Below are positions 1-64,000 of a stretch of 64,000 bases of DNA, in pieces. Below the pieces are notes generated by a model, which was not told the origin of the DNA, did no database searches, and saw nothing but the letters and a program-made list of their open reading frames with translations. The position numbers were made by a program, and so were the translations under genes. This DNA is from Arthrobacter sp. SLBN-100. Its GTDB lineage: Bacteria > Actinomycetota > Actinomycetes > Actinomycetales > Micrococcaceae. The DNA is taken from the NCBI RefSeq assembly GCF_006715305.1, contig NZ_VFMY01000001.1, positions 3,162,001 to 3,226,000 of the forward strand, given 5' to 3'. Position 1 is the first letter of the stretch; each line of letters begins with the position of its first letter.

Positions 1-36
1 CGGCCGGGGATTGTCAGGGCGCGGTACGCTCGGCAC

Positions 37-837
37 ATGGCGCAGCGGCACAGGTATTACTACGGCGATGACCCCAGCCAGTGGGGCGAACTGTTCCTCC
101 CCGAACTGCCCGACGGCGGTACGCACCGCGGCGTGGTGGTGGTGATTCACGGCGGCTACTGGCGCCCGCAGTACGGTGCCGAGTTGGGGGAGCCGCTGGC
201 CGCGGACCTTGCCGACCACGGGATGGCGGCGTGGAACCTCGAGTACCGCCGCGCGGGAAACGGCGGCGGTTGGCCCCATACCTTCCAGGACGTTCTGGCG
301 GGCATCGACAAACTGCAGGAGCTTGCTGCTCCGCATTCCTTGGACCTGGCCAACGTGGTGGCACTTGGCCACTCGGCGGGCGGGCACCTGGCCGTGTGGG
401 CGGCAGGCCGGGACCGGCTGGGGCAGTTGGGGCTGGAGGCAGAGCACCGCGACGTCGGGTCAAAAGACGATGGCGTCCGTCTCACCGGCGTGGTGAGCCA
501 GTCAGGTGTCCTGAACCTCGCCGAGGCTGAAAGGCTCAACCTCAGCAACGGTGCCGTGGCCAACCTGCTGGGCGGCCCGTCGTCGGAATTTCCCGGCCGG
601 CACCGGTACGCGGACCCGATGGCTGCGCTCCCGCTGGACGTTCCGGTTTATGCCGTGCACACAACGAAGGACGAGGACGTTCCGCTGGCGATATCAGCCA
701 CCTATGTCGAGGCAAGCCAGGCCGGGCCGGTGCCGGCGGAACTGGTCATGGTGCCCGGCGACCACTTCGCCCTCATCGACCCGGAGGCAGAGGCATACGT
801 GACGTCCCGGGAGCTGGTGCAGCAACTGCTCGGCTGA
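37..837 (+). CDS. alpha/beta hydrolase, kynurenine-formamidase-like
   Basis: 266-aa cytoplasmic alpha/beta-hydrolase. The oxyanion-hole motif HGGYW is at residues 38-42 and the nucleophile elbow GHSAGG at 111-116, with Ser113 as the expected nucleophile. A late GDHF supplies the likely catalytic His (about residue 243) and a preceding KDEDVP segment the likely Asp. The HGGYW form and the length resemble the esterase/kynurenine-formamidase group, but no tryptophan-catabolism gene is adjacent, so the substrate is unknown. No good ribosome binding site precedes the ATG at 37, and the window begins only 36 bases upstream, so the true start could differ. It converges with the GntR gene on the other strand. 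Confidence 0.8.
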   Translation: MAQRHRYYYGDDPSQWGELFLPELPDGGTHRGVVVVIHGGYWRPQYGAELGEPLAADLADHGMAAWNLEYRRAGNGGGWPHTFQDVLAGIDKLQELAAPHSLDLANVVALGHSAGGHLAVWAAGRDRLGQLGLEAEHRDVGSKDDGVRLTGVVSQSGVLNLAEAERLNLSNGAVANLLGGPSSEFPGRHRYADPMAALPLDVPVYAVHTTKDEDVPLAISATYVEASQAGPVPAELVMVPGDHFALIDPEAEAYVTSRELVQQLLG

Positions 838-879
838 GCGTAAACGGGCCGCTCCGGGCGGCGACCCCGGCAACTGACG

Positions 880-1605
880 CTAGGTAAGGCGGGCGACGCT
901 CCGCCTGCCGGGACGTGGCGCCGCACCGTCGGAAAAGAGCTCCGGGGTTGATTCCTGGATGCGCTGGACGTCCTCGAAGACGCCCCGCAGGTGGAGGCGA
1001 AGGCTGCTGTCGGCGTCGTTCAGGTTGTTGGCCTCCAAGGCATCCACGACGGCGGTGTGCTGTTCGATGAGGGTGGCCACTGGCCGGGTATCGAGCAGGC
1101 TGAGGCGGCGGGCACGGTCAAGGTGGGCCTTGGCGGAGTTGACGGCCGCCCAGGCGGACTCGTGGCCCGCCAGGCGCAGCAGCTCCCGGTGGAAGTCCTC
1201 ATCCAGCCGGAAGAATTCCTCCACGTCGCCCGCGGCATCGGCATCTGACTGGGCCTTCAAAATCTCCCGCAGGCCGGCGATGCCCGCGCTGTCCACGGCA
1301 AGGTCCCGCAGCGAAGCGCATTCGATCGCCTCGCGGACAAACTGGGCCTCGGAAACCCGGCCCAGGTCCACCAGGGACACAAAGGAGCCGATCTGGGGGA
1401 AGACCTGGACCAGGCCTTCCTCGCGCAGCAGGATCAGGCTCTCGCGTACCGGCGTCCTGCTGACGCCGAGCTCCTGCGCAAGTTCGTTCTCGGACAGCGG
1501 CTCGCCTGGAGGAAGCTGCAGCGAAATGATGCGCCGCCGAAGCGTCTCAAGGGTCTGGTCCCGCACGGAGAGCCGCGGCGCCGCACCTCGTTTATCCCTA
1601 ACCAT
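880..1605 (-). CDS. GntR/FadR-type (FCD) transcriptional regulator
   Basis: 241-aa regulator. An N-terminal winged helix-turn-helix (about residues 14-80) carries the typical core ELAQELGVSRTPVRE. The C-terminal all-helical FCD domain has the metal/ligand signature DEDFHREL and a late His in LRLHLRG. FCD regulators usually bind a small organic or sugar acid and release DNA. The gene diverges from the MFS-dehydrogenase-dehydratase operon that starts at 1744, so it is most likely the local repressor of that hexonate/hexuronate operon (inference). The start at 1605 gives a normal length; the last 20 residues are basic and not part of the domain. Confidence 0.88.
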   Translation of the reverse strand: MVRDKRGAAPRLSVRDQTLETLRRRIISLQLPPGEPLSENELAQELGVSRTPVRESLILLREEGLVQVFPQIGSFVSLVDLGRVSEAQFVREAIECASLRDLAVDSAGIAGLREILKAQSDADAAGDVEEFFRLDEDFHRELLRLAGHESAWAAVNSAKAHLDRARRLSLLDTRPVATLIEQHTAVVDALEANNLNDADSSLRLHLRGVFEDVQRIQESTPELFSDGAAPRPGRRSVARLT

Positions 1606-1743
1606 GTGCTCATTCTATGCGGTTGACACACTAGAATGGTAGTGCTTGTATGGTAGTCGAACGTGCTGTCGGTCACTGTTGCAGACCGCCAACGTCCCCC
1701 CGTTTGATCCCCTTCGTTCGCATCGCCTGCAAAGGAGCACCTG
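1606..1743. promoter_or_regulatory. divergent promoter region with candidate GntR operator
   Basis: A TTGACA box at 1623-1628 lies 17 bases before TTGTAT (1646-1651), a plausible rightward promoter for the MFS operon. Inside the spacer is an inverted repeat CACTA-N6-TAGTG (1629-1644). ATGGTAGT occurs twice in direct orientation (1636-1643 and 1650-1657), 14 bases apart. This position is where a repressor would block RNA polymerase; assignment to the adjacent GntR protein is inference. A strong AAAGGAG ribosome binding site precedes the ATG at 1744. Confidence 0.5.
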
Positions 1744-3126
1744 ATGACCGAAAGCATTGCGCCCCCCAACACCAGGAAGGAATCCCGGTCAACCCGGGAC
1801 CTTGCCAAAGTTGCCGTATCCGGCTGGCTGGGAACGGCTATGGAGTTCATGGACTTCCAGCTGTATTCGCTGGCAGCAGCCATTGTCTTCAACAAGCTCT
1901 TCTTCCCCGACGTCAGCCCGGTCATCGGCCTCATCGCCGCCATGGCAACCTACGGTGTAGGCTACGTTGCCCGTCTTGCGGGTGCCGTTTACTTCGGCCG
2001 GATGGGTGACAGGATCGGCCGCAAGAAGGTCCTCTTCATCACCATCGCCCTGATGGGTGCGTCCACAACGCTGATCGGTGTCCTCCCCACCTACGCGATG
2101 ATTGGCATCTGGGCCCCCATCCTGCTGGTGGCCCTGCGCCTGGCGCAGGGCTTCGGTGCAGGCGCCGAGATCGCCGGCGCTACCGTGATGCTGGCTGAAT
2201 TCGCTCCCGCCCGCCGCCGCGGCCTCATCTCTTCCCTCGTGTGCCTGGGCACCAACTCAGGAACCCTCGCCGCATCTGCCATTTGGGCGATCCTGGCCGC
2301 AACCCTCTCCGAGGAACAGCTCCTGGCCTGGGGTTGGCGCATCCCGTTCCTGTTCAGCTTCGTGCTGATGATCTTCGCAGTCTGGGTCCGCCGCTCCCTC
2401 AAGGAAAGCCCCGTCTTCGAAGAGCGCGCCGACGTCGTCGATGGCGTTGCACTGTCCAAGAGCGAAATCGCCGCTGCGCAGGAACTGGCAAAGACCAGCA
2501 CCATCGAGGCTGCACTGCACCAGCGCAAGGGCAAGGCTTTCCTCATCGCACTCGGCCTTCGCTTTGGGCAGGCAGGAAACTCCGGGCTCGTGCAGACCTT
2601 CCTCGTTGGCTACATCGCCACCGTCCTCCTGGTGGACAAGAGCGTGGCCACCAGCGCCATCATGTACGGCTCGCTGCTTGGTTTCCTGACCATCCCCGTG
2701 ATGGGCATCCTCGGTGACCGCTTCGGGCGCCGGCCGCTCTACCTTGCACTCAGCTCCCTCACCGCGCTGTTCGCCATTCCCATGATGTTGATGGTCACCA
2801 GCGGCAACACTGTCCTCATCACCGTCGCCATGGTGGTAGGCCTCAACCTGGGCGTGCTGAGCCTGTTCGCCATGGAGAGCGTCACCATGGCCGAGTTCTT
2901 CGGCGCCCGCGCGCGCTTCACCCAGCTCGCGCTCGCCAAGGAGATCGGCGGCATCCTTGCCACCGCCATCGGGCCGCTGCTGGCCGCCACCCTCACCGCA
3001 ATCACCGGCCACTGGTGGCCCCTGGCCGCGATGCTCATCGCCTACTCACTGATCACCCTCACCTCCGCCTTCATTGGTCCCGAGGTCCGCGGCCGCGACA
3101 TGGTCCGCCTGGAAGACGCCGTATGA
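1744..3126 (+). CDS. MFS transporter, metabolite:H+ symporter (MHS) type
   Basis: 460-aa inner-membrane transporter with about 12 hydrophobic segments. MFS motif A appears as GRMGDRIGRKK after the second segment and again in the second half as GILGDRFGRRP. RLAQGFGAGAE in segment 4 and WRIPFLFSF followed by RRSLKESPVFEE before the central loop are typical of the MHS family, which imports carboxylates and related acids with protons. As the first gene of the operon it probably imports the sugar acid that the following enzymes degrade. Its stop codon overlaps the next start (ATGA), so translation is coupled. Confidence 0.88.
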   Translation: MTESIAPPNTRKESRSTRDLAKVAVSGWLGTAMEFMDFQLYSLAAAIVFNKLFFPDVSPVIGLIAAMATYGVGYVARLAGAVYFGRMGDRIGRKKVLFITIALMGASTTLIGVLPTYAMIGIWAPILLVALRLAQGFGAGAEIAGATVMLAEFAPARRRGLISSLVCLGTNSGTLAASAIWAILAATLSEEQLLAWGWRIPFLFSFVLMIFAVWVRRSLKESPVFEERADVVDGVALSKSEIAAAQELAKTSTIEAALHQRKGKAFLIALGLRFGQAGNSGLVQTFLVGYIATVLLVDKSVATSAIMYGSLLGFLTIPVMGILGDRFGRRPLYLALSSLTALFAIPMMLMVTSGNTVLITVAMVVGLNLGVLSLFAMESVTMAEFFGARARFTQLALAKEIGGILATAIGPLLAATLTAITGHWWPLAAMLIAYSLITLTSAFIGPEVRGRDMVRLEDAV

Positions 3127-4154
3127 AAGCCGTTGTAGTCCACGGCGCCAATGACCTCCGGATCGACGAACGGCCGGAGCCGGTGGCCGGCCCCGGGGAG
3201 GTAGTGCTCGACGTCGAATGGGGCGGCATCTGCGGATCAGACCTTTCCTACTGGCGCCACGGCGCCTCGGGAACGGCGGCGCTGAAGTCGCCGCTGGTCC
3301 TGGGGCACGAGGTTGCCGGCCGGATCGCCCAGCTGGGCGCCGGCGTCAGGGGCCTCGAGGTGGGGCAGCCGGTCACGGTGCACCCGGCGGAACTGGTGGG
3401 GGACGGCATCATGCCGGAGCGCCTGGCCGGCCGGACCAACCTCTACCCGCAGATCCGGTACTTCGGCTCCGCCGCCTTCGATCCCCATACTGACGGCGGG
3501 TTCAGCGAGCGCAAGCTCGCCCGCGCCTCCCAGATCCGGCCACTGCCGGAGGGCGTGGACACGCTGCACGGTGCGCTGGCCGAACCCCTCGCCGTCGCCC
3601 TTCATGCCGTCAGCCGCGTGGGCAGCCTCGCCGGCCGGGACGTCCTGGTCAACGGTGCAGGCCCCATCGGATCCCTCGTGGTGGCTGCGGCCAAGCACGC
3701 CGGCGCCAGGAACGTCATTGCCACGGACATCAGTGAAGCGTCGCTGGCTATCGCAAAGGCCATGGGTGCCGACGAGGTGCTGAACGTCTCCGGCGGCGGC
3801 CCCCTCCCGCAGGACATGGAACTCGTATTCGAAGCAACCGGTATCCCCGCAGTACTCGGTGGGGTCCTGCGTGCCACCGCCCGCGGCGGCACCATCGTCC
3901 AGGTGGGCAACCTGCCGGGCGCCCCCGCGGCCGCGGCGTTGGGCGACCTGGTGACACGCGAAATCACCTGGATCGGTTCCTACCGGTTTGTGGATGAGAT
4001 CAGCGATGCCCTCCGCGCCATGGCGGAAGGCCTCGACGTGTCGCCGGTCATCACGCACACGTTTGATCTTGACCAGGCCGAGGAAGCCATGCGCGTTTCC
4101 GCTGACCCGGCCGCGGGCAGCAGCAAGGTCATGCTCCGCCTCACCGCCAACTGA
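3123..4154 (+). CDS. zinc-dependent medium-chain dehydrogenase, L-idonate/L-gulonate 5-dehydrogenase-like
   Basis: 343 aa from the ATG at 3123, which overlaps the transporter stop; the longer reading from 3015 lies inside the transporter gene. It has the catalytic-zinc Cys in GGICGSD, the LGHEVAG motif and the Rossmann motif VNGAGPIGS. Such enzymes oxidise L-idonate or L-gulonate at C5 with NAD(P)+. The four-Cys structural-zinc lobe usual in the family is absent: that stretch reads HPAELVGDGIMPERLAGR and contains no Cys. Next to mannonate dehydratase and mannonate oxidoreductase, the most economical role is L-gulonate to D-fructuronate, but L-idonate or another polyol acid cannot be excluded. 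Confidence 0.8.
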   Translation: MKAVVVHGANDLRIDERPEPVAGPGEVVLDVEWGGICGSDLSYWRHGASGTAALKSPLVLGHEVAGRIAQLGAGVRGLEVGQPVTVHPAELVGDGIMPERLAGRTNLYPQIRYFGSAAFDPHTDGGFSERKLARASQIRPLPEGVDTLHGALAEPLAVALHAVSRVGSLAGRDVLVNGAGPIGSLVVAAAKHAGARNVIATDISEASLAIAKAMGADEVLNVSGGGPLPQDMELVFEATGIPAVLGGVLRATARGGTIVQVGNLPGAPAAAALGDLVTREITWIGSYRFVDEISDALRAMAEGLDVSPVITHTFDLDQAEEAMRVSADPAAGSSKVMLRLTAN

Positions 4155-4183
4155 CCACCCCGGAACAGCCCACCCACCGCAAC

Positions 4184-4241
4184 CAAGTAGCAGCAGGTGT
4201 CGTTATGGCGGCTCATAACGACACCTGCCGCGACCTACTTG
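4184..4241. repeat. long intergenic inverted repeat
   Basis: Perfect 14-base arms CAGGTGTCGTTATG (4194-4207) and CATAACGACACCTG (4214-4227) enclose a 6-base loop. Outer arms CAAGTAG (4184-4190) and CTACTTG (4235-4241) extend the stem with bulges of 3 and 7 bases. There is no T-run, so it is not a classic terminator. It sits between the dehydrogenase and mannonate dehydratase genes of one presumed operon and could attenuate or process the mRNA, or be a dispersed REP-like element. Confidence 0.75.
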
Positions 4242-4272
4242 CACTATCCCCCGACACCTGAAGGACCAACCA

Positions 4273-5484
4273 GTGAAGATCATCGACGCACGGGTAGTGG
4301 TTTCGTCGCCCGGACGGAACTACGTCACGCTCGTTATTGAAACCGAGGACGGCATCACCGGCATCGGCGATGCCACCCTCAACGGGCGCGAGCTGTCCGT
4401 GGCGTCCTACCTGTCCGAGCACCTCTGCCCGCTGCTGATCGGCCGGGACGCGCGCCGCATCGAGGACGCCTGGCAGTACTTCTATAAGGGTGCCTACTGG
4501 CGGCGCGGACCGGTGACCATGACCGCGATCGCCGCGATCGACGTCGCGCTCTGGGACATCAAGGGCAAAGCCGCCGGCATGCCCGTGTACGAACTCCTCG
4601 GCGGCGCCGCCCGCGAGGGCGTCATGGTCTACGGCCACGCGAGCGGCTCCACGCTGGAGGACCTCAGCGCCGACTTCCAGCACCACCTGGACCTCGGCTA
4701 CAAGGCGATCCGCGCCCAGGCCGCCGTGCCCGGACTGGAAAAGACCTACGGGATCGCACCCGTGGACGGCAAGCTCTACGAGCCCGCCAGCGGCAACGTT
4801 CCGCAGGAGGACACCTGGGAGACGACGGCGTACCTGGACTTCGCGCCGAAGATGATGGCGCATGTGCGTGAACAGTTCGGCTACGGCGTGCACGTCCTGC
4901 ACGACGTGCACCACCGCCTCACGCCCATCGAGGCCGGCCGGCTGGGCGCCTCACTGGAGCAGTACCGGCCCTTCTGGATCGAGGACCCGACGCCGGCCGA
5001 GGACCAGTCCGCGTTCCGCCTCATCCGGCAGCACACCACCACGCCCATCGCGGTGGGCGAGGTGTTCAACTCGATCTGGGACTGCCAGCAGCTGATCACC
5101 GAACGGCTGATCGACTATATCCGCACCTCCGTGTCACACGCCGGCGGCATCACGCACCTGCGCCGGATCTTCTCCCTCGCCGACCTCTACGGTGTGCGCT
5201 CCGGCTCGCACGGCGCCGGAGACCTCTCACCGGCCTCCTTCGCCGCGGCCCTGCACGTGGACATGAGCATCCCCAACTTCGGCATCCAGGAATACATGGG
5301 CCACCGGGAACCCGCCAACGAGGTCTTCACCACCTCCTACACCTTCAATGACGGCTACATGCACCCCGGTGACGCCCCCGGCATCGGCGTGGAGTTCAAC
5401 GAGGAAGCTGCCGCCCGCTTCCCGTTCGACCCCAAGTACCTGCCCATCAACCGGCGGCTCGACGGATCGGTGCATGACTGGTGA
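4273..5484 (+). CDS. manD: D-mannonate dehydratase, enolase superfamily (ManD type)
   Basis: 403 aa, the usual ManD length. It dehydrates D-mannonate to 2-keto-3-deoxy-D-gluconate (KDG) using Mg2+. The N-terminal capping domain begins MKIIDARV. The barrel shows the ManD catalytic Arg and Tyr (IRAQ ... KTYG), metal and base residues in HDVHHR, IEDPTP and VGEVF, and the late His of [10 protein letters not shown]. Family members range from efficient mannonate dehydratases to weakly active gluconate/mannonate enzymes. The adjacent mannonate oxidoreductase and KDG-pathway genes favour the mannonate role. The stop overlaps the next gene's GTG start. Confidence 0.9.
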
Positions 5485-6466
5485 GCCTCACAACGCAACA
5501 CCCCACGCAAGAGCCGTTCGACGTCGTCGTGATGGGGGAGATCCTCGTTGAGGTGGCCACCGACGTGGCATTCGGCCACGGCGTACCGGCCCAGCTTGGC
5601 ATCTCGGGCGACGCCCTGAATGTTGCCGCGGCAGCCGCTGCCGCGGGAGCCCGCGTGGGGCTCCTGTCCGTACTGACCGACGACGACCTGGGCAAGGCGA
5701 TCGCCACCAGGATCGTGGAGCTCGGGATATCCCCCGACCTGCTGGAATTCCGCCGCGGCCAGCAGGGCGTGTACCTGGTTCATTGCGACCCGGACGGGCA
5801 GCGCGAGTTCTCGTACGCCCGCACGGGGAGCGTCGGCTCCGCGTTGGGGCCGGACGACGTCGACCCGGCAGTTTTCGCCGCCGCCGGAGCCGTAGTGGCG
5901 GGCGGCATCGCCTGCGCCGTCTCGGAGTCCTCACGGGCGGCGGTTTTCAAGGCCGCCGCCGTGGCCAAACGCTTTGTTTTTGATCCCAACTTCCGCCCCG
6001 CCTCACCTCGGTGGAGGAGGCGACGGCGGCACTGCTGCAGCTGGCGCCCCGCGCCTTCCTGGTGACTCCGTCCTTCCCCGGCGAAACGTCCGCGCTTTTG
6101 GACTGCGCCACACCGGTCGAGGCCGCCGCGAGACTGGGAAGCCTCGGTGCACGGAACGTTGCCGTGACCTGCGGTGCCGATGGAATCCAATTGGACGGCG
6201 AAGGCCAGGACAAAACCTGGATCAGCTCGATCCCGGCCCCCGCAGTGGTGGACCAGACCGGCGCAGGCGACGCCTTCGTCGGCACCCTCACCGCCCGCAT
6301 GGTCCTTGGAGACAGCCTTCCTGACGCTGCACGGTATGGGGCAGCGGCTGCATCCCTGGTGGTGGGCGGCAAGGGCGGCACCGGCTTCATCCCCACGCTG
6401 GAGCAAACCCGGGCCCACGCTTCCATCCGCCTGGCACCGGAAGGAGCAGCACCATCACACGCCTAA
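5481..6466 (+). pseudogene. PfkB-family 2-keto-3-deoxygluconate kinase, frameshifted
   Basis: The reading frame from GTG 5481 encodes the N-terminal half of a ribokinase-fold sugar kinase (SGDALNVAAAAAAAG; then VFDPNFRP near residue 173). It then runs into nonfamily sequence. The correct C-terminal half continues in another frame (VEEATAALLQL..., catalytic TGAGDAF) to a TAA at 6464-6466. Restoring one C in the CCCC run at 5996-5999 would join the halves as an intact protein of about 328 aa. Expected reaction: ATP-dependent phosphorylation of KDG to KDPG, between the dehydratase and the aldolase. Either a recent mutation or a homopolymer sequencing error. The start overlaps the mannonate dehydratase stop. 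Confidence 0.8.
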
Positions 6467-7923
6467 GCGCCGCCTCCCTCACCGGCAACGGCAAACACCG
6501 CGCACCCCTCGCAGGCCAAACCACCCGGCCCGGCATCGTCCACCTGGGCCTGGGCGCCTTCGCCCGCGCCCACACCGCCGTCTTTACAGAAGAAGCCATG
6601 CTCGCCACCGGCGATTCCGGCTGGGGGATCATCGGGGTCACCCAGCGTTCCGACACCGTGGCACGCCAACTGGCCCCGCAGGACGGCCTCTTTACGGTGA
6701 CGGAGCGGGGCAGCGGCGCCGCGCCGCTCCGCGTGGTCTCCAGCATCGTGGAGGCCATCTCCGGCCGGGACGAGCCGGATGCCGTGGTGGACAGGATCGC
6801 CGCGGACAGCACCCGGGTGGTCACGCTGACGGTCACCGAAAAGGGGTACCGGATCGATCCACATACCGGTTCCCTGAACCTGGAGGACGAGCAGGTGCAG
6901 GCCGACCTTGCCGGGAACGCTCCCCTGACCGCCATCGGACAGGTCACCCGCGGCATCCAGAAGCGGGCCCTGGCCGGCGGGGGACCGCTCACCGTCGTTT
7001 CGTGCGACAACCTCCCCGGCAACGGTGAACTGACCGGCGCGCTGGTCCGGGCGTTCGCAACCGCCCTGCCCGAGGACGAATCCGGGCCGCTGCTCTCCTG
7101 GCTGGAGGACAACGTCACGTTCCCCAGCACCATGGTGGACCGGATGGTGCCGGCCACCACGGCCGGTGACCTTGACGCCGTCGAACGTGAACTCGGACTC
7201 CGGGACGAGGCCGCCGTGGTGGCCGAACCCTTCATGCAGTGGGTCATCGAGGACAACTTCGCCGGGGACCGGCCCGCCTGGGAACAGGCCGGGGTGCTGT
7301 TCAGCAACGATGTGGCCGCGTGGGAGGCGGCCAAGCTGCGCCTGCTCAACGCGAGCCACTCGATGCTGGCGTACCTGGGCCTGGCCAGCGGCAAGGCGAC
7401 CATCAGCGACGCGGTGGCGGAAGACGCCTTCCGCGTGGCCTGCCAGCGGATGATGGCCGAGGATGCGCTGCCCACCATCAGCCTCCCCGAGGGCCTGGAC
7501 GGTGAAACGTACTGCGCCCAGGTCCTCAAGCGCTTCGCGAACCCGGCGCTGGGCCACACCACCGCCAAGGTGGGCAGCGACGGGTCCCAGAAAATCGGCC
7601 TCCGGCTGCTGACCACCGCCCGCGCCACCCTCGACGCCGGGCGCGAGCCACGCTGGGCCGCGCTTGCTGTGGCCGCATGGATGCACCACGTGGCCGCCAC
7701 TGCCGCCGCAGACCTGAACGATCCCCTGGCGGAGGAGCTTCAAACGGCCCTCCCCGCCGAGCGGTCAGCCGTCACCGTAGTGCCGGCGCTCCTGGGAGTG
7801 CGCAGCATCTTTGATAAGGAGCTCGCGGCCAACACCACGTTCGCGCACCTGCTGGCGCACTGGTACCGCATCATCGACACCGACGGGCTGGACGGCCTGA
7901 GAAAAGAGATTACCCATGGCTGA
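6454..7923 (+). CDS. uxuB: D-mannonate oxidoreductase (fructuronate reductase), mannitol dehydrogenase family
   Basis: Homology to the polyol-specific long-chain dehydrogenase family begins well before the first ATG (6598): the nucleotide-binding segment IVHLGLGAFARAH is encoded at about 6535-6573. In that frame no ATG, GTG or TTG exists near the 5' end; the only sensibly placed codon is ATC at 6454, 7 bases after an AAGGAG site (6441-6446). That start gives 489 aa, the usual UxuB length. Later family motifs include TVVSCDNLPGNG and the catalytic Lys/Asn region around KLRLLNASHS. It reduces D-fructuronate to D-mannonate with NADH, feeding the dehydratase. An ATC start is rare; a mutated ATG or a base-call error is possible. 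Confidence 0.8.
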   Translation: MTRLSAASLTGNGKHRAPLAGQTTRPGIVHLGLGAFARAHTAVFTEEAMLATGDSGWGIIGVTQRSDTVARQLAPQDGLFTVTERGSGAAPLRVVSSIVEAISGRDEPDAVVDRIAADSTRVVTLTVTEKGYRIDPHTGSLNLEDEQVQADLAGNAPLTAIGQVTRGIQKRALAGGGPLTVVSCDNLPGNGELTGALVRAFATALPEDESGPLLSWLEDNVTFPSTMVDRMVPATTAGDLDAVERELGLRDEAAVVAEPFMQWVIEDNFAGDRPAWEQAGVLFSNDVAAWEAAKLRLLNASHSMLAYLGLASGKATISDAVAEDAFRVACQRMMAEDALPTISLPEGLDGETYCAQVLKRFANPALGHTTAKVGSDGSQKIGLRLLTTARATLDAGREPRWAALAVAAWMHHVAATAAADLNDPLAEELQTALPAERSAVTVVPALLGVRSIFDKELAANTTFAHLLAHWYRIIDTDGLDGLRKEITHG

Positions 7924-8539
7924 CGCAACCAGCGTCCTGCACGTTTCCCCTGTCATCCCGGTGGTCACCATCGCCGATCCGCAGCACGCCGTTCCGGTCG
8001 CGAGGGCGCTGGTTGAGGGGGGCGTCGGGATCATCGAGCTGACGCTGCGCACGGACAGCGCGCTTGAATCACTGAAGCGCATCGCCAATGAAGTGCCGGA
8101 CATCCTGCTGGGCGCCGGGACCATCCTCACTCCGGCACAGGCCGACGACGCCGTGTCCGCGGGTGCCCAGTTCCTGGTCAGTCCCGGCGTGACGCCGTCG
8201 CTGCTGGACCACATGCTGCAGCTGGACATCCCCGTGCTGCCGGGCGTGGCAACCGTGGGTGAAGTAATGGCCCTCCTGGAGCGCGCCGTCACGGCCATGA
8301 AATTCTTCCCGGCCGGACCCGCCGGCGGCCCGGACTACCTTGCCGCCATCGGGGCGCCGGTTCCGGCCGTGCAGTTCTGCCCCACAGGGGGCATCAGCCT
8401 TGCCTCCGCACCGGACTACCTGGCGCTTCCGAACGTCACGTGCGTCGGCGGCAGCTGGCTCACGCCCCGTTCCGCCGTCGAAGGCGAGGACTGGCAGCAG
8501 ATCACGCGGCTCGCACAGGAGGCTGCCGCGCTGGGCTGA
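7916..8539 (+). CDS. eda: 2-dehydro-3-deoxy-phosphogluconate (KDPG) aldolase
   Basis: 207-aa class I aldolase that splits KDPG into pyruvate and glyceraldehyde 3-phosphate. The catalytic Glu lies in IIELTLRT and the Schiff-base Lys in MKFFPA (about residue 125), followed by the phosphate-binding CPTGGI. Size and motifs are those of bacterial Eda. It overlaps the oxidoreductase stop by 8 bases, so it is translationally coupled and completes the KDG to KDPG to pyruvate route in this operon. Confidence 0.94.
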   Translation: MADATSVLHVSPVIPVVTIADPQHAVPVARALVEGGVGIIELTLRTDSALESLKRIANEVPDILLGAGTILTPAQADDAVSAGAQFLVSPGVTPSLLDHMLQLDIPVLPGVATVGEVMALLERAVTAMKFFPAGPAGGPDYLAAIGAPVPAVQFCPTGGISLASAPDYLALPNVTCVGGSWLTPRSAVEGEDWQQITRLAQEAAALG

Positions 8540-8575
8540 CACGACCTGCTGCCCGGTGCACTTCTCTGGCAGAGT

Positions 8576-9523
8576 ATGACCATGCTCACAGTTATTGGCG
8601 AAGGCCTCGTCGACGTAGTCCAGCGCGCCTCCGGAATCGAAGCCCACGTGGGCGGCAGCCCGCTGAACGTCGCGGTGGGCCTCGCCCGCCTGGACCACCC
8701 CGTGCAGTTCATCGGCCGCTACGGCCGGGACGCGTACGGCGATTCCGTCGCTGCGCACCTGCGTTCCAGTTCCGTGATGCTTCCGCTGGGCCCGGACGAT
8801 CTTCCTACCAGCGTGGCCACCGCCCTGATTGACGACGACGGCGCCGCCACCTACACGTTCGACCTCGCCTGGGAGCTTCCCGGCATCGCCGACCGGCTGG
8901 CGTTTATGCTGCAGGGCACCACCCTGCTGCACACCGGATCCATTGCGACGATGCTGGCGCCGGGCGCCACCGACGTGCTGGCCGCCGTCGAATACGCCCA
9001 CCCGCGAGCCACCATCAGTTTCGACCCCAACTGCCGGCCCAGCATCGTCACCGATGTGGACTACGCCCGCCGCCACGTGGAAAAGTTCGTGTCCCTGGCC
9101 GATGTGGTCAAGGCCTCAGACGAGGACATGGCCTGGCTGTATCCGGGCGAGGACGTGCTGGAATCTGCCCGGCGGTGGCTGACGCTGGGCAGGACTGAAA
9201 GGCCGGCCATGGTGGTGGTCACCCGCGGAGCAGCCGGGCCGTGGGGGATTACGGCTGCGGGTGAAGCGGAGTGTCCTGCACCGAAGGTTGACGTGGCAGA
9301 CACGGTGGGCGCCGGCGATTCCTTTATGGCCGCCCTGCTGTCCGGCCTGGTGGACCGCGGCCTGGACGGCGCGCAGAACCGGAAGGACCTCCGGGAACTT
9401 CCCGCCGAGGGCCTCGCCGAATTGCTGGCCCACGCGGCCAAGGCGGCTGCGGTGACCGTGTCGCGGCCCGGCGCCAACCCGCCCACGCGCGCCGAGCTGA
9501 ACGGAAGCTCCGGGGAGGGTTAG
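8576..9523 (+). CDS. PfkB-family carbohydrate kinase, fructokinase-like
   Basis: 315-aa ribokinase-fold kinase. The N-terminal signature VGGSPLNVAVGLARL and the C-terminal catalytic VGAGDSFMAALL (Asp as base) are intact. It starts at ATG 8576, 36 bases after the aldolase stop, so it may be the last gene of the hexonate operon. The subgroup resembles fructokinases. Because the KDG kinase upstream is frameshifted, this intact paralogue is a possible substitute, but the sequence does not establish its substrate. Confidence 0.85.
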   Translation: MTMLTVIGEGLVDVVQRASGIEAHVGGSPLNVAVGLARLDHPVQFIGRYGRDAYGDSVAAHLRSSSVMLPLGPDDLPTSVATALIDDDGAATYTFDLAWELPGIADRLAFMLQGTTLLHTGSIATMLAPGATDVLAAVEYAHPRATISFDPNCRPSIVTDVDYARRHVEKFVSLADVVKASDEDMAWLYPGEDVLESARRWLTLGRTERPAMVVVTRGAAGPWGITAAGEAECPAPKVDVADTVGAGDSFMAALLSGLVDRGLDGAQNRKDLRELPAEGLAELLAHAAKAAAVTVSRPGANPPTRAELNGSSGEG

Positions 9524-9539
9524 GCCGCGTCCTCCTTCG

Positions 9540-10409
9540 TTACCCCTCCTGGTTGTAGTAGGGCCACGGCAGGAAACGGCGCTCACCGCGGCGGTCGGGT
9601 CCTTCCAAGGTGACTTTGCCATTAGCAGCCCATTCCACGCCGCGGGGGAACATCCGGATGAACTCGATCCGCCGGAACGTGTCGATGTCGTGCCCGATCG
9701 TAATCGTGAAGCTGCGGCCTTCGCCGTAGTTGTTGATCCATGCAAGGGGCTGCAGCGTGTTGATGCCGGGAAGGCCCTCGACGCCCTCCGCAGGAATGGC
9801 CACCGGATAGTGGGACATCGGCCACATGGGCGCGTTCTTGTACGAGTCCACGTCGTCAAACACTGAGAGAAGCACCTCCGCACCTTCGTACAGCTGGACG
9901 CCTGTCAGGATGTCGTCACCCGTCACTGTCCAGGTGTCGCTGATGCCCTCCGTGATGGGGTGGCGCGGCCGGGCCGTCTGCAGCAGGGCCTCACCCCATG
10001 GACGCGGGCGCAGCCCGGTGGGAACGCTGAGCTTCGCACCCCGCATGATGTTGTACTCCTCGGGGTAACCCCAGTCGTCCTCCTGCACGGCCGAGCCGTG
10101 GAACCAGACGATGCCTTTCCCGTCGTCGTGGACAAACTTCAGCAGGGCCGCGTCGGTTTCAGCGCCGAAACCGACCGCTTTTTCGTGGTACCCATCGCGG
10201 CCCTCGAACACGATGATGACCACGTCGTATCTGTCGATAACGTTCGCCCCGAGCCCCCGCGGGTCCTCGATCACACGGACGCGGAACCGTCCTGTGTCTT
10301 CAAGCACCGTGGTGAGCCACTGGTTGTGGGCACGGAAGCTGCGGAATTCGTTGTCGTGCTCGCAGGTCATATGCCCGGAGAGGATGAGTGCGTTCAACAC
10401 GTCGGCCAT
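9540..10409 (-). CDS. ThuA-like (trehalose utilisation) domain protein
   Basis: 289 aa. The start at 10409 is chosen because AAAGGAG lies 10 bases before it; an upstream in-frame ATG (10436) adds nine residues without support. The N-terminus NALILSGHMTCEHDN and the segments YDVVIIVFEGRD and GIVWFHGSA fit the ThuA class I glutamine-amidotransferase-like fold, which lacks the amidotransferase Cys. ThuA proteins accompany ThuB-type dehydrogenases in 3-keto-disaccharide metabolism; the biochemical role is unsettled. It diverges from the first fused CGD gene and shares its operator region. It converges with the PfkB gene, only 16 bases apart. Confidence 0.78.
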   Translation of the reverse strand: MADVLNALILSGHMTCEHDNEFRSFRAHNQWLTTVLEDTGRFRVRVIEDPRGLGANVIDRYDVVIIVFEGRDGYHEKAVGFGAETDAALLKFVHDDGKGIVWFHGSAVQEDDWGYPEEYNIMRGAKLSVPTGLRPRPWGEALLQTARPRHPITEGISDTWTVTGDDILTGVQLYEGAEVLLSVFDDVDSYKNAPMWPMSHYPVAIPAEGVEGLPGINTLQPLAWINNYGEGRSFTITIGHDIDTFRRIEFIRMFPRGVEWAANGKVTLEGPDRRGERRFLPWPYYNQEG

Positions 10410-10525
10410 GTGATCTGAGCTCCTTTTATTCGGCAAGATGAGTTATGGAGAAAGTTTACATACTTTAGTATGAAAGAGACATAACGATGCTACGATCAGT
10501 TTGCACCTAGAGAGAGTGAGCAACG
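10410..10525. promoter_or_regulatory. divergent control region with regulon operator
   Basis: On the minus strand, 10486-10462 reads GTTATGTCTC then TTTCA and ends AAAGT. It matches the 23-bp motif found before the other CGD-region units. Overlapping it is a perfect palindrome CATACT-TT-AGTATG (10459-10472). A TACGAT box at 10491-10496 could be the rightward -10. The region must drive both the ThuA gene (left) and the fused CGD gene (right). Confidence 0.5.
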
Positions 10526-11818
10526 ATGCTTCTCGAAAGAGACCTCATCCAGTCCGTCGGCTTCCGCAACGTCACCGAGGGCGGGCGTACCACCGGCTTC
10601 CAGTTCCGCGTCCGGATGCCTTCCTACCGGGGAATGGCCGCGTCGCTCATCGACGGCATTGCGGTCCGCGTAGGCAACATCGTCGACGTCGGCCCTGCCG
10701 TTCCCCTGTGGACCTTCGGTGGGCGGACCTACACCCTGCAGCAGCTCTGGGAAAGCGACGGCGTGCGCTGGCCCCTGGAGGAAGCGGCGGTAGTGACCGT
10801 TCCGTTCGACGGCGGCCTGCCGCAGGGTGTCCATGAGCTCACCATCGAGCTGCGGCTGCGGATGTCCTACATACCTGTGGAGCACCAGCCCACCGTCCAC
10901 CGCGTCAGCCGTGCGGTGACGCTGGGGCCGGAGGGCGGTGAGGGCACCTTCCGCTACGGCGTTTCGCTCTACAGCTACATGGGCGACTACGGCACCGTGA
11001 TGGACCTGGAGAGCGCCCTGGCGTCCGTCGCCGATGTGGGGGCCACCGGCGTCGAGATCCTTGGCGAGGGCCACATCCCCAACTATCCGGAACCCTCCCC
11101 GGCCTGGGTTGACCAATGGTTCAGCCTGCTGGAGAAGTACTCGCTGGAGCCTACAAACTACGGATCCTGGATCGACACCCGGCTGCACCCGGGCCGGAGC
11201 ATGACGGTTGCCGAGGGTGCAGAGGCGCTGCAGCGGGATCTGCGGCTTGCCCACCGGCTGGGCTTCGGCTTCGTGCGGCCCAAGATCGGCGTTGTTTCCA
11301 GCGACCTGGTTCCGGACCCTATCTGGACCGAATCGGTGGAACGTTCCCTTGACCTGGCCCATGAACTGGGGATCATCATCTGCCCTGAGATCCACTCGCC
11401 CACGCCCATCAAGCACCCCGTCGTCGAGGACTACATCGGCCTCATCGAACGCACCGGAACAAAAAACTTCGGCCTGCTCATCGACACCGGAATTTTCCAG
11501 GACCGGCCCATCCCGCTGCGCGAAGGCGAGACCCGCGAAACCCGGCCCGCCTTCCTGGACGGCATCGGCGTCGACCCCGCCGACTTCACTGACATTGCGC
11601 AGTACGTGGTGTTCATCCAGGCGAAGTTCCACGACATCAACGAGCAACTGGAGGACCAGCAGATTCCCTGGCTGCCCGTGCTCAAGGCCCTCAAGGACGC
11701 CGGCTACACCGGCTACCTCTCCAGCGAATACGAAGGCGAACGCACCCTGTGGCGGGCCATCGAGCAGGTACGCCGGCAGCACTCCTTGATCCGTCGCATC
11801 GCCGGCGAACTTTCCTAG
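10526..11818 (+). CDS. fused beta-alpha C-glycoside deglycosidase-like protein
   Basis: 430 aa with two modules. Residues 1-135 form a beta-rich domain like the small CGD beta subunit (DUF6379 type: FRVRMPSYRG, WPLEEAAVV, RLRMSYIP). Residues from about 141 form a xylose-isomerase-like TIM barrel like the alpha subunit (RYGVSLYSY, PEIHSP, LLIDTGIF, SSEYEGER). CGD complexes are known to cleave the C-C bond of 3-keto C-glycosides using a divalent metal. Metal-ligand positions read Glu (PEIHS), Asp (IDTG), Gln instead of the usual His (FIQAKF) and Glu (SEYEG), so chemistry or specificity may differ. It diverges from the ThuA gene; RBS and spacing fit ATG 10526. Confidence 0.75.
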   Translation: MLLERDLIQSVGFRNVTEGGRTTGFQFRVRMPSYRGMAASLIDGIAVRVGNIVDVGPAVPLWTFGGRTYTLQQLWESDGVRWPLEEAAVVTVPFDGGLPQGVHELTIELRLRMSYIPVEHQPTVHRVSRAVTLGPEGGEGTFRYGVSLYSYMGDYGTVMDLESALASVADVGATGVEILGEGHIPNYPEPSPAWVDQWFSLLEKYSLEPTNYGSWIDTRLHPGRSMTVAEGAEALQRDLRLAHRLGFGFVRPKIGVVSSDLVPDPIWTESVERSLDLAHELGIIICPEIHSPTPIKHPVVEDYIGLIERTGTKNFGLLIDTGIFQDRPIPLREGETRETRPAFLDGIGVDPADFTDIAQYVVFIQAKFHDINEQLEDQQIPWLPVLKALKDAGYTGYLSSEYEGERTLWRAIEQVRRQHSLIRRIAGELS

Positions 11819-11850
11819 ATTCATTCCTCCTCCCAGCAGAGAGAACAACC

Positions 11851-13329
11851 ATGCCCAACGGACTTCTTGACGATTCAAGCCTCCGCACCCATCCGGAGGG
11901 ACTCGCCCTGGCCCTGACGCTGCCGTGGTACCGGAGCCTGTGGCTCTCTTCGGTCTCCAGCCTGCGGCTCACCGTTGATGGGCAGGACGTTCCCACCGAG
12001 AACCTCACCCTGGAACTCGGCGGCGTCCGGTATGCGCTTCCGGATCTGCAGGCACACAGCGAAACTCTCTGGTACCTGCAGGAGCACCCCCTGCTGATCG
12101 CCAAGAGGGATACCCCTGTGGCCCTGGGCGAGCAGCACACCATCCAGCTCATCGGGGAGCTGCGCCTGCCCTACATGCAGATCGCCCCGGGCCAGGACGG
12201 CGGTCCAGGGATGTATGTCCCCAACTTCGTGAACCAGACACTGGAGCTGGCCGTCACGGACAGGGCAGCTTCGGTTCCTGAATTGACGACGGCGCTCACG
12301 CCGCCTCCGCCGAAGGCTGAGGACGATCCGTTCTCGCTGGGGCTCACCCTGTACTCGGCAAGTGCCGAGTTCCGGGCCGGGTGGTACGACTTCGACGGCC
12401 TGCTGAACAGGGTGGCGGAGCTGGGCATCGGCCCCGGCATCGAGATCGTTGCCTCCCAGGTCCTGCCGACCTATCCGAATGTCACGGACAACTTCGCCCG
12501 TTCCTGGCACGAGGCCTTCGACAAGCACGGCTTCACCGCCAGCTCCTTCGGCGCGAACCTGGACATGGGCCGGCGCCGGGAGCGGGACATGACACCGGAC
12601 GAGGAATACGAGTTCACGCAGACGCTCTTCCACGGCGCCAAGAAACTCGGCTTCCCGCTGGTCCGCATCCAGAGTGCGAAGCCGGAACTGCTGCGCCGGC
12701 TGCTGCCGCTCGCCGAGGACCTGGAGCTCAAGCTTGCCTATGAAATCCACGCACCGCTGGGACCAAACTCCCCGGAGATCATGAAGGTCCGCGACGTGTA
12801 CGCGGAGCTGGATTCGCCGCTGCTGGGCTTCGTGGCCGATTTCTCCTCCACCATGCACAGCATGTCTCCCACGCTCCTGCGGGCCGTCCGCCGTGCCGGA
12901 CTCGACGACGAAGCCGTCCAGAAGCTGCAGGGCATCTGGGCCACCGACGCCCCGATGCGGGCGCGGCAGGAGGAGTTCATCGGCTACCTGCGGGCACGGG
13001 ACTTCGATCCTGCCCGCCTTGGTTCCTTCGCGCACCTGGCCTTTAACATGCACGGGCACGTCAGCCCAAAGGAGTGGGCGGACATCATGCCGCAGATCAT
13101 GCACGTCCACGCGAAGTTCTACGACATTGATGACCAGGGCAACGAGCCCGCCATCGACTACCCGGAACTCGTCCGCGTGTTCGTCGAGGGCGGCTACCGC
13201 GGCTACTGGTCCAGCGAGTGGGAGGGCCATGCCTTCGCCGAGCTTGGCGAGGTGGATCCGCTGCTGCTGGTCCGCAAGCAGCACGACCTCATCCGCGAGA
13301 GCATACGGTCCACGCTGGCATCAGCCTGA
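11851..13329 (+). CDS. fused beta-alpha C-glycoside deglycosidase-like protein (second copy)
   Basis: 492 aa from ATG 11851; a longer in-frame reading starts inside the previous gene. Residues 1-138 are a CGD beta-like domain with LPWYRSLWLS and LPYMQIAP. A Pro-rich linker (PPPPKAEDD, about 151-159) leads to a TIM-barrel alpha domain from about 162. Metal-site motifs are complete: YEIHAP (Glu), VADFSST (Asp), HVHAKF (His), SSEWEGH (Glu). NLDMGRRRERDMTPDEE and the 'FSSTMHS' loop are shared almost word for word with the stand-alone alpha gene at 21803, and the N-domain with the stand-alone beta gene at 23618. It lies 32 bases after the first fusion, so they are co-transcribed. A terminator follows. 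Confidence 0.78.
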   Translation: MPNGLLDDSSLRTHPEGLALALTLPWYRSLWLSSVSSLRLTVDGQDVPTENLTLELGGVRYALPDLQAHSETLWYLQEHPLLIAKRDTPVALGEQHTIQLIGELRLPYMQIAPGQDGGPGMYVPNFVNQTLELAVTDRAASVPELTTALTPPPPKAEDDPFSLGLTLYSASAEFRAGWYDFDGLLNRVAELGIGPGIEIVASQVLPTYPNVTDNFARSWHEAFDKHGFTASSFGANLDMGRRRERDMTPDEEYEFTQTLFHGAKKLGFPLVRIQSAKPELLRRLLPLAEDLELKLAYEIHAPLGPNSPEIMKVRDVYAELDSPLLGFVADFSSTMHSMSPTLLRAVRRAGLDDEAVQKLQGIWATDAPMRARQEEFIGYLRARDFDPARLGSFAHLAFNMHGHVSPKEWADIMPQIMHVHAKFYDIDDQGNEPAIDYPELVRVFVEGGYRGYWSSEWEGHAFAELGEVDPLLLVRKQHDLIRESIRSTLASA

Positions 13330-13350
13330 GCCTCCACTGCGAATGCCTCG

Positions 13351-13377
13351 GTGCCCGTCCGTTCAGCGGACGGGCAC
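13351..13377. terminator. hairpin terminator between convergent genes
   Basis: Perfect 11-base arms GTGCCCGTCCG and CGGACGGGCAC around the loop TTCAG. It lies between the stop of the fused CGD gene (13329) and the convergent LysR stop (13404), so it could serve both strands. The following T-run is short. Confidence 0.7.
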
Positions 13378-13403
13378 TGAGCCCTTTAAGCGCACCAGGC
13401 GTT

Positions 13404-14348
13404 TTACGGGACGTCCTTGGCGGCAGCGGCGGCAACGATATCGGCAGCCTCCTTGAAGAGGCCCCGCATCCACTCATGCTCCGAATCGCGGTTGTGCACC
13501 GGGTGCCACCACAGGGCGTTAACCAGCGGCGTGGCATCGAAGGGCAGCGGCAGGACCCGCACCCCGCCCACACGCAGCGCGAACGGTATCAGCGCCGCCT
13601 GGATAAGCGCGATCCGGTTGGTTCCCACCACAAAATGCGGCAAGGACTGAAAGCTCTCCACCACCACGTCCACGCGCGGCTCAACACCGAGCTGCATGAT
13701 CTGGCGTTCGGCCGACGTCGAGGCAGACCGGGTCTGGTAGGTCATCACCCACGGAAGTTCAGCGATGTTCTCCATGGTGATTTTTTCGCCGACGGCGTCA
13801 TTGGAGGAAGAGACGACGGCCACCCATCCGTCCCGCCACAGGTCCAGGTAGGGGAGCCCGGAAAGGAAACCGTGGGGAATCACCATGCCGTCCACGGAGC
13901 GAAGGCGGTTGGCCGCGTCCTCGACCACCATCGGGTTGTGCAGCATGAACCGGAACCGGACGCCCGGAGCGCGCTCGGCCGCAAGCTCGGAAACAACCCG
14001 GCCAACGGTAGTAAAGCCGTAATCGGAGCCGTAGATGGAGAACTCGCGCTCGGACTCGCTGGGCTCCCATGTGGCCTGGCTCTCGAAGACGCGCCGGGCC
14101 GCTTCAAGCGCGGTGGTGGTATGCTCGGCCAGCCGCAGGGCGAAAGGTGTGAGCTCGTAGGCATTGCCGCGGCGGGCCAGGATGGGGTCCCCGAAGTGGG
14201 ACCGCAGGCGCGCCAGCGAAGCGCTCAGCGCCGGCTGGCTGAGGTGGAGCCGCTCGGCCGCCCTCGTCACGCTCCGCTCGGTAATGAGGGCATCCAGCGA
14301 GATCAGCAGGTTGAGGTCGAGCCGGGAAAGCAGGACATTATTCGTCAC
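13404..14348 (-). CDS. LysR-family transcriptional regulator, NodD-like
   Basis: About 314 aa from a GTG at 14348 (N-terminus TNNVLLSRLDLN); an upstream ATG at 14405 would add 19 residues. The N-terminal winged helix is typical of the NodD-like branch: DALITERSVTRAAERLHLSQPA. The C-terminal effector-binding domain contains SEREFSIYGSDYG, close to the second LysR in this window (36 kb). NodD-like LysR proteins often sense aromatic compounds such as flavonoids, which would suit a flavonoid-glycoside locus, but that is inference. It diverges from the sugar ABC operon. Confidence 0.85.
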   Translation of the reverse strand: MTNNVLLSRLDLNLLISLDALITERSVTRAAERLHLSQPALSASLARLRSHFGDPILARRGNAYELTPFALRLAEHTTTALEAARRVFESQATWEPSESEREFSIYGSDYGFTTVGRVVSELAAERAPGVRFRFMLHNPMVVEDAANRLRSVDGMVIPHGFLSGLPYLDLWRDGWVAVVSSSNDAVGEKITMENIAELPWVMTYQTRSASTSAERQIMQLGVEPRVDVVVESFQSLPHFVVGTNRIALIQAALIPFALRVGGVRVLPLPFDATPLVNALWWHPVHNRDSEHEWMRGLFKEAADIVAAAAAKDVP

Positions 14349-14583
14349 GGCACGGCGATCTTTCAACGGTGAACTTTCGTCCCGCCAGTGTATCAGCGGC
14401 ATCAATAGGTTCGGTGGGATGCATCATATCCTCCGATGCGCCCTCAGCTTTCGCGGACCTCCGCGAGACTTATGTCTGGCATCGGCAAGACTTATGTGCG
14501 TTTTCTGCACATCTCCTGCATACTGATGAGTGACCGGGGTCACGACTCCCGGATTTTCGACAATGAAGTCAGAAAGGCTGGAC
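14349..14583. promoter_or_regulatory. control region of the CGD-locus ABC operon
   Basis: Two tandem copies of the regulon motif begin CTTATGT at 14469 and 14491, exactly 22 bases apart, on the plus strand. Further down, a perfect inverted repeat GTGACC-GG-GGTCAC (14530-14543) may be a second operator, and TGCATACT (14516-14523) could be an extended -10. An AAAGG site precedes ATG 14584. The region also contains the start side of the divergent LysR gene. Confidence 0.5.
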
Positions 14584-15879
14584 ATGACACAGCACCGTCG
14601 CTATTCGGGCCTGAAGGCCGGCGCCCTCGCCGTTCCCACCCTCGCAGCCCTCGTTCTTACCGGCTGCTCGGCCCCCGCCGGCAATAACTCTTCCTCCGAA
14701 GGAGGGCCGCAGGAATTCTCCCTGACCTTCTCCACGTCCAACACCATCGAGAGCCCCTTCAAGGCACTCGGTGAGAAGTACATGGAAACCCACCCGGATG
14801 TGAAGATCACCTTCAATCCGCAGCCCAACGATTCCTATGACCAGACCGTGCGCACGCAGCTCCAGGCTGGCAACGCCTCAGACGTACTGGTCACGATGCC
14901 TGGCTCGGGCACCGGCCGCAGTATCCTGCAGCTCGTCGAGGCGGGCTTCCTTGAGCCGCTGGACGACGCCGCCAAGGAACTGGTTCCCGAGGGCAGCGAA
15001 GCCCTTTTCGGAAAGGATGGCAAGGTGTACGGCCAGGCCCCGGAAATCACGGTGGTCGGACTGGTCGCAAACGAGACTGCTGCCAAGGCTGGCGGTATTT
15101 CTGAGTTCCCCTCGGACTTCGGCGCTCTCCAGGAACAGTGCAAGGCGCTCGGATCTGCAGGTAAGTCATTCTTCGCCGTGGCCGGTTCTGCTGCGCCGAA
15201 CACCGGCCTGATGGCGATGTCCCTCGGGGCTACCCGCGTTTACGCCGAGGACCCCAAATGGAACGAAAAGCGAGCAGCCAAGGAGGTTACGTTCGCCGAC
15301 TCGGACGGCTGGAAGTCATCCCTCGAGGCCGTCAAGCAGCTGAACGATGCGGGCTGCTTCCAGAAGGGTGCGGCCGGTGCAGGCTTTGACGCCATCACCA
15401 AGGGCCTGGCCAGCGGAACCTCGATCTCCGGCTTCATCCCCGGCCCCAGCTGGAAGCAGCTGAAGAGCGCAGCTGCAGACGCCGATTTCGCTGTCCGCGC
15501 CCTGCCCGGCGAAGGCTCGGACGAGAGCTTCGTCTATGCCAGTGCAAACTACGCATTCTCCATCAATGCCGCCTCCAAGAACAAGGAAGCTGCGAAGGCA
15601 TTCCTGGATTGGGCCGCCGAGGCTGAGCAGACTAAGGAGTTTGCCGAAATGGACGGCGCCTTGCCGGTTACCGGCTTGGACAGCTACGACTTCGACGGCA
15701 GCGCCTACAAGAATGTGGGTGACCTGATCAAGGAGGGCAAGTACGGTCCGCTGCCCAACAGCCAGTGGCCGAACTCCGCGGTCTACGACGCACTCGCCAC
15801 CGGCGTCCAAGGCCTCATCACCGGCCAGAAGGATGTTGACCAGGTCCTGCAGGCCATGGACGCAGCCTGGGGCCAGTAA
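14584..15879 (+). CDS. sugar ABC transporter substrate-binding lipoprotein (CUT1)
   Basis: 431 aa from ATG 14584, preceded by AAAGG at 6-base spacing; an in-frame upstream start would spoil the signal peptide. Residues 1-30 form a signal peptide with the lipobox LTGC, so the mature protein is a lipid-anchored extracellular receptor. The rest is a family-1 solute-binding fold (FKALGEKYMETHPDVKITF). It captures a carbohydrate or glycoside and passes it to the two permeases that follow. As first gene of a 12-gene unit with GMC oxidase and CGD genes, the ligand is probably a glycoside (inference). Confidence 0.9.
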   Translation: MTQHRRYSGLKAGALAVPTLAALVLTGCSAPAGNNSSSEGGPQEFSLTFSTSNTIESPFKALGEKYMETHPDVKITFNPQPNDSYDQTVRTQLQAGNASDVLVTMPGSGTGRSILQLVEAGFLEPLDDAAKELVPEGSEALFGKDGKVYGQAPEITVVGLVANETAAKAGGISEFPSDFGALQEQCKALGSAGKSFFAVAGSAAPNTGLMAMSLGATRVYAEDPKWNEKRAAKEVTFADSDGWKSSLEAVKQLNDAGCFQKGAAGAGFDAITKGLASGTSISGFIPGPSWKQLKSAAADADFAVRALPGEGSDESFVYASANYAFSINAASKNKEAAKAFLDWAAEAEQTKEFAEMDGALPVTGLDSYDFDGSAYKNVGDLIKEGKYGPLPNSQWPNSAVYDALATGVQGLITGQKDVDQVLQAMDAAWGQ

Positions 15880-15932
15880 CCTCTTCACACCATCAAAGTT
15901 CCGACGACTCAAAGGGACCAGCAAGGATTACC

Positions 15933-16892
15933 ATGACTGCGACGATGCAACCGAAAACCGAAGCAGCTGATGCACCCCGGCGAGGCAGGCGCATTCCGGG
16001 GGCGGGCGGCAAGGCCCGCTCCCGGGGTGGAGCCATGCAGTTCGGCCATTGGTGGTGGGCGCTGCCGGGCATCGTCCTGGTCATCGCCATCCACTACGTG
16101 GCCACCGGCATCGGCGGCTACTTCGCCTTCACTAACTGGACCGGCATCGGCTCGTTCAAGGTGGTGGGCTGGCAGAACTTCGAGGCCATCTTCAAGGACC
16201 CGACCAAGCTCGGGGCCCTGACCAACACCCTCTTCCTGGCCTTTGGTTCGGTCTTCCTGGGCAACGTCGGAGGCCTCATCATCGCCCTGGGCCTGAACCG
16301 GGTTCTCAAGACCCGGTACATCCTGCGCACGCTCTTCTTCATGCCGGTGGTCCTCAGCCCGCTGGCTACGGCCTACATCTGGAAGTACATCTTCGACTTT
16401 GATGGCCCCATCAACGCCTTCCTTACCGCGATAGGAGCGGGCGACCTTGCCAAGCCCTGGCTCGCGGACCCGCAGTGGGCCATCTGGACAGTCCTGGTGG
16501 TACTCGTGTGGGGTTCCACCGGCTTCGCCATGGTGATTTTCATGGCCGGCCTGGCGGGAGTTCCCGTGGAGGTCGAGGAGGCAGCGGCCATCGACGGCGC
16601 CAACCTGTGGCAACGCTTCAGACACGTTGTCCTGCCGGCCATCCGGCCCGCCGTCGCCATTGCCACAACCCTCGGAATCGTCCAGGGGCTCCGGGTCTTT
16701 GACCCCATCATGGCCCTGACCGGAGGAGGTCCGGCGGGCGCCACCGAAACGCTGGCCACCCAGGTCTACAAGCAGGCATTCGCGCTCGGTAATTTTGGCG
16801 GTGGTGCCGCCCTGGCCCTGGTGCTCGCCTTCATCATCCTTTTCTTCGCCGTGATTCAGCAGCGGCTGACGCGCTCGAACCCGGAGGACTAA
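15933..16892 (+). CDS. sugar ABC transporter permease, MalF-type
   Basis: 319-aa integral membrane protein. After a basic N-terminal tail (about 35 residues) come six hydrophobic segments. The permease EAA motif appears as EEAAAIDGANLWQRFRHV, which contacts the ATPase. It pairs with the next gene. An AAGGA site precedes ATG 15933. No ATP-binding subunit gene is nearby, as is usual for actinobacterial CUT1 importers that share one ATPase. Confidence 0.9.
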   Translation: MTATMQPKTEAADAPRRGRRIPGAGGKARSRGGAMQFGHWWWALPGIVLVIAIHYVATGIGGYFAFTNWTGIGSFKVVGWQNFEAIFKDPTKLGALTNTLFLAFGSVFLGNVGGLIIALGLNRVLKTRYILRTLFFMPVVLSPLATAYIWKYIFDFDGPINAFLTAIGAGDLAKPWLADPQWAIWTVLVVLVWGSTGFAMVIFMAGLAGVPVEVEEAAAIDGANLWQRFRHVVLPAIRPAVAIATTLGIVQGLRVFDPIMALTGGGPAGATETLATQVYKQAFALGNFGGGAALALVLAFIILFFAVIQQRLTRSNPED

Positions 16893-16895
16893 ACA

Positions 16896-17732
16896 ATGTT
16901 CCGCTACACCAAGGTCACCCTGCTTCGTGAAATCGGACTCTGGGCCCTGGCGCTGGTCTTCCTCGCCCCCTTCTACTTCCTGGTGACCACCGCCCTGAAG
17001 GCGGACGGCGAGATCTACACCACCTCGCCCCTGGCGCTGCCGAAAACGCCGGACTTCAGCAACTTCCTGGATGTCCTTACAGCCACGGGCAACTCCAACG
17101 TGGTGATGGGGCTCGTGAACAGCACCATCATCACCGCGGGCAGCATCATTGGACTGATCGCACTCGGTTCGATCACCGGATATGTGATCTCCCGCAGCAC
17201 CGCCCGCTGGAGCAAAGGCACCTACTACCTGTTCCTGATCGCCATCATCCTCCCCGGCCAACTCGGCGCCGTACCCCTTTATATGGGTGCACGCGCCCTG
17301 GGCCTGACGGGATCCGCCTGGGGCATGATCATCCTCTACACGGGCATGCTCCTTCCGCTCGCGATCTTCCTCTACTCCAACTTCTTCCGCGGCCTCGGAA
17401 CGGACTACGAAGAGGCCGCAACCATCGACGGCGCCAGCAAGTCCCAGATCTTTTCCAAGGTGGTCCTGCCGATGATGGCGCCCGCCACCGGTACCGTGAC
17501 CATCTTTGCCGGACTCATCGTGTGGAACGACTTCTTCACATCGCTGATCTTCCTGGGCGGCTCAGCCAACCAGACCCTGCCGGTAGCCATGTACTACTAC
17601 ATCGGCTCACTGGTCTCCGAATGGAACTCGATCTTCGCCATCGTGATCGTGTCCATGGTCCCCATCCTTGCCCTGTTCCTGTTCGCGCAGAAGAGATTCA
17701 TCCAGGGCTTCTCCGGCGGCCTGAAAGGCTGA
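16896..17732 (+). CDS. sugar ABC transporter permease, MalG-type
   Basis: 278 aa with six membrane segments. The EAA loop reads YEEAATIDGASKSQIFSKV. It starts 3 bases after the previous permease stop, with GGAG inside that gene's end as ribosome binding site. Together with the genes at 14584 and 15933 it forms the membrane channel of a CUT1 importer. A 137-base gap without an obvious promoter separates it from the next gene. Confidence 0.9.
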   Translation: MFRYTKVTLLREIGLWALALVFLAPFYFLVTTALKADGEIYTTSPLALPKTPDFSNFLDVLTATGNSNVVMGLVNSTIITAGSIIGLIALGSITGYVISRSTARWSKGTYYLFLIAIILPGQLGAVPLYMGARALGLTGSAWGMIILYTGMLLPLAIFLYSNFFRGLGTDYEEAATIDGASKSQIFSKVVLPMMAPATGTVTIFAGLIVWNDFFTSLIFLGGSANQTLPVAMYYYIGSLVSEWNSIFAIVIVSMVPILALFLFAQKRFIQGFSGGLKG

Positions 17733-17869
17733 CCGGCCCAACGGGAAACCGCCGGCCCCTACACCGCACCAGCGGCCTGCCGCGATCCGTTGCGCCCCAA
17801 AACACGCCCATCCAGGCACAGCCGCCACCCTATTCCTACTGATCACTCTCTACTACCCAGGAGCCACGC

Positions 17870-18646
17870 ATGTACCAGCTCGCACCCAACATCGACCTTT
17901 TGTTCTCAGAAGCAGGCTCCAGCGCCGCCGACCGTGTCCGCGCCGCAGCCGCCGCCGGATTCGATGCCGTAGAAATGTGGGGCCCCACGGGGAAGGACAT
18001 TCCCGCCCTCAAGGAAGCCCTCGAAGAAACCGGAGTCCAGCTCACCGCCCAGTTGGCAGAGCCGCGGATGCAGTTCATGATCCCGCCCAAGGACCACGCG
18101 CCGTTCTACACCGGACTGGATGCAGGCGTCGAAGTGGCCCGCCAGCTCGGCTGCCCCCGGATAGTGGTGGGCAGCGGCACCGGCTTCGGCGGCCGCAAGC
18201 GGCAGGACCAGCTGGACGAGCTGATCGAAATCTTCAGCAAGGGCGTAGCGCACATCGAGGGTTCCGGCATCACGCTGGTCCTCGAACCGGTGAACATTCG
18301 TGTTGACCATCCTGGAGCTCTCCTGGACCGGACGTCGGAAGCTGTCTACGTCGCCAAGGGCGTCAACTCGCCCAGCTTCGGTGTCCTCTACGACCTCTAC
18401 CACTCCACCGTTGAGGGCGAGGACGTGGCGGCAGAGCTCGCCAATGCCGGGGACCTCATCAAATACGTGCAGGTGGCCGATGCTCCGGGCCGCGGCGAAC
18501 CCGGTTCCGGCTCCATTGACTGGCCCGCCCGGTTTGCCGACCTGCGGAACAGCGGTTACACCGGCCCCATCGGCCTCGAGTACTACCCCACCATCGACTC
18601 GGCAAAGTCGGTGCGCCGCATCCAGGAACTGGTGGCGGGACGGTGA
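17870..18646 (+). CDS. hydroxypyruvate-isomerase-like TIM-barrel protein
   Basis: 258 aa, the usual size for the hydroxypyruvate isomerase/Otn family. Metal-site positions can be read as Glu in LVLEPVN, Asp in VLYDLYHS and Glu in IGLEYYP. The third position, in KYVQVADAPG, carries Gln rather than the His seen in some relatives. Within this locus it probably isomerises or epimerises a keto-sugar or enolone product rather than hydroxypyruvate; no glyoxylate-pathway genes are adjacent. The AGGAG site before ATG 17870 is good. The stop overlaps the GTG start of the GMC gene. Confidence 0.8.
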   Translation: MYQLAPNIDLLFSEAGSSAADRVRAAAAAGFDAVEMWGPTGKDIPALKEALEETGVQLTAQLAEPRMQFMIPPKDHAPFYTGLDAGVEVARQLGCPRIVVGSGTGFGGRKRQDQLDELIEIFSKGVAHIEGSGITLVLEPVNIRVDHPGALLDRTSEAVYVAKGVNSPSFGVLYDLYHSTVEGEDVAAELANAGDLIKYVQVADAPGRGEPGSGSIDWPARFADLRNSGYTGPIGLEYYPTIDSAKSVRRIQELVAGR

Positions 18647-20202
18647 GCGGTAACCGCTATCCCACCACAGTTGACGTCGCCATCGTCGGCAGCGGCCCCA
18701 CGGCATCGGCCTACGCGCGGATCCTCAGCGAGGAAGCGCCAGGCGCCACTATTGCAATGTTCGAGGTGGGCCCCACCGTCAGCAATCCGCCCGGGGCGCA
18801 CGTCAAGAACATCGAGGACCCTGACCGCCGCAGCCTCGCCCAGCGGGCCTCGGAAGGCCCCGGTGCGGGGGCGGCAACGGTGAACTCGCCGGGCGCCGTC
18901 AAGAGCGGCGAACGCCGCGCGCGCCCTGGCACCTACCTGCTGCAGGACGGCTACGCCTTCCCGGGCGAGGACGGCATGCCCGTCGCGGCCATGTCCAGCA
19001 ATGTGGGCGGCATGGCCGCCCACTGGACCGCCGCCTGCCCCCGCCCGGGAGGCAAGGAGCGCATCCCGTTCCTGCCGGACCTGGAAGAGCTCCTTAAGGA
19101 TGCGGACCGCCTTTTGGGCGTCACTACCTCCGCCTTCGAAGGCGCCCCCTTTTCGGACCTGGTCCGCGAACGCCTCGCCACGGTAGTGGATCAAGGCCGT
19201 AAGCCTGCCTGCCGCGTGCAGCCCATGCCCCTTGCTGTACACCGGCGGCAGGACGGCGGCCTCGTCTGGTCCGGCTCCGACGTCGTGATGGGGGAGGTCA
19301 CCCGCGAAAACCCGCAGTTTCAACTTTTTGATGAATCGCTGGTGACCCGTGTGCTGGTGGAGGCCGGCATCGCTGCCGGCATCGAAGTCCAGGACCGCCG
19401 CAGCGGTGAGAATTATCAGGTGGCCGCCCGTTACGTTGTGGTGGGGGCGGACGCCCTGCGCACACCGCAGCTGCTGTGGGCTTCCGGGATCCGGCCCGAC
19501 GCCCTGGGCCGCTACCTCAACGACCAGGCGCAGGTGGTGTTCGCGAGCAGGCTCCGCGATGTCCAGCCTGAGAACGCGCCGGCAGCCGCCAACGGCGCGC
19601 TCAGTGAACAGAGCGGAGTGGCCTGGGTTCCCTACACGGACGAGGCGCCCTTCCACGGCCAGATCATGCAGCTGGATGCTTCCCCGGTTCCCCTGGCCGA
19701 TGATGATCCCATTGTCCCGGGCTCCATCGTGGGGCTGGGCCTGTTCTGCGCCAAGGACCTGCAGCGCGAGGACCGGGTGGCGTTCGACGGCGATACCCCT
19801 GACTCCTACGGGATGCCCGCCATGCGCATCCACTACCGCCTCACAGAGCGGGACCGCGAGGTACTGGACCGCGCCAGGCAGGAAATTGTCCGCCTGGGCA
19901 AGGCTGTGGGCGAACCGCTGGACGAGCGCCCCTTCGTTCTGCCCCCTGGAGCATCACTCCACTACCAGGGCACCACGCGCATGGGTGAGACGGACGACGG
20001 CGAGAGCGTCTGTTCGCCGGACAGCCAGGTGTGGCAGGTCCCCGGCCTCTTTGTGGCCGGCAATGGCGTTATCCCCACCTCGACAGCGTGCAATCCCACG
20101 CTGACGTCGGTAGCGCTCGCCGTGCGGGGAGCACGGAAAATCGCTGAAGAAGCCAACAGCGCTTTACTTATGTCTGAATCAGACAATAGACTGACTAAAT
20201 AA
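18643..20202 (+). CDS. GMC/pyranose-oxidase-like flavoprotein, candidate C-glycoside 3-oxidase
   Basis: 519 aa from GTG 18643. The N-terminal FAD-binding motif is VDVAIVGSGPTASAYA. NVGGMAAHWTAACP matches the segment that carries the flavin-linking His in pyranose 2-oxidases. The C-terminal active site has ASLHYQGTTRMG (His) and TACNPTLTSVALAVRGA (Asn). In characterised C-glycoside catabolic clusters a GMC enzyme of this kind (CarA) oxidises the sugar C3 hydroxyl and so acidifies the proton removed by the deglycosidase. Position directly before beta and alpha CGD genes supports that role here. No signal peptide is visible, so it is cytoplasmic. Confidence 0.8.
   Translation: MSGNRYPTTVDVAIVGSGPTASAYARILSEEAPGATIAMFEVGPTVSNPPGAHVKNIEDPDRRSLAQRASEGPGAGAATVNSPGAVKSGERRARPGTYLLQDGYAFPGEDGMPVAAMSSNVGGMAAHWTAACPRPGGKERIPFLPDLEELLKDADRLLGVTTSAFEGAPFSDLVRERLATVVDQGRKPACRVQPMPLAVHRRQDGGLVWSGSDVVMGEVTRENPQFQLFDESLVTRVLVEAGIAAGIEVQDRRSGENYQVAARYVVVGADALRTPQLLWASGIRPDALGRYLNDQAQVVFASRLRDVQPENAPAAANGALSEQSGVAWVPYTDEAPFHGQIMQLDASPVPLADDDPIVPGSIVGLGLFCAKDLQREDRVAFDGDTPDSYGMPAMRIHYRLTERDREVLDRARQEIVRLGKAVGEPLDERPFVLPPGASLHYQGTTRMGETDDGESVCSPDSQVWQVPGLFVAGNGVIPTSTACNPTLTSVALAVRGARKIAEEANSALLMSESDNRLTK
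20167..20189 (+). promoter_or_regulatory. regulon operator overlapping the GMC gene end
   Basis: The site begins CTTATG and contains the perfect palindrome TGTCTGA-A-TCAGACA (20171-20185), ending AATAG. It is the most symmetrical copy of the 23-bp motif. It lies inside the last codons of the GMC gene, about 100 bases before the beta-subunit start at 20288, so an internal promoter there would be under the same control. Confidence 0.55.
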
Positions 20203-20287
20203 TGAAGAAGTGCCGCGAGGCGCTCAATTCGTTCCAGCACAGGCATTTCACTCACAGGCAAGGCATGCCGCAGACAAGGAGGTCTCG

Positions 20288-20683
20288 ATGATCGCCGACC
20301 GCATAATCGAGCAGGGAACACTTACCACCCAGGACGGCCGCACCGCCGTCGAAGTACGGATCCCTTGGTACCGCGCCCTTCCGGGCTCGTGCATCGCCGG
20401 CGCAGCACTGACGGTTGACGGCGTTGCCGCACCGGAGGACACCCTGCGCTGGACCATGAACAACCGCACGTTCAGTTTTGAAGAGCTCGTGGATGAGACC
20501 GGCGAGTGGTGGTTTCCGCTCGACTCGGCCGTCCTTTCCGGCGATCTTCCCGTCCGGGACGGCCAGGCAGAGCACGAGGTCCGGGTGGACTTGAAGCTCT
20601 ACATCCCCTACATCATCACCGACCACGGCGTGCTGCACATCGAAGAGCACGACACCAAGACCATGAAGGTGGCACAGCGATGA
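20288..20683 (+). CDS. C-glycoside deglycosidase beta-subunit-like protein (DUF6379 type)
   Basis: 131 aa from ATG 20288, which has a very good AAGGAGG site 5 bases upstream. It is a single beta-rich domain with IPWYRALPGS near residue 24, FEELVDETGEWWFPLD and LKLYIPYIITDHG. These correspond in position to the N-terminal domains of both fused proteins. In known CGD complexes the small subunit packs on the TIM barrel and helps close the active site. The stop overlaps the alpha gene start (ATGA), the arrangement expected of obligate partners. Confidence 0.78.
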   Translation: MIADRIIEQGTLTTQDGRTAVEVRIPWYRALPGSCIAGAALTVDGVAAPEDTLRWTMNNRTFSFEELVDETGEWWFPLDSAVLSGDLPVRDGQAEHEVRVDLKLYIPYIITDHGVLHIEEHDTKTMKVAQR

Positions 20684-21783
20684 CCAGCCCTGGCACGCCC
20701 ATCCAGGGCGTCACCCTCTACAGCTTCACCCGCGCCTCCCATGCGCGGCAGTACGACCTCGACGGTCTCATCCGCAAAGTTGCGGCCGAGGGCTTCGGCC
20801 CGGGCCTCGAGGTGATCGGATTCTCCAGCCTCCGCGGCTTCCCGGACCGCATCGATGACGCGTTCGTGGGGCAGTTCCGCGACCTGGTGGCCGAGGTGGA
20901 TCTCGTTCCCACCTCGCTGGCAGTCAACGTCGACACAGGCATCCGCCGGGACCGGCTGATGAACCATGACGAACTCGTCGAATACATGCGCAAGCAGATC
21001 GAGGTTGCGGCCCGGCTCGGCTTCCCGATCGCCCGCGTGCAGATCTCGCTGACGCCCGACGCCATGGAAAGCCTGCTGCCCGTGGCCGAGAAGTACGGCG
21101 TCACCCTGGCCCTCGAAGTCCACGCGGACCAGCACGGCGCGCACGAACGCGTCCTCGCACTGCGCGACCGCTACGAAAAGCTCGATTCCCCGCTGCTCGG
21201 CTTTACCGCCGACTGGGGTGCCACCGTCACCGGTTTTGCCCCCTCCCTGCTGGAGGCCTACCGCCGTCGTGGTGCTTCAGAGGACCTGCTCCGGCAGGTG
21301 GTTGAGCTGTGGAACGGCTTCTATGCCGAAGGGCCGCCCAACAACCAGAAGGTCCACGGCGAGCGCTTCGGTGCCTTCATCGGCCTGGCTGCCCGCAACG
21401 GCCGGCCGGACCTCGGCATCGACTTCGGCATCAACGGAACGGGACTTTTCGGTCCGGCACCGCTGGACACCTGGCTGGAAATCATGCCGTGGGTCCGCCA
21501 CGTGCACGGCAAGTTCTTCGGCATCGACGAGAACGGCGAAGAGCCCTCGGTGCCGGTGCGCGGCCTGGTCCGGCAACTCGTGGAGAACGGCTACAACGGT
21601 GCCATCTCCAGCGAATATGAAGGCTGGCACTGGAACAACTGGCAGGACCCGTTCGAGATCATCCGCGGCGAGCAGGCCGTCCAGCGTTCAGCAGCGGCCA
21701 ATGCCGGTTCCGCCATGATCACCGACGCTTCGGAAGCCCGCCGTATCCTCAGCAGCCACCTCGCCCAGCCCGTCCGCGGCTGA
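20680..21783 (+). CDS. C-glycoside deglycosidase alpha-subunit-like TIM barrel
   Basis: 367 aa from ATG 20680. An xylose-isomerase-like barrel beginning GVTLYSFTRAS. Metal-site residues: Glu in ALEVHADQ, Asp in FTADWGA, His in HVHGKF, Glu in SSEYEGWHW. The H-x-K-F block is common to the alpha-like proteins of this locus. Pairing with the overlapping beta gene makes this the most canonical alpha-beta pair in the window. Alternative: a 3-keto-O-glycoside eliminase or hydratase of the same fold. Confidence 0.78.
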   Translation: MTSPGTPIQGVTLYSFTRASHARQYDLDGLIRKVAAEGFGPGLEVIGFSSLRGFPDRIDDAFVGQFRDLVAEVDLVPTSLAVNVDTGIRRDRLMNHDELVEYMRKQIEVAARLGFPIARVQISLTPDAMESLLPVAEKYGVTLALEVHADQHGAHERVLALRDRYEKLDSPLLGFTADWGATVTGFAPSLLEAYRRRGASEDLLRQVVELWNGFYAEGPPNNQKVHGERFGAFIGLAARNGRPDLGIDFGINGTGLFGPAPLDTWLEIMPWVRHVHGKFFGIDENGEEPSVPVRGLVRQLVENGYNGAISSEYEGWHWNNWQDPFEIIRGEQAVQRSAAANAGSAMITDASEARRILSSHLAQPVRG

Positions 21784-21802
21784 AACAAAAGGAACTAAAG
21801 AC

Positions 21803-22828
21803 ATGTCAGAAGGCATCGCAGGCTCGGGCATCGAGCTTGGCATCACCCTCTATTCACTGACCTCCGAATTCGCCGCCGGGCTCTACACCCCGGAGACACT
21901 GATCAAGGCCGTTGCCGATGAAGGCCTCGGCCCGGGCGTAGAGTTCAACATCGCACAGATGCTGCGCACCTATCCCGACGTGGACGGCGACTTCGTCAAA
22001 CTTTGGCGCGACAGCATGGACCGCTACGGCCTGACCCCCAGCGCCGTGGGCACGAACCTGGACATGGGCCGCCGTAAAGACCGGGACATGACGCCGGACG
22101 AGGAGTTCGACTTCTTCGCCAGGCAGCTCCAGACCGCCAACACGCTTGGCTTCAACAAAATCGTCATCCGATCCGCGGGCAAGGAACTGCTCCGCCGGCT
22201 GCTTCCGCTGGCCGAGAAGTACGACCAGAAGCTCGGCTACGAGATCCACGCGCCCCAGGGCCCGAACGATCCCAAGATCCTGCAGATCCGCGAGATGTAT
22301 GCGGAACTCGGAAGCGACAGGCTCGGCTTCACGGCGGACTTCAGCTCCACCATGCACAGCCTGTCGCCCACCCTCTTCCGCACCCTGACCCAGATGGGGC
22401 TGCCCGAGGAGCACTTCACCGTGATGCAGGATATCTGGCGCAAGCCGCTGCCCATGCAGGAGCGGAACCAGGAGTTCGAGGATTACCTGCGCGAAAACAA
22501 CTTCGATCCGGCGCAGCTCGGTCCCTTCACCCGGCTGGCCTTCAACATGCACGGCCTGGTTCCGCCCGAGGAGTGGCTGGACATCATGCCGCAGATGTTC
22601 CACGTCCACGCCAAGTTCTACGACATCGACGAGAACGGCAACGAGCCCGCCATGGACATCCCGCGGATCGTCCGGCAGTTCGTCAAGGGCGGCTACACCG
22701 GCTTCCTCTCCAGCGAGTGGGAAGGCCACGCCTTTGCAGACCTGGGCGAATCCGACCCGATCGATCTGGTCAAGAAGCAGCACTCGCTCATGCGCCGTGC
22801 CATCGAAGAAGCTGTCGTTCCGGCTTAG
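21803..22828 (+). CDS. C-glycoside deglycosidase alpha-like TIM barrel (second stand-alone copy)
   Basis: 341 aa. It starts GITLYSLTSEFAAG, and the metal-site motifs YEIHAP, FTADFSST, HVHAKF and SSEWEGH are all present. TNLDMGRRKDRDMTPDEE and the TMHSLSPTLFR loop are nearly identical to the C-terminal module of the fused protein at 11851. Its own beta partner is probably the gene at 23618, two genes downstream, whose sequence in turn matches the N-terminal module of that fusion. AAGGA precedes the ATG. Confidence 0.78.
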   Translation: MSEGIAGSGIELGITLYSLTSEFAAGLYTPETLIKAVADEGLGPGVEFNIAQMLRTYPDVDGDFVKLWRDSMDRYGLTPSAVGTNLDMGRRKDRDMTPDEEFDFFARQLQTANTLGFNKIVIRSAGKELLRRLLPLAEKYDQKLGYEIHAPQGPNDPKILQIREMYAELGSDRLGFTADFSSTMHSLSPTLFRTLTQMGLPEEHFTVMQDIWRKPLPMQERNQEFEDYLRENNFDPAQLGPFTRLAFNMHGLVPPEEWLDIMPQMFHVHAKFYDIDENGNEPAMDIPRIVRQFVKGGYTGFLSSEWEGHAFADLGESDPIDLVKKQHSLMRRAIEEAVVPA

Positions 22829-22838
22829 GGGAGGTCCA

Positions 22839-23609
22839 ATGTCTGCCATCGATACCGACCTCGCAGCCGAGGTGGAGCGCCTGCGGGGCGAACTCGCTGA
22901 AGTCCTGAAACTGGCCCGCCGGGCTAATGACCGGGGTGACATCGAGAACCTGTTCAACCGCTATATGTACCTGCACAATGCCTTTGAGGATGAACAGATC
23001 ATCCCGCTGTGGGTGAAGCCGGGTACTCCCGGCATCCGGGCGAGGTACACCAACGCCGGCCAGTACGCGGACTACGACAGCGTCATCCGCTACCACCAGG
23101 GCCGTCCGCGGCCCGAGGGCAAGCTGATCCTGCATTACACCACCACGCCGGTCATCGAAGTGGCGGCCGACGGTAACACGGCCAAGGGCGTCTGGATCAT
23201 GACCGGCAACGAGTCCGGCCTGACGGACCCGGAAGTGGCCAGGGACAGCCCGGACTACATGTACTCGCCCGGTGAAGTGCAGGGCAAAAAGGTCTGGGCC
23301 CACTGGGTCTGGTGCAAGTACGCCGTGGACTTCCTGCGCCAGGACGGGGAATGGAAGATCTGGAAGTTCCGCTGCTACGAGCTGCTGCGGGCCCCGTTCG
23401 AGGAAAACTGGATCAGCTTCGCCGAGAAGAACCAGCATGCCTTCGCCCTGGACCTGATGTACTTCGGCGACGACGGCAAGCCGGTGTTTATGCCGCCTGC
23501 CGACGAACCGGTGCCCCAGGAATCCTACCCGTACAGCCCGTCCACCAGGCAGACGCTGGATCCCCTCCCGCCTGCACCCCACGACACCTTCGTCGATACG
23601 TTCAAGTAA
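22839..23609 (+). CDS. NTF2/SnoaL-like protein
   Basis: 256 aa from ATG 22839, after GGGGAGG. A short N-terminal helical segment (residues 8-35, possible coiled coil: VERLRGELAEVLKLARR) leads to a SnoaL/NTF2-type cone fold with DIENLFNRYMYLH and WKIWKFRCYELLR. A Pro-rich tail follows. Family members act as dehydratases, isomerases or ring-opening enzymes, or only bind ligands. It is lodged between an alpha-like and a beta-like gene, so hydration or isomerisation of the unsaturated keto-sugar, or handling of the aglycone, is conceivable. I cannot assign a reaction. Confidence 0.72.
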   Translation: MSAIDTDLAAEVERLRGELAEVLKLARRANDRGDIENLFNRYMYLHNAFEDEQIIPLWVKPGTPGIRARYTNAGQYADYDSVIRYHQGRPRPEGKLILHYTTTPVIEVAADGNTAKGVWIMTGNESGLTDPEVARDSPDYMYSPGEVQGKKVWAHWVWCKYAVDFLRQDGEWKIWKFRCYELLRAPFEENWISFAEKNQHAFALDLMYFGDDGKPVFMPPADEPVPQESYPYSPSTRQTLDPLPPAPHDTFVDTFK

Positions 23610-23617
23610 GGAAAGCC

Positions 23618-24016
23618 ATGGCAACTCACAACTCCCTGTTCCAGGACGCCGACGTCCGCAGGCACCCCGAGGGCATTTCGGTGTCCGTGCAACTGCCCTG
23701 GTACCGCAGCCTCTGGCTGTCCGCCGTGGACGACGTTGCCGCCACGGTCAACGGCGTGGCGATCCCCAAGGAATCCCTCCGCTTCGAACTGCAGGGCGAG
23801 TCCTACTCCATCGCGGAGCTGCCCGACCAATGGGAAACCCTGTGGTTCGTCGCGGACAAGCCCGATGTCATCATCCCGCTGGACCGCATCCCCGACGCGG
23901 GCGAGGAGATCGACGTCGAAGTCATCCTCACCCTCCGCCTGCTCTACATGCAGATCGCGCCCATGCGCTACGTCGGAAACCGGGTGGCGGTTGAGCGCAA
24001 GGTAGTGCTGGCATGA
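23618..24016 (+). CDS. C-glycoside deglycosidase beta-subunit-like protein (second stand-alone copy)
   Basis: 132 aa from ATG 23618, 8 bases after the NTF2-like gene, with AAGGAAAG upstream. Contains LPWYRSLWLSAVDD and LRLLYMQIAP, closely matching the beta module of the fused protein at 11851 (LPWYRSLWLS, LRLPYMQIAP). It is therefore a different subtype from the beta protein at 20288 and the expected partner of the alpha-like protein at 21803. The stop overlaps the next start. Confidence 0.76.
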   Translation: MATHNSLFQDADVRRHPEGISVSVQLPWYRSLWLSAVDDVAATVNGVAIPKESLRFELQGESYSIAELPDQWETLWFVADKPDVIIPLDRIPDAGEEIDVEVILTLRLLYMQIAPMRYVGNRVAVERKVVLA

Positions 24017-25200
24017 CAACCTTGCGGGTGGCCATGATCGGTTATGGCTTCATGGGCGCTGCCCACTCCCAGGGCTGGCGGACGGCGCCCCGGATGTTTG
24101 ACCTGCCGGCCGAGCCGGAAATATCGGTTATTGTGGGCCGAAACGCCGACGCCGTGGCTGACGCGGCCCAGAAGTGGGGCTGGGCTGAGTCAGCCACAGA
24201 CTGGCGTGAGGTGATCGCCCGGGACGATATCGACGTCGTCGACATTGTCACCCCCGGCGACTCGCATGCGGAGATCGCGATCGCAGCCCTTGAAGCCGGG
24301 AAGCACGTCCTGTGCGAAAAGCCGCTGGCCAACACGGTGGCAGAGGCTGAAGCCATGGCTGAGGCTGCCGAGCGGGCGTCTGCCCGGGGAGTCCGGGCGA
24401 TGGTGGGGTTCACCTACCGCCGGGTTCCGGCCGTCACGTTCCTGCGCAACCTGATTGCCGAAGGTGCCGTGGGGACCATCAGCCAGGTGCGTGCCTCCTA
24501 TCGGCAGGACTGGCTGGTGGACCCGGAGATGCCGCTGGCCTGGCGCCTGCAGAAGGAACACGCAGGCTCCGGCGCGCTGGGAGACATCGGTGCCCACGCC
24601 ATTGACCTGGCCCAGTTCGTAACCGGGCTGAACCTGGACAAGGTCTCCGGCACCATTGACACCATCGTGAAGGAGCGCCCGCTTCTTGACTCGGGTTCCG
24701 GGCTCTCCGGCACCGCCGGTGCCGGCAAGGGCCAGGTGACGGTGGACGATATCGCCATCTTCACCGGCCGGTTCGAATCCGGTGCGCTGGCATCCTTCGA
24801 GGCCTCACGCTTTGCCACCGGCCGGAAGAATGCGCTGCAGATCGAAGTCTCGGGGGACAAAGGCGCACTGGCCTTCGACCTCGAGGACCTCAACAGCGTG
24901 CAGTTCTACGACCGCACCGCACCCGCAGACCGCCAGGGCTTCCGGAAAATCCTGGTCACGGAAGCGGAGCATCCCTATGTTTCGGCCTGGTGGCCGGCAG
25001 GGCACATGCTCGGCTACGAGCACGGGTTCTCCCACCAGGTCAAGGACCTCGTGGAAGGTATCGTGGCCGGCACCGACCCGCATCCCACGTTCGCTGACGG
25101 GCTGCGGGTACAGCGGGTGCTCGACGCCGTCGAGCGCAGTTCCGAGAATGATTCGGCCTGGACGCGCGTTGCCGCTGACGTCCCGGCGCAGGTCTCGTAG
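24013..25200 (+). CDS. Gfo/Idh/MocA-family oxidoreductase
   Basis: 395 aa. N-terminal Rossmann domain: VAMIGYGFMGAAHSQGW. The family motif for nucleotide and substrate binding is CEKPLA (about residue 98). The C-terminal domain holds GALGDIGAHAIDLAQF, which includes the catalytic His region. Such enzymes interconvert sugars and 3-keto-sugars with NAD(P). Here the likely role is reduction of the released 3-keto-sugar or oxidation of an alternative glycoside. It overlaps the beta gene by 4 bases. Confidence 0.88.
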   Translation: MTTLRVAMIGYGFMGAAHSQGWRTAPRMFDLPAEPEISVIVGRNADAVADAAQKWGWAESATDWREVIARDDIDVVDIVTPGDSHAEIAIAALEAGKHVLCEKPLANTVAEAEAMAEAAERASARGVRAMVGFTYRRVPAVTFLRNLIAEGAVGTISQVRASYRQDWLVDPEMPLAWRLQKEHAGSGALGDIGAHAIDLAQFVTGLNLDKVSGTIDTIVKERPLLDSGSGLSGTAGAGKGQVTVDDIAIFTGRFESGALASFEASRFATGRKNALQIEVSGDKGALAFDLEDLNSVQFYDRTAPADRQGFRKILVTEAEHPYVSAWWPAGHMLGYEHGFSHQVKDLVEGIVAGTDPHPTFADGLRVQRVLDAVERSSENDSAWTRVAADVPAQVS

Positions 25201-25212
25201 GAGGGGAAACAC

Positions 25213-26217
25213 ATGGCACGACCGATCACCTTGTTCACAGGCCAGTGGGCCGACCTGCCGTTTGAGGAGGTGGCCCGGCTCGCCGGCGAGTGGGGCTACG
25301 ACGGGCTGGAAATCGCGTGCTGGGGTGACCACCTGGATCCCTGGCGCTGGGACGACGACGCCTATGTCCAGGGAAAGCTCGACGTCCTGGAACGCCACGG
25401 CCTCAAGGTATGGACCATTTCCAACCACCTCAAGGGCCAGGCCGTGTGCGATGACCCCATCGACGAACGGCACCGCGGCATCCTTCCGGACAACGTCTGG
25501 GGCGACGGCGACCCTGAAGGAGTGCGCCGCCGTGCAGCCGAGGAAATGAAGAACACCGCCCGGCTCGCCGCCAAGCTCGGTGTGAAGACGGTGACGGGCT
25601 TTACGGGATCGTCTATCTGGAAGTACGTGGCAATGTTCCCGCCCGCCTCCGAGAAGATGGTGGACGCCGGCTACCAGGACTTTGCCGACCGATGGAACCC
25701 CATCCTGGACGTCTTTGACGAGGTAGGAGTCAGATTTGCCCACGAGGTTCATCCCTCCGAGATCGCCTACGACTACTGGACCACACAGCGCGCGCTGGAG
25801 GCGATCGGGCACCGCGAGGCCTTCGGGCTGAACTGGGATCCGAGCCACATGGTGTGGCAGGACATCGACCCCGTGGGGTTCCTGTGGGACTTCAAGGACC
25901 GCATCTACCACGTGCACTGCAAGGACACGAAGAAGCGGCTGGCCAACGGCCGCAACGGGCGGCTCTCATCCCACCTCGCGTGGGCTGACCCGCGGCGCGG
26001 CTGGGACTTCATCTCCACCGGCCATGGCGACGTGCCGTGGGAAGATGCGTTCCGGATGCTGAATTCCATCAACTACCGCGGCCCCCTGTCGGTGGAGTGG
26101 GAGGACGCCGGCATGGACCGCCTGGACGGTGCCCCTGAAGCCTTGGCATTCGTCCGCAGGCTCTCCAGTTACGAGCCCTCCGCGGCAGCTTTCGACGCCG
26201 CGTTCAGCACGAAGTAA
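25213..26217 (+). CDS. sugar phosphate isomerase/epimerase-like TIM barrel
   Basis: 334-aa AP-endonuclease-2-fold enzyme. Metal ligands are easily read: Glu in AHEVHPSE, Asp in LNWDPSHM, His in YHVHCKD and Glu in SVEWEDAG. It differs from the CGD alpha group in lacking the H-x-K-F block. Homologues commonly travel with Gfo/Idh dehydrogenases in keto-sugar catabolism, where they epimerise, isomerise or cleave 3-keto-sugars. Last gene of the unit that starts at 14584; a strong hairpin follows 13 bases after the stop. GGAGGGG precedes ATG 25213. Confidence 0.85.
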
Positions 26218-26230
26218 TTCAGCAAGAGAA

Positions 26231-26260
26231 CGGCCGGTCCTGGAACTCCAGGACCGGCCG
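26231..26260. terminator. strong hairpin terminator
   Basis: Arms CGGCCGGTCCTGGA (26231-26244) and TCCAGGACCGGCCG (26247-26260) are perfectly complementary, giving a very stable stem with a minimal loop. A moderately T-rich stretch follows (GTCGTTTG). It ends the 14.6-26.2 kb transcription unit. Confidence 0.82.
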
Positions 26261-26278
26261 CTGTCGTTTGCCCATTAC

Positions 26279-26537
26279 GGGGAACGCTCTATCACCTGAT
26301 GGGGTAAATCGGGGAACCCTCTATCACCTGATGGGGTAAATCGGGGAACCCTCTATCACCTGATGGGGTAAATCGGGGAACGCTCTATCACCTTTGGACT
26401 TGCCCGGAGCTGCAGCACATTCTCTGCCGCAGCAACGCTGCAGTTGGAACTTCATAAAAGTGATAGAGCGTTGCCCGAAAGCCCACAGCAACTGATGGAG
26501 CGTTGCCGGAAAGGCCACAGCAACTGATGGAGCGTTT
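26279..26537. repeat. 32-bp tandem repeat cluster in two opposed blocks
   Basis: Between the convergent genes 25213 and 26538. Left block: three full 32-base units at 26279, 26311 and 26343 plus a partial at 26375; read on the minus strand each begins GATAGAGCGTTCCCC or a close variant. Right block: units at 26462 and 26494 plus a partial at 26526, reading GATAGAGCGTTGCCC or GATGGAGCGTTGCC on the plus strand. About 67 nonrepetitive bases separate the blocks. The units are contiguous without spacers. I see no gene in this 320-base gap. Confidence 0.85.
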
Positions 26538-27551
26538 TCAACCGCCGACGCCCTGGGCCGCTGGCGCTGCATGCGCGAGTGCTGCCCCTGCCAGTGCGAG
26601 GTGGTTGCGCGTCATCTCCGTGGGATCGTCCTGCAGCCATTCGTGGCCGCCCCATTCGCTGGTGAGGGTACCGCTGAAGCCGTTGCTGCCAAGGAGGGCG
26701 CCCAGGTCCCGCAGCGGCTGCGTGACCCGCCCGCCGTCGTCGTGCAGGTCCCAGAACTTCAGGTGGAAGGCGCCCACCATGGGGAGGATGACCTGCAGGT
26801 CCGCTGCGTCACTGCGGCCAAAGCGGATGAGCAGGTTCATAAAAAGGGTGTGGATCCGCGGGGGCACGTTTCCTGAGCGGAGCAGGGCGGTGACGGCGTC
26901 GATGGTGGCGGGGTCCCGCCAGTCATTCTCCAGGCGCCCCATGAAGTCCTGAGGCATGCCGCCCCGGCGCAGTTCTTCGAGGTAGGTGACGGGAAGGGCG
27001 GGCATCAGCATGCTGATGTCCACGAGCACCCGCACGTGGTCATCTGCGAGCGCACCTATCGCTTCGAGGGCAGGTTCGACGGCGGCGCTGCCGGGGGCCT
27101 GCTGCCCCTGGATTTCCTCAAACAGCACCAGGTCGAGCTCATGCAGCAGCGGCTGGACCAGAGTGAGCAATTCGGTGCCGGCCTGGCCGATCGGGAGCCG
27201 GATTCCGCTGGCTCCAACGCGGTGCGCGGCATGGATCTGGGGAACCAGGAAATCCAGGCGCTGCTGCAAGGGGCGGCGTTCCATCGGCGTGAAGTCGTCC
27301 AGGCTCGCGCCCACGATACTGACAGATCCGCCCTTCGCCGCCAAGGCATCCCGCAGCTCGTCAACTTCGGCATCGTGGGGGGCGGGGAAGGACCGCCACA
27401 GCAGTCCGGGCTCGAGTTCTATCCTCTTCACCACTGAATCCGCGATGCCGGTGACGATGTCCTGGGCGGTCCGGCGGGCGGCGATGATGTCCGGGGTCCA
27501 GTTGAAGGAGCTGGCGCAAAGCGTCCAGCTGCTTGGAATTTCGGGAGCCAT
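26538..27551 (-). CDS. divergent CGD alpha-like TIM-barrel protein
   Basis: 337 aa. The sequence diverges strongly from the other alpha-like proteins, but the active-site skeleton is recognisable: Glu in LFEEIQGQ, Asp in VLVDISML, His in FHLKFWDL and Glu in TSEWGGHEW. The H-x-K-F block is kept. It is transcribed away from the beta-like gene at 27621 across a 69-base spacer that holds a regulon operator, so the two could form a complex encoded by divergent genes. It converges on the gene at 25213 across the 32-bp repeats. Confidence 0.68.
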   Translation of the reverse strand: MAPEIPSSWTLCASSFNWTPDIIAARRTAQDIVTGIADSVVKRIELEPGLLWRSFPAPHDAEVDELRDALAAKGGSVSIVGASLDDFTPMERRPLQQRLDFLVPQIHAAHRVGASGIRLPIGQAGTELLTLVQPLLHELDLVLFEEIQGQQAPGSAAVEPALEAIGALADDHVRVLVDISMLMPALPVTYLEELRRGGMPQDFMGRLENDWRDPATIDAVTALLRSGNVPPRIHTLFMNLLIRFGRSDAADLQVILPMVGAFHLKFWDLHDDGGRVTQPLRDLGALLGSNGFSGTLTSEWGGHEWLQDDPTEMTRNHLALAGAALAHAAPAAQGVGG

Positions 27552-27587
27552 TGGGCGTCTTTCCCCTTTATGCTTGGTAATGACAAA

Positions 27588-27610
27588 CTTATGTCAGTTT
27601 CAGGATAAAG
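27588..27610 (+). promoter_or_regulatory. regulon operator in the divergent alpha5/beta5 spacer
   Basis: Starts CTTATGTCAGTTTCAG and ends ATAAAG. It matches the 23-bp motif of this locus at nearly all conserved positions. It lies within the only 69 bases available to control both the leftward alpha-like and the rightward beta-like gene, and partly overlaps the ribosome binding site of the latter. Confidence 0.55.
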
Positions 27611-27620
27611 GATGGAAGCC

Positions 27621-28067
27621 ATGTTGGAAACAGCTGTGCGCGGAGATGCGCTGACCGCCACTCCGGGAGGCTTCGAACTGCGCGTCGGCCTACCGTGGAT
27701 TCGCTCAATGCCGCTGTCCAGCATTGCCGGCCTGGCGGTGGAGGTGGACGGCGTTCCGGTGGCACCAGGGGAGTTGGGGGTGATGCTCGGGTCCCGCCGC
27801 GTGTCCCCTGGCGTCCTGCAGGAAGAGCAGGGCTGGTGGTTCGTACAGGACAGGCTCGTTCTGGCGGGCCGGCGCGCGCTGTCACACGGGACACACGCCG
27901 TCGCCGTCGACTTCCAGCTGATGGTGCCGTACCTGCAGGCACGGCCCGGCTCGCCCCTGGTCCTGCCGTTCCATCTGGAGGCCCGGCTGGAACTGAACGG
28001 AAAGCCGGTGCCCAGTGTCTCCCGGGACGTCGCCTGGGCAGGCGCGCCCGGAGCTGTGGAATCTTAG
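27621..28067 (+). CDS. CGD beta-subunit-like protein (divergent)
   Basis: 148 aa from ATG 27621, chosen because AAAGGA lies 8 bases upstream; ATG 27612 is in frame but too close to that site. Core segments LRVGLPWIRSMPLSSIAG, QGWWFVQDRLVL and FQLMVPYLQA align in order with the beta proteins at 20288 and 23618 (PWYR..., WW/W...P, L..PY...). This is weaker than among the other copies, but the pairing with a divergent alpha-like gene supports it. The last 4 bases overlap the convergent ROK gene. Confidence 0.65.
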   Translation: MLETAVRGDALTATPGGFELRVGLPWIRSMPLSSIAGLAVEVDGVPVAPGELGVMLGSRRVSPGVLQEEQGWWFVQDRLVLAGRRALSHGTHAVAVDFQLMVPYLQARPGSPLVLPFHLEARLELNGKPVPSVSRDVAWAGAPGAVES

Positions 28068-29326
28068 GCGGGAACTGCGACGCGTTCCGGCGAGGGGCGG
28101 CCATCAGCAAACCAGCGCGGGAAGGTGACATCGAACAGCTGCTCGCGCGCCAGCTCAGCTCCGCCGCGGAGGGGTTCGCGCTCGTCGGCCACGGAGAGGG
28201 TGATCGTCAGGTCGCGTGTGGCAAGCGGCAGCGACAGTTCGTAGACCCGCTGCCGCACTTCCGCCAGGAATACCTCGCCGGCCGACCCCATGGCGCCGCC
28301 GATGACGATGACGCTGGGGTTGAACATGTTCACCAGGGCAGAAATGGTCTCACCCGCTACGCGCGCCGACTTCTGAATCAAGGTGATGGCCAGGGGGTCG
28401 CCGGACCGGACCGCAAGGGTGATCTCCTCGAGGGTCAGTGCTCCCTTTTTCACTACCCCAGCCATGGAGCTGTTGGCGCCCTCCTTGATGGCCTGTTCCG
28501 CATCCCTGACCAGGGCCCAGCCACTGGCCACGGCTTCCAGGCAGCCGATCTTTCCGCAGCGGCACTGGGCAGTGGAGTCCAGGACCCGGACATGGCCAAT
28601 ATCGCCCGCGGCGCCGTTGGCACCGCGGTGGATCCTGCCCTGGGACAGCAGTCCTGCACCGATTCCCGAACCGATCTTGCAGTAGATGAGGTCCACAAGG
28701 GAATCGCGGCGGCGGGCACGCTCGCCGAGGGCAAGCAGGTTGACGTCGTTATCCACCCAGACCGGCGCGTTGAAGCGCTCCTCGAAGGGGGTTCGAACGT
28801 CGAAGCCGTTCCACCCGGGCATGATGGGAGGCGACACGGGCTGCCCGGAGGCAAAGTCGACCGGACCGGGAAGGCCCACCACCACAGCCCAGACGGGCAC
28901 TTTGGAGTCCTTTTTCAGCACGTCGTCCACGAGGGCCAAGACTGCCTCAATGGTCTTTTCGGGGCCCCGGGAAATATCCCAGGCGCGGTGCGTGTGCTCC
29001 AGGACGTCGCCGTCGAGCGCCGTCAAACCCACCCTGATATGGGCCGCTCCGAGGGCGCAGATGATGATCCGCCCCTGCTCGGCTCGAAAGCGCAGGGTCC
29101 GGGGCGCACGGCCGCCGGAGGAAGCGCCGAATTCCCCCTCGCCGAGGAAGCCGAACTGGATGGCCTGGTCCACGCGCTGGCTGACAACGCCCCTGCCCAG
29201 CCCGGTAACCTTACCGATTTCGGGCCGGGTGGTTGCCTCGCCCGTCCGCACCAGATTGACGATCCTCAAGAGGCTCGTCACTTCATCGGTCTGGGCTCCG
29301 AAGCGGAGGGTGGACTCTGTCGTCAT
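28064..29326 (-). CDS. ROK-family transcriptional repressor
   Basis: 420 aa from ATG 29326 (an in-frame TTG at 29335 is possible). An N-terminal helix-turn-helix (residues 15-75: TTRPEIGKVTGLGRGVVSQR) precedes a sugar-kinase-like ROK domain. The domain has the zinc-binding CRCGKIGCLE and the ATP/sugar loop GAAGDIGHV. ROK repressors respond to sugars or sugar phosphates. It sits between two copies of the shared 23-bp motif (27588 and 29398) and is the best local candidate for the factor that binds them, hence the likely master regulator of the 10-34 kb region (inference). Confidence 0.87.
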   Translation of the reverse strand: MTTESTLRFGAQTDEVTSLLRIVNLVRTGEATTRPEIGKVTGLGRGVVSQRVDQAIQFGFLGEGEFGASSGGRAPRTLRFRAEQGRIIICALGAAHIRVGLTALDGDVLEHTHRAWDISRGPEKTIEAVLALVDDVLKKDSKVPVWAVVVGLPGPVDFASGQPVSPPIMPGWNGFDVRTPFEERFNAPVWVDNDVNLLALGERARRRDSLVDLIYCKIGSGIGAGLLSQGRIHRGANGAAGDIGHVRVLDSTAQCRCGKIGCLEAVASGWALVRDAEQAIKEGANSSMAGVVKKGALTLEEITLAVRSGDPLAITLIQKSARVAGETISALVNMFNPSVIVIGGAMGSAGEVFLAEVRQRVYELSLPLATRDLTITLSVADEREPLRGGAELAREQLFDVTFPRWFADGRPSPERVAVPA

Positions 29327-29397
29327 GGTTAACAATTCTCACACATCAGAACCTACTAAGGCGCGGCTGAACGCGACTATAGCCAGAAGTTCCCTGA

Positions 29398-29420
29398 CTT
29401 ATGAATAATAGTGACAGAAG
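29398..29420 (+). promoter_or_regulatory. regulon operator upstream of the second Gfo/Idh gene
   Basis: CTTATGAATAATAG followed by TGACAGAAG matches 14 of 23 positions of the palindromic copy at 20167, with both outer ends conserved. It lies in the 107-base divergent spacer between the ROK gene and the Gfo/Idh gene. This would allow autoregulation. Confidence 0.42.
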
Positions 29421-29433
29421 AGGGGAGGCGACA

Positions 29434-30474
29434 ATGCCTTGGAGCGTAGGGATTATTGGGGCCGGGCCGGGTGTCGCGGCACTTCACGTGCCGGTGCTCG
29501 GGCGGCTTGCGAACCTGTTCAAGGTGGTGCATATCGCCGATGCGGGAAGCGGGCGGGCCCGGGGCCTGGCCGAAAGGCATGGCGCCCGCTGGTCCGAGGG
29601 GGAGGCGGCCCTGTTGGCGGACCCGGCCGTGGATCTGGTTGCCATCTGCAGCCCGCCCAGTGAACATGCCCGCCAAATCCTGGCGGCACTGAGCTCGGGA
29701 AAGCGCGCTTTCTTCTGCGAGAAGCCGCTGGCCACCAGCCGGGAGGAAGCGGACGATGTTGTTTCTGCATGCCGGGCCGCAGGCGCAATCCTGCTGGTGG
29801 GGACGAACCACCTGTTTGACGCCGCGTGGGGGCGCGCGAAGCACCATCTTGTGGCCCTTGAGGGCCGCGTGCAGGCCATCTCGGTGACGCTGGCGCTTCC
29901 GCCGAATGACAGGTACCACCGGCTGGTGGTCGAGGGCGGTCCCTTCCAGGCTGCGAGGCGGGGACGCCCGGACCTTGGCAACCCTGCCGTGGCGGCCGGC
30001 GTCCTGCGGCAGTTGCTGACCGGCCTCGCGATTCATGACCTTCCTGCGGTGAGGGACATCGCGCCCGGCATCGACGAGGTTGTCTATGCGCGGGTTGTTT
30101 CCCCGATCGGCTACCTGGTGGGGTACCGGGCCGGCGGAGTTCTTGTCCAGTTGGCGCTCACCATGCTTCCCGAGGGGCCGGATGCGCTGTGGCGGATGAC
30201 CATCGCCACGTCCCACGACCGCATTGAAGTGAACTTCCCGCCCGCCTTTGTCCATGCCGGAAGCGCTGCCATCCGGGTGCGAAGCGTGGACGGGCAGTGG
30301 ACGGAGTATCCGCGCGATCAGGAAGACGGCTATGTGGCCGAGTGGCGCTCGCTTGCCTCACTCCTTCAAGGCGATGCCCCCGTGGAGTACGACGAACTGC
30401 TGGCTGACGCACACCATGCCATCGACCTGGCGGACGCTGCCGCAGCCAAAATCCTTGAGGGGGTGCCCCAATGA
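29434..30474 (+). CDS. Gfo/Idh/MocA-family oxidoreductase (second copy)
   Basis: 346 aa from ATG 29434, preceded by GGGGAGG. The Rossmann motif is VGIIGAGPGVAALH and the CEKPLA motif is at about residue 93. The C-terminal domain is less typical: the usual DxGxHxxD catalytic element reads LTGLAIHDLPAVRD. It is distant from the gene at 24013 and probably acts on a different keto-sugar or glycoside. The stop overlaps the next gene's ATG. Confidence 0.82.
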   Translation: MPWSVGIIGAGPGVAALHVPVLGRLANLFKVVHIADAGSGRARGLAERHGARWSEGEAALLADPAVDLVAICSPPSEHARQILAALSSGKRAFFCEKPLATSREEADDVVSACRAAGAILLVGTNHLFDAAWGRAKHHLVALEGRVQAISVTLALPPNDRYHRLVVEGGPFQAARRGRPDLGNPAVAAGVLRQLLTGLAIHDLPAVRDIAPGIDEVVYARVVSPIGYLVGYRAGGVLVQLALTMLPEGPDALWRMTIATSHDRIEVNFPPAFVHAGSAAIRVRSVDGQWTEYPRDQEDGYVAEWRSLASLLQGDAPVEYDELLADAHHAIDLADAAAAKILEGVPQ

Positions 30475-31262
30475 GTCAAGGACGAGCGGTCAACGTCTTC
30501 ACGGCGTTGCCTGCCTACACGGCCGCTGTTGCCGAGCTTCCCCTTGGTGCTGCCCTCGCGGACGGCGTGAAGGGGGCGGTGGCAGTAGTGCCCGGAACCG
30601 GCGACTGGTGGCAGGGCATGCTGGCCGCCCGCGCCGGGGGAGCGTGCGCCGTGGTGCTTGCGGATCCTGTGGTCCTTCCGGGGGGAGCTGGTGAATCGGA
30701 GCGCTGGCCCGGCGGCATCCCGGTAATCGTTGAACGCCCCCGCCTCCGCCCCGATGTTGTTGCCGATGCAGTCCGGGCAAGGCGCGGCAGTTCGGCCCGT
30801 ATGGTCACTGTTGAATGCGCCGGTCCCGCTGCCGGTCTTGACGGCATCATCCTCGACGGCGTTGGCTGGATCCGTTCCCTGGCCGGAGGGCCGTTGAAGT
30901 TCAGGGCGGGCATTGCCACCGCGCGGGGCAGGATCGCACTTCTGGATTCGGAGGGCGCCCGTGGTTCGGTCCCCGCCACTGTAATGGGGACTCCCCTTGG
31001 AGGCCTTCACGCCGGAGGCCTGCTCCAGGTGCTGGCCCTCGGCGAGGTGCGGACTGAAGTCACCGTGGACGAGCCTGCCGGGCTGACCCGGGTGGAGACC
31101 TTCACTGGCGAAGGGGCGGTGCGGGCTCCCGAGCGCTTCGAATCGTCCGCGCGCCTGGCGCTCCGCCGGGCTCTCGAGGCCTGCCTGGCGGATGGGCCCG
31201 TAGCTGACCTGGACGAACTGCTTCAGGATGCGGTCGTGACCCGGGCCTTGCTCGATGCATAG
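30471..31262 (+). CDS. protein of unknown function, coupled to Gfo/Idh
   Basis: 263 aa, not recognised. It is Ala/Gly-rich and predicted soluble, without signal peptide or membrane segment. The first half alternates hydrophobic strands and helices (AVAVVPGTGDWWQGML, CAVVLADPVV, GIPVIVERPRL), like a Rossmann-type domain lacking a clear GxGxxG. The second half contains GTPLGGLHAGGLLQVLALG and resembles the substrate-binding half of Gfo/Idh proteins. It overlaps the upstream Gfo/Idh stop by ATGA, so it may be its non-catalytic partner subunit. This is a structural guess only. Confidence 0.6.
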   Translation: MSQGRAVNVFTALPAYTAAVAELPLGAALADGVKGAVAVVPGTGDWWQGMLAARAGGACAVVLADPVVLPGGAGESERWPGGIPVIVERPRLRPDVVADAVRARRGSSARMVTVECAGPAAGLDGIILDGVGWIRSLAGGPLKFRAGIATARGRIALLDSEGARGSVPATVMGTPLGGLHAGGLLQVLALGEVRTEVTVDEPAGLTRVETFTGEGAVRAPERFESSARLALRRALEACLADGPVADLDELLQDAVVTRALLDA

Positions 31263-31297
31263 CCGGCCGATCAGAGCGCGCGTCGAATCCAAGCATT

Positions 31298-31331
31298 CTT
31301 ATGTTGTTTTCAGACCAAAGTGGAGTATCAT
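31298..31331 (+). promoter_or_regulatory. promoter with overlapping regulon operator
   Basis: The 23-bp motif copy at 31298-31320 begins CTTATGTTG and continues TTTTCAGACC. A candidate -35 TTGTTT (31304-31309) lies inside it, 16 bases before TATCAT (31326-31331), so a bound repressor would cover the promoter. It drives the MFS transporter at 31435 and probably the second GMC gene. Confidence 0.5.
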
Positions 31332-31434
31332 GGATAGCGGCGCCGGGGTTCTTACCGGACCCGTTCTCCGCAGTGATGGTGCGGCGGAGGCACAGCTCGT
31401 CGCGTCGACGGCCCGATCGTTCGGGTAGATCACT

Positions 31435-32931
31435 ATGCCACTTTCGCCTTTGAGACTCCGTCTCCTTGTTGTTTCCCTGCTCTCGGTCTCCTTCCTCGGG
31501 GCCCTGGACCACACGGTTGTGTCCACGTCCCTCGCCACCATTGCCGGTGAGCTGGGGGCACTCCAGCTGATGAGCTGGGTGGTTGTGGGCTACACCCTCG
31601 CAAGCACCGTGCTGCTGCCGGTACTCGGCAAGCTGGGTGACGTGCTGGGAGCCCGCCGGATCTTCATCTGTTCGCTGGTGATGTTCCTGGCCGCCTCACT
31701 GGCCTGCGGCTTCGCCACGGACATGGCCTGGCTCATTGGCGCGCGCGTGCTGCAGGGCATGAGTTCAGCAGGCCTGCAGTTGATGTCCCAGACCATCATT
31801 GCCCGCGTCACCACCCAGCGGGAACGTCCGCGTTACATGGCCATCATTGGCGCCGCTTTCCCCATCGCCATCCTGGTAGGCCCCGTTCTTGGCGGTGCCA
31901 TCACTGACTATTGGGGCTGGCAGTGGGTCTTCTGGATCAACATTCCGGTGGGAGTGGCGGCCCTGGGCCTTGCGCTTATCGCCGTCCCCCACCTGGAGCC
32001 CGGCCCCATGCCCCGCCACTTCGATGTTGCCGGGGCTGCGGTGTTCACCACCGCCCTCGTGGCGCTCGTTCTCACCGTTACCTGGGCTGCCGAACGCAGC
32101 GCAGGTCCCGCCACCGCTGCCGCGCTCGCCGTCAGCATCGTCGGCTTCGTTGCCTTCTTCTTTATCGAGCGCCGCGCCGCCGAACCCATCGTGCCGCTCC
32201 ATGTCTTCGCCAACCGGACCATCGCGGCAGGAACCGCACTCTCGGCGATTATCGGCGTCGGCCTCTTCTCCATCACTGCCTACCTGCCCACGTACTTCCA
32301 GATGGCCTACCAGACCACCGCCACCGTCTCCGGCCTCGTCCCTATCGCCACGGTGTTCGGGATGCTGATCAGCAACGTGCTGACCGGATGGTTGGCCAGC
32401 CGGACGGGGCAGTACCGGGTTTTCCCGATCCTGGGAACCTCGATGGGAGCCGCCGGGCTTTTTGTGATGGCCATGCTGCCGGCGGGCCTTCCACTGTGGG
32501 TTCCCATGATGGTGATGGCTGTGGTGGGGATGGGCACGGGGGCGTTTATGAGCCTCATCGTCGCCGTGGTCCAGGGCGCTGCCCCGGCCAGCCAGACCGG
32601 CACCATCACGGCAACGATCAACCTGGTGCGGCAAGTGGGGTCCACAGTGGCGACGGCGGTGATCGGCGCGGTGATCGGTTCCAGCGTCGCGGCTCTTTTG
32701 CCGGCAGGCCTCGATGCTTCCACCCTGACGCCGCAACTGGTCCACGGGGCCGCGCCGGCAATCCAAGCCAGCGTGGCACAGATCTACACTTCAGTCTTCA
32801 CCCCCATTTTCATCGCACTGGCGGCCACCTACGCCGTGGGGATTGTCGCGGCGGTCCTGCTTCCGCACGGCCGCCTCTCCGACGAACCCGTTCCCGCTCC
32901 CAACACGCCGTCCGAATCCCTCTCGGCCTGA
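31435..32931 (+). CDS. MFS transporter, DHA2 (EmrB/QacA) type
   Basis: 498 aa with about 14 hydrophobic segments. The first segment contains LGALDHTVVSTSL (the DHA2 'D-x-T-V-V' motif) and segment 5 the antiporter motif AILVGPVLGGAITDYWGW. These proteins usually export drugs or phenolic compounds by proton antiport. Preceding a GMC oxidoreductase in a glycoside locus, it could export a toxic aglycone or import a glycoside. The start at ATG 31435 has a weak ribosome binding site. The 172-base region upstream holds the promoter and operator noted above. Confidence 0.85.
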   Translation: MPLSPLRLRLLVVSLLSVSFLGALDHTVVSTSLATIAGELGALQLMSWVVVGYTLASTVLLPVLGKLGDVLGARRIFICSLVMFLAASLACGFATDMAWLIGARVLQGMSSAGLQLMSQTIIARVTTQRERPRYMAIIGAAFPIAILVGPVLGGAITDYWGWQWVFWINIPVGVAALGLALIAVPHLEPGPMPRHFDVAGAAVFTTALVALVLTVTWAAERSAGPATAAALAVSIVGFVAFFFIERRAAEPIVPLHVFANRTIAAGTALSAIIGVGLFSITAYLPTYFQMAYQTTATVSGLVPIATVFGMLISNVLTGWLASRTGQYRVFPILGTSMGAAGLFVMAMLPAGLPLWVPMMVMAVVGMGTGAFMSLIVAVVQGAAPASQTGTITATINLVRQVGSTVATAVIGAVIGSSVAALLPAGLDASTLTPQLVHGAAPAIQASVAQIYTSVFTPIFIALAATYAVGIVAAVLLPHGRLSDEPVPAPNTPSESLSA

Positions 32932-32947
32932 TTTCAAAGGAGACATC

Positions 32948-34516
32948 ATGTCCAACCCCACTATCGCCATCGTCGGCAGCGGGCCCATCGGTTCCGCCTA
33001 CGCACGCGTGCTCCTGGAGCAGGTCCCCGACGCGCGGGTGGTGATGTTCGAAGCCGGGCCGCAGCTCACCGGGGTCCCCGGCGAGAGCGTCCGCAACATC
33101 CCCGACCCTGCCGAGAAGGCGCGTGCCCGTGAAATGTCCCAGGGGCCGCAGGCCGGCGCCTACCGGGAATCGCTCGGCATCCCGGCATCCACCGTCACGG
33201 AGGGCATGTTCACCGCCCGCCAAGGGACCCACCTCCTTGACTTCGGCGGCGCGGGCTCAGCCCACGCCCCCTCTTTCCCGGCCGCGGCTGCCGCCACCAA
33301 CGTGGGCGGCCAGGGTGCCCACTGGACCTGCGCCACGCCGTCGCCCGCCTTCAGCGAGAAGATCCCCTTCATCGCTGATGACGAGTGGGACGGGCTGGTT
33401 GAGGACGCCAAGCAGCTGCTGCACGTCCACAGCGCCGCCTTCGCGGATTCCAAGGTCGGCGAAGCCATTCGTACCCTCCTCGACGAAGAGTTCGGCGCGG
33501 AGCTGCCGGACGGCTACGGGGTGGGCACCCTTCCGGTGGCCGGGGACCCGCAGCCGGACGGGTCTGTACGCTGGGCGGGTGCCGACGTCGTCCTCGGACC
33601 GCTGATCGATAAGGAGAGCCCCCTCTCGAAGCAGTTCGAACTGCGTGACCTCACCCTGGTCCGCCGCGTTGAGCTGGAGGGACGCCGCGCCACCGGCGTC
33701 ACCGTCCAGGACCTGCGCACGGGGGAGGCCTCCTTCGTGGCAGCTGACATCGTTGTGGTGGCAGCGGATGCCTTCCGCTCCCCGCAGCTCCTGTGGGCAT
33801 CGGGCGTCCGTCCGAAGGCACTGGGCCATTACCTGACCGAGCATCCCGTGGTCATCTCCACGGTGGCGCTGGATGCCGAAAAGATGGGACGCTACGCGCG
33901 GGAAGAGGACCTCAAGGCCGAGCTGGCACGCCGCTCACTCAATCCGGCGGATCCGGTGGCGGCAGTGAACCGCATCCCGTTCTCCGAACCCGAGCACCCC
34001 TTCTCGGTCCAGGTGATGTACACCGAGACCACGCCATTTCCTATGGAGCCGGGCACCCCGTACTCGGAGAACCGCTGGGGCTACGTCAACATGGGCTATG
34101 GCCTGCGCAAGCACCCGCGCTACGAGGACGCCGTCACCTTTGACGACAACGAGCCGGACTACCGCGGCTTCCCGAACATGACCATCGAATATGCGCTCAC
34201 TGAGCGGGAGGAAACGGAGATCGCTCAGGCTACCGAGCGGCTGCGACGTGCAGGCAAGGCCCTTGGCGTCTTTGTTGCCGAGCCACGCCTCATGCCGAAC
34301 GGCTCCAGCCTGCACTACCAGGGCACCATGCGGATGGGCGCAACCAACGACGGCACCTCCGTGGCGGATCCGTGGTCGCGGGTGTGGGGCTACGAGAACC
34401 TGGTGGTGGGCGGCAACGCGCTCATTCCGACGGCGACGGCCATGAACCCCACCCTGATGAGCGTTGCCCTCGCGGTGCGCGGTGCGCGGAAGGTGGCCGA
34501 GGAACTGGGTTCCTGA
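32948..34516 (+). CDS. GMC/pyranose-oxidase-like flavoprotein (second copy), candidate glycoside 3-oxidase
   Basis: 522 aa from ATG 32948 after AAAGGAG; an upstream in-frame start lies inside the transporter gene. The FAD motif is IAIVGSGPIGSAYA. NVGGQGAHWTCATP is the pyranose-oxidase flavin-His segment; the active-site pair appears as SSLHYQGTMRMG and TAMNPTLMSVALAVRGA. It shares this architecture with the protein at 18643, but the middle (substrate) domain differs: residues about 300-420 include a YTETTPFPMEPGTPYSENRW stretch absent there. It probably oxidises a different glycoside. It lies 16 bases after the MFS stop. Confidence 0.8.
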   Translation: MSNPTIAIVGSGPIGSAYARVLLEQVPDARVVMFEAGPQLTGVPGESVRNIPDPAEKARAREMSQGPQAGAYRESLGIPASTVTEGMFTARQGTHLLDFGGAGSAHAPSFPAAAAATNVGGQGAHWTCATPSPAFSEKIPFIADDEWDGLVEDAKQLLHVHSAAFADSKVGEAIRTLLDEEFGAELPDGYGVGTLPVAGDPQPDGSVRWAGADVVLGPLIDKESPLSKQFELRDLTLVRRVELEGRRATGVTVQDLRTGEASFVAADIVVVAADAFRSPQLLWASGVRPKALGHYLTEHPVVISTVALDAEKMGRYAREEDLKAELARRSLNPADPVAAVNRIPFSEPEHPFSVQVMYTETTPFPMEPGTPYSENRWGYVNMGYGLRKHPRYEDAVTFDDNEPDYRGFPNMTIEYALTEREETEIAQATERLRRAGKALGVFVAEPRLMPNGSSLHYQGTMRMGATNDGTSVADPWSRVWGYENLVVGGNALIPTATAMNPTLMSVALAVRGARKVAEELGS

Positions 34517-34697
34517 CACCCTTCCGGGCCACCCGCTGCCCTTGGGTGTCCGTGGCGTCCATCCGTCCCGTGGATACCAGCTATCCCAAATCCATGATTC
34601 CGCGATAGCCCCAGTGTTGCCACAGTGAGGGAAGTCACTTTCGGTGCCCCAGCGGTGCCGTCCCCTCCGTGACCATCAAGAGGCTAAGGAAGATGCA
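34517..34697. promoter_or_regulatory. intergenic region before the MFS gene, with inverted repeat
   Basis: Contains GCTATC (34580-34585) and GATAGC (34604-34609), an inverted repeat with an 18-base spacer of the kind bound by LysR proteins; the LysR gene at 35962 is one gene downstream. A second pair, GACACCC/GGGTGTC (34515-34550), is long-looped and lacks a T-run. AAGGA precedes ATG 34698. No coding potential seen. Confidence 0.35.
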
Positions 34698-35915
34698 ATG
34701 GAGAATATTCAGCTCGCGGGTACCGCCAGGAACGGGACGGCCTGCCCCGCGGAGACGCGTCCGGCCGGGCGGTTCCAGGCGGCCCTGCTTGTTGCCGGCA
34801 GCTGCATGCCGGTGCTGGGCGCCGTTCTGCTGGCGCCCATCCTGCCGACATTAAGCCAGGTGTTTGCGGGCACCCCCGGCGTGGCCATCCTGGTACCGCT
34901 CACCCTGACGCTGCCGGCGTTGTTCGTGGCACTCTTCTCACCACTGGCCGGCTATGTTGCCGACCGCGTCGGCCGGAAGCAGCTCCTGGTCTTTGCCATG
35001 CTGGCCTACGCCGCCTTCGGGACGGCGCCGCTGTGGCTGACCAGCCTGGAGTCCATCGCAGTGTCCCGTGTCGGCGTCGGCATCGCGGAAGCCGCGATTA
35101 TGACGTGCTGCACCACCCTCCTCACCGACTACTACCAGGGCGAACAACGGAATAAGTACCTGGGCCTTCAGACCATGGTCAGCGCGCTCGCCGCCACGGC
35201 GTTCTTTGCCCTCGGCGGTGCCCTGGGCAGCATCAGCTGGCGGACGCCGTTCTGGCTGTACGCGGCCAGCGCCGTGATCGTTATCCCCATGATCTTCAAG
35301 CTGTGGGAGCCGGCACGGAGCCAGCGCACCGCTGCGGTCCGGACGCCGGTGCCGTGGCGGCAGATCGGCGCCCCGGCCGCAGTGACGCTGTTCGGCGGGA
35401 TCGTGTTCTACGCCCTCATCGTGCACCTGCCGTATGTCATCACCGGCCTCGGCATTGCCGACGCAGCACTCATCGGCCTCGCCGCGGCCATCGCATCCCT
35501 CGCCACGGCGGCCGGCGCCATCTCCTTCCGCTTCCTGGCGAAGCTGGGCACGAAGAACCTGCTGGCGCTCGCCTTCGGGCTGGCCGCCGTGGGACTCTCA
35601 CTCGTTTCCGTCGCAGGGAATGTTCCGCTGGCGATTGCCGGTGCCGTCATTGCCAGCGCGGGAACGGGTGTCCTGCTGCCCACCCTCCTGACCTGGGCTG
35701 TAAACGGGCTTGAATACCAGCAGCGTGGCCGCGGCACCGGCATCTGGACCGGAACTTTGTTCATCGGCCAGTTCCTGACTCCCATCGTCCTGGGCGCGGC
35801 TGCGGCGGCGCTGGGCAGCCTCGGCTTCGCGCTGGGCGCTTTGGGTATCGGATGCGCGGTGGCCCTCCTCGCGGTCCTGGTCCGGGGACCGCGGATTGTG
35901 CCAGTCAGTCATTAG
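34698..35915 (+). CDS. MFS transporter (12-segment)
   Basis: 405 aa from ATG 34698. Twelve hydrophobic segments; motif A as GYVADRVGRKQ after the second segment. The short N-terminal tail is hydrophilic. The subgroup resembles drug/metabolite:H+ antiporters, and substrate cannot be read from sequence. It is followed 46 bases later by a LysR gene in the same direction, which may regulate it. Confidence 0.84.
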   Translation: MENIQLAGTARNGTACPAETRPAGRFQAALLVAGSCMPVLGAVLLAPILPTLSQVFAGTPGVAILVPLTLTLPALFVALFSPLAGYVADRVGRKQLLVFAMLAYAAFGTAPLWLTSLESIAVSRVGVGIAEAAIMTCCTTLLTDYYQGEQRNKYLGLQTMVSALAATAFFALGGALGSISWRTPFWLYAASAVIVIPMIFKLWEPARSQRTAAVRTPVPWRQIGAPAAVTLFGGIVFYALIVHLPYVITGLGIADAALIGLAAAIASLATAAGAISFRFLAKLGTKNLLALAFGLAAVGLSLVSVAGNVPLAIAGAVIASAGTGVLLPTLLTWAVNGLEYQQRGRGTGIWTGTLFIGQFLTPIVLGAAAAALGSLGFALGALGIGCAVALLAVLVRGPRIVPVSH

Positions 35916-35961
35916 CCGGCCCTTGGAAGGGCGGAACTACGGGCACGGATAACCTGTGGGT

Positions 35962-36924
35962 ATGAAGAACCTGGACCTGAACCTGCTGCCCCAACTTCAG
36001 GTCCTGCTGGAACTGCGCAACATCTCCCGGGCGGCGGAGCGGCTCCAGCTCAGCCAGCCAGCCACCAGCGCCGCGATGGCCAGGCTCCGGCGCCATTTCG
36101 ACGACGAGCTCCTGGTCCGGAACGGGCGCACCTATGACCTCACGCCCTTTGCCCAGTCCCTGGTCCCGCTGGTTGATGAAGCGATGCTGCACATCCAGCG
36201 GGCCACCCGCGTGCGGTCCGGGTTCGACGCCGCGACCAGCGAACGTGAGTTCATCATCGCCGCCTCGGACTATGCGGCAGCGCTGATTGTGGGGCCGCTG
36301 CGGGGGATTCTGCGGGAAGAAGCGCCGGGTGTGTCCGTGGACTTCGTTCCCACCGCCGGCTCCGGATTTCAGGGTCAGATGGCCGATTACTCCAAGATCG
36401 ACCTGCTGGTGGGGCCTACGGGGTACCAGATGCAGGGAGCCAGCAAGCAGCTCTTCCGCGACAGCTTCGTGGCCGTGGCCGATGCCGGCAACCCCCTGCT
36501 CCAGCAGCCCCGCCTGACCCTCGAAGACCTGACGGCGGTGCCGCACGCCGTCGGCTATTTCGGCGAGGGCATCAGCACCCCGGCAGACAAGCTGTTCGAG
36601 TCCCGGGGCATCCAACGCCGGGTGGCGGCCGTGGTGGCCGGCTTCCTGTCCCTGCCGCTCCTGGTCGAAGGCACCGACCTTGTGGCGCTCGTCCCGCGGA
36701 TGCTGGCCGGTCGGGCGCAGCGCGGCGCGGACATCGTGGTGCTGGAGTTCTCCGGCGGGATCGAGGCGTCCCTGGTGGAGGCCATGTACTGGCACCCGTC
36801 CCAGGCGGAGGACCCGGCCAGCGTGTGGCTGCGGTCCGTGGTCCAGCGCTCCTGCGCGCGGCTTCACGAACTCTTCCCCGTTAGCCCACACCGGGTGGCC
36901 ATCCATGGGGCGGATGCCATCTAG
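35962..36924 (+). CDS. LysR-family transcriptional regulator, NodD-like
   Basis: 320 aa. The N-terminal helix-turn-helix LELRNISRAAERLQLSQPA is followed by a NodD-like effector domain containing SEREFIIAASDYAAAL, a block shared with the LysR at 13404. The start ATG 35962 gives the usual KNLDLNLL beginning. A paralogue of the first LysR in the window; targets may be the upstream MFS gene or the aromatic operon. Its C-terminus ends RVAIHGADAI. Confidence 0.87.
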   Translation: MKNLDLNLLPQLQVLLELRNISRAAERLQLSQPATSAAMARLRRHFDDELLVRNGRTYDLTPFAQSLVPLVDEAMLHIQRATRVRSGFDAATSEREFIIAASDYAAALIVGPLRGILREEAPGVSVDFVPTAGSGFQGQMADYSKIDLLVGPTGYQMQGASKQLFRDSFVAVADAGNPLLQQPRLTLEDLTAVPHAVGYFGEGISTPADKLFESRGIQRRVAAVVAGFLSLPLLVEGTDLVALVPRMLAGRAQRGADIVVLEFSGGIEASLVEAMYWHPSQAEDPASVWLRSVVQRSCARLHELFPVSPHRVAIHGADAI

Positions 36925-37055
36925 ATCCAAGGCTTGTGCCAGCTGCCGGCAGCGTCTCCTGACTCATTTTCTTCCCGTGACCGTGCCGCCCCGCAGACGT
37001 AGAATCGTGCCCAACGCGAGCTGGCAGCGTAGGCAGACAACCAAGGAGGACTCTT

Positions 37056-37613
37056 ATGAGCAATGTAACCACCAGCCCTGAGGCGGCGGCCGCCGCGCAG
37101 ACCCTGTTCCGGGTCGGTCTCGGAGGCGTGCTCATCGCCCACGGAACCCAAAAACTTTTCGGCTGGTTCGGCGGTGGAGGCGTTGAAGGAACCAGCCAGG
37201 GCATGCACGCCATGGGGTTCCGTCCCGCAAAACCCAGTGCCGTCCTCGCTGGCGTAGGTGAAGCAGGAGCGGGCCTTGCCCTGGGCCTGGGGCTCGCCAC
37301 CCCTGCCGCCGGCGCCGCCGCTGCAACCACCATGGGAGTCGCAGCCAGCGTCCACGCCCCGAGCGGCTTCTTCGCCCAAGAGGGCGGCCTCGAGTACCCG
37401 GCCGTGCTGGGCCTGGCAGCAACGGCGTTCACTATTGGCGGTTCCGGGCCCTTCTCCCTGGATGCGCTCACCGGCCATGTCCTGGACCGGCCCTGGATGC
37501 GGATCACCGCTTTGGCCGTGATTCCCACAGCCATCGCGGTCCAGATCTACCGTCGGCGGCAAGCTTTGGCCAGCGATGCCGCTGCACCGGCGGCAGGCGA
37601 GGCCGATGGATGA
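37056..37613 (+). CDS. DoxX-family membrane protein
   Basis: 185 aa. Begins with the DoxX signature RVGLGGVLIAHGTQKLFGWF and has about four hydrophobic segments, ending in a short cytoplasmic Ala-rich tail. DoxX proteins occur in quinone-linked or redox-stress membrane complexes. AAGGAGGA lies 7 bases before ATG 37056. It seems monocistronic. Confidence 0.82.
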   Translation: MSNVTTSPEAAAAAQTLFRVGLGGVLIAHGTQKLFGWFGGGGVEGTSQGMHAMGFRPAKPSAVLAGVGEAGAGLALGLGLATPAAGAAAATTMGVAASVHAPSGFFAQEGGLEYPAVLGLAATAFTIGGSGPFSLDALTGHVLDRPWMRITALAVIPTAIAVQIYRRRQALASDAAAPAAGEADG

Positions 37614-37732
37614 AAGCTGAACCTTTCCGCTTGACTATCCACGCGGCGGATACCACCTAGACCCAAAGGGCCGTTCCCCGTCCGGCCCATCCCTGCGAAA
37701 GTCGAAGAAACACGCTTTCGGAAGGACTCTTT

Positions 37733-38514
37733 ATGCCTGTCTCCAGCCAGCGCCTGGCCGGCAAGACTGCCGTCATCACCGGAACGGCCAGCGGCCAGGG
37801 CAGGGCGGCCGCGCTCGCCTTCGCCGAGGCAGGGGCCTTGGTGGTGGGCTGCGACATGGACGACGACGGCGCCGCGGCCACGGTCGCGGCGGTCACCGCC
37901 GCCGGGGGCCGGATGAGCAGCAGCCGGGTGGATCTCACGGACGAGGCAGCCGTGGCGGCCTGGGCTGCTGATGTCGCCGCCATGCACGGCCAGGTCCACG
38001 TCCTCTACGCCAACGCCGCAGTCACCCGCTTCGCACCGGTGGGGGAACTCACCTTCGATGACTGGAAATGGAACATTGAACACGAGATGGACGTGGTGTT
38101 CCTGCCGGTCAAGTACTTCTGGCCACAGCTGATCCAGGCTTCAAACGCCGCCATTGTCCTGGTGGGCTCCACAGCGGGGGTCACCGGCTCCATGACCAAC
38201 GGCCGGTGGGCCACACCGCTACGAAGGGAGCGGTGGTGGCCATGACCAAACAGCTTGCGGCGGAGGGGGCGCCGCATGGACTACGCGTTAACGCTGTCAG
38301 CCCCGGGATGATCCGTACCGCGGCAACCAAGGGCAACCTCCTGGCGCCGGACCATCCGATGCGGTCCATCGCCGGCAGCATCCCGCTGGGCCGGATCGGC
38401 GCGCCCGAAGAAGTGGCAAAGTGCGCCCTGTTCCTCGCCTCCGACGAGGCCTCCTACGTCACCGGCGCCAATTTGATGGTCGACGGCGGCTGGTCGGCTG
38501 TGCTGCCGGGCTGA
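37733..38514 (+). pseudogene. short-chain dehydrogenase/reductase, frameshifted
   Basis: The frame from ATG 37733 (GGAAGGA upstream) encodes the SDR nucleotide-binding half: TAVITGTASGQGRAAAL and VLYANAAVTR. After about residue 160 it leaves the family (SMTNGR then nonsense). The C-terminal half, GHTATKGAVVAMTKQLAAEG to MVDGGWSAVLPG, continues in another frame from about 38206. Adding one G within CCGGTGGG (about 38202-38208) would join them as a protein of about 260 aa. The active-site Tyr of YxxxK is replaced by His (H-T-A-T-K). Recent inactivation or a base-call error; cofactor binding would otherwise be intact. Confidence 0.8.
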
Positions 38515-38545
38515 TTCCCGCGGGGGCTGTCAGCTCAGGGGCTTC

Positions 38546-39328
38546 TTAGCGCAGGGCGTCGGAGATTGACTTCGCGCCGCCATGGCCGGACTGGCCGCCG
38601 TCCACCGGGATCTCGGCCCCCGCCACGAAGGAAGAGAGCGGGCTGAGGAGGAAGAGTACGACGGCGGCCACCTCCTCCACGCTTCCGGCGCGGCCCAGCG
38701 GGGTCTCGGCCAGGGTGGCGCGCCTGAACTCCGGCTTCGCGCCCGCCGTCATGGGTGTCTCGATAAAGCCCGGATGGACGGTATTTACCCGGATCCCGCG
38801 CGGCCCGAGTTCCATGGCCGCCACTTGGGACAGCCCGCGCAACGCCCACTTGCTGGCGGTATACGCCACGGGATAGTGGGCCGTCAGACCTGCAACAGAG
38901 CCGACATTAACAATCGAGGCCGCGGTCCCCATCAACGGCGTGAGCGCCTGGATCCCCAGCAGGCTTCCGGTCACGTTCACCTCATAGACCTTCTGCAGAT
39001 CGGCCACCGAGGCTTCGAGCAGCCGGCTGCGCCGCGTGATGCCGGCATTGTTGACCAGCCCGTCCACCTGCCATCCCTGGGACTGGATCCAGGCGGCGAG
39101 GCCGGACCAGCCGGAGGCATCGGCGACATCAAGCTGCCGGTACAGCAGCGCACCTGAAGAAGGCGCGGCCGAAGACGATCCCACCAGCCCGGCAGGCATA
39201 TCCGCCGCCAGGTCCGTGGCGATGACCCGCGCCCCGGCCTCCACCAGCAGGCGCGCCTCGGCGGCGCCCTGGCCCTGGCCGGCGCCGGTGACCACCACAG
39301 TCCGGCCGTCGAGCTGAAAGGAAACCAC
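38546..39328 (-). CDS. short-chain dehydrogenase/reductase
   Basis: About 260 aa from the GTG at 39328, immediately after the upstream FAH stop; an earlier ATG at 39358 lies inside that gene. Classical SDR: TVVVTGAGQGQGAAEA, LVNNAGITRR, the catalytic YTASK and PGFIETPM, ending VDGGQSGHGG. NAD(P)-dependent. Last gene of the seven-gene aromatic-degradation operon, probably acting on a ring-cleavage or side-chain intermediate. Confidence 0.87.
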   Translation of the reverse strand: MVSFQLDGRTVVVTGAGQGQGAAEARLLVEAGARVIATDLAADMPAGLVGSSSAAPSSGALLYRQLDVADASGWSGLAAWIQSQGWQVDGLVNNAGITRRSRLLEASVADLQKVYEVNVTGSLLGIQALTPLMGTAASIVNVGSVAGLTAHYPVAYTASKWALRGLSQVAAMELGPRGIRVNTVHPGFIETPMTAGAKPEFRRATLAETPLGRAGSVEEVAAVVLFLLSPLSSFVAGAEIPVDGGQSGHGGAKSISDALR

Positions 39329-39329
39329 G

Positions 39330-40328
39330 CTAGATTCCGGAAGGAACCGCAGCGGCAACCCGGTTGCGCGGACGGGTCCGGGCGGGAACGCGGGTCACGG
39401 CCTCGCGCCGGGCACCGACTGTGTTCTCGATGGTGCCGATGCCTTCCACCGTCATCCGCACCACGTCGCCGGTCTTCAGCGGCGGGGGAGTCTTGGAACC
39501 GTTCCGGCCCCAGAGCTCGGCCAGGCAGCCACTGCCGCAGGTGCCGGAGCCCAGGACATCGCCCGGCCGAACGACGGAGTCCTGCGAGGCGTAGGCCACC
39601 AGTTCGGCAAACGGCCAGCCCATATTGGACAGCAGGTCCTGGCCGATGGCTTCCCCGTTGACCTCCACAGCCATTGAGATCGGCAGGAAGCCCTCGGCGT
39701 CATGCAGGTCCTCGAACTCGTCCGCGGTGACAATCCAAGGCCCCAGCGTGTTGGCGAAGTCCTTGCCCTTGCACGGCCCCAGGCTGACCTTCATCTCCCG
39801 GCGCTGCAGGTCCCGGGCGGACCAGTCGTTAAGCACCGTGTAGCCGAAGATGTGCTGATGTGCCTCGGCGGCAGTCAGGTTGCGTCCGCCGCTGCCGGGA
39901 ACGCGTCCGACGACGGCGGCCACTTCCGTTTCGAAGTCCAGGTCCGTACAGCCCGCCGGAATACCAATCACCTCGCCGGTGCCCGTCACCGTGTGCGGGT
40001 TGGTGAAGTAGAAGGTGGGCGCCTCGTACCATTCGGGCACCACGCCGGCCACGCCGTCGATGCTCTTCCGCACGCCTTCGACGTGTTCCTCGAACGCTAC
40101 AAAGTCCCGGATGGTGGCCGGCACCAGCGGGGCGAGCAGACGCACCTCCGCCAGCGGAACGGCAGCAGCGGAACCAACCACCTGACGGGCAAGTGCCAGC
40201 GTCTCCTCGAGTCCGGCGTCCAACAGGGTTTGGACGCCCTGGCCTGCTGGCAGGGCAAAGCAGTTTCCGCCGTCCACAAAGCCGGACTGCGTCCCGCCGT
40301 CGTGGTTCCAGCGTGCAATCTTGACCAT
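39330..40328 (-). CDS. fumarylacetoacetate hydrolase (FAH)-family protein
   Basis: 332 aa. The FAH-fold metal site is visible as DLDFETEVAAVVG, with a further motif GYTVLNDWSARDLQRRE and PGDVLGSGTCGSGC near the end. Length and motifs fit fumarylpyruvate/acylpyruvate hydrolases or ring-fission isomerase-hydrolases. This is the first of two FAH genes in the operon, so one may isomerise or decarboxylate and the other hydrolyse. It starts 11 bases after the amidohydrolase stop. Confidence 0.87.
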   Translation of the reverse strand: MVKIARWNHDGGTQSGFVDGGNCFALPAGQGVQTLLDAGLEETLALARQVVGSAAAVPLAEVRLLAPLVPATIRDFVAFEEHVEGVRKSIDGVAGVVPEWYEAPTFYFTNPHTVTGTGEVIGIPAGCTDLDFETEVAAVVGRVPGSGGRNLTAAEAHQHIFGYTVLNDWSARDLQRREMKVSLGPCKGKDFANTLGPWIVTADEFEDLHDAEGFLPISMAVEVNGEAIGQDLLSNMGWPFAELVAYASQDSVVRPGDVLGSGTCGSGCLAELWGRNGSKTPPPLKTGDVVRMTVEGIGTIENTVGARREAVTRVPARTRPRNRVAAAVPSGI

Positions 40329-40339
40329 ATGCGTGTTCC

Positions 40340-41413
40340 TTAAGCGTTGCGTTGGGCGGTCAGGGCGGCCGCCGCGGTGATGCCCAGGGTGCGTGCGTTG
40401 CCGCCCAAAACCTGGGTTTCGTCGTCGGCAGGAAGTCCGGCAGCCTGCACCTCGTCCACAGGGAGGTCGGATCCCATGTCGAACGGGTAATCCGAGCCGA
40501 GCAGCACCTGCTCCGGGCCGGCGGCCGCCACGAGGGCCCGCAGTTCGGCGGGGCTGTGGACCAGCGAGTCGAAGTACAGCTTCTTCAGGTACGACGACGG
40601 CGGCTGGGCGCAGCCGTGTGCCTCCGGCCGGACCTTCCAGGCGTGGTCCGAGCGGCCCAGGGTGGTGGGGAGGTAGCCGCCGCCGTGGGCAGCCACAACC
40701 TTGAGGTCCGGGTGGCGGTCCAGGACTCCGCTGAAGATCAGGTGGGACAGGGCCACCGCGTTTTCCGCCGGCTGGGAGACGGTGTTGGCCAGGTAGAAGC
40801 GGTCCAGCCGCTCATCCAGGGAACAGCCGAACGGGTGCAGGAATACGAGGGCGCCCAGTTCCTCCGCGCGGCTCCAGAACGGCTCCAGCCGGGGGTCGGA
40901 CAGTTCCACGGTGCTGCGTTCCGGATCCTCCGGAGTGGCAGCGAATGAACCGATCTCCACACCCAGCAGGCCGCATTCCAGCACTGCATGCTCCAGGGCT
41001 TCCACCATCAGGGCAGGGTGCTGGAGCGGAACGAGGCCCAGGCCGTTGAGCCGGTCCGGTGCGCGGTCCACGAACTCCCGCACCGCCTGGTTGGCGGCCT
41101 TCGCCAGTTTGAGGGCCAGCTCCTCACCTGCGAAGTAGTAAAAGTGCGACGGCGACGGCGAGACCAGCTGCACGTCCACGCCTTGGGCATCCATGTCAGC
41201 GAGCCGGCGGTCCAGGTCCGTCAGCTGCGGCCAGCGCTCCTTGATCATCCTGCCCGACCCGGCCATGGACTCCGGCCCGTTGCGCCGCACCTCCAGGGCA
41301 TGCTGGGCGCCGAAGCCCTCGGGATCCGCCTCGGCCGCGAGCTGCTGCAGGGCCGGAAGCAGGACGTGGGCGTGGACATCCACGGTGGGCGCTTGAGCAG
41401 AAAGGGTGCTCAT
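40340..41413 (-). CDS. amidohydrolase 2-family protein, ACMSD/decarboxylase-like
   Basis: 357 aa from ATG 41413 with GAAGGA upstream. Metal-binding HxH is in VDVHAHVLLP near the N-terminus; the later His is in VVAAHGGGYLP and the Asp in LGSDYPFDMG. This arrangement is typical of aminocarboxymuconate-semialdehyde decarboxylase and related nonoxidative decarboxylases. In a meta-cleavage operon it most likely decarboxylates a ring-fission product or an aromatic acid. The start overlaps the monooxygenase stop (ATGA). Confidence 0.85.
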   Translation of the reverse strand: MSTLSAQAPTVDVHAHVLLPALQQLAAEADPEGFGAQHALEVRRNGPESMAGSGRMIKERWPQLTDLDRRLADMDAQGVDVQLVSPSPSHFYYFAGEELALKLAKAANQAVREFVDRAPDRLNGLGLVPLQHPALMVEALEHAVLECGLLGVEIGSFAATPEDPERSTVELSDPRLEPFWSRAEELGALVFLHPFGCSLDERLDRFYLANTVSQPAENAVALSHLIFSGVLDRHPDLKVVAAHGGGYLPTTLGRSDHAWKVRPEAHGCAQPPSSYLKKLYFDSLVHSPAELRALVAAAGPEQVLLGSDYPFDMGSDLPVDEVQAAGLPADDETQVLGGNARTLGITAAAALTAQRNA

Positions 41414-42534
41414 GCGGGTTCCTTCAGCATGGTGGACAGCGAGTTCATCAGGCCGGGCACGTTGGCGTCGCGGACGCCGTCGAGCATCCACTGGCCCAGC
41501 TGGACGGAAGCGTTGACTACTGCCTTGGCCCGGTCCAGCCGGCGGTCAGTGAATTCCTTCCACAGGGTTTCGGTGAGGTCGTCAGCCTGGATCAGCAGCT
41601 CAGCCAGCACAGCCGCATCCTCCAGCGCCATGGCTGCACCCTGCGCCACCGTGGGCGGGCAGCTGTGGGCGGCGTCGCCGATGATCACGGTGCGGCCGCG
41701 GTTCCACGGCCCGTCCACCAGGTGGGTGGTGAACCACGTGTAGTTGATGCGGGCGCTCTGGTCCAGGTTGGCGCGGATTTCCTTCCACGGCCCGCCGTAG
41801 GCGGCGGCGAGTTCGGCCATGATGCGGGGCCCGTCCTCGTGCTCGCGCTCCTGGGCCTTCTCCACCAGGTAGGCGTAGATGGTGTCGGGGCCGGTGGGGC
41901 AGTAGCCGGCGATGAAGCAGGGGCCGCCGTAGGTCAGGTCGGTGCGCACCACCTCGTCGGGCCGCTCCACGAAGGCGCGCCAGATGCCCATGCCGGTGGG
42001 CTGGGGTTCGACGTCGATGCCGATGGCCTTGCGGACGGCTGAGTGCAGGCCGTCGGCGCCAATCAGGAGGTCGTAGGTGGCGCTGCCGCCGTCGGCGGTG
42101 CTCACGGTGACGGAACCGTCGTCGTCCGTTATTCCGGTGACGGTCCTGCCGTAGCTGATCCGTGCACCGGCCTGCTCGGCACGTTCGCGGAGGATTGCGG
42201 TGAGGTCCGGACGGTACATGCCCATGGTGGCGGGAAGGTCCTCGCCGCCGGTACGGATGTCCTCGAGGACCGCGATGACGGTGCCGGCGGGGTCCGGGGC
42301 GCGCAGGCCCAGGGTGCTGAACCCGTAACCCTTCGCCTCCACCTGGTCCCACACGCCGAGCTGGCGGAGGATCCGCAGGGCGTTGCCCTGCAGGGTGATT
42401 CCGGAGCCGAGGGTCTGCGGGGCTTCCGCCTTCTCGAGGATTTCCACCTGGATTCCGGCGTCGGCCAGGAGGACGGCGGCGGTCAGTCCCGCGGCTCCCG
42501 CCCCGACGATTCCGACGTTCTGTACTGCTGCCAT
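41410..42534 (-). CDS. FAD-dependent aromatic monooxygenase
   Basis: 374 aa from ATG 42534, which follows AAGGAGT. Group A flavoprotein hydroxylase with GxGxxG (VGIVGAGAAGLTAAVLL), the DG fingerprint (LLIGADGLHSAVR) and the second FAD motif (IGDAAHSCPPTVAQGA). Members hydroxylate phenols or hydroxybenzoates ortho or para to the hydroxyl using NAD(P)H and O2; salicylate- and 6-hydroxynicotinate-type enzymes are close in layout. It probably forms the diol substrate of the ring-cleaving dioxygenase encoded first in this operon. A 59-base gap separates it from the cyclase gene. Confidence 0.87.
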   Translation of the reverse strand: MAAVQNVGIVGAGAAGLTAAVLLADAGIQVEILEKAEAPQTLGSGITLQGNALRILRQLGVWDQVEAKGYGFSTLGLRAPDPAGTVIAVLEDIRTGGEDLPATMGMYRPDLTAILRERAEQAGARISYGRTVTGITDDDGSVTVSTADGGSATYDLLIGADGLHSAVRKAIGIDVEPQPTGMGIWRAFVERPDEVVRTDLTYGGPCFIAGYCPTGPDTIYAYLVEKAQEREHEDGPRIMAELAAAYGGPWKEIRANLDQSARINYTWFTTHLVDGPWNRGRTVIIGDAAHSCPPTVAQGAAMALEDAAVLAELLIQADDLTETLWKEFTDRRLDRAKAVVNASVQLGQWMLDGVRDANVPGLMNSLSTMLKEPA

Positions 42535-42593
42535 CGCTGACTCCTTTGTGTTGACGGCGTTACTGCTGGTGGTTGTTGCTGTTGTAACTGAAG

Positions 42594-43637
42594 CTACCGG
42601 AGGGCGATCGGGTTGACGGGCGATCCGACCGCCCCGGTGATGGGGAGCGGGGCCGCGGTGAGCAGGAAGTCGTACCTGCCGTCCGCCGCACACGCTTCCG
42701 CCAGGCCGTCCGGGTCCCACATCTCGCCCAGGAACAGCCCGAGGTTGGGGATGGCGATCTGGTGGAGGGGCTGGAAGGCGGCGTCAAACTCGTTGGGACG
42801 GACCTCGAAACCCCAGGTGTCCGTGGCGATCCCGGCGATTTCGCTGTGGTGCAGCCAGGGTGCGGTGGTGAAGGACAGCCCCGGTGCTGAGCCGCCGGCG
42901 TAATCGCCCCAGCCGTCACGGCGGACCCTGGTGTACTGCCCGGTGCGGATCACGACGATGTCGCCGCGGCCCACGGTTGAGCTGGGGCCCTGGAGTTGGA
43001 TGGTCCGCTGGAGGTGTTCGGGGGTGATGGCAAATCCGTCCGGCAGTTCGCCGTCGTTCCTTCCCAGCTCGGGGCCGAGCGCCCGGCCGACGTCCAGCAG
43101 GACGCCGCGGGTGACGACCTTGGCGGCGGCAGTTTCGATGCCGGTCACCAGGTCGCCCTCGGAGGTGACCACGTCCCCGGCGGCGCGGCCGTTCCACGCC
43201 TTGCCCTGGTCGAAGATGTGGCCCAGCCCGTCCCACTGGGTGGAGCACTGCAGCGGCATGGCGATGACGTCGTCCGCGCCGCCGAAGCCGTGCGGGAAAC
43301 CCTGGTTGCCGCGCTCGGCATCCACCCCCGTGTCCGTCATGGTGTGGACGGGGTTGGTGCGGCGGCGCCAGCCCTTCTGCGGGCCGTTGGTGTCGAACGG
43401 CTGGGACAGCGAGAACGCCTCGCCGGTCTTTACCAGTGCTGCGGCTTCGACGCGCTTGGCGGCGTCGATGAAGTTCAGCGTCCCCAAGACATCGTCCTGG
43501 CCCCAGCGGCCCCAGTTGTTGTGTGCCTCGGCCATGGCGCGGATGCTGCCGAGCGGGTCCTTACGCCGGATCACCGGGGAATCAGTAGCTGATTCCCCGG
43601 TGCCGGTGGTGACAGGTGCTGTGTCCTGGGTGGTCAC
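42594..43637 (-). CDS. cyclase-family (kynurenine-formamidase-like) hydrolase
   Basis: 347 aa. Family PF04199 type with the metal motif in a variant form, STQWDGLGHIFD, in place of HxGTHxDxxxH; such variants exist in the long subgroup. The C-terminal part contains GLSFTTAPWLHHSEIAGIATDTWG. These enzymes hydrolyse formamides, isatin-type lactams or lactones. In this operon it may open a lactone or amide intermediate. Translational overlap (4 bases) with the upstream FAH gene. Confidence 0.85.
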   Translation of the reverse strand: MTTQDTAPVTTGTGESATDSPVIRRKDPLGSIRAMAEAHNNWGRWGQDDVLGTLNFIDAAKRVEAAALVKTGEAFSLSQPFDTNGPQKGWRRRTNPVHTMTDTGVDAERGNQGFPHGFGGADDVIAMPLQCSTQWDGLGHIFDQGKAWNGRAAGDVVTSEGDLVTGIETAAAKVVTRGVLLDVGRALGPELGRNDGELPDGFAITPEHLQRTIQLQGPSSTVGRGDIVVIRTGQYTRVRRDGWGDYAGGSAPGLSFTTAPWLHHSEIAGIATDTWGFEVRPNEFDAAFQPLHQIAIPNLGLFLGEMWDPDGLAEACAADGRYDFLLTAAPLPITGAVGSPVNPIALR

Positions 43638-44596
43638 GGCTTGCTGCTTTCCGTTTGGACTTCGTCCTTGCAGTGGATGAGCTGGGTACCCAGTCCTGTG
43701 ATAGTGCCTTCCATAACGTCGCCGTCCTGGAGGAGCCGGCCCCAGTGCGCGCCGTTGCCGGCCGGGCTTCCGGTGAGGACCAGGTCACCCGGGCGCAGGG
43801 GCATGATCTGCGAGGCTTCGCTGACCAGTTTGGCCACGCCGAAGATCATGTCCGAGGTGCACTCGTCCTGCATCGCCTTGCCGTTGAGCTTCAGGGTGAC
43901 CTGGACGTCCTGCGGGTCGCCGAAGAACTTGGCGGGCACCAGCAGCGGCCCGGTGGGCAGGAAGCCCGGGGCGTTTTTGGCGCGGTACCAGTCCGACCCG
44001 ATCGCCGGCATGTCCTTGCGGAAGACATACTCGCGGGTGGTGATGTCATTGACCATGGTGTAGCCGAACACGTACTCGAGGGCCTCCTCGGGGGTGACCC
44101 GGAAGGCCGTCTTACCGATCACTGCTGCCAGTTCCAGTTCCCAGTCGTGGGACTTGGAGTAGGACGGCAGGGTGAGGTCGTCCGTGGCGGACGCGATCGC
44201 CGTCGGGAGCCCGATGAAGAAGTACGGTGTGCCCTGGCCTGCCCGCTTGTCCATCATGGCGGCGGTCTTGGCGCGCACTTCCGCCTCGTCCTCGCCGGGT
44301 TCGCGGTGCGCGGCGGCGAGGTCGATGACGTGCTTGCGGTAATTCGCGCCGGTCTGCAGGACCTGGGCAGGTTCCACCGGAGCGAGGATTTCGACGTCGG
44401 CCAGCGCCAGGCCGGTGTCCTCGCGGGCCGAGGCGGCCAGGGCGTCCAGCTGGGTTTCGGTGGTGTCCCAGTGCTCGATCAGGGAGTTGACGTCCCCGTC
44501 CAGTGGCAGGACCCGGCCGTCGACCAGAAGGCCCGCGCGGGCCTTGCTGTCGCCTGCTTCCTGGAACCGGATGAGGGCATATGTTGCTTCAGGCAT
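43634..44596 (-). CDS. fumarylacetoacetate hydrolase (FAH)-family protein (second)
   Basis: 320 aa. The metal site HDWELELAAVIG, FGYTMVNDITTREYVFR and LRPGDLVLTGSPAGNG are clear. It is clearly different from the FAH protein at 39330 (no close identity outside motifs), so the two act at different steps. It lies 6 bases after the extradiol dioxygenase stop, so it probably processes the direct ring-fission product. Confidence 0.87.
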   Translation of the reverse strand: MPEATYALIRFQEAGDSKARAGLLVDGRVLPLDGDVNSLIEHWDTTETQLDALAASAREDTGLALADVEILAPVEPAQVLQTGANYRKHVIDLAAAHREPGEDEAEVRAKTAAMMDKRAGQGTPYFFIGLPTAIASATDDLTLPSYSKSHDWELELAAVIGKTAFRVTPEEALEYVFGYTMVNDITTREYVFRKDMPAIGSDWYRAKNAPGFLPTGPLLVPAKFFGDPQDVQVTLKLNGKAMQDECTSDMIFGVAKLVSEASQIMPLRPGDLVLTGSPAGNGAHWGRLLQDGDVMEGTITGLGTQLIHCKDEVQTESSKP

Positions 44597-44602
44597 ATTC
44601 CT

Positions 44603-45622
44603 TTAGCCCCGTCCCTGCTTGGCGTACGGGTTCAGGAGGGCTTCCTTCATTTCGGGGGAAGCGCCTTCTTCGGTGGCGGTGAAGCCCTCGGCCGGCGGGA
44701 AGGATTCGGTCATGGAGTGCGGCATGGCGCCGTTCTTGTAGAAGTTGTTGGAGCCCAGGGACGGCTTCCAGGTGTTGGCCTCCCAGTCCGGGACGTAATT
44801 GCGGTAGCCGCCGGAGTTGAGCTCCACACGCAGGCCTGACGGATCGCGGAAGTACAGGAAGTTCTGCTCGCCCACGCCGTGGATGGAGGGGCCGTATTCC
44901 ATCGGGGTGCCGTTTTCCATCATGACGTCGGCGGTGCGGAGCAGGTCCTCAGTAGCGTCCACCCAGAAGGCGATGTGGTTGACGCGGCCGGCGCGGCTGG
45001 ACGTGTCCAGAACGACGCCGAGGTCGTGGGACTTCTCGTTGGTGGTCAGCACGGAGAAGACCGTGATGGGTGCTTCGTCCAGGTCCACAAATGCCATGAC
45101 GCGGAAACCCAGGGCCTCGTTGTGCCACTTGGCGAAGCCGCGGACATCGGAGGACGCTACGGTGACGTGGTCCAGGAAGCGGGGTGCGGCGGCATGGCTG
45201 CTGCGGCGTTCCGGCCGGTCCGGGTAGGTGGACTCGAAGCCAGGCTCGGCCACGAACTTTTCCACGTCGTAGAAGAGGCGCATGTGGTGGCCGTAAGGGC
45301 CGGTGAACTCGTAGGCCTTGCCGAAGCCGTGGCCGCCGGCGGTCCAGCTGCCCTGAACGCCGGTAGCTTCGATGCGCTGGGCCGCTGCTTCAAGGGCTGC
45401 CTGGGAGTTGGTGCGCCAGGCCATCCGGCCCAGGGACGCTTCCGGTCCTTCCGTGATCACCAGGCTGTAGCGGTAGTAGTCGCCCCAGCAGCGCAGGTAG
45501 ACATTGCCGTCCACGCGGTCGATGATGCGCATGCCGAACTTTTCCTCGTAGAACCGGGCCGAGGCTCCGACGTCGGGGCTGGTGATCTCGAGGTGGGCAA
45601 GATGGGAGAGGGGAGTTTCCAC
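44603..45622 (-). CDS. extradiol ring-cleavage dioxygenase (VOC, catechol 2,3-dioxygenase type)
   Basis: 339 aa from GTG 45622, chosen because AAGGAC lies 6 bases upstream; a longer start at 45688 lacks such a site. Two vicinal-oxygen-chelate repeats. The iron ligands in the C-terminal repeat are His in FLDHVTVASS, His in RVNHIAFWVD and Glu in LRVELNSGG, with the family signature region YFRDPSGLRVELN. It opens a catechol-type ring next to the diol using Fe2+ and O2. First gene of the leftward operon; the substrate is not deducible. Confidence 0.87.
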   Translation of the reverse strand: METPLSHLAHLEITSPDVGASARFYEEKFGMRIIDRVDGNVYLRCWGDYYRYSLVITEGPEASLGRMAWRTNSQAALEAAAQRIEATGVQGSWTAGGHGFGKAYEFTGPYGHHMRLFYDVEKFVAEPGFESTYPDRPERRSSHAAAPRFLDHVTVASSDVRGFAKWHNEALGFRVMAFVDLDEAPITVFSVLTTNEKSHDLGVVLDTSSRAGRVNHIAFWVDATEDLLRTADVMMENGTPMEYGPSIHGVGEQNFLYFRDPSGLRVELNSGGYRNYVPDWEANTWKPSLGSNNFYKNGAMPHSMTESFPPAEGFTATEEGASPEMKEALLNPYAKQGRG

Positions 45623-45756
45623 GTTGAAGTCCTTTTGGTTACTGGCTGCGGTCGGTTTGGTGCAGGTCCTGTAACTACTGTGAGGCACTTCATATATTTG
45701 GGGAAGGCGAGTTTTTCGATATCAACTATCCGTCTCGCTGATACCTGGTGGGGTGG
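45623..45756 (-). promoter_or_regulatory. promoter region of the aromatic operon
   Basis: A 134-base spacer upstream of the dioxygenase. It contains TATCA and TGATA as an inverted pair (GATATCAACTATCC ... CTGATACC, about 45718-45744), a plausible IclR- or GntR-type operator. An AT-rich patch (CATATATTTGG, about 45691-45701) could supply the -10. No regulator gene is adjacent; the nearest is the LysR at 35962. Confidence 0.35.
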
Positions 45757-46773
45757 TCAAAGCTGCGGGACGCATGGCCCGTTTCCTAGGATGGCAAGTC
45801 CCGCGCGGTCGCCATCCGAGAAGTTCAGGAGGCCCATGTTGTCAGCGTGCATCAGCTGTGTCGGATCGCTGACGTGATCCAGTCCCAGGACGTGACCGAG
45901 CTCGTGCATGACGATGGCGCGAACGTAGTCATCCCCGTTGGGACGATTGGCTTGGATGTCGGCGAGGTCCGGGGCATCCAGGCGCACTTGTCCGGCGACG
46001 AGGACCAGCGGTTGTCCGGTCACGTGGGCGTAGTTGCTGCCGCCGTCACCGGCGATGTTTCCTGACAGCCCGGGCGTTTCTTCGGGTGTTGACCAGGCGA
46101 TGAGCACTGGTGCCCACCTCTTGCCGTAGCGATCCGGTTGGAAGGCTTCGCGCTCCTCCGAGGGTGCCTCTTCCGTGGTGCCGTCGTAGATGAACCGGAA
46201 ACCGGAAGCGTTGGACACTGCAGATACTGCCTGCTGGATCAAGATGTCTCCGCCCTGCACTTCGTTCTCCGGACGGACCACGAAATGGATGGGCCGGCAT
46301 GGGTCGTAAGCCACGAACGCTTGACCCGGTTCCGGCGACTCCTGCAGGACAAACGCTGTGGAACCCGTAGTTACCGGCGGTGCTCCCAACGGGGCCTCTG
46401 CTGCTTCGTAACCGGGCGGTGGGACCGGCGAACCGGGCAGGTACGGCAGGACGGTTGGAAGGATGAAGCGGTCAAACAGTGAGGGCGAAAAGTACAGGCC
46501 CGCCACCAGGGCCAGTCCCAGCACCGTCTTCAGCCGCACTGACCGTCCAGGGGAGCGCGGCGGCCTGCTGGGCCGCACTCTGAACTTCTTTCGTCCAAGA
46601 GGCGTGGGTGCGGGGCCCCGCCACTGGTTGGGCGCTTCCATCTTGCGGAAGGCCTCATCGATGGCCCATTGCGGGATCCGTCCACTGGGGGAACGACGAA
46701 TATTCGAGGATGGAAAGTCTCCGTCTTCGCCCGTCCATGAACTGCCGTTCTTGTCGGATCCGCGCACCGACAT
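45757..46773 (-). CDS. membrane-anchored matrixin-like zinc metalloprotease
   Basis: 338 aa. The zinc motif HELGHVLGLDH (H-E-x-x-H-x-x-G-x-x-H) lies about 45 residues from the C-terminus and is followed by the Met-turn region TQLMHADNM. A single membrane segment (about residues 77-100, TVLGLALVAGLYFSP) follows a basic N-terminal cytoplasmic region of about 75 residues. The protease domain is therefore outside. There is no recognisable propeptide cysteine switch. Function unknown; possibly extracellular peptide processing. AAGGGGG directly precedes the ATG. Confidence 0.8.
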   Translation of the reverse strand: MSVRGSDKNGSSWTGEDGDFPSSNIRRSPSGRIPQWAIDEAFRKMEAPNQWRGPAPTPLGRKKFRVRPSRPPRSPGRSVRLKTVLGLALVAGLYFSPSLFDRFILPTVLPYLPGSPVPPPGYEAAEAPLGAPPVTTGSTAFVLQESPEPGQAFVAYDPCRPIHFVVRPENEVQGGDILIQQAVSAVSNASGFRFIYDGTTEEAPSEEREAFQPDRYGKRWAPVLIAWSTPEETPGLSGNIAGDGGSNYAHVTGQPLVLVAGQVRLDAPDLADIQANRPNGDDYVRAIVMHELGHVLGLDHVSDPTQLMHADNMGLLNFSDGDRAGLAILGNGPCVPQL

Positions 46774-46872
46774 CCCCCTTAGCCGTGCCCCTGCCGCTGA
46801 TGAACTCCTCCTTTAGCCTAGGGGACCGCTAAACCGTCCAGCGCTGGGAATCCGCAGGATTTCCACAAGAAA

Positions 46873-46916
46873 GCACCCGCCTGGCAGGGGACCTTTCGTC
46901 CCCGCCAAGCGGGTGC
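46873..46916. terminator. hairpin terminator after the binding-protein gene
   Basis: GCACCCGC...GGGGAC pairs with GTCCCC...GCGGGTGC around the loop CTTTC, with small internal bulges. It lies just after the stop (46939) of the leftward binding-protein gene and closes its transcript. Confidence 0.75.
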
Positions 46917-46938
46917 CCTCGCAAGTTCGCGCGGCGGG

Positions 46939-48117
46939 TTACTCCTTGCCGAGCCCCGCGGCCGAGGTCTTTTCACCGGAGACGCTGTTGAGCGCGGTCA
47001 GGTCGAAGATGCCGTTGATGTCGGCCTGCTTGGTGGTGCCGGCAGTCACGCCGTCGGCCAGGAGCTTCTGGTAGGTGCCGGCGAGCGGGTCAACGGTGAA
47101 CACGATGTTCTTCAGCGACCGGTCGATCACGTCAGCCTTCAGCTCGGCGCCGGCAGCTTCCTTGAGCGCTGCATTGATAACGCTCGCCTTCTCGCCGTCG
47201 GCCGCCTTGTTCAGCCACTCAACGGACTTCACATGGCCCTTCAGCAATGCCTTGACGGTGTCCGGGTGGTCCGCGGCGAACTTCTGGTTCACGATCAGGA
47301 TGGTGGTGGGGAACTCGCCCGGCTTGCCGGACAGCGAGCCGTCCCACAGGTCCTTTTCGTCGACCAGGACCTTGGCGCCGGCGGTCAGCACCAGGCGGGA
47401 GGCCCAGGGCTCAGGCAGCCACGCGCCGTCGAGCTTTCCGTCCTGGAACAGCTTCAGGGTCTGGGCATTCTCGGTGGGGTTGATGGCGACGTCGCCGCTG
47501 CCGTCGACGTTGGTTTTGTAGCCTTGGGCGGTGAGCCAGGCGCGGAGGGCCACGTCCTGGGTACCGCCGAGCTGCGGTGAGGCAAGGGTTTTGCCCTTGA
47601 GGTCGGCTGCGGAGTTGATCTCCGGCTTGACCACCAGCTGGGCCCCGCCGGCTGCAGCACCGGCGATGATGCTGACCGACTCGCCGCCGCTCTTGACGAA
47701 GGAGTTGATGGCGGGATTGGGGCCGATGTACGTGGCGTCGATGGCGCCGGCGTTCAGTGCCTCGATGGCGGCGGGCCCGGCGTTGAACACCTGGGTGGTC
47801 AGCTTGGTGTCGCCGAGCTCTTCGGCGATGTAGCCCTGGCTGACGCCCACCAGGGCAGGGGCGTGGGTGACGTTGCCGAAGTACCCCAGCTTCAGTTCCG
47901 CTGCGGGGTTGCCGGCGGGGGCTGTCTCCTGGACGGCTGCGGGGGTGCCGCTGTTGACGGCGGAGGCGACGGCGGCGCCACCACCGACGAGGGCGAGGAT
48001 TCCGGCGGCGATGCCGATCTTCAGGCCGAGGGGGCGCTTGGATGTATTGGACTGGCCGGCCACGATGCGGGTGGAGCCTTGCTGGTTCTGCGGACTCTTG
48101 TCCTGGCTTTCTGACAT
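46939..48117 (-). CDS. ABC transporter substrate-binding protein, sulfonate/nitrate (SsuA/TauA) type
   Basis: 392 aa from ATG 48117 with GAGGAA upstream. A long hydrophilic N-terminus (about 28 residues) precedes one hydrophobic segment (LGLKIGIAAGILALVGGGAAV) without a lipobox Cys, so it is secreted or membrane-anchored. The mature part matches SsuA/TauA-like proteins: LKLGYFGNVTHAPALVG and GAIDATYIGPNPAINSF. The usual permease and ATPase genes are not adjacent; a terminator follows directly. Expected ligand: an alkanesulfonate, taurine or a related acid. Confidence 0.85.
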   Translation of the reverse strand: MSESQDKSPQNQQGSTRIVAGQSNTSKRPLGLKIGIAAGILALVGGGAAVASAVNSGTPAAVQETAPAGNPAAELKLGYFGNVTHAPALVGVSQGYIAEELGDTKLTTQVFNAGPAAIEALNAGAIDATYIGPNPAINSFVKSGGESVSIIAGAAAGGAQLVVKPEINSAADLKGKTLASPQLGGTQDVALRAWLTAQGYKTNVDGSGDVAINPTENAQTLKLFQDGKLDGAWLPEPWASRLVLTAGAKVLVDEKDLWDGSLSGKPGEFPTTILIVNQKFAADHPDTVKALLKGHVKSVEWLNKAADGEKASVINAALKEAAGAELKADVIDRSLKNIVFTVDPLAGTYQKLLADGVTAGTTKQADINGIFDLTALNSVSGEKTSAAGLGKE

Positions 48118-48295
48118 TGGAAGTTCCTCTGCTGGGGCGGGTGCTGAGACGAGATTACGGAGCACCCGGCACCGCCACAATCATTCCCGTCGCGGGCGTT
48201 CACGGAACGTCGCGAACCCTCAACGTGGCGTAGCACAGCGTCAAGGAACGTCTCGGAAAGACGCAGAATCAGGGCTTACGACGGCGGATCCCGGC
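48118..48295. promoter_or_regulatory. leader of the sulfonate-type binding protein with direct repeats
   Basis: On the minus strand, GACGTTCCTTGACGC (48252-48238) and GACGTTCCGTGAACGC (48211-48196) are direct repeats about four helical turns apart. This is the layout of an activator site, for example LysR. No known riboswitch fold was recognised. No gene seen in the interval. Confidence 0.4.
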
Positions 48296-48985
48296 TCAGC
48301 GGGCACGGAGGGTTGGGCGGGTTGGAAGGGAGCGCCTGCGGATGAAGTACTCCACCACCGCAAGGTTGATAACCCAGGCGGCGCCCATGAGAACTGCCCT
48401 CGTTGTGACGTCCGGCGGGCTGGAGAGGAGTTCCGGAACGATCAGGATCAGGGCCTGGGTGCCGGCGCCGACGCCGATCGCGTACGCCCGGGACATCCAC
48501 GCGCCATGCCCCACGAAATCGCGGCGCAGCACTGCGTGAAGTCCCAGGATGATGCTCACCGCCATGGCGGAACCGAAAACGAGTCGGAGGACAAGCAGGA
48601 GCGGCCCGTCGCTGGCCGGGAGTGCGTAAAAGACAGCCATCCACAGGCCGGAGAGCGCCGCGAGCAGCCCTGCCGGCAGGAGAATTCGCCCTGCGATACT
48701 GTGCCAGCGGCGCCTGCGAAGGGACGGTACAAACTGGAACGCTCCGAGCAGGGAGTACACGGTGACACTGACGATGTGGATCGCCACCGGAGCGGGGGAA
48801 CCGAAGAACCTGGCGTTCCGCTCTGTCACCTCGGCTCCAACTGTCAGCTCCGTCAGCCGCGCAGCCCCCGCGATCACCGGGATGAGGCTGAGGAAGATCA
48901 AGCCGGCGGGCACAAGCCACTCCGGGCGCCGTCGGCGGGCAACCGCCGGTACCCTCGCCGTCGCACTTTGTCCTGTGGTCTGCAT
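48296..48985 (-). CDS. DUF2306-family membrane protein
   Basis: 229 aa from ATG 48985 (AGGAGCAGG upstream); the open frame extends far upstream, but that part lies antisense to the TetR gene. About seven hydrophobic segments, with HIVSVTVYSLLGAFQFVP and WHSIAGRILLPAGLLAALSGLWM typical of DUF2306/YozB-like proteins. Function unknown. Divergent from the TetR gene and separated from it by two palindromes, so probably under its control. Confidence 0.78.
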   Translation of the reverse strand: MQTTGQSATARVPAVARRRRPEWLVPAGLIFLSLIPVIAGAARLTELTVGAEVTERNARFFGSPAPVAIHIVSVTVYSLLGAFQFVPSLRRRRWHSIAGRILLPAGLLAALSGLWMAVFYALPASDGPLLLVLRLVFGSAMAVSIILGLHAVLRRDFVGHGAWMSRAYAIGVGAGTQALILIVPELLSSPPDVTTRAVLMGAAWVINLAVVEYFIRRRSLPTRPTLRAR

Positions 48986-49058
48986 CGGAAATCCTGCTCC
49001 TCTTGGCGCCGATCTGCTGGTCCTCTGCGGGCGGACCAGCCAGGCCGGCTTCGGAGCG

Positions 49059-49111
49059 AGGTGTACGGCGTACACCTCCTGCAGCCAACAGTAGGTGTAC
49101 GCCGTACACTG
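49059..49111. promoter_or_regulatory. twin palindromic TetR operators
   Basis: AGGTGTACGGCGTACACCT (49059-49077) is a perfect 9+1+9 palindrome. A near-perfect second copy, AGGTGTACGCCGTACACTG, is at 49093-49111, 34 bases centre to centre. Both lie between the divergent DUF2306 and TetR genes. Classic arrangement for TetR autoregulation plus control of the neighbour. Confidence 0.82.
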
Positions 49112-49147
49112 GTCAAGGGGTGCAAGGAACACGGAAGGACCAATGGC

Positions 49148-49861
49148 ATGAGCAGGCAGGGCGCCGCGCAGCGCGTGCGCCTCAACCGCGACCGGGTGCT
49201 GCAGGCCGCCGTCGCGCTCGCTGACGACGTAGGCCTCGCGCCGCTCAGTATGCGCAGGCTTGCGCAGGAGCTCGACGTGGTGCCGATGGCGCTCTATAAA
49301 CATGTCGCCCATAAGGATGAGCTTCTGGACGGCATGATCGACCTGATCATCACCGAGATTGATCCGCCCGCCACGGGCCTGGGCTGGAAGGATGTTGTCC
49401 GGCGACGGATCCTTGCGGCCAGGAGCGTGCTTCAGCGGCATCAATGGGCCCGGCACGTCCTCGAAACACGTACCAACAAGACCCCGGGCGTCCTTGCCTA
49501 CATGGACTCGTTCATCGGGATGTTCCTCGACGGCGGCTTCTCCGTGGACCTGACGCATCACGTGATGCACGCGATAGGCAGCCGCATGTGGGGCTTCACC
49601 CAGGAACTGTTCGACGAGCCGGCCGGCCAGGAAGACGGAGCCGTGGAAGCGCAGGACGAAGCGATCCGGCAGGCAATGCTCCAGGAGATGGCCCGGCGCT
49701 ATCCCAATGTCCTGACGATTGCCATGGCTTCCGCCCACGATCCAGACGCCGTCGTCGGGCAGGGCTGCGATGACCAGTTCGAATTCGAGTTCGCACTTGA
49801 CTTGCTGCTGGACGGCATTGAGAAATTGCACCAGCAGGGATGGACGTCAGCCCGGTCATAA
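49148..49861 (+). CDS. TetR-family transcriptional regulator (C-terminal TetR_C type)
   Basis: 237 aa from ATG 49148 with GGAAGGA upstream. Helix-turn-helix at residues 12-60: VLQAAVALADDVGLAPLSMR, then LAQELDVVPMALYKHVAHKDELLDG. The C-terminal ligand domain resembles the TetR group itself (TetR_C), often drug- or aromatic-responsive. It diverges from the DUF2306 membrane protein, the likely target through the twin palindromes. Confidence 0.87.
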   Translation: MSRQGAAQRVRLNRDRVLQAAVALADDVGLAPLSMRRLAQELDVVPMALYKHVAHKDELLDGMIDLIITEIDPPATGLGWKDVVRRRILAARSVLQRHQWARHVLETRTNKTPGVLAYMDSFIGMFLDGGFSVDLTHHVMHAIGSRMWGFTQELFDEPAGQEDGAVEAQDEAIRQAMLQEMARRYPNVLTIAMASAHDPDAVVGQGCDDQFEFEFALDLLLDGIEKLHQQGWTSARS

Positions 49862-49886
49862 AGGTCGGTGACCTTTCAAAGGCAGA

Positions 49887-49925
49887 AAAGTGGCACTGCA
49901 CCTTGTAGGTTTGCAGTACCACTTT
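49887..49925. terminator. bidirectional hairpin terminator
   Basis: AAAGTGGCACTGCA (49887-49900) pairs with TGCAGTACCACTTT (49912-49925) with one mismatch; A-rich and T-rich ends make it usable on both strands. It lies between the converging TetR and deacetylase-fold genes. Confidence 0.75.
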
Positions 49926-49943
49926 GCGGCCTTTGTGCTGGGT

Positions 49944-50903
49944 TCAGCTTCCCATCGCTGCAGGCCTGGACTCACGTACCGAGGACGGCGTGAACCTGGC
50001 TCCCGTATCCGGGAAGGCCGGGACATCAATCCTCGCGTGGGTGTGGACCTCCTGGACCGTCCTGCGGGTGTGTTCGGCGATCTCCTCCATGGTGGCCACC
50101 CACATGCCGTCCATCCCCTTGACCCGCTCAATGAGCCGTTCCAACGCCACGGCTTTGGAGGGCCGGCCGGAGATGAAGGGGTGGTTGGTGAGGACGAAGC
50201 AGCTGCCCTGTGCGTGGTGTGCCTCTGCTTCGAGGGTCCACATCTCGAGGACCTTGGCCGGGCTTTCGATGACGCCGCTGCCGGTCACGCCGGGGTAGAA
50301 CGCGTACTGCTCCCAGTCGTCCAGCGTCCAATCGACCGGAATTTCCACGATGTCCCTGCTATCACCCGGGGCGACGCTGAAGCGGTAGGGGGCATCGCCG
50401 TCGAGCAGGCTCGAATCGTAGAGGAAGCCGCGGTCGGCCAGGAGCCCGGCGGAGTGCCAGTTCAGCTCCCACCAGGGCGCCCGGTAGCCAACCGGCTCCA
50501 CGCCGGCGGCTTTGGCGAGCGCCTCCAGCCCGCGGTCGATGTAGCGGGCCTCGGTTTCGGCGTCGATGCCCTGCATTGGCTCGTGAAGGTAACCGTGGTG
50601 TGCCACCTCGTGCCCGGCGTCCACAATGCGGCGGACGGTGTCCGGGTAGCACTCGGCTGTGAAGCCGGGAACGAAGAACGTGGCGCGGATGTCCTGCCGC
50701 TGGAGGATCTGCAGCAGCCGGGGAACGGCCACCTTGGGCCCGTAGGACTGGTGGGTCATCAGCGACATCCGGCGGGTGCTCTTGGGGTCGTGGGCGATGG
50801 TGCAGGATTCGGCGTCGACGTCGAACGTAAAGGATGCTGCCGCGCGCTTGCCCTCGGGCCAGGTGATCGGGTGGGCGGAGTCGGGGAATGCTTCAAGGGT
50901 CAT
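49944..50903 (-). CDS. polysaccharide-deacetylase-fold hydrolase (PuuE/HpPgdA-like)
   Basis: 319 aa, no signal peptide, so cytoplasmic. NodB-type motifs: TFDVDAES (metal-binding Asp) and AHHGYLHEP (His pair), then GYRAPWWELNW. Cytoplasmic relatives with FDVDAES act on cyclic amides (allantoin, imides) or on peptidoglycan. It is 40 bases downstream of an NCS1 nucleobase/hydantoin/allantoin permease gene, and a PucR gene diverges upstream. Hydrolysis of a ureide or cyclic imide is therefore favoured over polysaccharide deacetylation. Confidence 0.8.
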   Translation of the reverse strand: MTLEAFPDSAHPITWPEGKRAAASFTFDVDAESCTIAHDPKSTRRMSLMTHQSYGPKVAVPRLLQILQRQDIRATFFVPGFTAECYPDTVRRIVDAGHEVAHHGYLHEPMQGIDAETEARYIDRGLEALAKAAGVEPVGYRAPWWELNWHSAGLLADRGFLYDSSLLDGDAPYRFSVAPGDSRDIVEIPVDWTLDDWEQYAFYPGVTGSGVIESPAKVLEMWTLEAEAHHAQGSCFVLTNHPFISGRPSKAVALERLIERVKGMDGMWVATMEEIAEHTRRTVQEVHTHARIDVPAFPDTGARFTPSSVRESRPAAMGS

Positions 50904-50943
50904 GGTTGTCCTAGCGTTGCGGGAAGTTCGGGAGGTCTTCGGA

Positions 50944-52458
50944 TCAGAGTGCTGCCGTGCCGGGAGCGGAAGCTCCGGTCAGCTCAGTGCTAACGTGCCC
51001 GGCAGGGGCTAGGGCCTCGATGAATTTCCGGTGCATCTTCGGGCCCAGGATGGCGTAGCTGGCGGCGCTGGCGAGGCCGCCGGCGAGCCAGGACAGGTCC
51101 CAGCCGCCCAGGGCCACGGCGATGGGGCCCTGCATGGCGGGGACGAGCCCGTACATAAACAGCCAGGTGGCGAAGATGCCCACCAGGAGGGAGGTGACGC
51201 CCGCCCAGTTGACGCCCGGGAGCCGCCTAGTGCCGACGCCGTCGAACAGCCTTTCCGGATTGCCGGGCCAGCGCTTGTCGATCCAGAAGTAGTGCACCAG
51301 CATCACGCCGCCCCAGGCGGCCACCCAGGCGACGAGGCCGATGAGCCAGGCGTCGAGGACTGCCGCGAAGTCCTCCTGGAAGATGAAGAACACGACGGCG
51401 GCGAGCGAGAAGACGCCGACGAACAGGTTGAGCTTGCGGCGGCTGATGGTGATGTCCAGTGCCTGCGTGGCCACCGAGAAGGTGTAGATGTTCAGGATGT
51501 TGGTGGCGATGGGGCCGTGCAGCACCATCAGCAGTACGGGCAGGGCGAGGACGCCGAAGTTCTGGACGATGAGCTTGCCGGGATCGATTTCGCCGCTGTT
51601 GGTGGCCAGGCTTGCGCCGAGGACGCCGAGCCAGACGACCGGGATGAACTGGCCCAGGACGGAGGCCAGGTAGACCTTCTTTTTGGGGACTTCGGTGCTG
51701 ACGAAGCGGGAGTAGTCGGCGGCGTAGGTGAACCAGGTGATGCCCCAGCCGATGCCGATGGCGGTCATGACGGCGCTCATGGCGGCGATCCGCTCGGATC
51801 CTTCAAGGATGTTGCCCGCCGGGCCGGCGTAGCCCCAGTCGATCTTCATGCCGAACCACGCCACTGCGGACATCACGGCGAGGATGATGATGGTGGGCGG
51901 GACGGTCCACTTTTCGAAGGCTGCGATTGCCTTATAGCCGAACCAGGCAATAGCTACCTGGGCGGCCATGATGGTCGTGGCCACGCCGATCTTCCAGGCG
52001 TAGTTGTGGGCGGTGGGATCCACCCAGCCGAGTGTGCCGAAGAGCGCCATGACCAGATCCAGGATGATCCAGGTGTTGACGGCGCACCATCCGATCACCA
52101 GGAGCGCCTGGATGGCTGCCGGAAGGTAGTTGCCACGCCGGCCGAACGCCGCCCGGGCGAGCACCATGCCAGTGGCGCCGGTCTTCTGGCCGAGCAGGAC
52201 GAAACAGCCGAAGAGCAGCATGCCAATCAGGTTGCCCAGCACCAGGACCGTCACGGTGTCCGCGAAACCCAACCCCAGGTGGATTCCGAGGGCCCCCAGT
52301 ACCCAGTTGATCGGTGCCAGGTTGGCGCCGGCCCAGATCCAGAACTGACCTGAAACCTTGTGAGTGCGCTGGGACTCGGGAATGGGCTGGAGCCAGGCTT
52401 CCACGTCTTCCGCGTGGGCGGACTGATCGGCTCCCGGGCTTGTGGGTTGTTGTTGCAT
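50944..52458 (-). CDS. NCS1-family nucleobase/allantoin/hydantoin permease (cytosine-permease-like)
   Basis: 504 aa from ATG 52458; the frame extends upstream but AGAGG supports this start. About 12 hydrophobic segments. Family features include WIWAGANLAPINWVLGALG in segment 1, GFADTVTVLVLGNLIG and GITWFTYAADYSRFVS. NCS1 proteins import cytosine, uracil, allantoin, hydantoins or thiamine precursors with Na+ or H+. Divergent from PucR, the usual regulator of purine catabolism, and followed by a deacetylase-fold hydrolase gene. Confidence 0.88.
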   Translation of the reverse strand: MQQQPTSPGADQSAHAEDVEAWLQPIPESQRTHKVSGQFWIWAGANLAPINWVLGALGIHLGLGFADTVTVLVLGNLIGMLLFGCFVLLGQKTGATGMVLARAAFGRRGNYLPAAIQALLVIGWCAVNTWIILDLVMALFGTLGWVDPTAHNYAWKIGVATTIMAAQVAIAWFGYKAIAAFEKWTVPPTIIILAVMSAVAWFGMKIDWGYAGPAGNILEGSERIAAMSAVMTAIGIGWGITWFTYAADYSRFVSTEVPKKKVYLASVLGQFIPVVWLGVLGASLATNSGEIDPGKLIVQNFGVLALPVLLMVLHGPIATNILNIYTFSVATQALDITISRRKLNLFVGVFSLAAVVFFIFQEDFAAVLDAWLIGLVAWVAAWGGVMLVHYFWIDKRWPGNPERLFDGVGTRRLPGVNWAGVTSLLVGIFATWLFMYGLVPAMQGPIAVALGGWDLSWLAGGLASAASYAILGPKMHRKFIEALAPAGHVSTELTGASAPGTAAL

Positions 52459-52567
52459 CGAGGCCTCTTCGTTGAGGGGATGGGGATTCCTCAAGATTAT
52501 GTGTCCGGGACCACATGCACCATCTACAATGTGTCTTGAACTTTCCCTTTCTACACGACGGAGTGTC
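52459..52567. promoter_or_regulatory. divergent permease/PucR control region
   Basis: An imperfect palindrome, ATGTGTCCGGGACCACAT (52499-52516), with 5-base outer arms lies midway. TACAAT (52525-52530) could be the -10 for the PucR gene. A PucR binding site here is inference. Confidence 0.4.
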
Positions 52568-54118
52568 ATGCCAGTTCGCTTGGAAGATGTTCTTCGGCAT
52601 TCCACCGTTATTGCCGCCGACCCAGTGGTCCGCGCGGCCGCTGGTGTTGTTCCCCAGACGCAGCTTCGCTGGATCCACTCGAGCGAGGTCCTGGATATCG
52701 CGTCGCTGCTCGGTGGCGGTGAACTTCTGCTGACCGGCGGGCAGGCCCTTGCCTCCGCATCCGACGAGCGGCGGACGGACTACATCCGGGACCTGGCCGA
52801 GCGTGGGGTGGCGGCGCTCGCCGTCGAGACCGGAAGCGTGCTGCCGTCCATTCCATCCTCAATGATTTCGGCTGCCGAAGAGGCAGGCCTTCCGCTGATC
52901 GAGCTGCGCAAGGTGGTTCCCTTCGTGGGCGTCATGGAGGCCATTAACTCCCAGCTGGTCAGCGAGTCCGCGGCGCACTTGCAGCAGGCGGACCAGGCCA
53001 GCCATGCCATGGCTGTGGAGCTGGCCCACGGCGGAAGCCTTGACCGTATTCTTGCTGTCCTGGCTGTGGCCACGGGTACAGAGGTGGTGCTCACCTCCAC
53101 TGCCGGTGTGACGCTGGGCAGCGCCGAGCCGAACGGACCGAGGGATGACTCGGAGCCCGATCCCTCCGGTGAGGACGAGGGGGACTACTTAACACCCATC
53201 CACGTGGAAGTGCCGGTGCGGGGGATTCCGTCTGCCCGGCTGACGCTCCATGTCCGCGGGGAGGCTGACGTGAACCTGGCGAGGATTGCCGCCAACCGGT
53301 CCGTGGACATTCTTGCCCTTGCCTTGTTGCAGCGTATGCCTCCCGGTTTGAAGGAGATGGCCGGCGCTGCCCTGATCCGGGCCATTGACTCGGGCAAGCA
53401 GAACTGGCGCCTTCAGGAACTGGCTCCCGCCGCAGGGATTCCGGTTACCGCACAGATGGTGGCGGTGGTGGTGCGTTCCCCTGCCTCAAAGCAGCTCCGG
53501 AAGGATGTGCAGAATCTGCTCGACCCGGGCGGGCAGCACGGGGCCAGTTATGCGGACAACGCCGAGCTCCTGGCGCTGGGCGTCCTCCGCTCCGGCAACG
53601 TCCAGGACGAACGGCAGAAGATCGTGGACGGCCTGCAGTCGCTCGAAGTCCCCGAGGGAACGGTGAGCGCCCTCGGGCCTGTGGCCTCCGGCATATCATC
53701 CGCCCCTTGGTCCCTCGCGGAGGCGAGGCTCACGCTGGAGCTGGCTGCCGACGCCGGCCGTTCCAGATCAGCGGCAAGCGCGCCGGGGCAGGTGCTTGAT
53801 GCCCAGGCGTTCGCAGTGGAACGGCTGGCGGTCCAGGCGATGGATGAGGCCCGGCGCCGCGACTTCGTCAACCAGCAGCTGGCAGCGGTCCTTGAGCATG
53901 ACGCCCTGCGGCATTCCCAGCTGGTGGAGACGCTCCGGGTCTGGCTGGACTCCGGGTGCAACACCGCCCAGGCAGCGCGTGAGCTCCATTTGGAGCGCCA
54001 GTCCATGCATCAGCGGCTGCAGCGGATCTTCTCGCTCTGCGGGGGAGATCCCCGCGGCACCGGCAGATTGGCGGCCCTGCACCTGGCCACCCGACTCGCG
54101 GCGCTCCAGCCCAAATAG
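52568..54118 (+). CDS. PucR-family transcriptional regulator
   Basis: 516 aa from ATG 52568. N-terminal PucR domain (about residues 8-125: VPQTQLRWIHSSEVLDIASL, LLTGGQALA), a middle region, and a C-terminal PucR-type helix-turn-helix (about 450-510) with LRVWLDSGCNTAQAARELHL and RQSMHQRLQRIF. PucR-type regulators sense purine-degradation intermediates. It diverges from the NCS1 permease gene, its likely target. Confidence 0.87.
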   Translation: MPVRLEDVLRHSTVIAADPVVRAAAGVVPQTQLRWIHSSEVLDIASLLGGGELLLTGGQALASASDERRTDYIRDLAERGVAALAVETGSVLPSIPSSMISAAEEAGLPLIELRKVVPFVGVMEAINSQLVSESAAHLQQADQASHAMAVELAHGGSLDRILAVLAVATGTEVVLTSTAGVTLGSAEPNGPRDDSEPDPSGEDEGDYLTPIHVEVPVRGIPSARLTLHVRGEADVNLARIAANRSVDILALALLQRMPPGLKEMAGAALIRAIDSGKQNWRLQELAPAAGIPVTAQMVAVVVRSPASKQLRKDVQNLLDPGGQHGASYADNAELLALGVLRSGNVQDERQKIVDGLQSLEVPEGTVSALGPVASGISSAPWSLAEARLTLELAADAGRSRSAASAPGQVLDAQAFAVERLAVQAMDEARRRDFVNQQLAAVLEHDALRHSQLVETLRVWLDSGCNTAQAARELHLERQSMHQRLQRIFSLCGGDPRGTGRLAALHLATRLAALQPK

Positions 54119-54124
54119 CCGCAA

Positions 54125-54203
54125 CGCCCCATCACCTCCCGCACGAAATCCCGGGACGCGCCATCACCTCCCGCGGGGAAACCTGGGACGCCCCATCGCT
54201 TCC
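54125..54203 (-). repeat. 32-bp tandem repeats between convergent genes
   Basis: Units at 54125-54156 and 54157-54188 plus a partial from 54189. Read on the minus strand each begins GATGGGGCGTCCC or GATGGCGCGTCCC and ends GCGGGAGGT. Same 32-base period and same GATgGnGCGT core as the clusters at 26.3 and 60.5 kb. They fill the gap between the PucR stop and the Gfo/Idh stop. Confidence 0.8.
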
Positions 54204-55343
54204 TCAGGAAGCGGAGCGGGCTTGCACGCTTCCGCCGGCCAGGGCCTCCCGAACCGACGTCCAGGACTTGAGGACTTCCAGGACGGCGGGCTCGCGCTCT
54301 GTAAGAACCGCCTGCTGGTAGGAATCCTCCAGGAGTGCATCGAGTGATACCCGGGACCCGGTGGCCGCGCTGAGGATGGCGGCTTCGACCATGGCCAGAC
54401 TCATGATGTTCTGGTGGACCCTTCCCATCGGGATGCTTCCCGTGCGGACGGCCGCCACAAAGTCCCGCAGGGAGCCCGCGATTTCCTGGCCTGGGTCTTC
54501 GCTGGAGCCCCCGTCAGGGGCCAGGGAGGTTACGGGCTCGTTGTCGCCGTCCCACAGCACCGTTCCGCTCTCACCGCTGATCCGCCACGAAGCATTCCAT
54601 GAGGTTTCCTGGCCGGGGCTGCACCAACTGCCGGTGAACACGAAGCGTTCCCCGCCGCTCATCTCAAAGACGGCCGTGGCACCGGCATCACCGCGGTACC
54701 AGCTCCAGGACGGGTTGTACTCCTCGCAGAAGACAGAGACGGGATCGGCGCCGAGCAGGAACCGGGCCATGTCGAACTGGTGGATCGCCATGTCCAGCAG
54801 GAGCGGGTGGTCCATGGCGTCCCGGAAACCGCCAAACTGCGGTGCTTTGAAGAACTCGGCGGAGACAATGCCAACGGCACCCAAGGAGGCCGACAGCCGC
54901 TTCGCTTCAAACAGCTGCCGGTTGTAGCGGCGCGATTGGCTGACCATAAACAGCTGGCCATGGACTTCCGCCGCGGCCGCCAGCGACAGCCCCTGGGCCA
55001 CGGTGGACGCCACAGGCTTCTCGCCCAGGACGGGCAGCCCTGCAGCGAGGGCCTCGGTGGTGACCGGATGATGTGCGGCAGGGACGGTGACATTGATGAC
55101 CGCGCGCGCGCCGACGTCGGACGCCAGCCGAGCTGTACCGGCACCTACGGGAAGGTCCGGCCGCCCCAGCCAGGCAGCAGCCGCGTGGGCTGCCTCCAGG
55201 TCCAGGTCCACGATGCCGACGAGCTCAACCAGGGGTGACTCCTCAACCGTGCGGAGCCATGCGCGACCCATGCCCCCGGCGCCCACCACTACAACGCGAA
55301 GGGGACTGCCGTCGTCGGGAATTACTGCAAAAGGCGTACTCAC
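54204..55343 (-). CDS. Gfo/Idh/MocA-family oxidoreductase (third copy)
   Basis: 379 aa from GTG 55343, which overlaps the ThuA stop (GTGA); the longer open frame starts inside the ThuA gene. The Rossmann motif is [14 protein letters not shown]; the family CEKP motif appears as [30 protein letters not shown] carries the catalytic His region. Gene order ThuA then Gfo/Idh mirrors thuA-thuB of 3-keto-disaccharide metabolism, so oxidation of the imported sugar at C3 is likely. Last gene of the LacI-controlled operon. Confidence 0.86.
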
Positions 55344-56113
55344 GCATTGGCTCCCTGGTAGCTCTTGCCGTTGAAGAAGTCGCCGGTCTCGTAGCGCAGC
55401 AACTCGGGAACTGCCCGTTCCGGGCGGTCGGTGACGGCCCATTCCACGGCGTTGGCGATGACCCGGCGGATGTCCTTGTGGTGGTACACGGGGTAGTCCT
55501 GGTCCCCGGGGCTGAAGAAGAAGATCTTGCCGTGACCGCGGCGGAAGGTGCAGCCGGAACGGAACACTTCGCCGCCGCTGAACGAGCTGATGAACACGAG
55601 TTCTTCGGGGGTGGGGATGTCGAAGAACTCGCCGTACATCTCCTGCTCAGGGATCTCGATGGGGTGCGGCACGCCCTTGGCGATGGGGTGTGTCGGGTCC
55701 ACGGTCCACACCAGTTCGCGGTCCCGCTCGGACCGCCAGCGGAGGGTGCAGGAAGTACCCATGAGCCTGGTGAAGATCTTGGACCAGTGGCCGGAGTGCA
55801 GCACGATCAGGCCCATGCCGGCGAGGACGTGGCGGTGGACGCGCTCAACGATCTCGTCGTCAACGTCCGCGTGGGACATGTGCCCCCACCACGTCAGGAC
55901 ATCAGTGCCGGCCAGCACTTCCTCCGTGAGGCCGTGTTCCGGTTCGTCCAGGGTTGCTGTCCGGACCTCGACGGCGGCGCCCAGGTTCTCCTCGATCCCC
56001 GCCTTCACGGCGCCGTGCATTCCCTCGGGGTACAGCCGTGCCACCAGTTCGTCCCGCTTCTCGTGCCGGTTTTCGCTCCAGACGGTGACGCGGATGGGGT
56101 TGCTTTCAGACAT
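55340..56113 (-). CDS. thuA: ThuA-like (trehalose utilisation) protein
   Basis: 257 aa, normal ThuA length. [15 protein letters not shown] at the N-terminus, [27 protein letters not shown] and [19 protein letters not shown] are typical of ThuA, more so than in the homologue at 9540. ThuA acts together with the ThuB dehydrogenase on disaccharides, probably handling the 3-keto-glycoside. It lies between the ABC permease and Gfo/Idh genes. Confidence 0.86.
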
Positions 56114-56143
56114 GGTTTTCTCCTTGTAGGTGTGGAAGACGGT

Positions 56144-56998
56144 CTATTTGACCGCGCCGCCGGTGGTGCCGGCAGCGATGTATTTCTGGGCGGCGACCAG
56201 CAGGACGATGGCCGGGATGGAGGCGAGTACCGCCGTCGCCATCACCGAACTCCAGTCGTTCACATAGGCGCCGATGTACTGGAAGATGCCCAGGGTCACC
56301 GGCCGGACGGCCTCGGTGGTGGTCAGGGTGAGGGCGAACAGGAAGTCGCTCCAGGCGAACAGGAAGGTGAAGAGGCCGGCGGTGATCAGGGAGTTCCGGC
56401 TCAGCGGAAGCACGATGGACCAGAACGCCCGGACATGCCCCGCGCCGTCCACCCGCGCCGCCTCGATCACCGAGGCCGGCATGCCGTTCATGAACGCCCG
56501 GATGATGAGGATGGCGAACGGGATTCCGTGCGCTGAATCCGCCAGGATCAGCCCTGGTACGGAGTTGAGCAGGCCCAGATCGTTGTACGCCGTGTACAGG
56601 GCGTTGGCCACCACGATGCCAGGGATCATCTGGCTGATGAGGATGGCGAAGAGCACCACGCCGGCGCCACGGACCTTGAAGTAGGCCAGTGCGTAGGCGG
56701 CAGGGGCGGCGATGGCGAGGCTCAACGCCACGCTGCCGAGCGAGATGATCAGGCTGGTGACGAGGTTGCCGCCCTGCTCGTTGATGGCCGTGGCGTAGCC
56801 GGTGAAATCCGGCTTCAGCGGCAGCCACGAGGTTTCCAGGGTGGTGCCGTTGGGCTGCAGGGAGGCGTTGACCATCCAGTAGACCGGGAACAGCATGACG
56901 GCCAGGAAGAAGATGGCCAGCGCCGTGTAGCCCCAGTTTTTGCGGTTGGGAACGGCGGCGGTGTTCCGGCGGACAGGTGCTTTCAGTTGGGTTGTCAT
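56144..56998 (-). CDS. sugar ABC transporter permease, MalG-type (CUT1)
   Basis: 284 aa from ATG 56998, where GAGGA gives good spacing; ATG 57013 overlaps the upstream permease. Six membrane segments; the EAA-like loop reads VIEAARVDGAGHVRAF. Starts 7 bases after the partner permease's stop. Confidence 0.88.
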   Translation of the reverse strand: MTTQLKAPVRRNTAAVPNRKNWGYTALAIFFLAVMLFPVYWMVNASLQPNGTTLETSWLPLKPDFTGYATAINEQGGNLVTSLIISLGSVALSLAIAAPAAYALAYFKVRGAGVVLFAILISQMIPGIVVANALYTAYNDLGLLNSVPGLILADSAHGIPFAILIIRAFMNGMPASVIEAARVDGAGHVRAFWSIVLPLSRNSLITAGLFTFLFAWSDFLFALTLTTTEAVRPVTLGIFQYIGAYVNDWSSVMATAVLASIPAIVLLVAAQKYIAAGTTGGAVK

Positions 56999-57005
56999 GG
57001 TTTCC

Positions 57006-58004
57006 TCACTCATCCACCGCGCGCCGGCTGGCCCGCAGGTAGAAGACTGCGAACACCAGGGAAATGATCACCAGTACGTTGCCCAGTGCCGCGCCTTCGC
57101 CGAACTTGAACTCGTGGAAGGAGAGGGCGTAGGACTGAGTGGCGATGGTTTGGGTTGAGTTTGCGGGGCCGCCGTTGGTGAGGCCCAGGATGATGTCCAG
57201 CACCTTGAGTGTGTAAACGACGCCGAGCACCAGGACCACGCTCACTACCGGCCGCAGCATGGGCCAGGTGATGTGCCGGAAGGCCCTCCACCCGGTGGCC
57301 CCGTCCAGGGACCCGGCCTCGTAGAGCTCGTCCGGAATTTCCTGCAGGCCGCCATAGAGGATGGTCAGGTTGAACGGGATCCCGATCCAGATATTCACCC
57401 CCACCACCGCAATCAGCGCCAACGAAGTGCTGGTCAGCCAGGGAATGCCGGTGTCGATAATGCCCAGGTCCCCGAGGAACCGGTTCAGTGCGCCGCTGTC
57501 CTTGTCCAGGATCCAGCGCCAGACGGCGCTCGAAACGATCAGCGGCAACAGCCACGGGAGCAGGAGCAGGGAACGCAGGATTCCGTTGAGCGGGAACTTG
57601 CGCTGGAAGAAGATGGCCAGCGCCAGCCCGATCACGAACTGGCCCAGGATGGACCCGAGCGTGAACAGCGCGGTGTTGAGCAGGGAGGTAGAGAATAACG
57701 ACGACGACAGTACAGTCACGTAGTTGGCCAGCCCCACCCACGGGGCTTCCCCTGTGAAGAACGTGGATGTGGTGTAGTCCTGGAAGCTCATGACGACGTT
57801 CTTGACCACGGGGTAGCCAAAAAACAGCGCCATGTAGACCACGGCGGGAACCAGGAACAGCCACTGGAAAAGGCGCTCCCGGCGTTGGCGGCTGCGCCGC
57901 CTGGGGACCTGGCTTGCAGTCCTGGAATCGCGGCTGTGTTTCCGGGCGCCCTTTGCCGTGGCCGGCCCGGCTGCCGTCTGCGATAAGTCGGTTGTTAATG
58001 ACAT
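57006..58004 (-). CDS. sugar ABC transporter permease, MalF-type (CUT1)
   Basis: 332 aa. A basic cytoplasmic tail of about 42 residues precedes six membrane segments. The EAA loop reads LYEAGSLDGATGWRAFRHI. Ten bases downstream of the binding-protein gene. No ATPase gene in the operon. Confidence 0.89.
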   Translation of the reverse strand: MSLTTDLSQTAAGPATAKGARKHSRDSRTASQVPRRRSRQRRERLFQWLFLVPAVVYMALFFGYPVVKNVVMSFQDYTTSTFFTGEAPWVGLANYVTVLSSSLFSTSLLNTALFTLGSILGQFVIGLALAIFFQRKFPLNGILRSLLLLPWLLPLIVSSAVWRWILDKDSGALNRFLGDLGIIDTGIPWLTSTSLALIAVVGVNIWIGIPFNLTILYGGLQEIPDELYEAGSLDGATGWRAFRHITWPMLRPVVSVVLVLGVVYTLKVLDIILGLTNGGPANSTQTIATQSYALSFHEFKFGEGAALGNVLVIISLVFAVFYLRASRRAVDE

Positions 58005-58014
58005 GGCAGGCTGC

Positions 58015-59247
58015 TTACTGGCCCTGGGCTTGCTTGAGGGCGTCGGCCGGTGAGGCGTTGCCCGTCAGTGCGGTCTGGATGGCCGTGTAGATCTTGGTGG
58101 CCTGGGCAGGCCATTGGTCCCCGAGCTGGCCCGTCCGTGCACGGGCGGTCTTGATCAGCTCCGTGAAGGTGGCGAGCTTGGGGTTTTCGCCGGCGAACTT
58201 GTCAGCCAGCGTGGTCTTGGAAGGAATGGTGTTGCGGACCTTGGCCATCGCCAGCTGCTGTTCGTCGCTGTTCAGGCAGGCAACCACTTCGGCGGCCTTG
58301 GCCTGCCGGGCCTTGTTGCCGGTCTGCGGGACAGTCCACACTTCGCCTCCGAGCGGGGCGACTGCTGTCTGGCCGGCTTCGCGCACCGGAATCTTCACGA
58401 CGCCGTATTGCAGGCTGGGCTGCTTGTCCAGCGCTGGGATCTGCCACGGGCCGTTGACCATCATGGCCGCTTTGCCCGCCAGGAACTGGTCCTTAACATC
58501 AGCCTGGGTCCAGTTGAGGGCCGAGGAGGAAACAGAACCGTCCTTGACCAGGTCTGTCCACAGCTGGAGCGCCTGTTCAGTTTCCCGTGTGTCGATCTTC
58601 TTTTCGTCCCCGCCGTTGGACCACATGACGGGCAGGAACTGCCAGGTGCCTTCATAGGTGGGGTTGGCGTTGAAGGCCAGTCCGTACTGGTCACCCGCGG
58701 TAAGCTTCGTGGCTGCCGCCTTCAACTCGTCCCATGTGGCCGGCGGCGTGACTCCGGCCTTGGCAAGGATGTCCTTGTTGTAGAACAGCGCGATGGTATT
58801 CACGGTGGGAGCCAGGCCATAGACCTTGTCCTTGTAGCTGCCTGCGCTGAGGACGCCCTCGGCGAAGTTGTCAGTGCTGATCTTGAAATCGGCCAGGGGA
58901 GCCAATGCACCGGTTGCGGCAATCTGCTGCAGGTCCGGGTTATCAAGCATGAGGACGTCCGGCAGTGTTTTGGAGGAGGACTGCTGGAGCACTTTTGAAA
59001 TAAGCGACTTGCCCGGCACGGTCTCCCGTTTGATGGTCACGCCGGCCTGGGTGCCGCAAGCTGCCAAGGCATCGCCGATGAACGATTTGTCCGGTTCGTT
59101 GTTGTAGTAGTCCATGACGGAGATTTCCTTGACGGCCTCCGAGGAAGAGGCTGTGGGGGAGGTCCCGCAACCGGAGACGATGAGTGGCACGCCGATCAAG
59201 GCGGTGACGGCCAGGGCGAGCGGACGGGTCCTTTGTAGTGACTTCAT
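58015..59247 (-). CDS. sugar ABC transporter substrate-binding lipoprotein (CUT1)
   Basis: 410 aa. Signal peptide (residues 1-27) ends in the lipobox VSGC. Family-1 solute-binding fold: ISVMDYYNNEPDKSF and the FYNKDILAKAGVTPPATWDEL segment. A second Cys pair (AACGTQ ... VVACLNS) may form a disulfide. Given the ThuA/Gfo-Idh genes, a disaccharide such as trehalose or sucrose is a plausible ligand. First gene of the operon; a LacI operator lies 30 bases upstream. Confidence 0.89.
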   Translation of the reverse strand: MKSLQRTRPLALAVTALIGVPLIVSGCGTSPTASSSEAVKEISVMDYYNNEPDKSFIGDALAACGTQAGVTIKRETVPGKSLISKVLQQSSSKTLPDVLMLDNPDLQQIAATGALAPLADFKISTDNFAEGVLSAGSYKDKVYGLAPTVNTIALFYNKDILAKAGVTPPATWDELKAAATKLTAGDQYGLAFNANPTYEGTWQFLPVMWSNGGDEKKIDTRETEQALQLWTDLVKDGSVSSSALNWTQADVKDQFLAGKAAMMVNGPWQIPALDKQPSLQYGVVKIPVREAGQTAVAPLGGEVWTVPQTGNKARQAKAAEVVACLNSDEQQLAMAKVRNTIPSKTTLADKFAGENPKLATFTELIKTARARTGQLGDQWPAQATKIYTAIQTALTGNASPADALKQAQGQ

Positions 59248-59276
59248 TGTCTGTTCCTTTTTCTGGGGACGGTTTG

Positions 59277-59290
59277 TCGATGCGTATCGA
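59277..59290. promoter_or_regulatory. LacI-type operator of the sugar ABC operon
   Basis: TCGATGCGTATCGA, a 14-base palindrome with one mismatched pair and a central CG as usual for LacI-family sites. It matches the perfect site before the LacI gene (60423-60436). Confidence 0.72.
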
Positions 59291-59340
59291 CGAAAAACAT
59301 TCGAAAGGGATGTTGTGCCGGGTGTTGATGGAAGAAAGGT

Positions 59341-60363
59341 TTAGCCGCCGTGGGGTGGACGGAGCGTGCTGGAACGGTGGGTGATCACCGTGGGCACCAA
59401 TTCCAGGGATTCGGTTGGTCCCTGGTGATCGGCTTCGAGTAGTTCGCAAATGATCCTGACCGCGCGGCGCGAAACTTCGGCCGGGCGGAGGTCGATGGTC
59501 GAAAGCGGAATGGGCTGGAGCTCAGCAAGGGTGGCGGAGGCGCTGCCGATAACGGAAACGTCCTTGCCGGGAGTCAGCCCACGGCTGGACAGAACCCTGC
59601 GGAGGACATCCTGGACCGTGCCGTCCGGTGCGATGAACGCCGGCACGCCCGTGGTTTCGGCCAGGGCTTTATCCACGGAATCGGCGATGGCGTCGCGGTC
59701 TGTGCCGCCGGGCAGGTGCAGCACTTTCACGCCGAGGCTTTCCGCCGCGGTGTTGGTGCCGGACATAAAGCGTTCTACGTAGTTCACATGCCGGTCCACT
59801 ACTTCCGGCTGCCAGTCCAGGACGGAGATTACGGTGTGGCCTGCCGCGGCCAGGTCCCGGACGCACTGTTCGCCGGCCATCTCGAAGTCGGCATCAATGC
59901 AGACCAGGCCGGAAGGGTCATGGGGGATGCCGATCAGGACCACCGGCACGTGGAGGCTGCGGACCACGGGGAGCCGCTCGTCGTCGCCCTCCACCTGCAT
60001 AAGGATCAGTCCGTCGCAGATTTGCTGGCCCACCACCCGCTGCAAGCCAGGTGCGCCCTCGTCCTCGGTGACGAGCAGGATGTCGTGGTCGTAGAGTCGT
60101 GCGGTATTGGCAATCACGGACACGAATTCCATGATCGATGCCATGTGCAGCTCCGGTATGAACGGAATGACGAGGCCGATCACCCGGGTCCTGCGGCTGG
60201 CGAGCGCGCGGGCCCCGGCGTTGGGCTGGTAGGTCAGCTGCTGGATGGCGTCTTCCACCTTTTTACGGGTCTTCTCGGAGATGGGACGCTTGCCGCTCAG
60301 CACATAGGAAACCGTGCTCTGTGCAACGCCGGCGGCCTGGGCAACATCCTTGCTCGTGGGCAT
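59341..60363 (-). CDS. LacI-family transcriptional repressor
   Basis: 340 aa. The N-terminal helix-turn-helix and hinge are complete: TSKDVAQAAGVAQSTVSYVL, then LTYQPNAGARALASRRT. The effector domain is a periplasmic-binding-protein fold (IGLVIPFIPELHMASIM). AAGGAGG lies 7 bases before the ATG. It is transcribed in the same direction as the operon it is predicted to control. Confidence 0.92.
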   Translation of the reverse strand: MPTSKDVAQAAGVAQSTVSYVLSGKRPISEKTRKKVEDAIQQLTYQPNAGARALASRRTRVIGLVIPFIPELHMASIMEFVSVIANTARLYDHDILLVTEDEGAPGLQRVVGQQICDGLILMQVEGDDERLPVVRSLHVPVVLIGIPHDPSGLVCIDADFEMAGEQCVRDLAAAGHTVISVLDWQPEVVDRHVNYVERFMSGTNTAAESLGVKVLHLPGGTDRDAIADSVDKALAETTGVPAFIAPDGTVQDVLRRVLSSRGLTPGKDVSVIGSASATLAELQPIPLSTIDLRPAEVSRRAVRIICELLEADHQGPTESLELVPTVITHRSSTLRPPHGG

Positions 60364-60408
60364 TGCTTGGCCTCCTTGCGCTCGCTGTTAAACGGTTTCT
60401 GTGGACTG

Positions 60409-60436
60409 TCGATACGCTTCGTCGATGCGCATCGAT
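60409..60436. promoter_or_regulatory. LacI-type operators upstream of the lacI gene
   Basis: TCGATGCGCATCGA (60423-60436) is a perfect palindrome. Directly abutting is TCGATACGCTTCGT (60409-60422), a degenerate copy. Both lie 46-73 bases before the LacI start, implying autoregulation. Confidence 0.75.
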
Positions 60437-60489
60437 TAGAAGTATCGCATGGGTCACGCAAGCTGCACAAGGCCCTTGCCAGGAACGCT

Positions 60490-60537
60490 AAAAGCCGGAG
60501 CCCTTCCGCATTCAGGTGCGAGAGGGCTCCGGCTTTT
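60490..60537. terminator. terminator downstream of purU
   Basis: Perfect 15-base arms AAAAGCCGGAGCCCT (60490-60504) and AGGGCTCCGGCTTTT (60523-60537) with an 18-base loop. The T-run on the minus strand ends the leftward sox-sda-pur transcript; the structure also works on the plus strand. Confidence 0.85.
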
Positions 60538-60540
60538 GCC

Positions 60541-60625
60541 GCAGGAGGTGATGGGTCGTTGGAGAAAGGGCTGCAGGACGTGATGGGGCGTTGGGGAAAG
60601 GGCCGCAGGAGGTGATGGCGCGTCG
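60541..60625 (+). repeat. 32-bp tandem repeats downstream of purU
   Basis: Units at 60541-60572 and 60573-60604 and a partial at 60605-60625, each with GCAGGAGGTGATGGG or a close variant and then CGTTGG. Same family as the clusters at 26.3 and 54.1 kb. They lie between the purU stop and its terminator, within the transcribed 3' end. Confidence 0.8.
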
Positions 60626-60636
60626 TATGGAGGGGG

Positions 60637-61533
60637 TTAGCGGAGGACCACCGTGCGGTTGCCCTGCAGGATCACCCGGCCTTCGCAGTGCCAGCGCACG
60701 GCGTTGGACAGGGCCTTGCACTCGGTGTCGCGGCCGGCGGCCACCAGGTCCTCGGGCCCATAAGTGTGGTCCACCTCAACGGTCTGCTGGGAGATGATCG
60801 GCCCCTCATCCAGCTCGCTGTTGACGTAGTGCGCGGTGGCACCCACGGTCTTTACACCGCGCGCGTAGGCCTGGTGGTACGGCTTGGCGCCCTTGAAGCT
60901 GGGCAGGAACGAGTGGTGGATGTTGATCGCCTTCCCGTCCAGCTTTCGGGTCAGGTTGTCGCTGAGGACCTGCATGTAGCGGGCCAGGACCACGAGTTCC
61001 ACATCGAACTCGTCCACCAGTTCCAGCAAGCGTCCCTCGGCGGCAGGCTTCGTTTCAGCCGTGACCGGCACGTGGAAAAACGGAATCCCGTGCCACTCCA
61101 CCAGCGCCTGGTGGTCCGTGTGGTTGGAAACCACGGCCACCACGTCCACCGGCAGTTCGCCGATCCGGGCGCGGAACAGCAGGTCGTTGAGACAGTGTCC
61201 GAACTTGGACACCATGATCAGCACCCGCCGCTTGGACCCGTTCGGCTCCAGCCGCCAGCGCATCCCGAACTTTTCGGCAACGGGACCGAAAGCGGCCCGC
61301 AGCGTGTCCGCGGTGGAGGCATCGCCGTCGGACGCAAAATGCACCCGCATAAAGAAGTGCCCTTCGGATCGCTCGCCGAACTGCTGGTTGTCGATGATGT
61401 CGCAGCCGTGCTCCAGCAGGAAGCCGGAGACTGCGTGGACGATGCCCGGGGACTCGCTGCAGTCCAGCGTCAGGACATGTTCAACGGTGGTCGGGGAAGT
61501 GGCAGGGACAGGTTCAGTCTCAATTGCAGTCAT
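60637..61533 (-). CDS. purU: formyltetrahydrofolate deformylase
   Basis: 298 aa, a typical PurU. N-terminal ACT domain: HVLTLDCSESPGIVHAV (residues about 18-100). The C-terminal formyltransferase-like domain has NIHHSFLPSFKGAKPYHQA and the catalytic Asp in ELDEGPII. It releases formate from 10-formyl-THF and regenerates THF, preventing folate from being trapped when sarcosine demethylation loads the pool. It starts 3 bases after the sdaA stop. Confidence 0.94.
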   Translation of the reverse strand: MTAIETEPVPATSPTTVEHVLTLDCSESPGIVHAVSGFLLEHGCDIIDNQQFGERSEGHFFMRVHFASDGDASTADTLRAAFGPVAEKFGMRWRLEPNGSKRRVLIMVSKFGHCLNDLLFRARIGELPVDVVAVVSNHTDHQALVEWHGIPFFHVPVTAETKPAAEGRLLELVDEFDVELVVLARYMQVLSDNLTRKLDGKAINIHHSFLPSFKGAKPYHQAYARGVKTVGATAHYVNSELDEGPIISQQTVEVDHTYGPEDLVAAGRDTECKALSNAVRWHCEGRVILQGNRTVVLR

Positions 61534-61536
61534 GGT

Positions 61537-62910
61537 TCAGCACTCGATTACGTTGACGGCAAGGCCTCCGCGGGAGGTTTCCTTGTACTTGGATTTCATG
61601 TCGGCTCCTGTTTCGCGCATCGTTTTGATGGCTTTGTCGAGGGACACCTTGTGGCTGCCGTCGCCGTGCAGGGCAAGGCGGGCGGCGTTGATGGCCTTGA
61701 CGCTGGCGATGGCGTTGCGCTCGATGCAAGGGATCTGCACCAGCCCGCCCACCGGATCGCACGTCAGGCCCAGGTTGTGTTCAATGCCCACCTCAGCGGC
61801 GTTTTCCACCTGGGCAGGCGTCCCGCCCAGCACCTCGCAGAGTCCGGCGGCCGCCATCGAGCAGGCTGAACCCACTTCACCCTGGCAGCCCACTTCCGCA
61901 CCTGAGATGGAGGCGTTGATCTTGAACAGGATTCCGACGGCGGCCGCGGCCAGCAGGAAGCGGACCACGCCGTCGTCGTTGGCGCCGGGGACGAACTTCA
62001 CGTAGTAGTGCAGCACCGCCGGGACGATGCCCGCCGCACCGTTGGTGGGTGCGGTGACGATCCGCCCGCCGGCGGCGTTTTCCTCGTTCACGGCCAGCGC
62101 GAACAGATTCACCCATTCCATCGCCCGCAGCGGGTCGGTCACCCCCGTGTCCGCGCTCAGGGTCTGGAACAACGACGGCGCGCGGCGGCGGACGTTGAGC
62201 CCGCCGGGAAGAATGCCTTCCGCGGCACAGCCGTTGTCCACGCACTCGCGCATCACGGCCCAGAGCCCCAGCAGCTTTTCCCGCAGTTCCGCTTCGGTCC
62301 GCCACACCAGCTCGTTGGCGAGCATGACGTCTGAAATGGACATCCCTTCACGCTTGCAGATCTCCAGGAGCTCGTCGGCGGTGTTGAACGGGTAGGGGAG
62401 GACGGTGGAATCGGCCACCACGCGGTCGCCGGCGTCGGCATCCCCGTCCACCACGAAGCCGCCGCCAATCGAATAGAAGCTCCGTTGGCTCAGCACGGCG
62501 CCGGCATGATCCATCGCCCGGAACGTCATGCCGTTCGGGTGCGCAGGGAGGGACTTGCGCCGGTGCAGCACCACGTCCTCGTCCCAGTTGAAGTCCACCC
62601 GGTGATCGCCGCCAATCCACAGTTCGGCGTCGAGGGCCGCGGCAGCCACCTGGTCATCGGCAGTGAAGGTGTCCACGGTTTCCGGGTCCAGCCCCTTGAA
62701 GCCCAGCACCACGGCCTTATCCGAGCCGTGGCCCCGCCCGGTGGCCCCGAGCGAGCCGAACAGTTCAGCCTGCACCCGCCTGGTGGAGCTCAGGTGTCCG
62801 TCGCCTTTGAGTCCGTCGGCGAACAGCTTCGCTGCCCGCATCGGGCCGACCGTGTGCGACGACGACGGCCCGATGCCAACGGAGAACAGGTCCAGGACGC
62901 TGAGGGCCAT
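61537..62910 (-). CDS. sdaA: L-serine ammonia-lyase (L-serine dehydratase), iron-sulfur type
   Basis: 457 aa single-chain enzyme. N-terminus [20 protein letters not shown]. The [4Fe-4S] cysteines are visible in [26 protein letters not shown] and [14 protein letters not shown]. It converts L-serine to pyruvate and ammonia, draining serine made from glycine plus methylene-THF. It starts directly after the soxG stop, with no intervening base. Confidence 0.94.
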
Positions 62911-63549
62911 TTAGGGGACCTCGGGGGAGGCGTACTCCCGCATCGCGTCCAGGAGCCAGCGGCCCAGGAAGTCAGCGAACGAGGCACGGGGGAAGATCCG
63001 GAAGGTCTCTTCGCCCGTCTTCCACAGGACCACCGGGATGTTGCCGATCTCGGTGGACAGCGCCGTGCCGGCCTTCAGCACGCGGGGGTGCAGGTCCAGT
63101 GCGCAGCCCTTTTCCAGGACTGCGCGGGCACGCGGGCCGGTGAGTTCGAAGGTGGTGCGGTTGGCGGAGAGGTCCACCCCCTGTCCTTCGCCGTCGGCCA
63201 GTGCCTCACGGAGTGCCTGGATCAGGTCACCGCCGAGGGACTCGTGGGCTTCCGTCGGTGCCACCACGAGGAACTCTTCGGGCCCGAGCCACAGCACGTT
63301 GGTGTCGCCGGTGCCGCTGACGCCGCCGGAGGCTGCGGGCAGGCCGCCGGTGACGGAGGCTACCCGCTGTCCGGCGTCGCTGTTCCGGTCAACCCGGAGG
63401 CCCACCATGGTGAGGAAGGCGATTTCGCCCAGTTCCACCACTCCCCGGACGGAGCCGGTTTCAAACGCTGCCCGGAGCTGGGCGGCGGGGCTGATGCGCA
63501 GGGAGAGGTTCTTCTTGTAGGAGGTTGCGGGTGCTGCTGTTTCAGCCAT
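62911..63549 (-). CDS. soxG: sarcosine oxidase gamma subunit
   Basis: 212 aa from ATG 63549, overlapping the soxA stop by 8 bases. Matches SoxG in [27 protein letters not shown] and [18 protein letters not shown]. It is a structural subunit of the heterotetrameric sarcosine oxidase that makes glycine, H2O2 and 5,10-methylene-THF. Confidence 0.92.
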
Positions 63550-64000
63550 CTTTGCGGGTCCCTTCGGGGTCAAAAAGTACGGTTTCTGCGACAACAACGT
63601 CCACGAGCTGGTCGCCGGCGGCTGCGATGAGGGTTTCGCCGATCCGGTTGCGGCCGTTCTTGATCAGGGCCAGGCCGAAAGACCGGCCCAGCGCTGCGCT
63701 GTGGTAGCTGGAGGTGACGAAGCCTTCCATGGGGACCGGCCCGTAGGCGGGGTTGGTGGAGCGGCCCTTTTCCACGAGCTGGGTGCCCTCCGGCAACCGG
63801 AGCGTCCCGTCCACCGGCAGGACGCTCACCAGGTGCTTGCGGTCCTCGCGCTGTCCATCGGCGCGGGCGTAGGAGCGCTTGCCGATGAAGTCCTTGGCTT
63901 TGGAGACGATCCATTCCATCGCAGCGTCCTGCGGGGTGACGGTGCCGTCCGTGTCCTGGCCAACGATGGGGTAGCCCTTTTCGGCGCGGAGCACGTGCAT
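63542..64000 (-). CDS. soxA: sarcosine oxidase alpha subunit, C-terminal part (runs off the window)
   Basis: The 152 residues present are the C-terminal, folate-binding GcvT-like end of Sox[40 protein letters not shown] and [20 protein letters not shown]. The frame is open to the window edge, so the catalytic N-terminal FAD/NAD domains lie beyond 64000. The Met codon at the edge is internal, not the start. soxB and soxD are expected further upstream. Confidence 0.92.

Follow-up and report, generated by a model that had tools for sequence, protein, structure and literature searches.

The window analysed here, a 64,000-nucleotide stretch of the genome of the soil bacterium Arthrobacter sp. SLBN-100, holds a 24-kb island with five two-part C-glycoside deglycosidase (CGD) modules (Table 1). 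The question raised by this locus is whether all five serve as parallel deglycosylation complexes, as the original prediction proposed. The number is probably four because the fifth pair, a5/b5, is without three residues for C-C cleavage. The explanation that we consider likely is that the island is devoted to plant-glycoside catabolism, mainly of C-glycosides, using four CGD lyases, and that a5/b5 is a conserved offshoot for which C-C lyase activity is unlikely.

Table 1. Features of the island, with positions in the window and strand.
Feature	Position	Strand	Remarks
F1, fused CGD beta-alpha	10526..11818	+	430 aa
F2, fused CGD beta-alpha	11851..13329	+	AgCGD2-like
LysR-type regulator	13404..14405	-	
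ABC solute-binding protein	14530..15879	+	
Two ABC permease genes	15933-16892 and 16896-17732	+	
Hydroxypyruvate-isomerase-like TIM barrel	17870..18646	+	match under NCBIfam cut-off
PsG3Ox (glycoside 3-oxidase) ortholog	18643..20202	+	7qf8, 1092 bits
b3, CGD beta subunit	20288..20683	+	
a3, CGD alpha subunit	20680..21783	+	catalytic and metal residues all kept
a4, CGD alpha subunit	21803..22828	+	ortholog of AgCGD2 alpha (7dnm_A)
SnoaL-like protein	22839..23609	+	found only in some islands
b4, CGD beta subunit	23618..24016	+	ortholog of AgCGD2 beta (7dnm_B)
Gfo/Idh/MocA dehydrogenase, levoglucosan-dehydrogenase-like	24013..25200	+	match below cut-off
Hydratase-related TIM barrel	25213..26217	+	8ro4, E 4e-37; 2zds closer
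a5, CGD-alpha-like barrel	26538..27551	-	metal site kept; His149 to Gln, Glu307 to Gly
b5, CGD-beta-like domain	27612..28067	+	Tyr39-equivalent to Ile
ROK-family regulator	28064..29335	-	
Second Gfo/Idh dehydrogenase	29401..30474	+	
Protein without Pfam or NCBIfam match	30471..31262	+	conserved in island
MFS transporter	31435..32931	+	
Second GMC oxidase, pyranose-oxidase-like	32948..34516	+	8qve, 397 bits

The presence of five alpha-like and five beta-like modules was confirmed. In a profile search all five small domains exceeded the Pfam CGDB (PF19906) cut-off, b5 scoring 29.8 bits against a cut-off of 27.6. The nearest solved relatives of all five barrels in the PDB were CGD alpha subunits, as were all of the 13 best rows for a5, and the alpha tree agreed; the possibility that the barrels are unrelated isomerases was thus ruled out. 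The supposed pairing of small domains with barrels was supported by the two fusions, by b4, whose AgCGD2 counterpart is known to pair with the alpha subunit, by the overlap of b3 with the start of a3 and by 27 of 63 relatives in which b5 and a5 are read as a single open frame. A fusion was called from one open frame without a stop, with starts unsure, and of these 27 frames two exceed 1,000 aa and two touch a contig end. Microbacterium hydrocarbonoxydans (L095) carries a natural fusion; in Pseudarthrobacter siccitolerans and Arthrobacter globiformis the genes are split. For a CGD-type docking of a5 on b5 the models gave a mixed picture. The b5 domain superposed on 7dnm_B with a TM score of 0.82 by target and an rmsd of 2.1, and a fused b5-a5 model had a pTM of 0.87, but whole-chain superposition of the model on the fused 8qrz gave an rmsd of 18 Å over 498 columns.

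Five metal ligands of the CGD alpha subunit were checked, Glu147, Asp179, His269, Lys271 and Glu305, and all are present in F2, a3 and a4. F1 keeps four of the five, with Gln replacing His269 in 9/9 F1 rows; the solved CGD 8qrz_A, aligned with F1, also has Gln at this position. F1 is a full-length relative of this Microbacterium testaceum CGD (8QRZ), including the beta-alpha fusion, and shows a gap at the place of the AgCGD2 lid. The catalytic His149 and Glu307 and the beta Tyr39, a column matched to PuCGE Tyr39 by alignment, are present in F1, F2, a3/b3 and a4/b4. Among alphas other than a5, His149 was found in 116/116 rows with a letter (119 rows in total) and Glu307 in 119/119, and betas other than b5 have Tyr in 117 of the 118 rows with a letter (124 rows). 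The alpha part of F2 is 57% identical to a4 and its catalytic residues are kept. For AgCGD2, the counterpart of a4/b4, cleavage of 3-keto-C-glycosides is reported in the accessible part of PMC8563793. The a3/b3 pair, likewise unfused and with its residues intact, has Gly and Leu falling at AgCGD2 positions 248 and 249 in an alignment whose placement there is not firm. The accessible text of Mori et al. describes AgCGD1 as retaining Asn248 and carrying Ala or Gly in place of Met249, so a3/b3 would match AgCGD1 only if the alignment were shifted by a few residues. Judged by their residues, F1, F2, a3/b3 and a4/b4 look like working CGDs.

The original prediction described the locus as expanded, and this part of it was not borne out. 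At least five CGDB domains were found in 28 of 198 same-genus genomes, the SLBN-100 genome included. Arthrobacter globiformis NBRC 12137 (G158), the source of AgCGD2, and Pseudarthrobacter siccitolerans 4J27 (G126), the source of PsG3Ox, are among these 28, and a5 was also found in the A. globiformis genome. The core genes, which run from G3Ox to ROK and include a5 and b5, have the same order in 19 of 21 fetched same-genus regions, the two exceptions being G007 and G182. In the alpha tree, built from 19 of 63 loci, the window and two outgroups using rows longer than 200 aa, each of the five modules forms its own clade, and every clade draws on more than one family; long branches that meet were flagged in this tree, including those of the outgroups and of distant a5 rows, and the root serves only to draw it. 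Modules were named after the best-scoring window protein, and one check of module multiplicity at the relatives covered 32 of the 63 loci. Same-genus a5 rows were taken from 34 of 49 CGDB-carrier genomes and overlap with the wider-contig set (e.g. G158/L078 and G126/L086). Having several modules is usual for this conserved island and not peculiar to the SLBN-100 genome. Recent local duplication of the CGD genes was ruled out since each alpha groups with orthologs from other genera.

The fifth pair keeps its metal centre. All five ligands are found in a5 in 62-64 of 64 rows, and in 30/30 rows of the same-genus-set alignment. The catalytic base His149 is replaced by Gln in 64/64 rows and Glu307 by Gly in 62/64, while the Tyr39 position of b5 is Ile in 58 of the 60 rows (out of 61) that have a letter there; the exceptions are the distant relatives L138 (Tyr) and L136 (Phe). 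The resulting pattern, Glu-Gln-Asp-His-Lys-Glu-Gly, is unchanged in the five most distant a5 rows at approximately 30% identity. Median dN/dS values, calculated by NG86 over tblastn-matched parts only and skipping columns with a stop, were 0.172 for a5 and 0.22 for b5 against 0.044-0.047 for a3/a4. The constraint on a5 is therefore about four times weaker than that on a3/a4, and a5/b5 is the fastest-evolving CGD pair of the island. It is nevertheless under purifying selection, and another CGD barrel lies inside the fetched stretch in 57 of the 63 a5/b5 loci.

With the base, the Glu that partners it and the beta Tyr all lost, a5/b5 most likely does not cleave C-C bonds. PMC8563793 gives residual activities for the His to Ala and Glu to Ala changes of 10.4% and 49.8% in PuCGD and of 1.8% and 1.9% in MiCGD, and the Tyr39Phe change in PuCGE lowers activity on C-glycosides by approximately 12,000-fold (PMC10628242). 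The pair probably has another job in the same pathway, and we infer that it is not a C-C lyase but a metal-dependent keto-glycoside isomerase or epimerase, with a sensor as the second choice. 2-Keto-C-glycosides arise spontaneously from 3-keto-C-glycosides and were not cleaved by PuCGE. A tentative suggestion is that the CGD fold has given rise, in a5/b5, to a new functional class of keto-glycoside isomerase/epimerase, metal-dependent and made of two parts, which would return 2-keto-C-glycosides to the 3-keto form or convert epimeric keto-glycosides into lyase substrates. The literature titles and abstract openings searched contained no mention of a 2-keto/3-keto isomerase of this kind.

It is somewhat unlikely that a5/b5 is instead a pseudoenzyme, a ligand sensor or scaffold working with the ROK regulator encoded by the adjacent gene. 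In favour of this proposal, a ROK gene is present in 59 of 63 loci; ROK, b5 and a5 were all found in 58 loci and share a strand in 39 of them; and a5/b5 is less constrained than its siblings. Against it, a pure binder has no need of the five metal ligands, which are kept, although the metal may still serve binding. It is improbable that every one of the five pairs is an active C-glycoside lyase, each with its own specificity and a5/b5 with another base. The Gln at His149 of a5 might still allow cleavage because PuCGD His143Ala keeps 10% activity, but three residues with a tested function have been exchanged together, with hardly an exception, and the aglycone contact Tyr17 of AgCGD2 is Phe in 62 of 64 a5 rows whereas it is Tyr in 115/115 other rows with a letter. 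Contact positions 123, 124 and 248 also differ in a5; 123 and 248 vary among the other alphas too, and at 123 and 248/249 two alignments place the a5 residues one column apart, so these are not firm. A conserved Arg of the fifth pair lies close to 248/249. We also doubt that 3-keto-O-glycosides, and not C-glycosides, are what a5/b5 eliminates. Taken by itself, the missing beta Tyr would favour such a role because PuCGE Tyr39Phe loses C-glycoside cleavage and retains activity on 3-keto-phlorizin within 2.4-fold; the O-glycoside eliminase AtOGE, however, needs the corresponding His, its His134Ala form being inactive (both PMC10628242), and a5 is without it in every row. Finally, the weaker constraint on a5 means that partial decay also fits, as do genes split and divergent in Arthrobacter and a5 frames broken in L131 and L132, but a decaying paralog without function is very improbable given dN/dS values of 0.13-0.25 against 28 same-genus copies (0.39 against the distant L035, with dS saturated) and a residue pattern that persists in the most distant rows.

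The proposed assignment of a5/b5 as a keto-glycoside isomerase or epimerase can be placed in a full route which the gene content suggests, consisting of uptake, C3 oxidation, beta-elimination, glucal hydration and reduction. Domains, homology, conservation, synteny and substitutions are what was observed, and it is from these that the reactions and the part played by a5/b5 would be deduced. Imported glycosides would be oxidised at C3 of the sugar by the glycoside 3-oxidase, with the second GMC enzyme. The former is related over its full length (1092 bits over 518 residues) to structure entry 7qf8, which we take to be PsG3Ox. F1, F2, a3/b3 and a4/b4, predicted to be Mn-type lyases with differing pockets, would then beta-eliminate the aglycone to leave 2-hydroxy-3-keto-glucal. 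Hydration of this by the hydratase-related barrel would give 3-keto-glucose, and reduction by the Gfo/Idh enzyme next to b4 would give glucose. The fifth pair, with its metal centre retained, may act on keto-sugars that arise as intermediates of this route. The hydratase role is only a proposal because 2zds, labelled a putative DNA-binding protein of unknown function, is closer to this barrel than is the hydratase 8ro4. The match of the Gfo/Idh enzyme, for its part, lies below the cut-off.

The island suggests that in soil actinobacteria several lyases, and not a single one, may share the breakdown of diverse C-glycosides. The coordinated and conserved loss of lyase residues in both subunits of a5/b5 provides a test case for a C-C lyase scaffold turned to other chemistry. 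Should a5/b5 be a 2-keto/3-keto isomerase, a gap would be closed since the lyase tested did not cleave the spontaneous 2-keto isomer.

Comparison with known systems starts from two strains already used by laboratories, in which modules occur that are missing from the accessible published descriptions. The a4/b4 pair is the ortholog of AgCGD2 (AgCarB2-C2, 7DNM/7DNN) of A. globiformis NBRC 12137, for which the accessible text of Mori et al. 2021 describes two pairs, AgCGD1 and AgCGD2, whereas the genome has five CGDB domains. The whole island is syntenic with the PsG3Ox cluster of P. siccitolerans 4J27, where four CGD genes (B1, B2, C1 and C2) are reported near psg3ox in the accessible account and the genome again has five CGDB domains. 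The fused CGD of M. testaceum (8QRZ, 8UN2) is like F1, which in SLBN-100 is one of five modules; the literature search found no publication on 8QRZ and no match for DUF6379. For the role of a5, the ketose 3-epimerases of the D-tagatose/allulose type use two metal-bound Glu as acid/base (PMC8167858). Their Glu-Asp-His-Glu metal set recurs in a5 at the level of letters, and these letters are common to the CGD alphas except F1. YcjR (6wn6), a 3-keto-glucoside epimerase, has the same fold as a5, and ketose epimerases are not the closest sequence or fold relatives of a5. PurA with PurBC of the soil Paenarthrobacter sp. No. 37 (PMC12724307) and CarA with CarBC of Microbacterium sp. 5-2b (accessible part of PMC8563793) use a flavin oxidase and then a CGD heterodimer, as proposed here; likened by description, each report has one CGD pair against the five modules of the island. 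The order of oxidation, elimination, hydration and reduction is that of the O-glycoside and levoglucosan pathways of A. tumefaciens (AtOGE-AtHYD-Gfo) and Bacillus smithii (PMC10628242). In contrast to those four-enzyme pathways, a flavin oxidase would take the first step here, and several CGD heterodimers or fusions would share the lyase step.

The original prediction had placed five barrels and as many small domains in the island, and both their positions and their assignments were borne out. In a Pfam profile search each of the five small domains scored above the curated cut-off for CGDB (PF19906), the C-glycoside deglycosidase (CGD) beta-subunit domain, and the nearest solved relatives of all five barrels are CGD alpha subunits. 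A search of the whole genome listed no further CGDB domain. F1 matches the fused Microbacterium testaceum CGD (8qrz_A) from end to end (E 2e-223) and the alpha part of F2, the second fusion, is 57% identical to a4. The pair a4/b4 is orthologous to AgCGD2 of Arthrobacter globiformis (751.8 bits for alpha and 272.5 bits for beta). The most distant pair is a5/b5, with a5 25% identical to a4 and b5 scoring 29.8 bits against the CGDB cut-off of 27.6. The SnoaL-like gene between the two AgCGD2 subunit genes is present in 10 of 19 syntenic islands compared. The 30471 protein, retained in the island, has no Pfam or NCBIfam match and its median dN/dS, 0.242, is the highest among 20 genes or domains compared.

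Features in and beside the CGD island (window coordinates; start only where a single number is given).
Feature	Position	Description
Upstream genes	4273-9523	enolase-superfamily enzyme, mannitol-dehydrogenase-like protein, PfkB kinase
Island	10526-34516	five CGD modules, plus ABC and MFS transport genes
F1	10526	fused beta-alpha protein
F2	11851	fused beta-alpha protein
G3Ox	18643-20202	glycoside 3-oxidase gene
b3	20288	beta, third pair, unfused
a3	20680	alpha, third pair, unfused
a4	21803	alpha, fourth pair
SnoaL-like gene	22839-23609	
b4	23618	beta, fourth pair
Gfo/Idh	24013	
Hydratase-like barrel	25213	
Repeats	26278-26536	two 32-bp tandem-repeat arrays
a5	26538	alpha, fifth pair
b5	27612	beta, fifth pair
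ROK	28064-29335	regulator
30471 protein	30471-31262	
GMC2	32948-34516	second GMC oxidase

The available text of Mori et al. (PMC8563793) gives Glu147, Asp179, His269, Lys271 and Glu305 as metal ligands of AgCGD2 and His149 and Glu307 as its catalytic residues. In an alignment of 64 a5 rows, those of 63 loci plus the window's, the ligands are kept in 64, 64, 63, 62 and 62 rows respectively, while His149 is replaced by Gln in every row and Glu307 by Gly in 62. Deviations at 269, 271, 305 or 307 are confined to L131 and L132, where the frame shifts or ends early. The Gln/Gly pattern extends to the five most distant rows, at ∼30% identity, and to 30/30 same-genus rows, a set overlapping the 64. 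Among the other four alphas, His149 is present in 116/116 rows with a letter (of 119; three fragments, short or broken, have none) and Glu307 in 119/119. According to the available text of Bitter et al. (PMC10628242), Tyr39 of the PuCGE beta subunit is specifically required for C-glycoside cleavage. It aligns with Tyr29 of b4, a position occupied by Ile in 58 of the 60 b5 rows that have a residue there (61 in all; the exceptions are L138 with Tyr and L136 with Phe) and by Tyr in 117 of 118 such rows (124 in all) of the other betas. At the aglycone contact Tyr17, 62/64 a5 rows have Phe, against Tyr in 115/115 other-alpha rows with a letter. Contact positions 123, 124 and 248 are also altered in a5, though 123 and 248 vary in the other alphas and the alignment there is not firm; a conserved Arg of a5 lies close to 248/249. 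Taken together, these columns show a pair with its metal site retained and with the residues known for C-C cleavage changed in both subunits.

The a5 residues Glu147, Asp179, His269 and Glu305 resemble the set of ketose 3-epimerases, in which the two metal-bound Glu exchange the proton (available text of PMC8167858); the correspondence between that set and the AgCGD2 residues is inferred from the common fold. The available text of PMC13273386 describes 3-keto-nothofagin passing spontaneously to a 2-keto form that PuCGE leaves uncleaved. An isomerase returning such 2-keto compounds, or a keto-glycoside epimerase, would, as a role for a5/b5, match the gene context. A role as a sensor together with the neighbouring ROK regulator would fit too: ROK was found in 59 of the 63 a5 loci; ROK, b5 and a5 were all identified in 58, and in 39 of these they are encoded on a single strand. 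Elimination of 3-keto-O-glycosides is unlikely for a5/b5 since, in the available text of PMC10628242, a missing beta Tyr would by itself leave O-glycoside elimination intact but the O-glycoside eliminase AtOGE also depends on the corresponding His absent from a5 (His134Ala is inactive).

The repeat arrays, of 3.6 and 2.4 copies and partly complementary to each other, sit in the gap that separates the end of the hydratase-like gene from that of a5. Five further sites in the genome carry weaker relatives (68–79% identity).

The G3Ox gene is, by sequence, an ortholog of PsG3Ox. The hydratase-like barrel is related in sequence to the 2-hydroxy-3-keto-glucal hydratase 8ro4; its best match, however, is 2zds, an entry without known function. 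The Gfo/Idh protein resembles levoglucosan dehydrogenase, scoring 372.8 bits where the NCBIfam cut-off is 650. With GMC2, the CGDs and the ABC and MFS transport genes, this content points to a predicted route of oxidation, elimination, hydration and reduction in the host, the step order given for analogous operons in the available text of PMC10628242. The genes upstream of the island possibly belong to a sugar-acid or polyol pathway.

CGDB domains were found in 49 of 198 same-genus genomes, and at least five in 28 of them (27 with five, one with six), the own genome included in both counts. Among 21 fetched same-genus regions, 19 keep the order of the core from G3Ox to ROK with a5 and b5 within it; the arrangement differs in G007 and G182. 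Of the core-bearing regions, G164 and G150 have neither an MFS nor a second GMC match in the fetched stretch, G107 shows an alpha 56% identical to F2 and no F1, and G025 was only partly fetched. In a phylum-wide draw CGDB was found in 5 of 396 genomes, the own and four others, two of those four above cut-off. The CGDB search covered 32 of the 63 a5 loci, these 32 being from genera other than the window's, and gave 2 to 6 matches per genome except for 13 in Naasia aerilata (L132). Some of these 13 are paired with equal scores near both contig ends, and the a5 frame there is broken.

Within stretches of up to 10 kb either side of a5, several cut by contig ends, 29 of the 63 loci have only G3Ox/a3, 7 only GMC2/F1-F2, 21 both and 6 neither. 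F1, F2, a3, a4 and a5 form separate clades, each with more than one family, in a 65-row tree (19 of the 63 loci, the window and two outgroups; root for drawing only). Support for the a5 clade is 99/99, to be read with caution as long branches meet, those of the outgroups and distant a5 rows included. The five-module set looks old and modular. In another family of the phylum, L139 (G371:C1:672000-686000, ∼4580-9283) is a compact locus of ∼5 kb in which three CGD-like barrels accompany four CGDB domains, thus multi-CGD loci also occur elsewhere in the phylum. The island also turns up, with similarity to Microbacterium, in two records assigned to other phyla, Planococcus sp. APC 4015 and Stenotrophomonas maltophilia P13, through either contamination or transfer.

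Fused CGDs, CGD heterodimers, glycoside 3-oxidases and two-pair clusters are already known. No description of a five-pair island or of the Gln/Gly/Ile subfamily was found in the open-access literature searched, most subscription papers lying outside this scope. For P. siccitolerans 4J27 and A. globiformis (NBRC 12137 here) the available texts of PMC8563793 and PMC10646112 describe two pairs each, whereas each genome has five CGDB domains.
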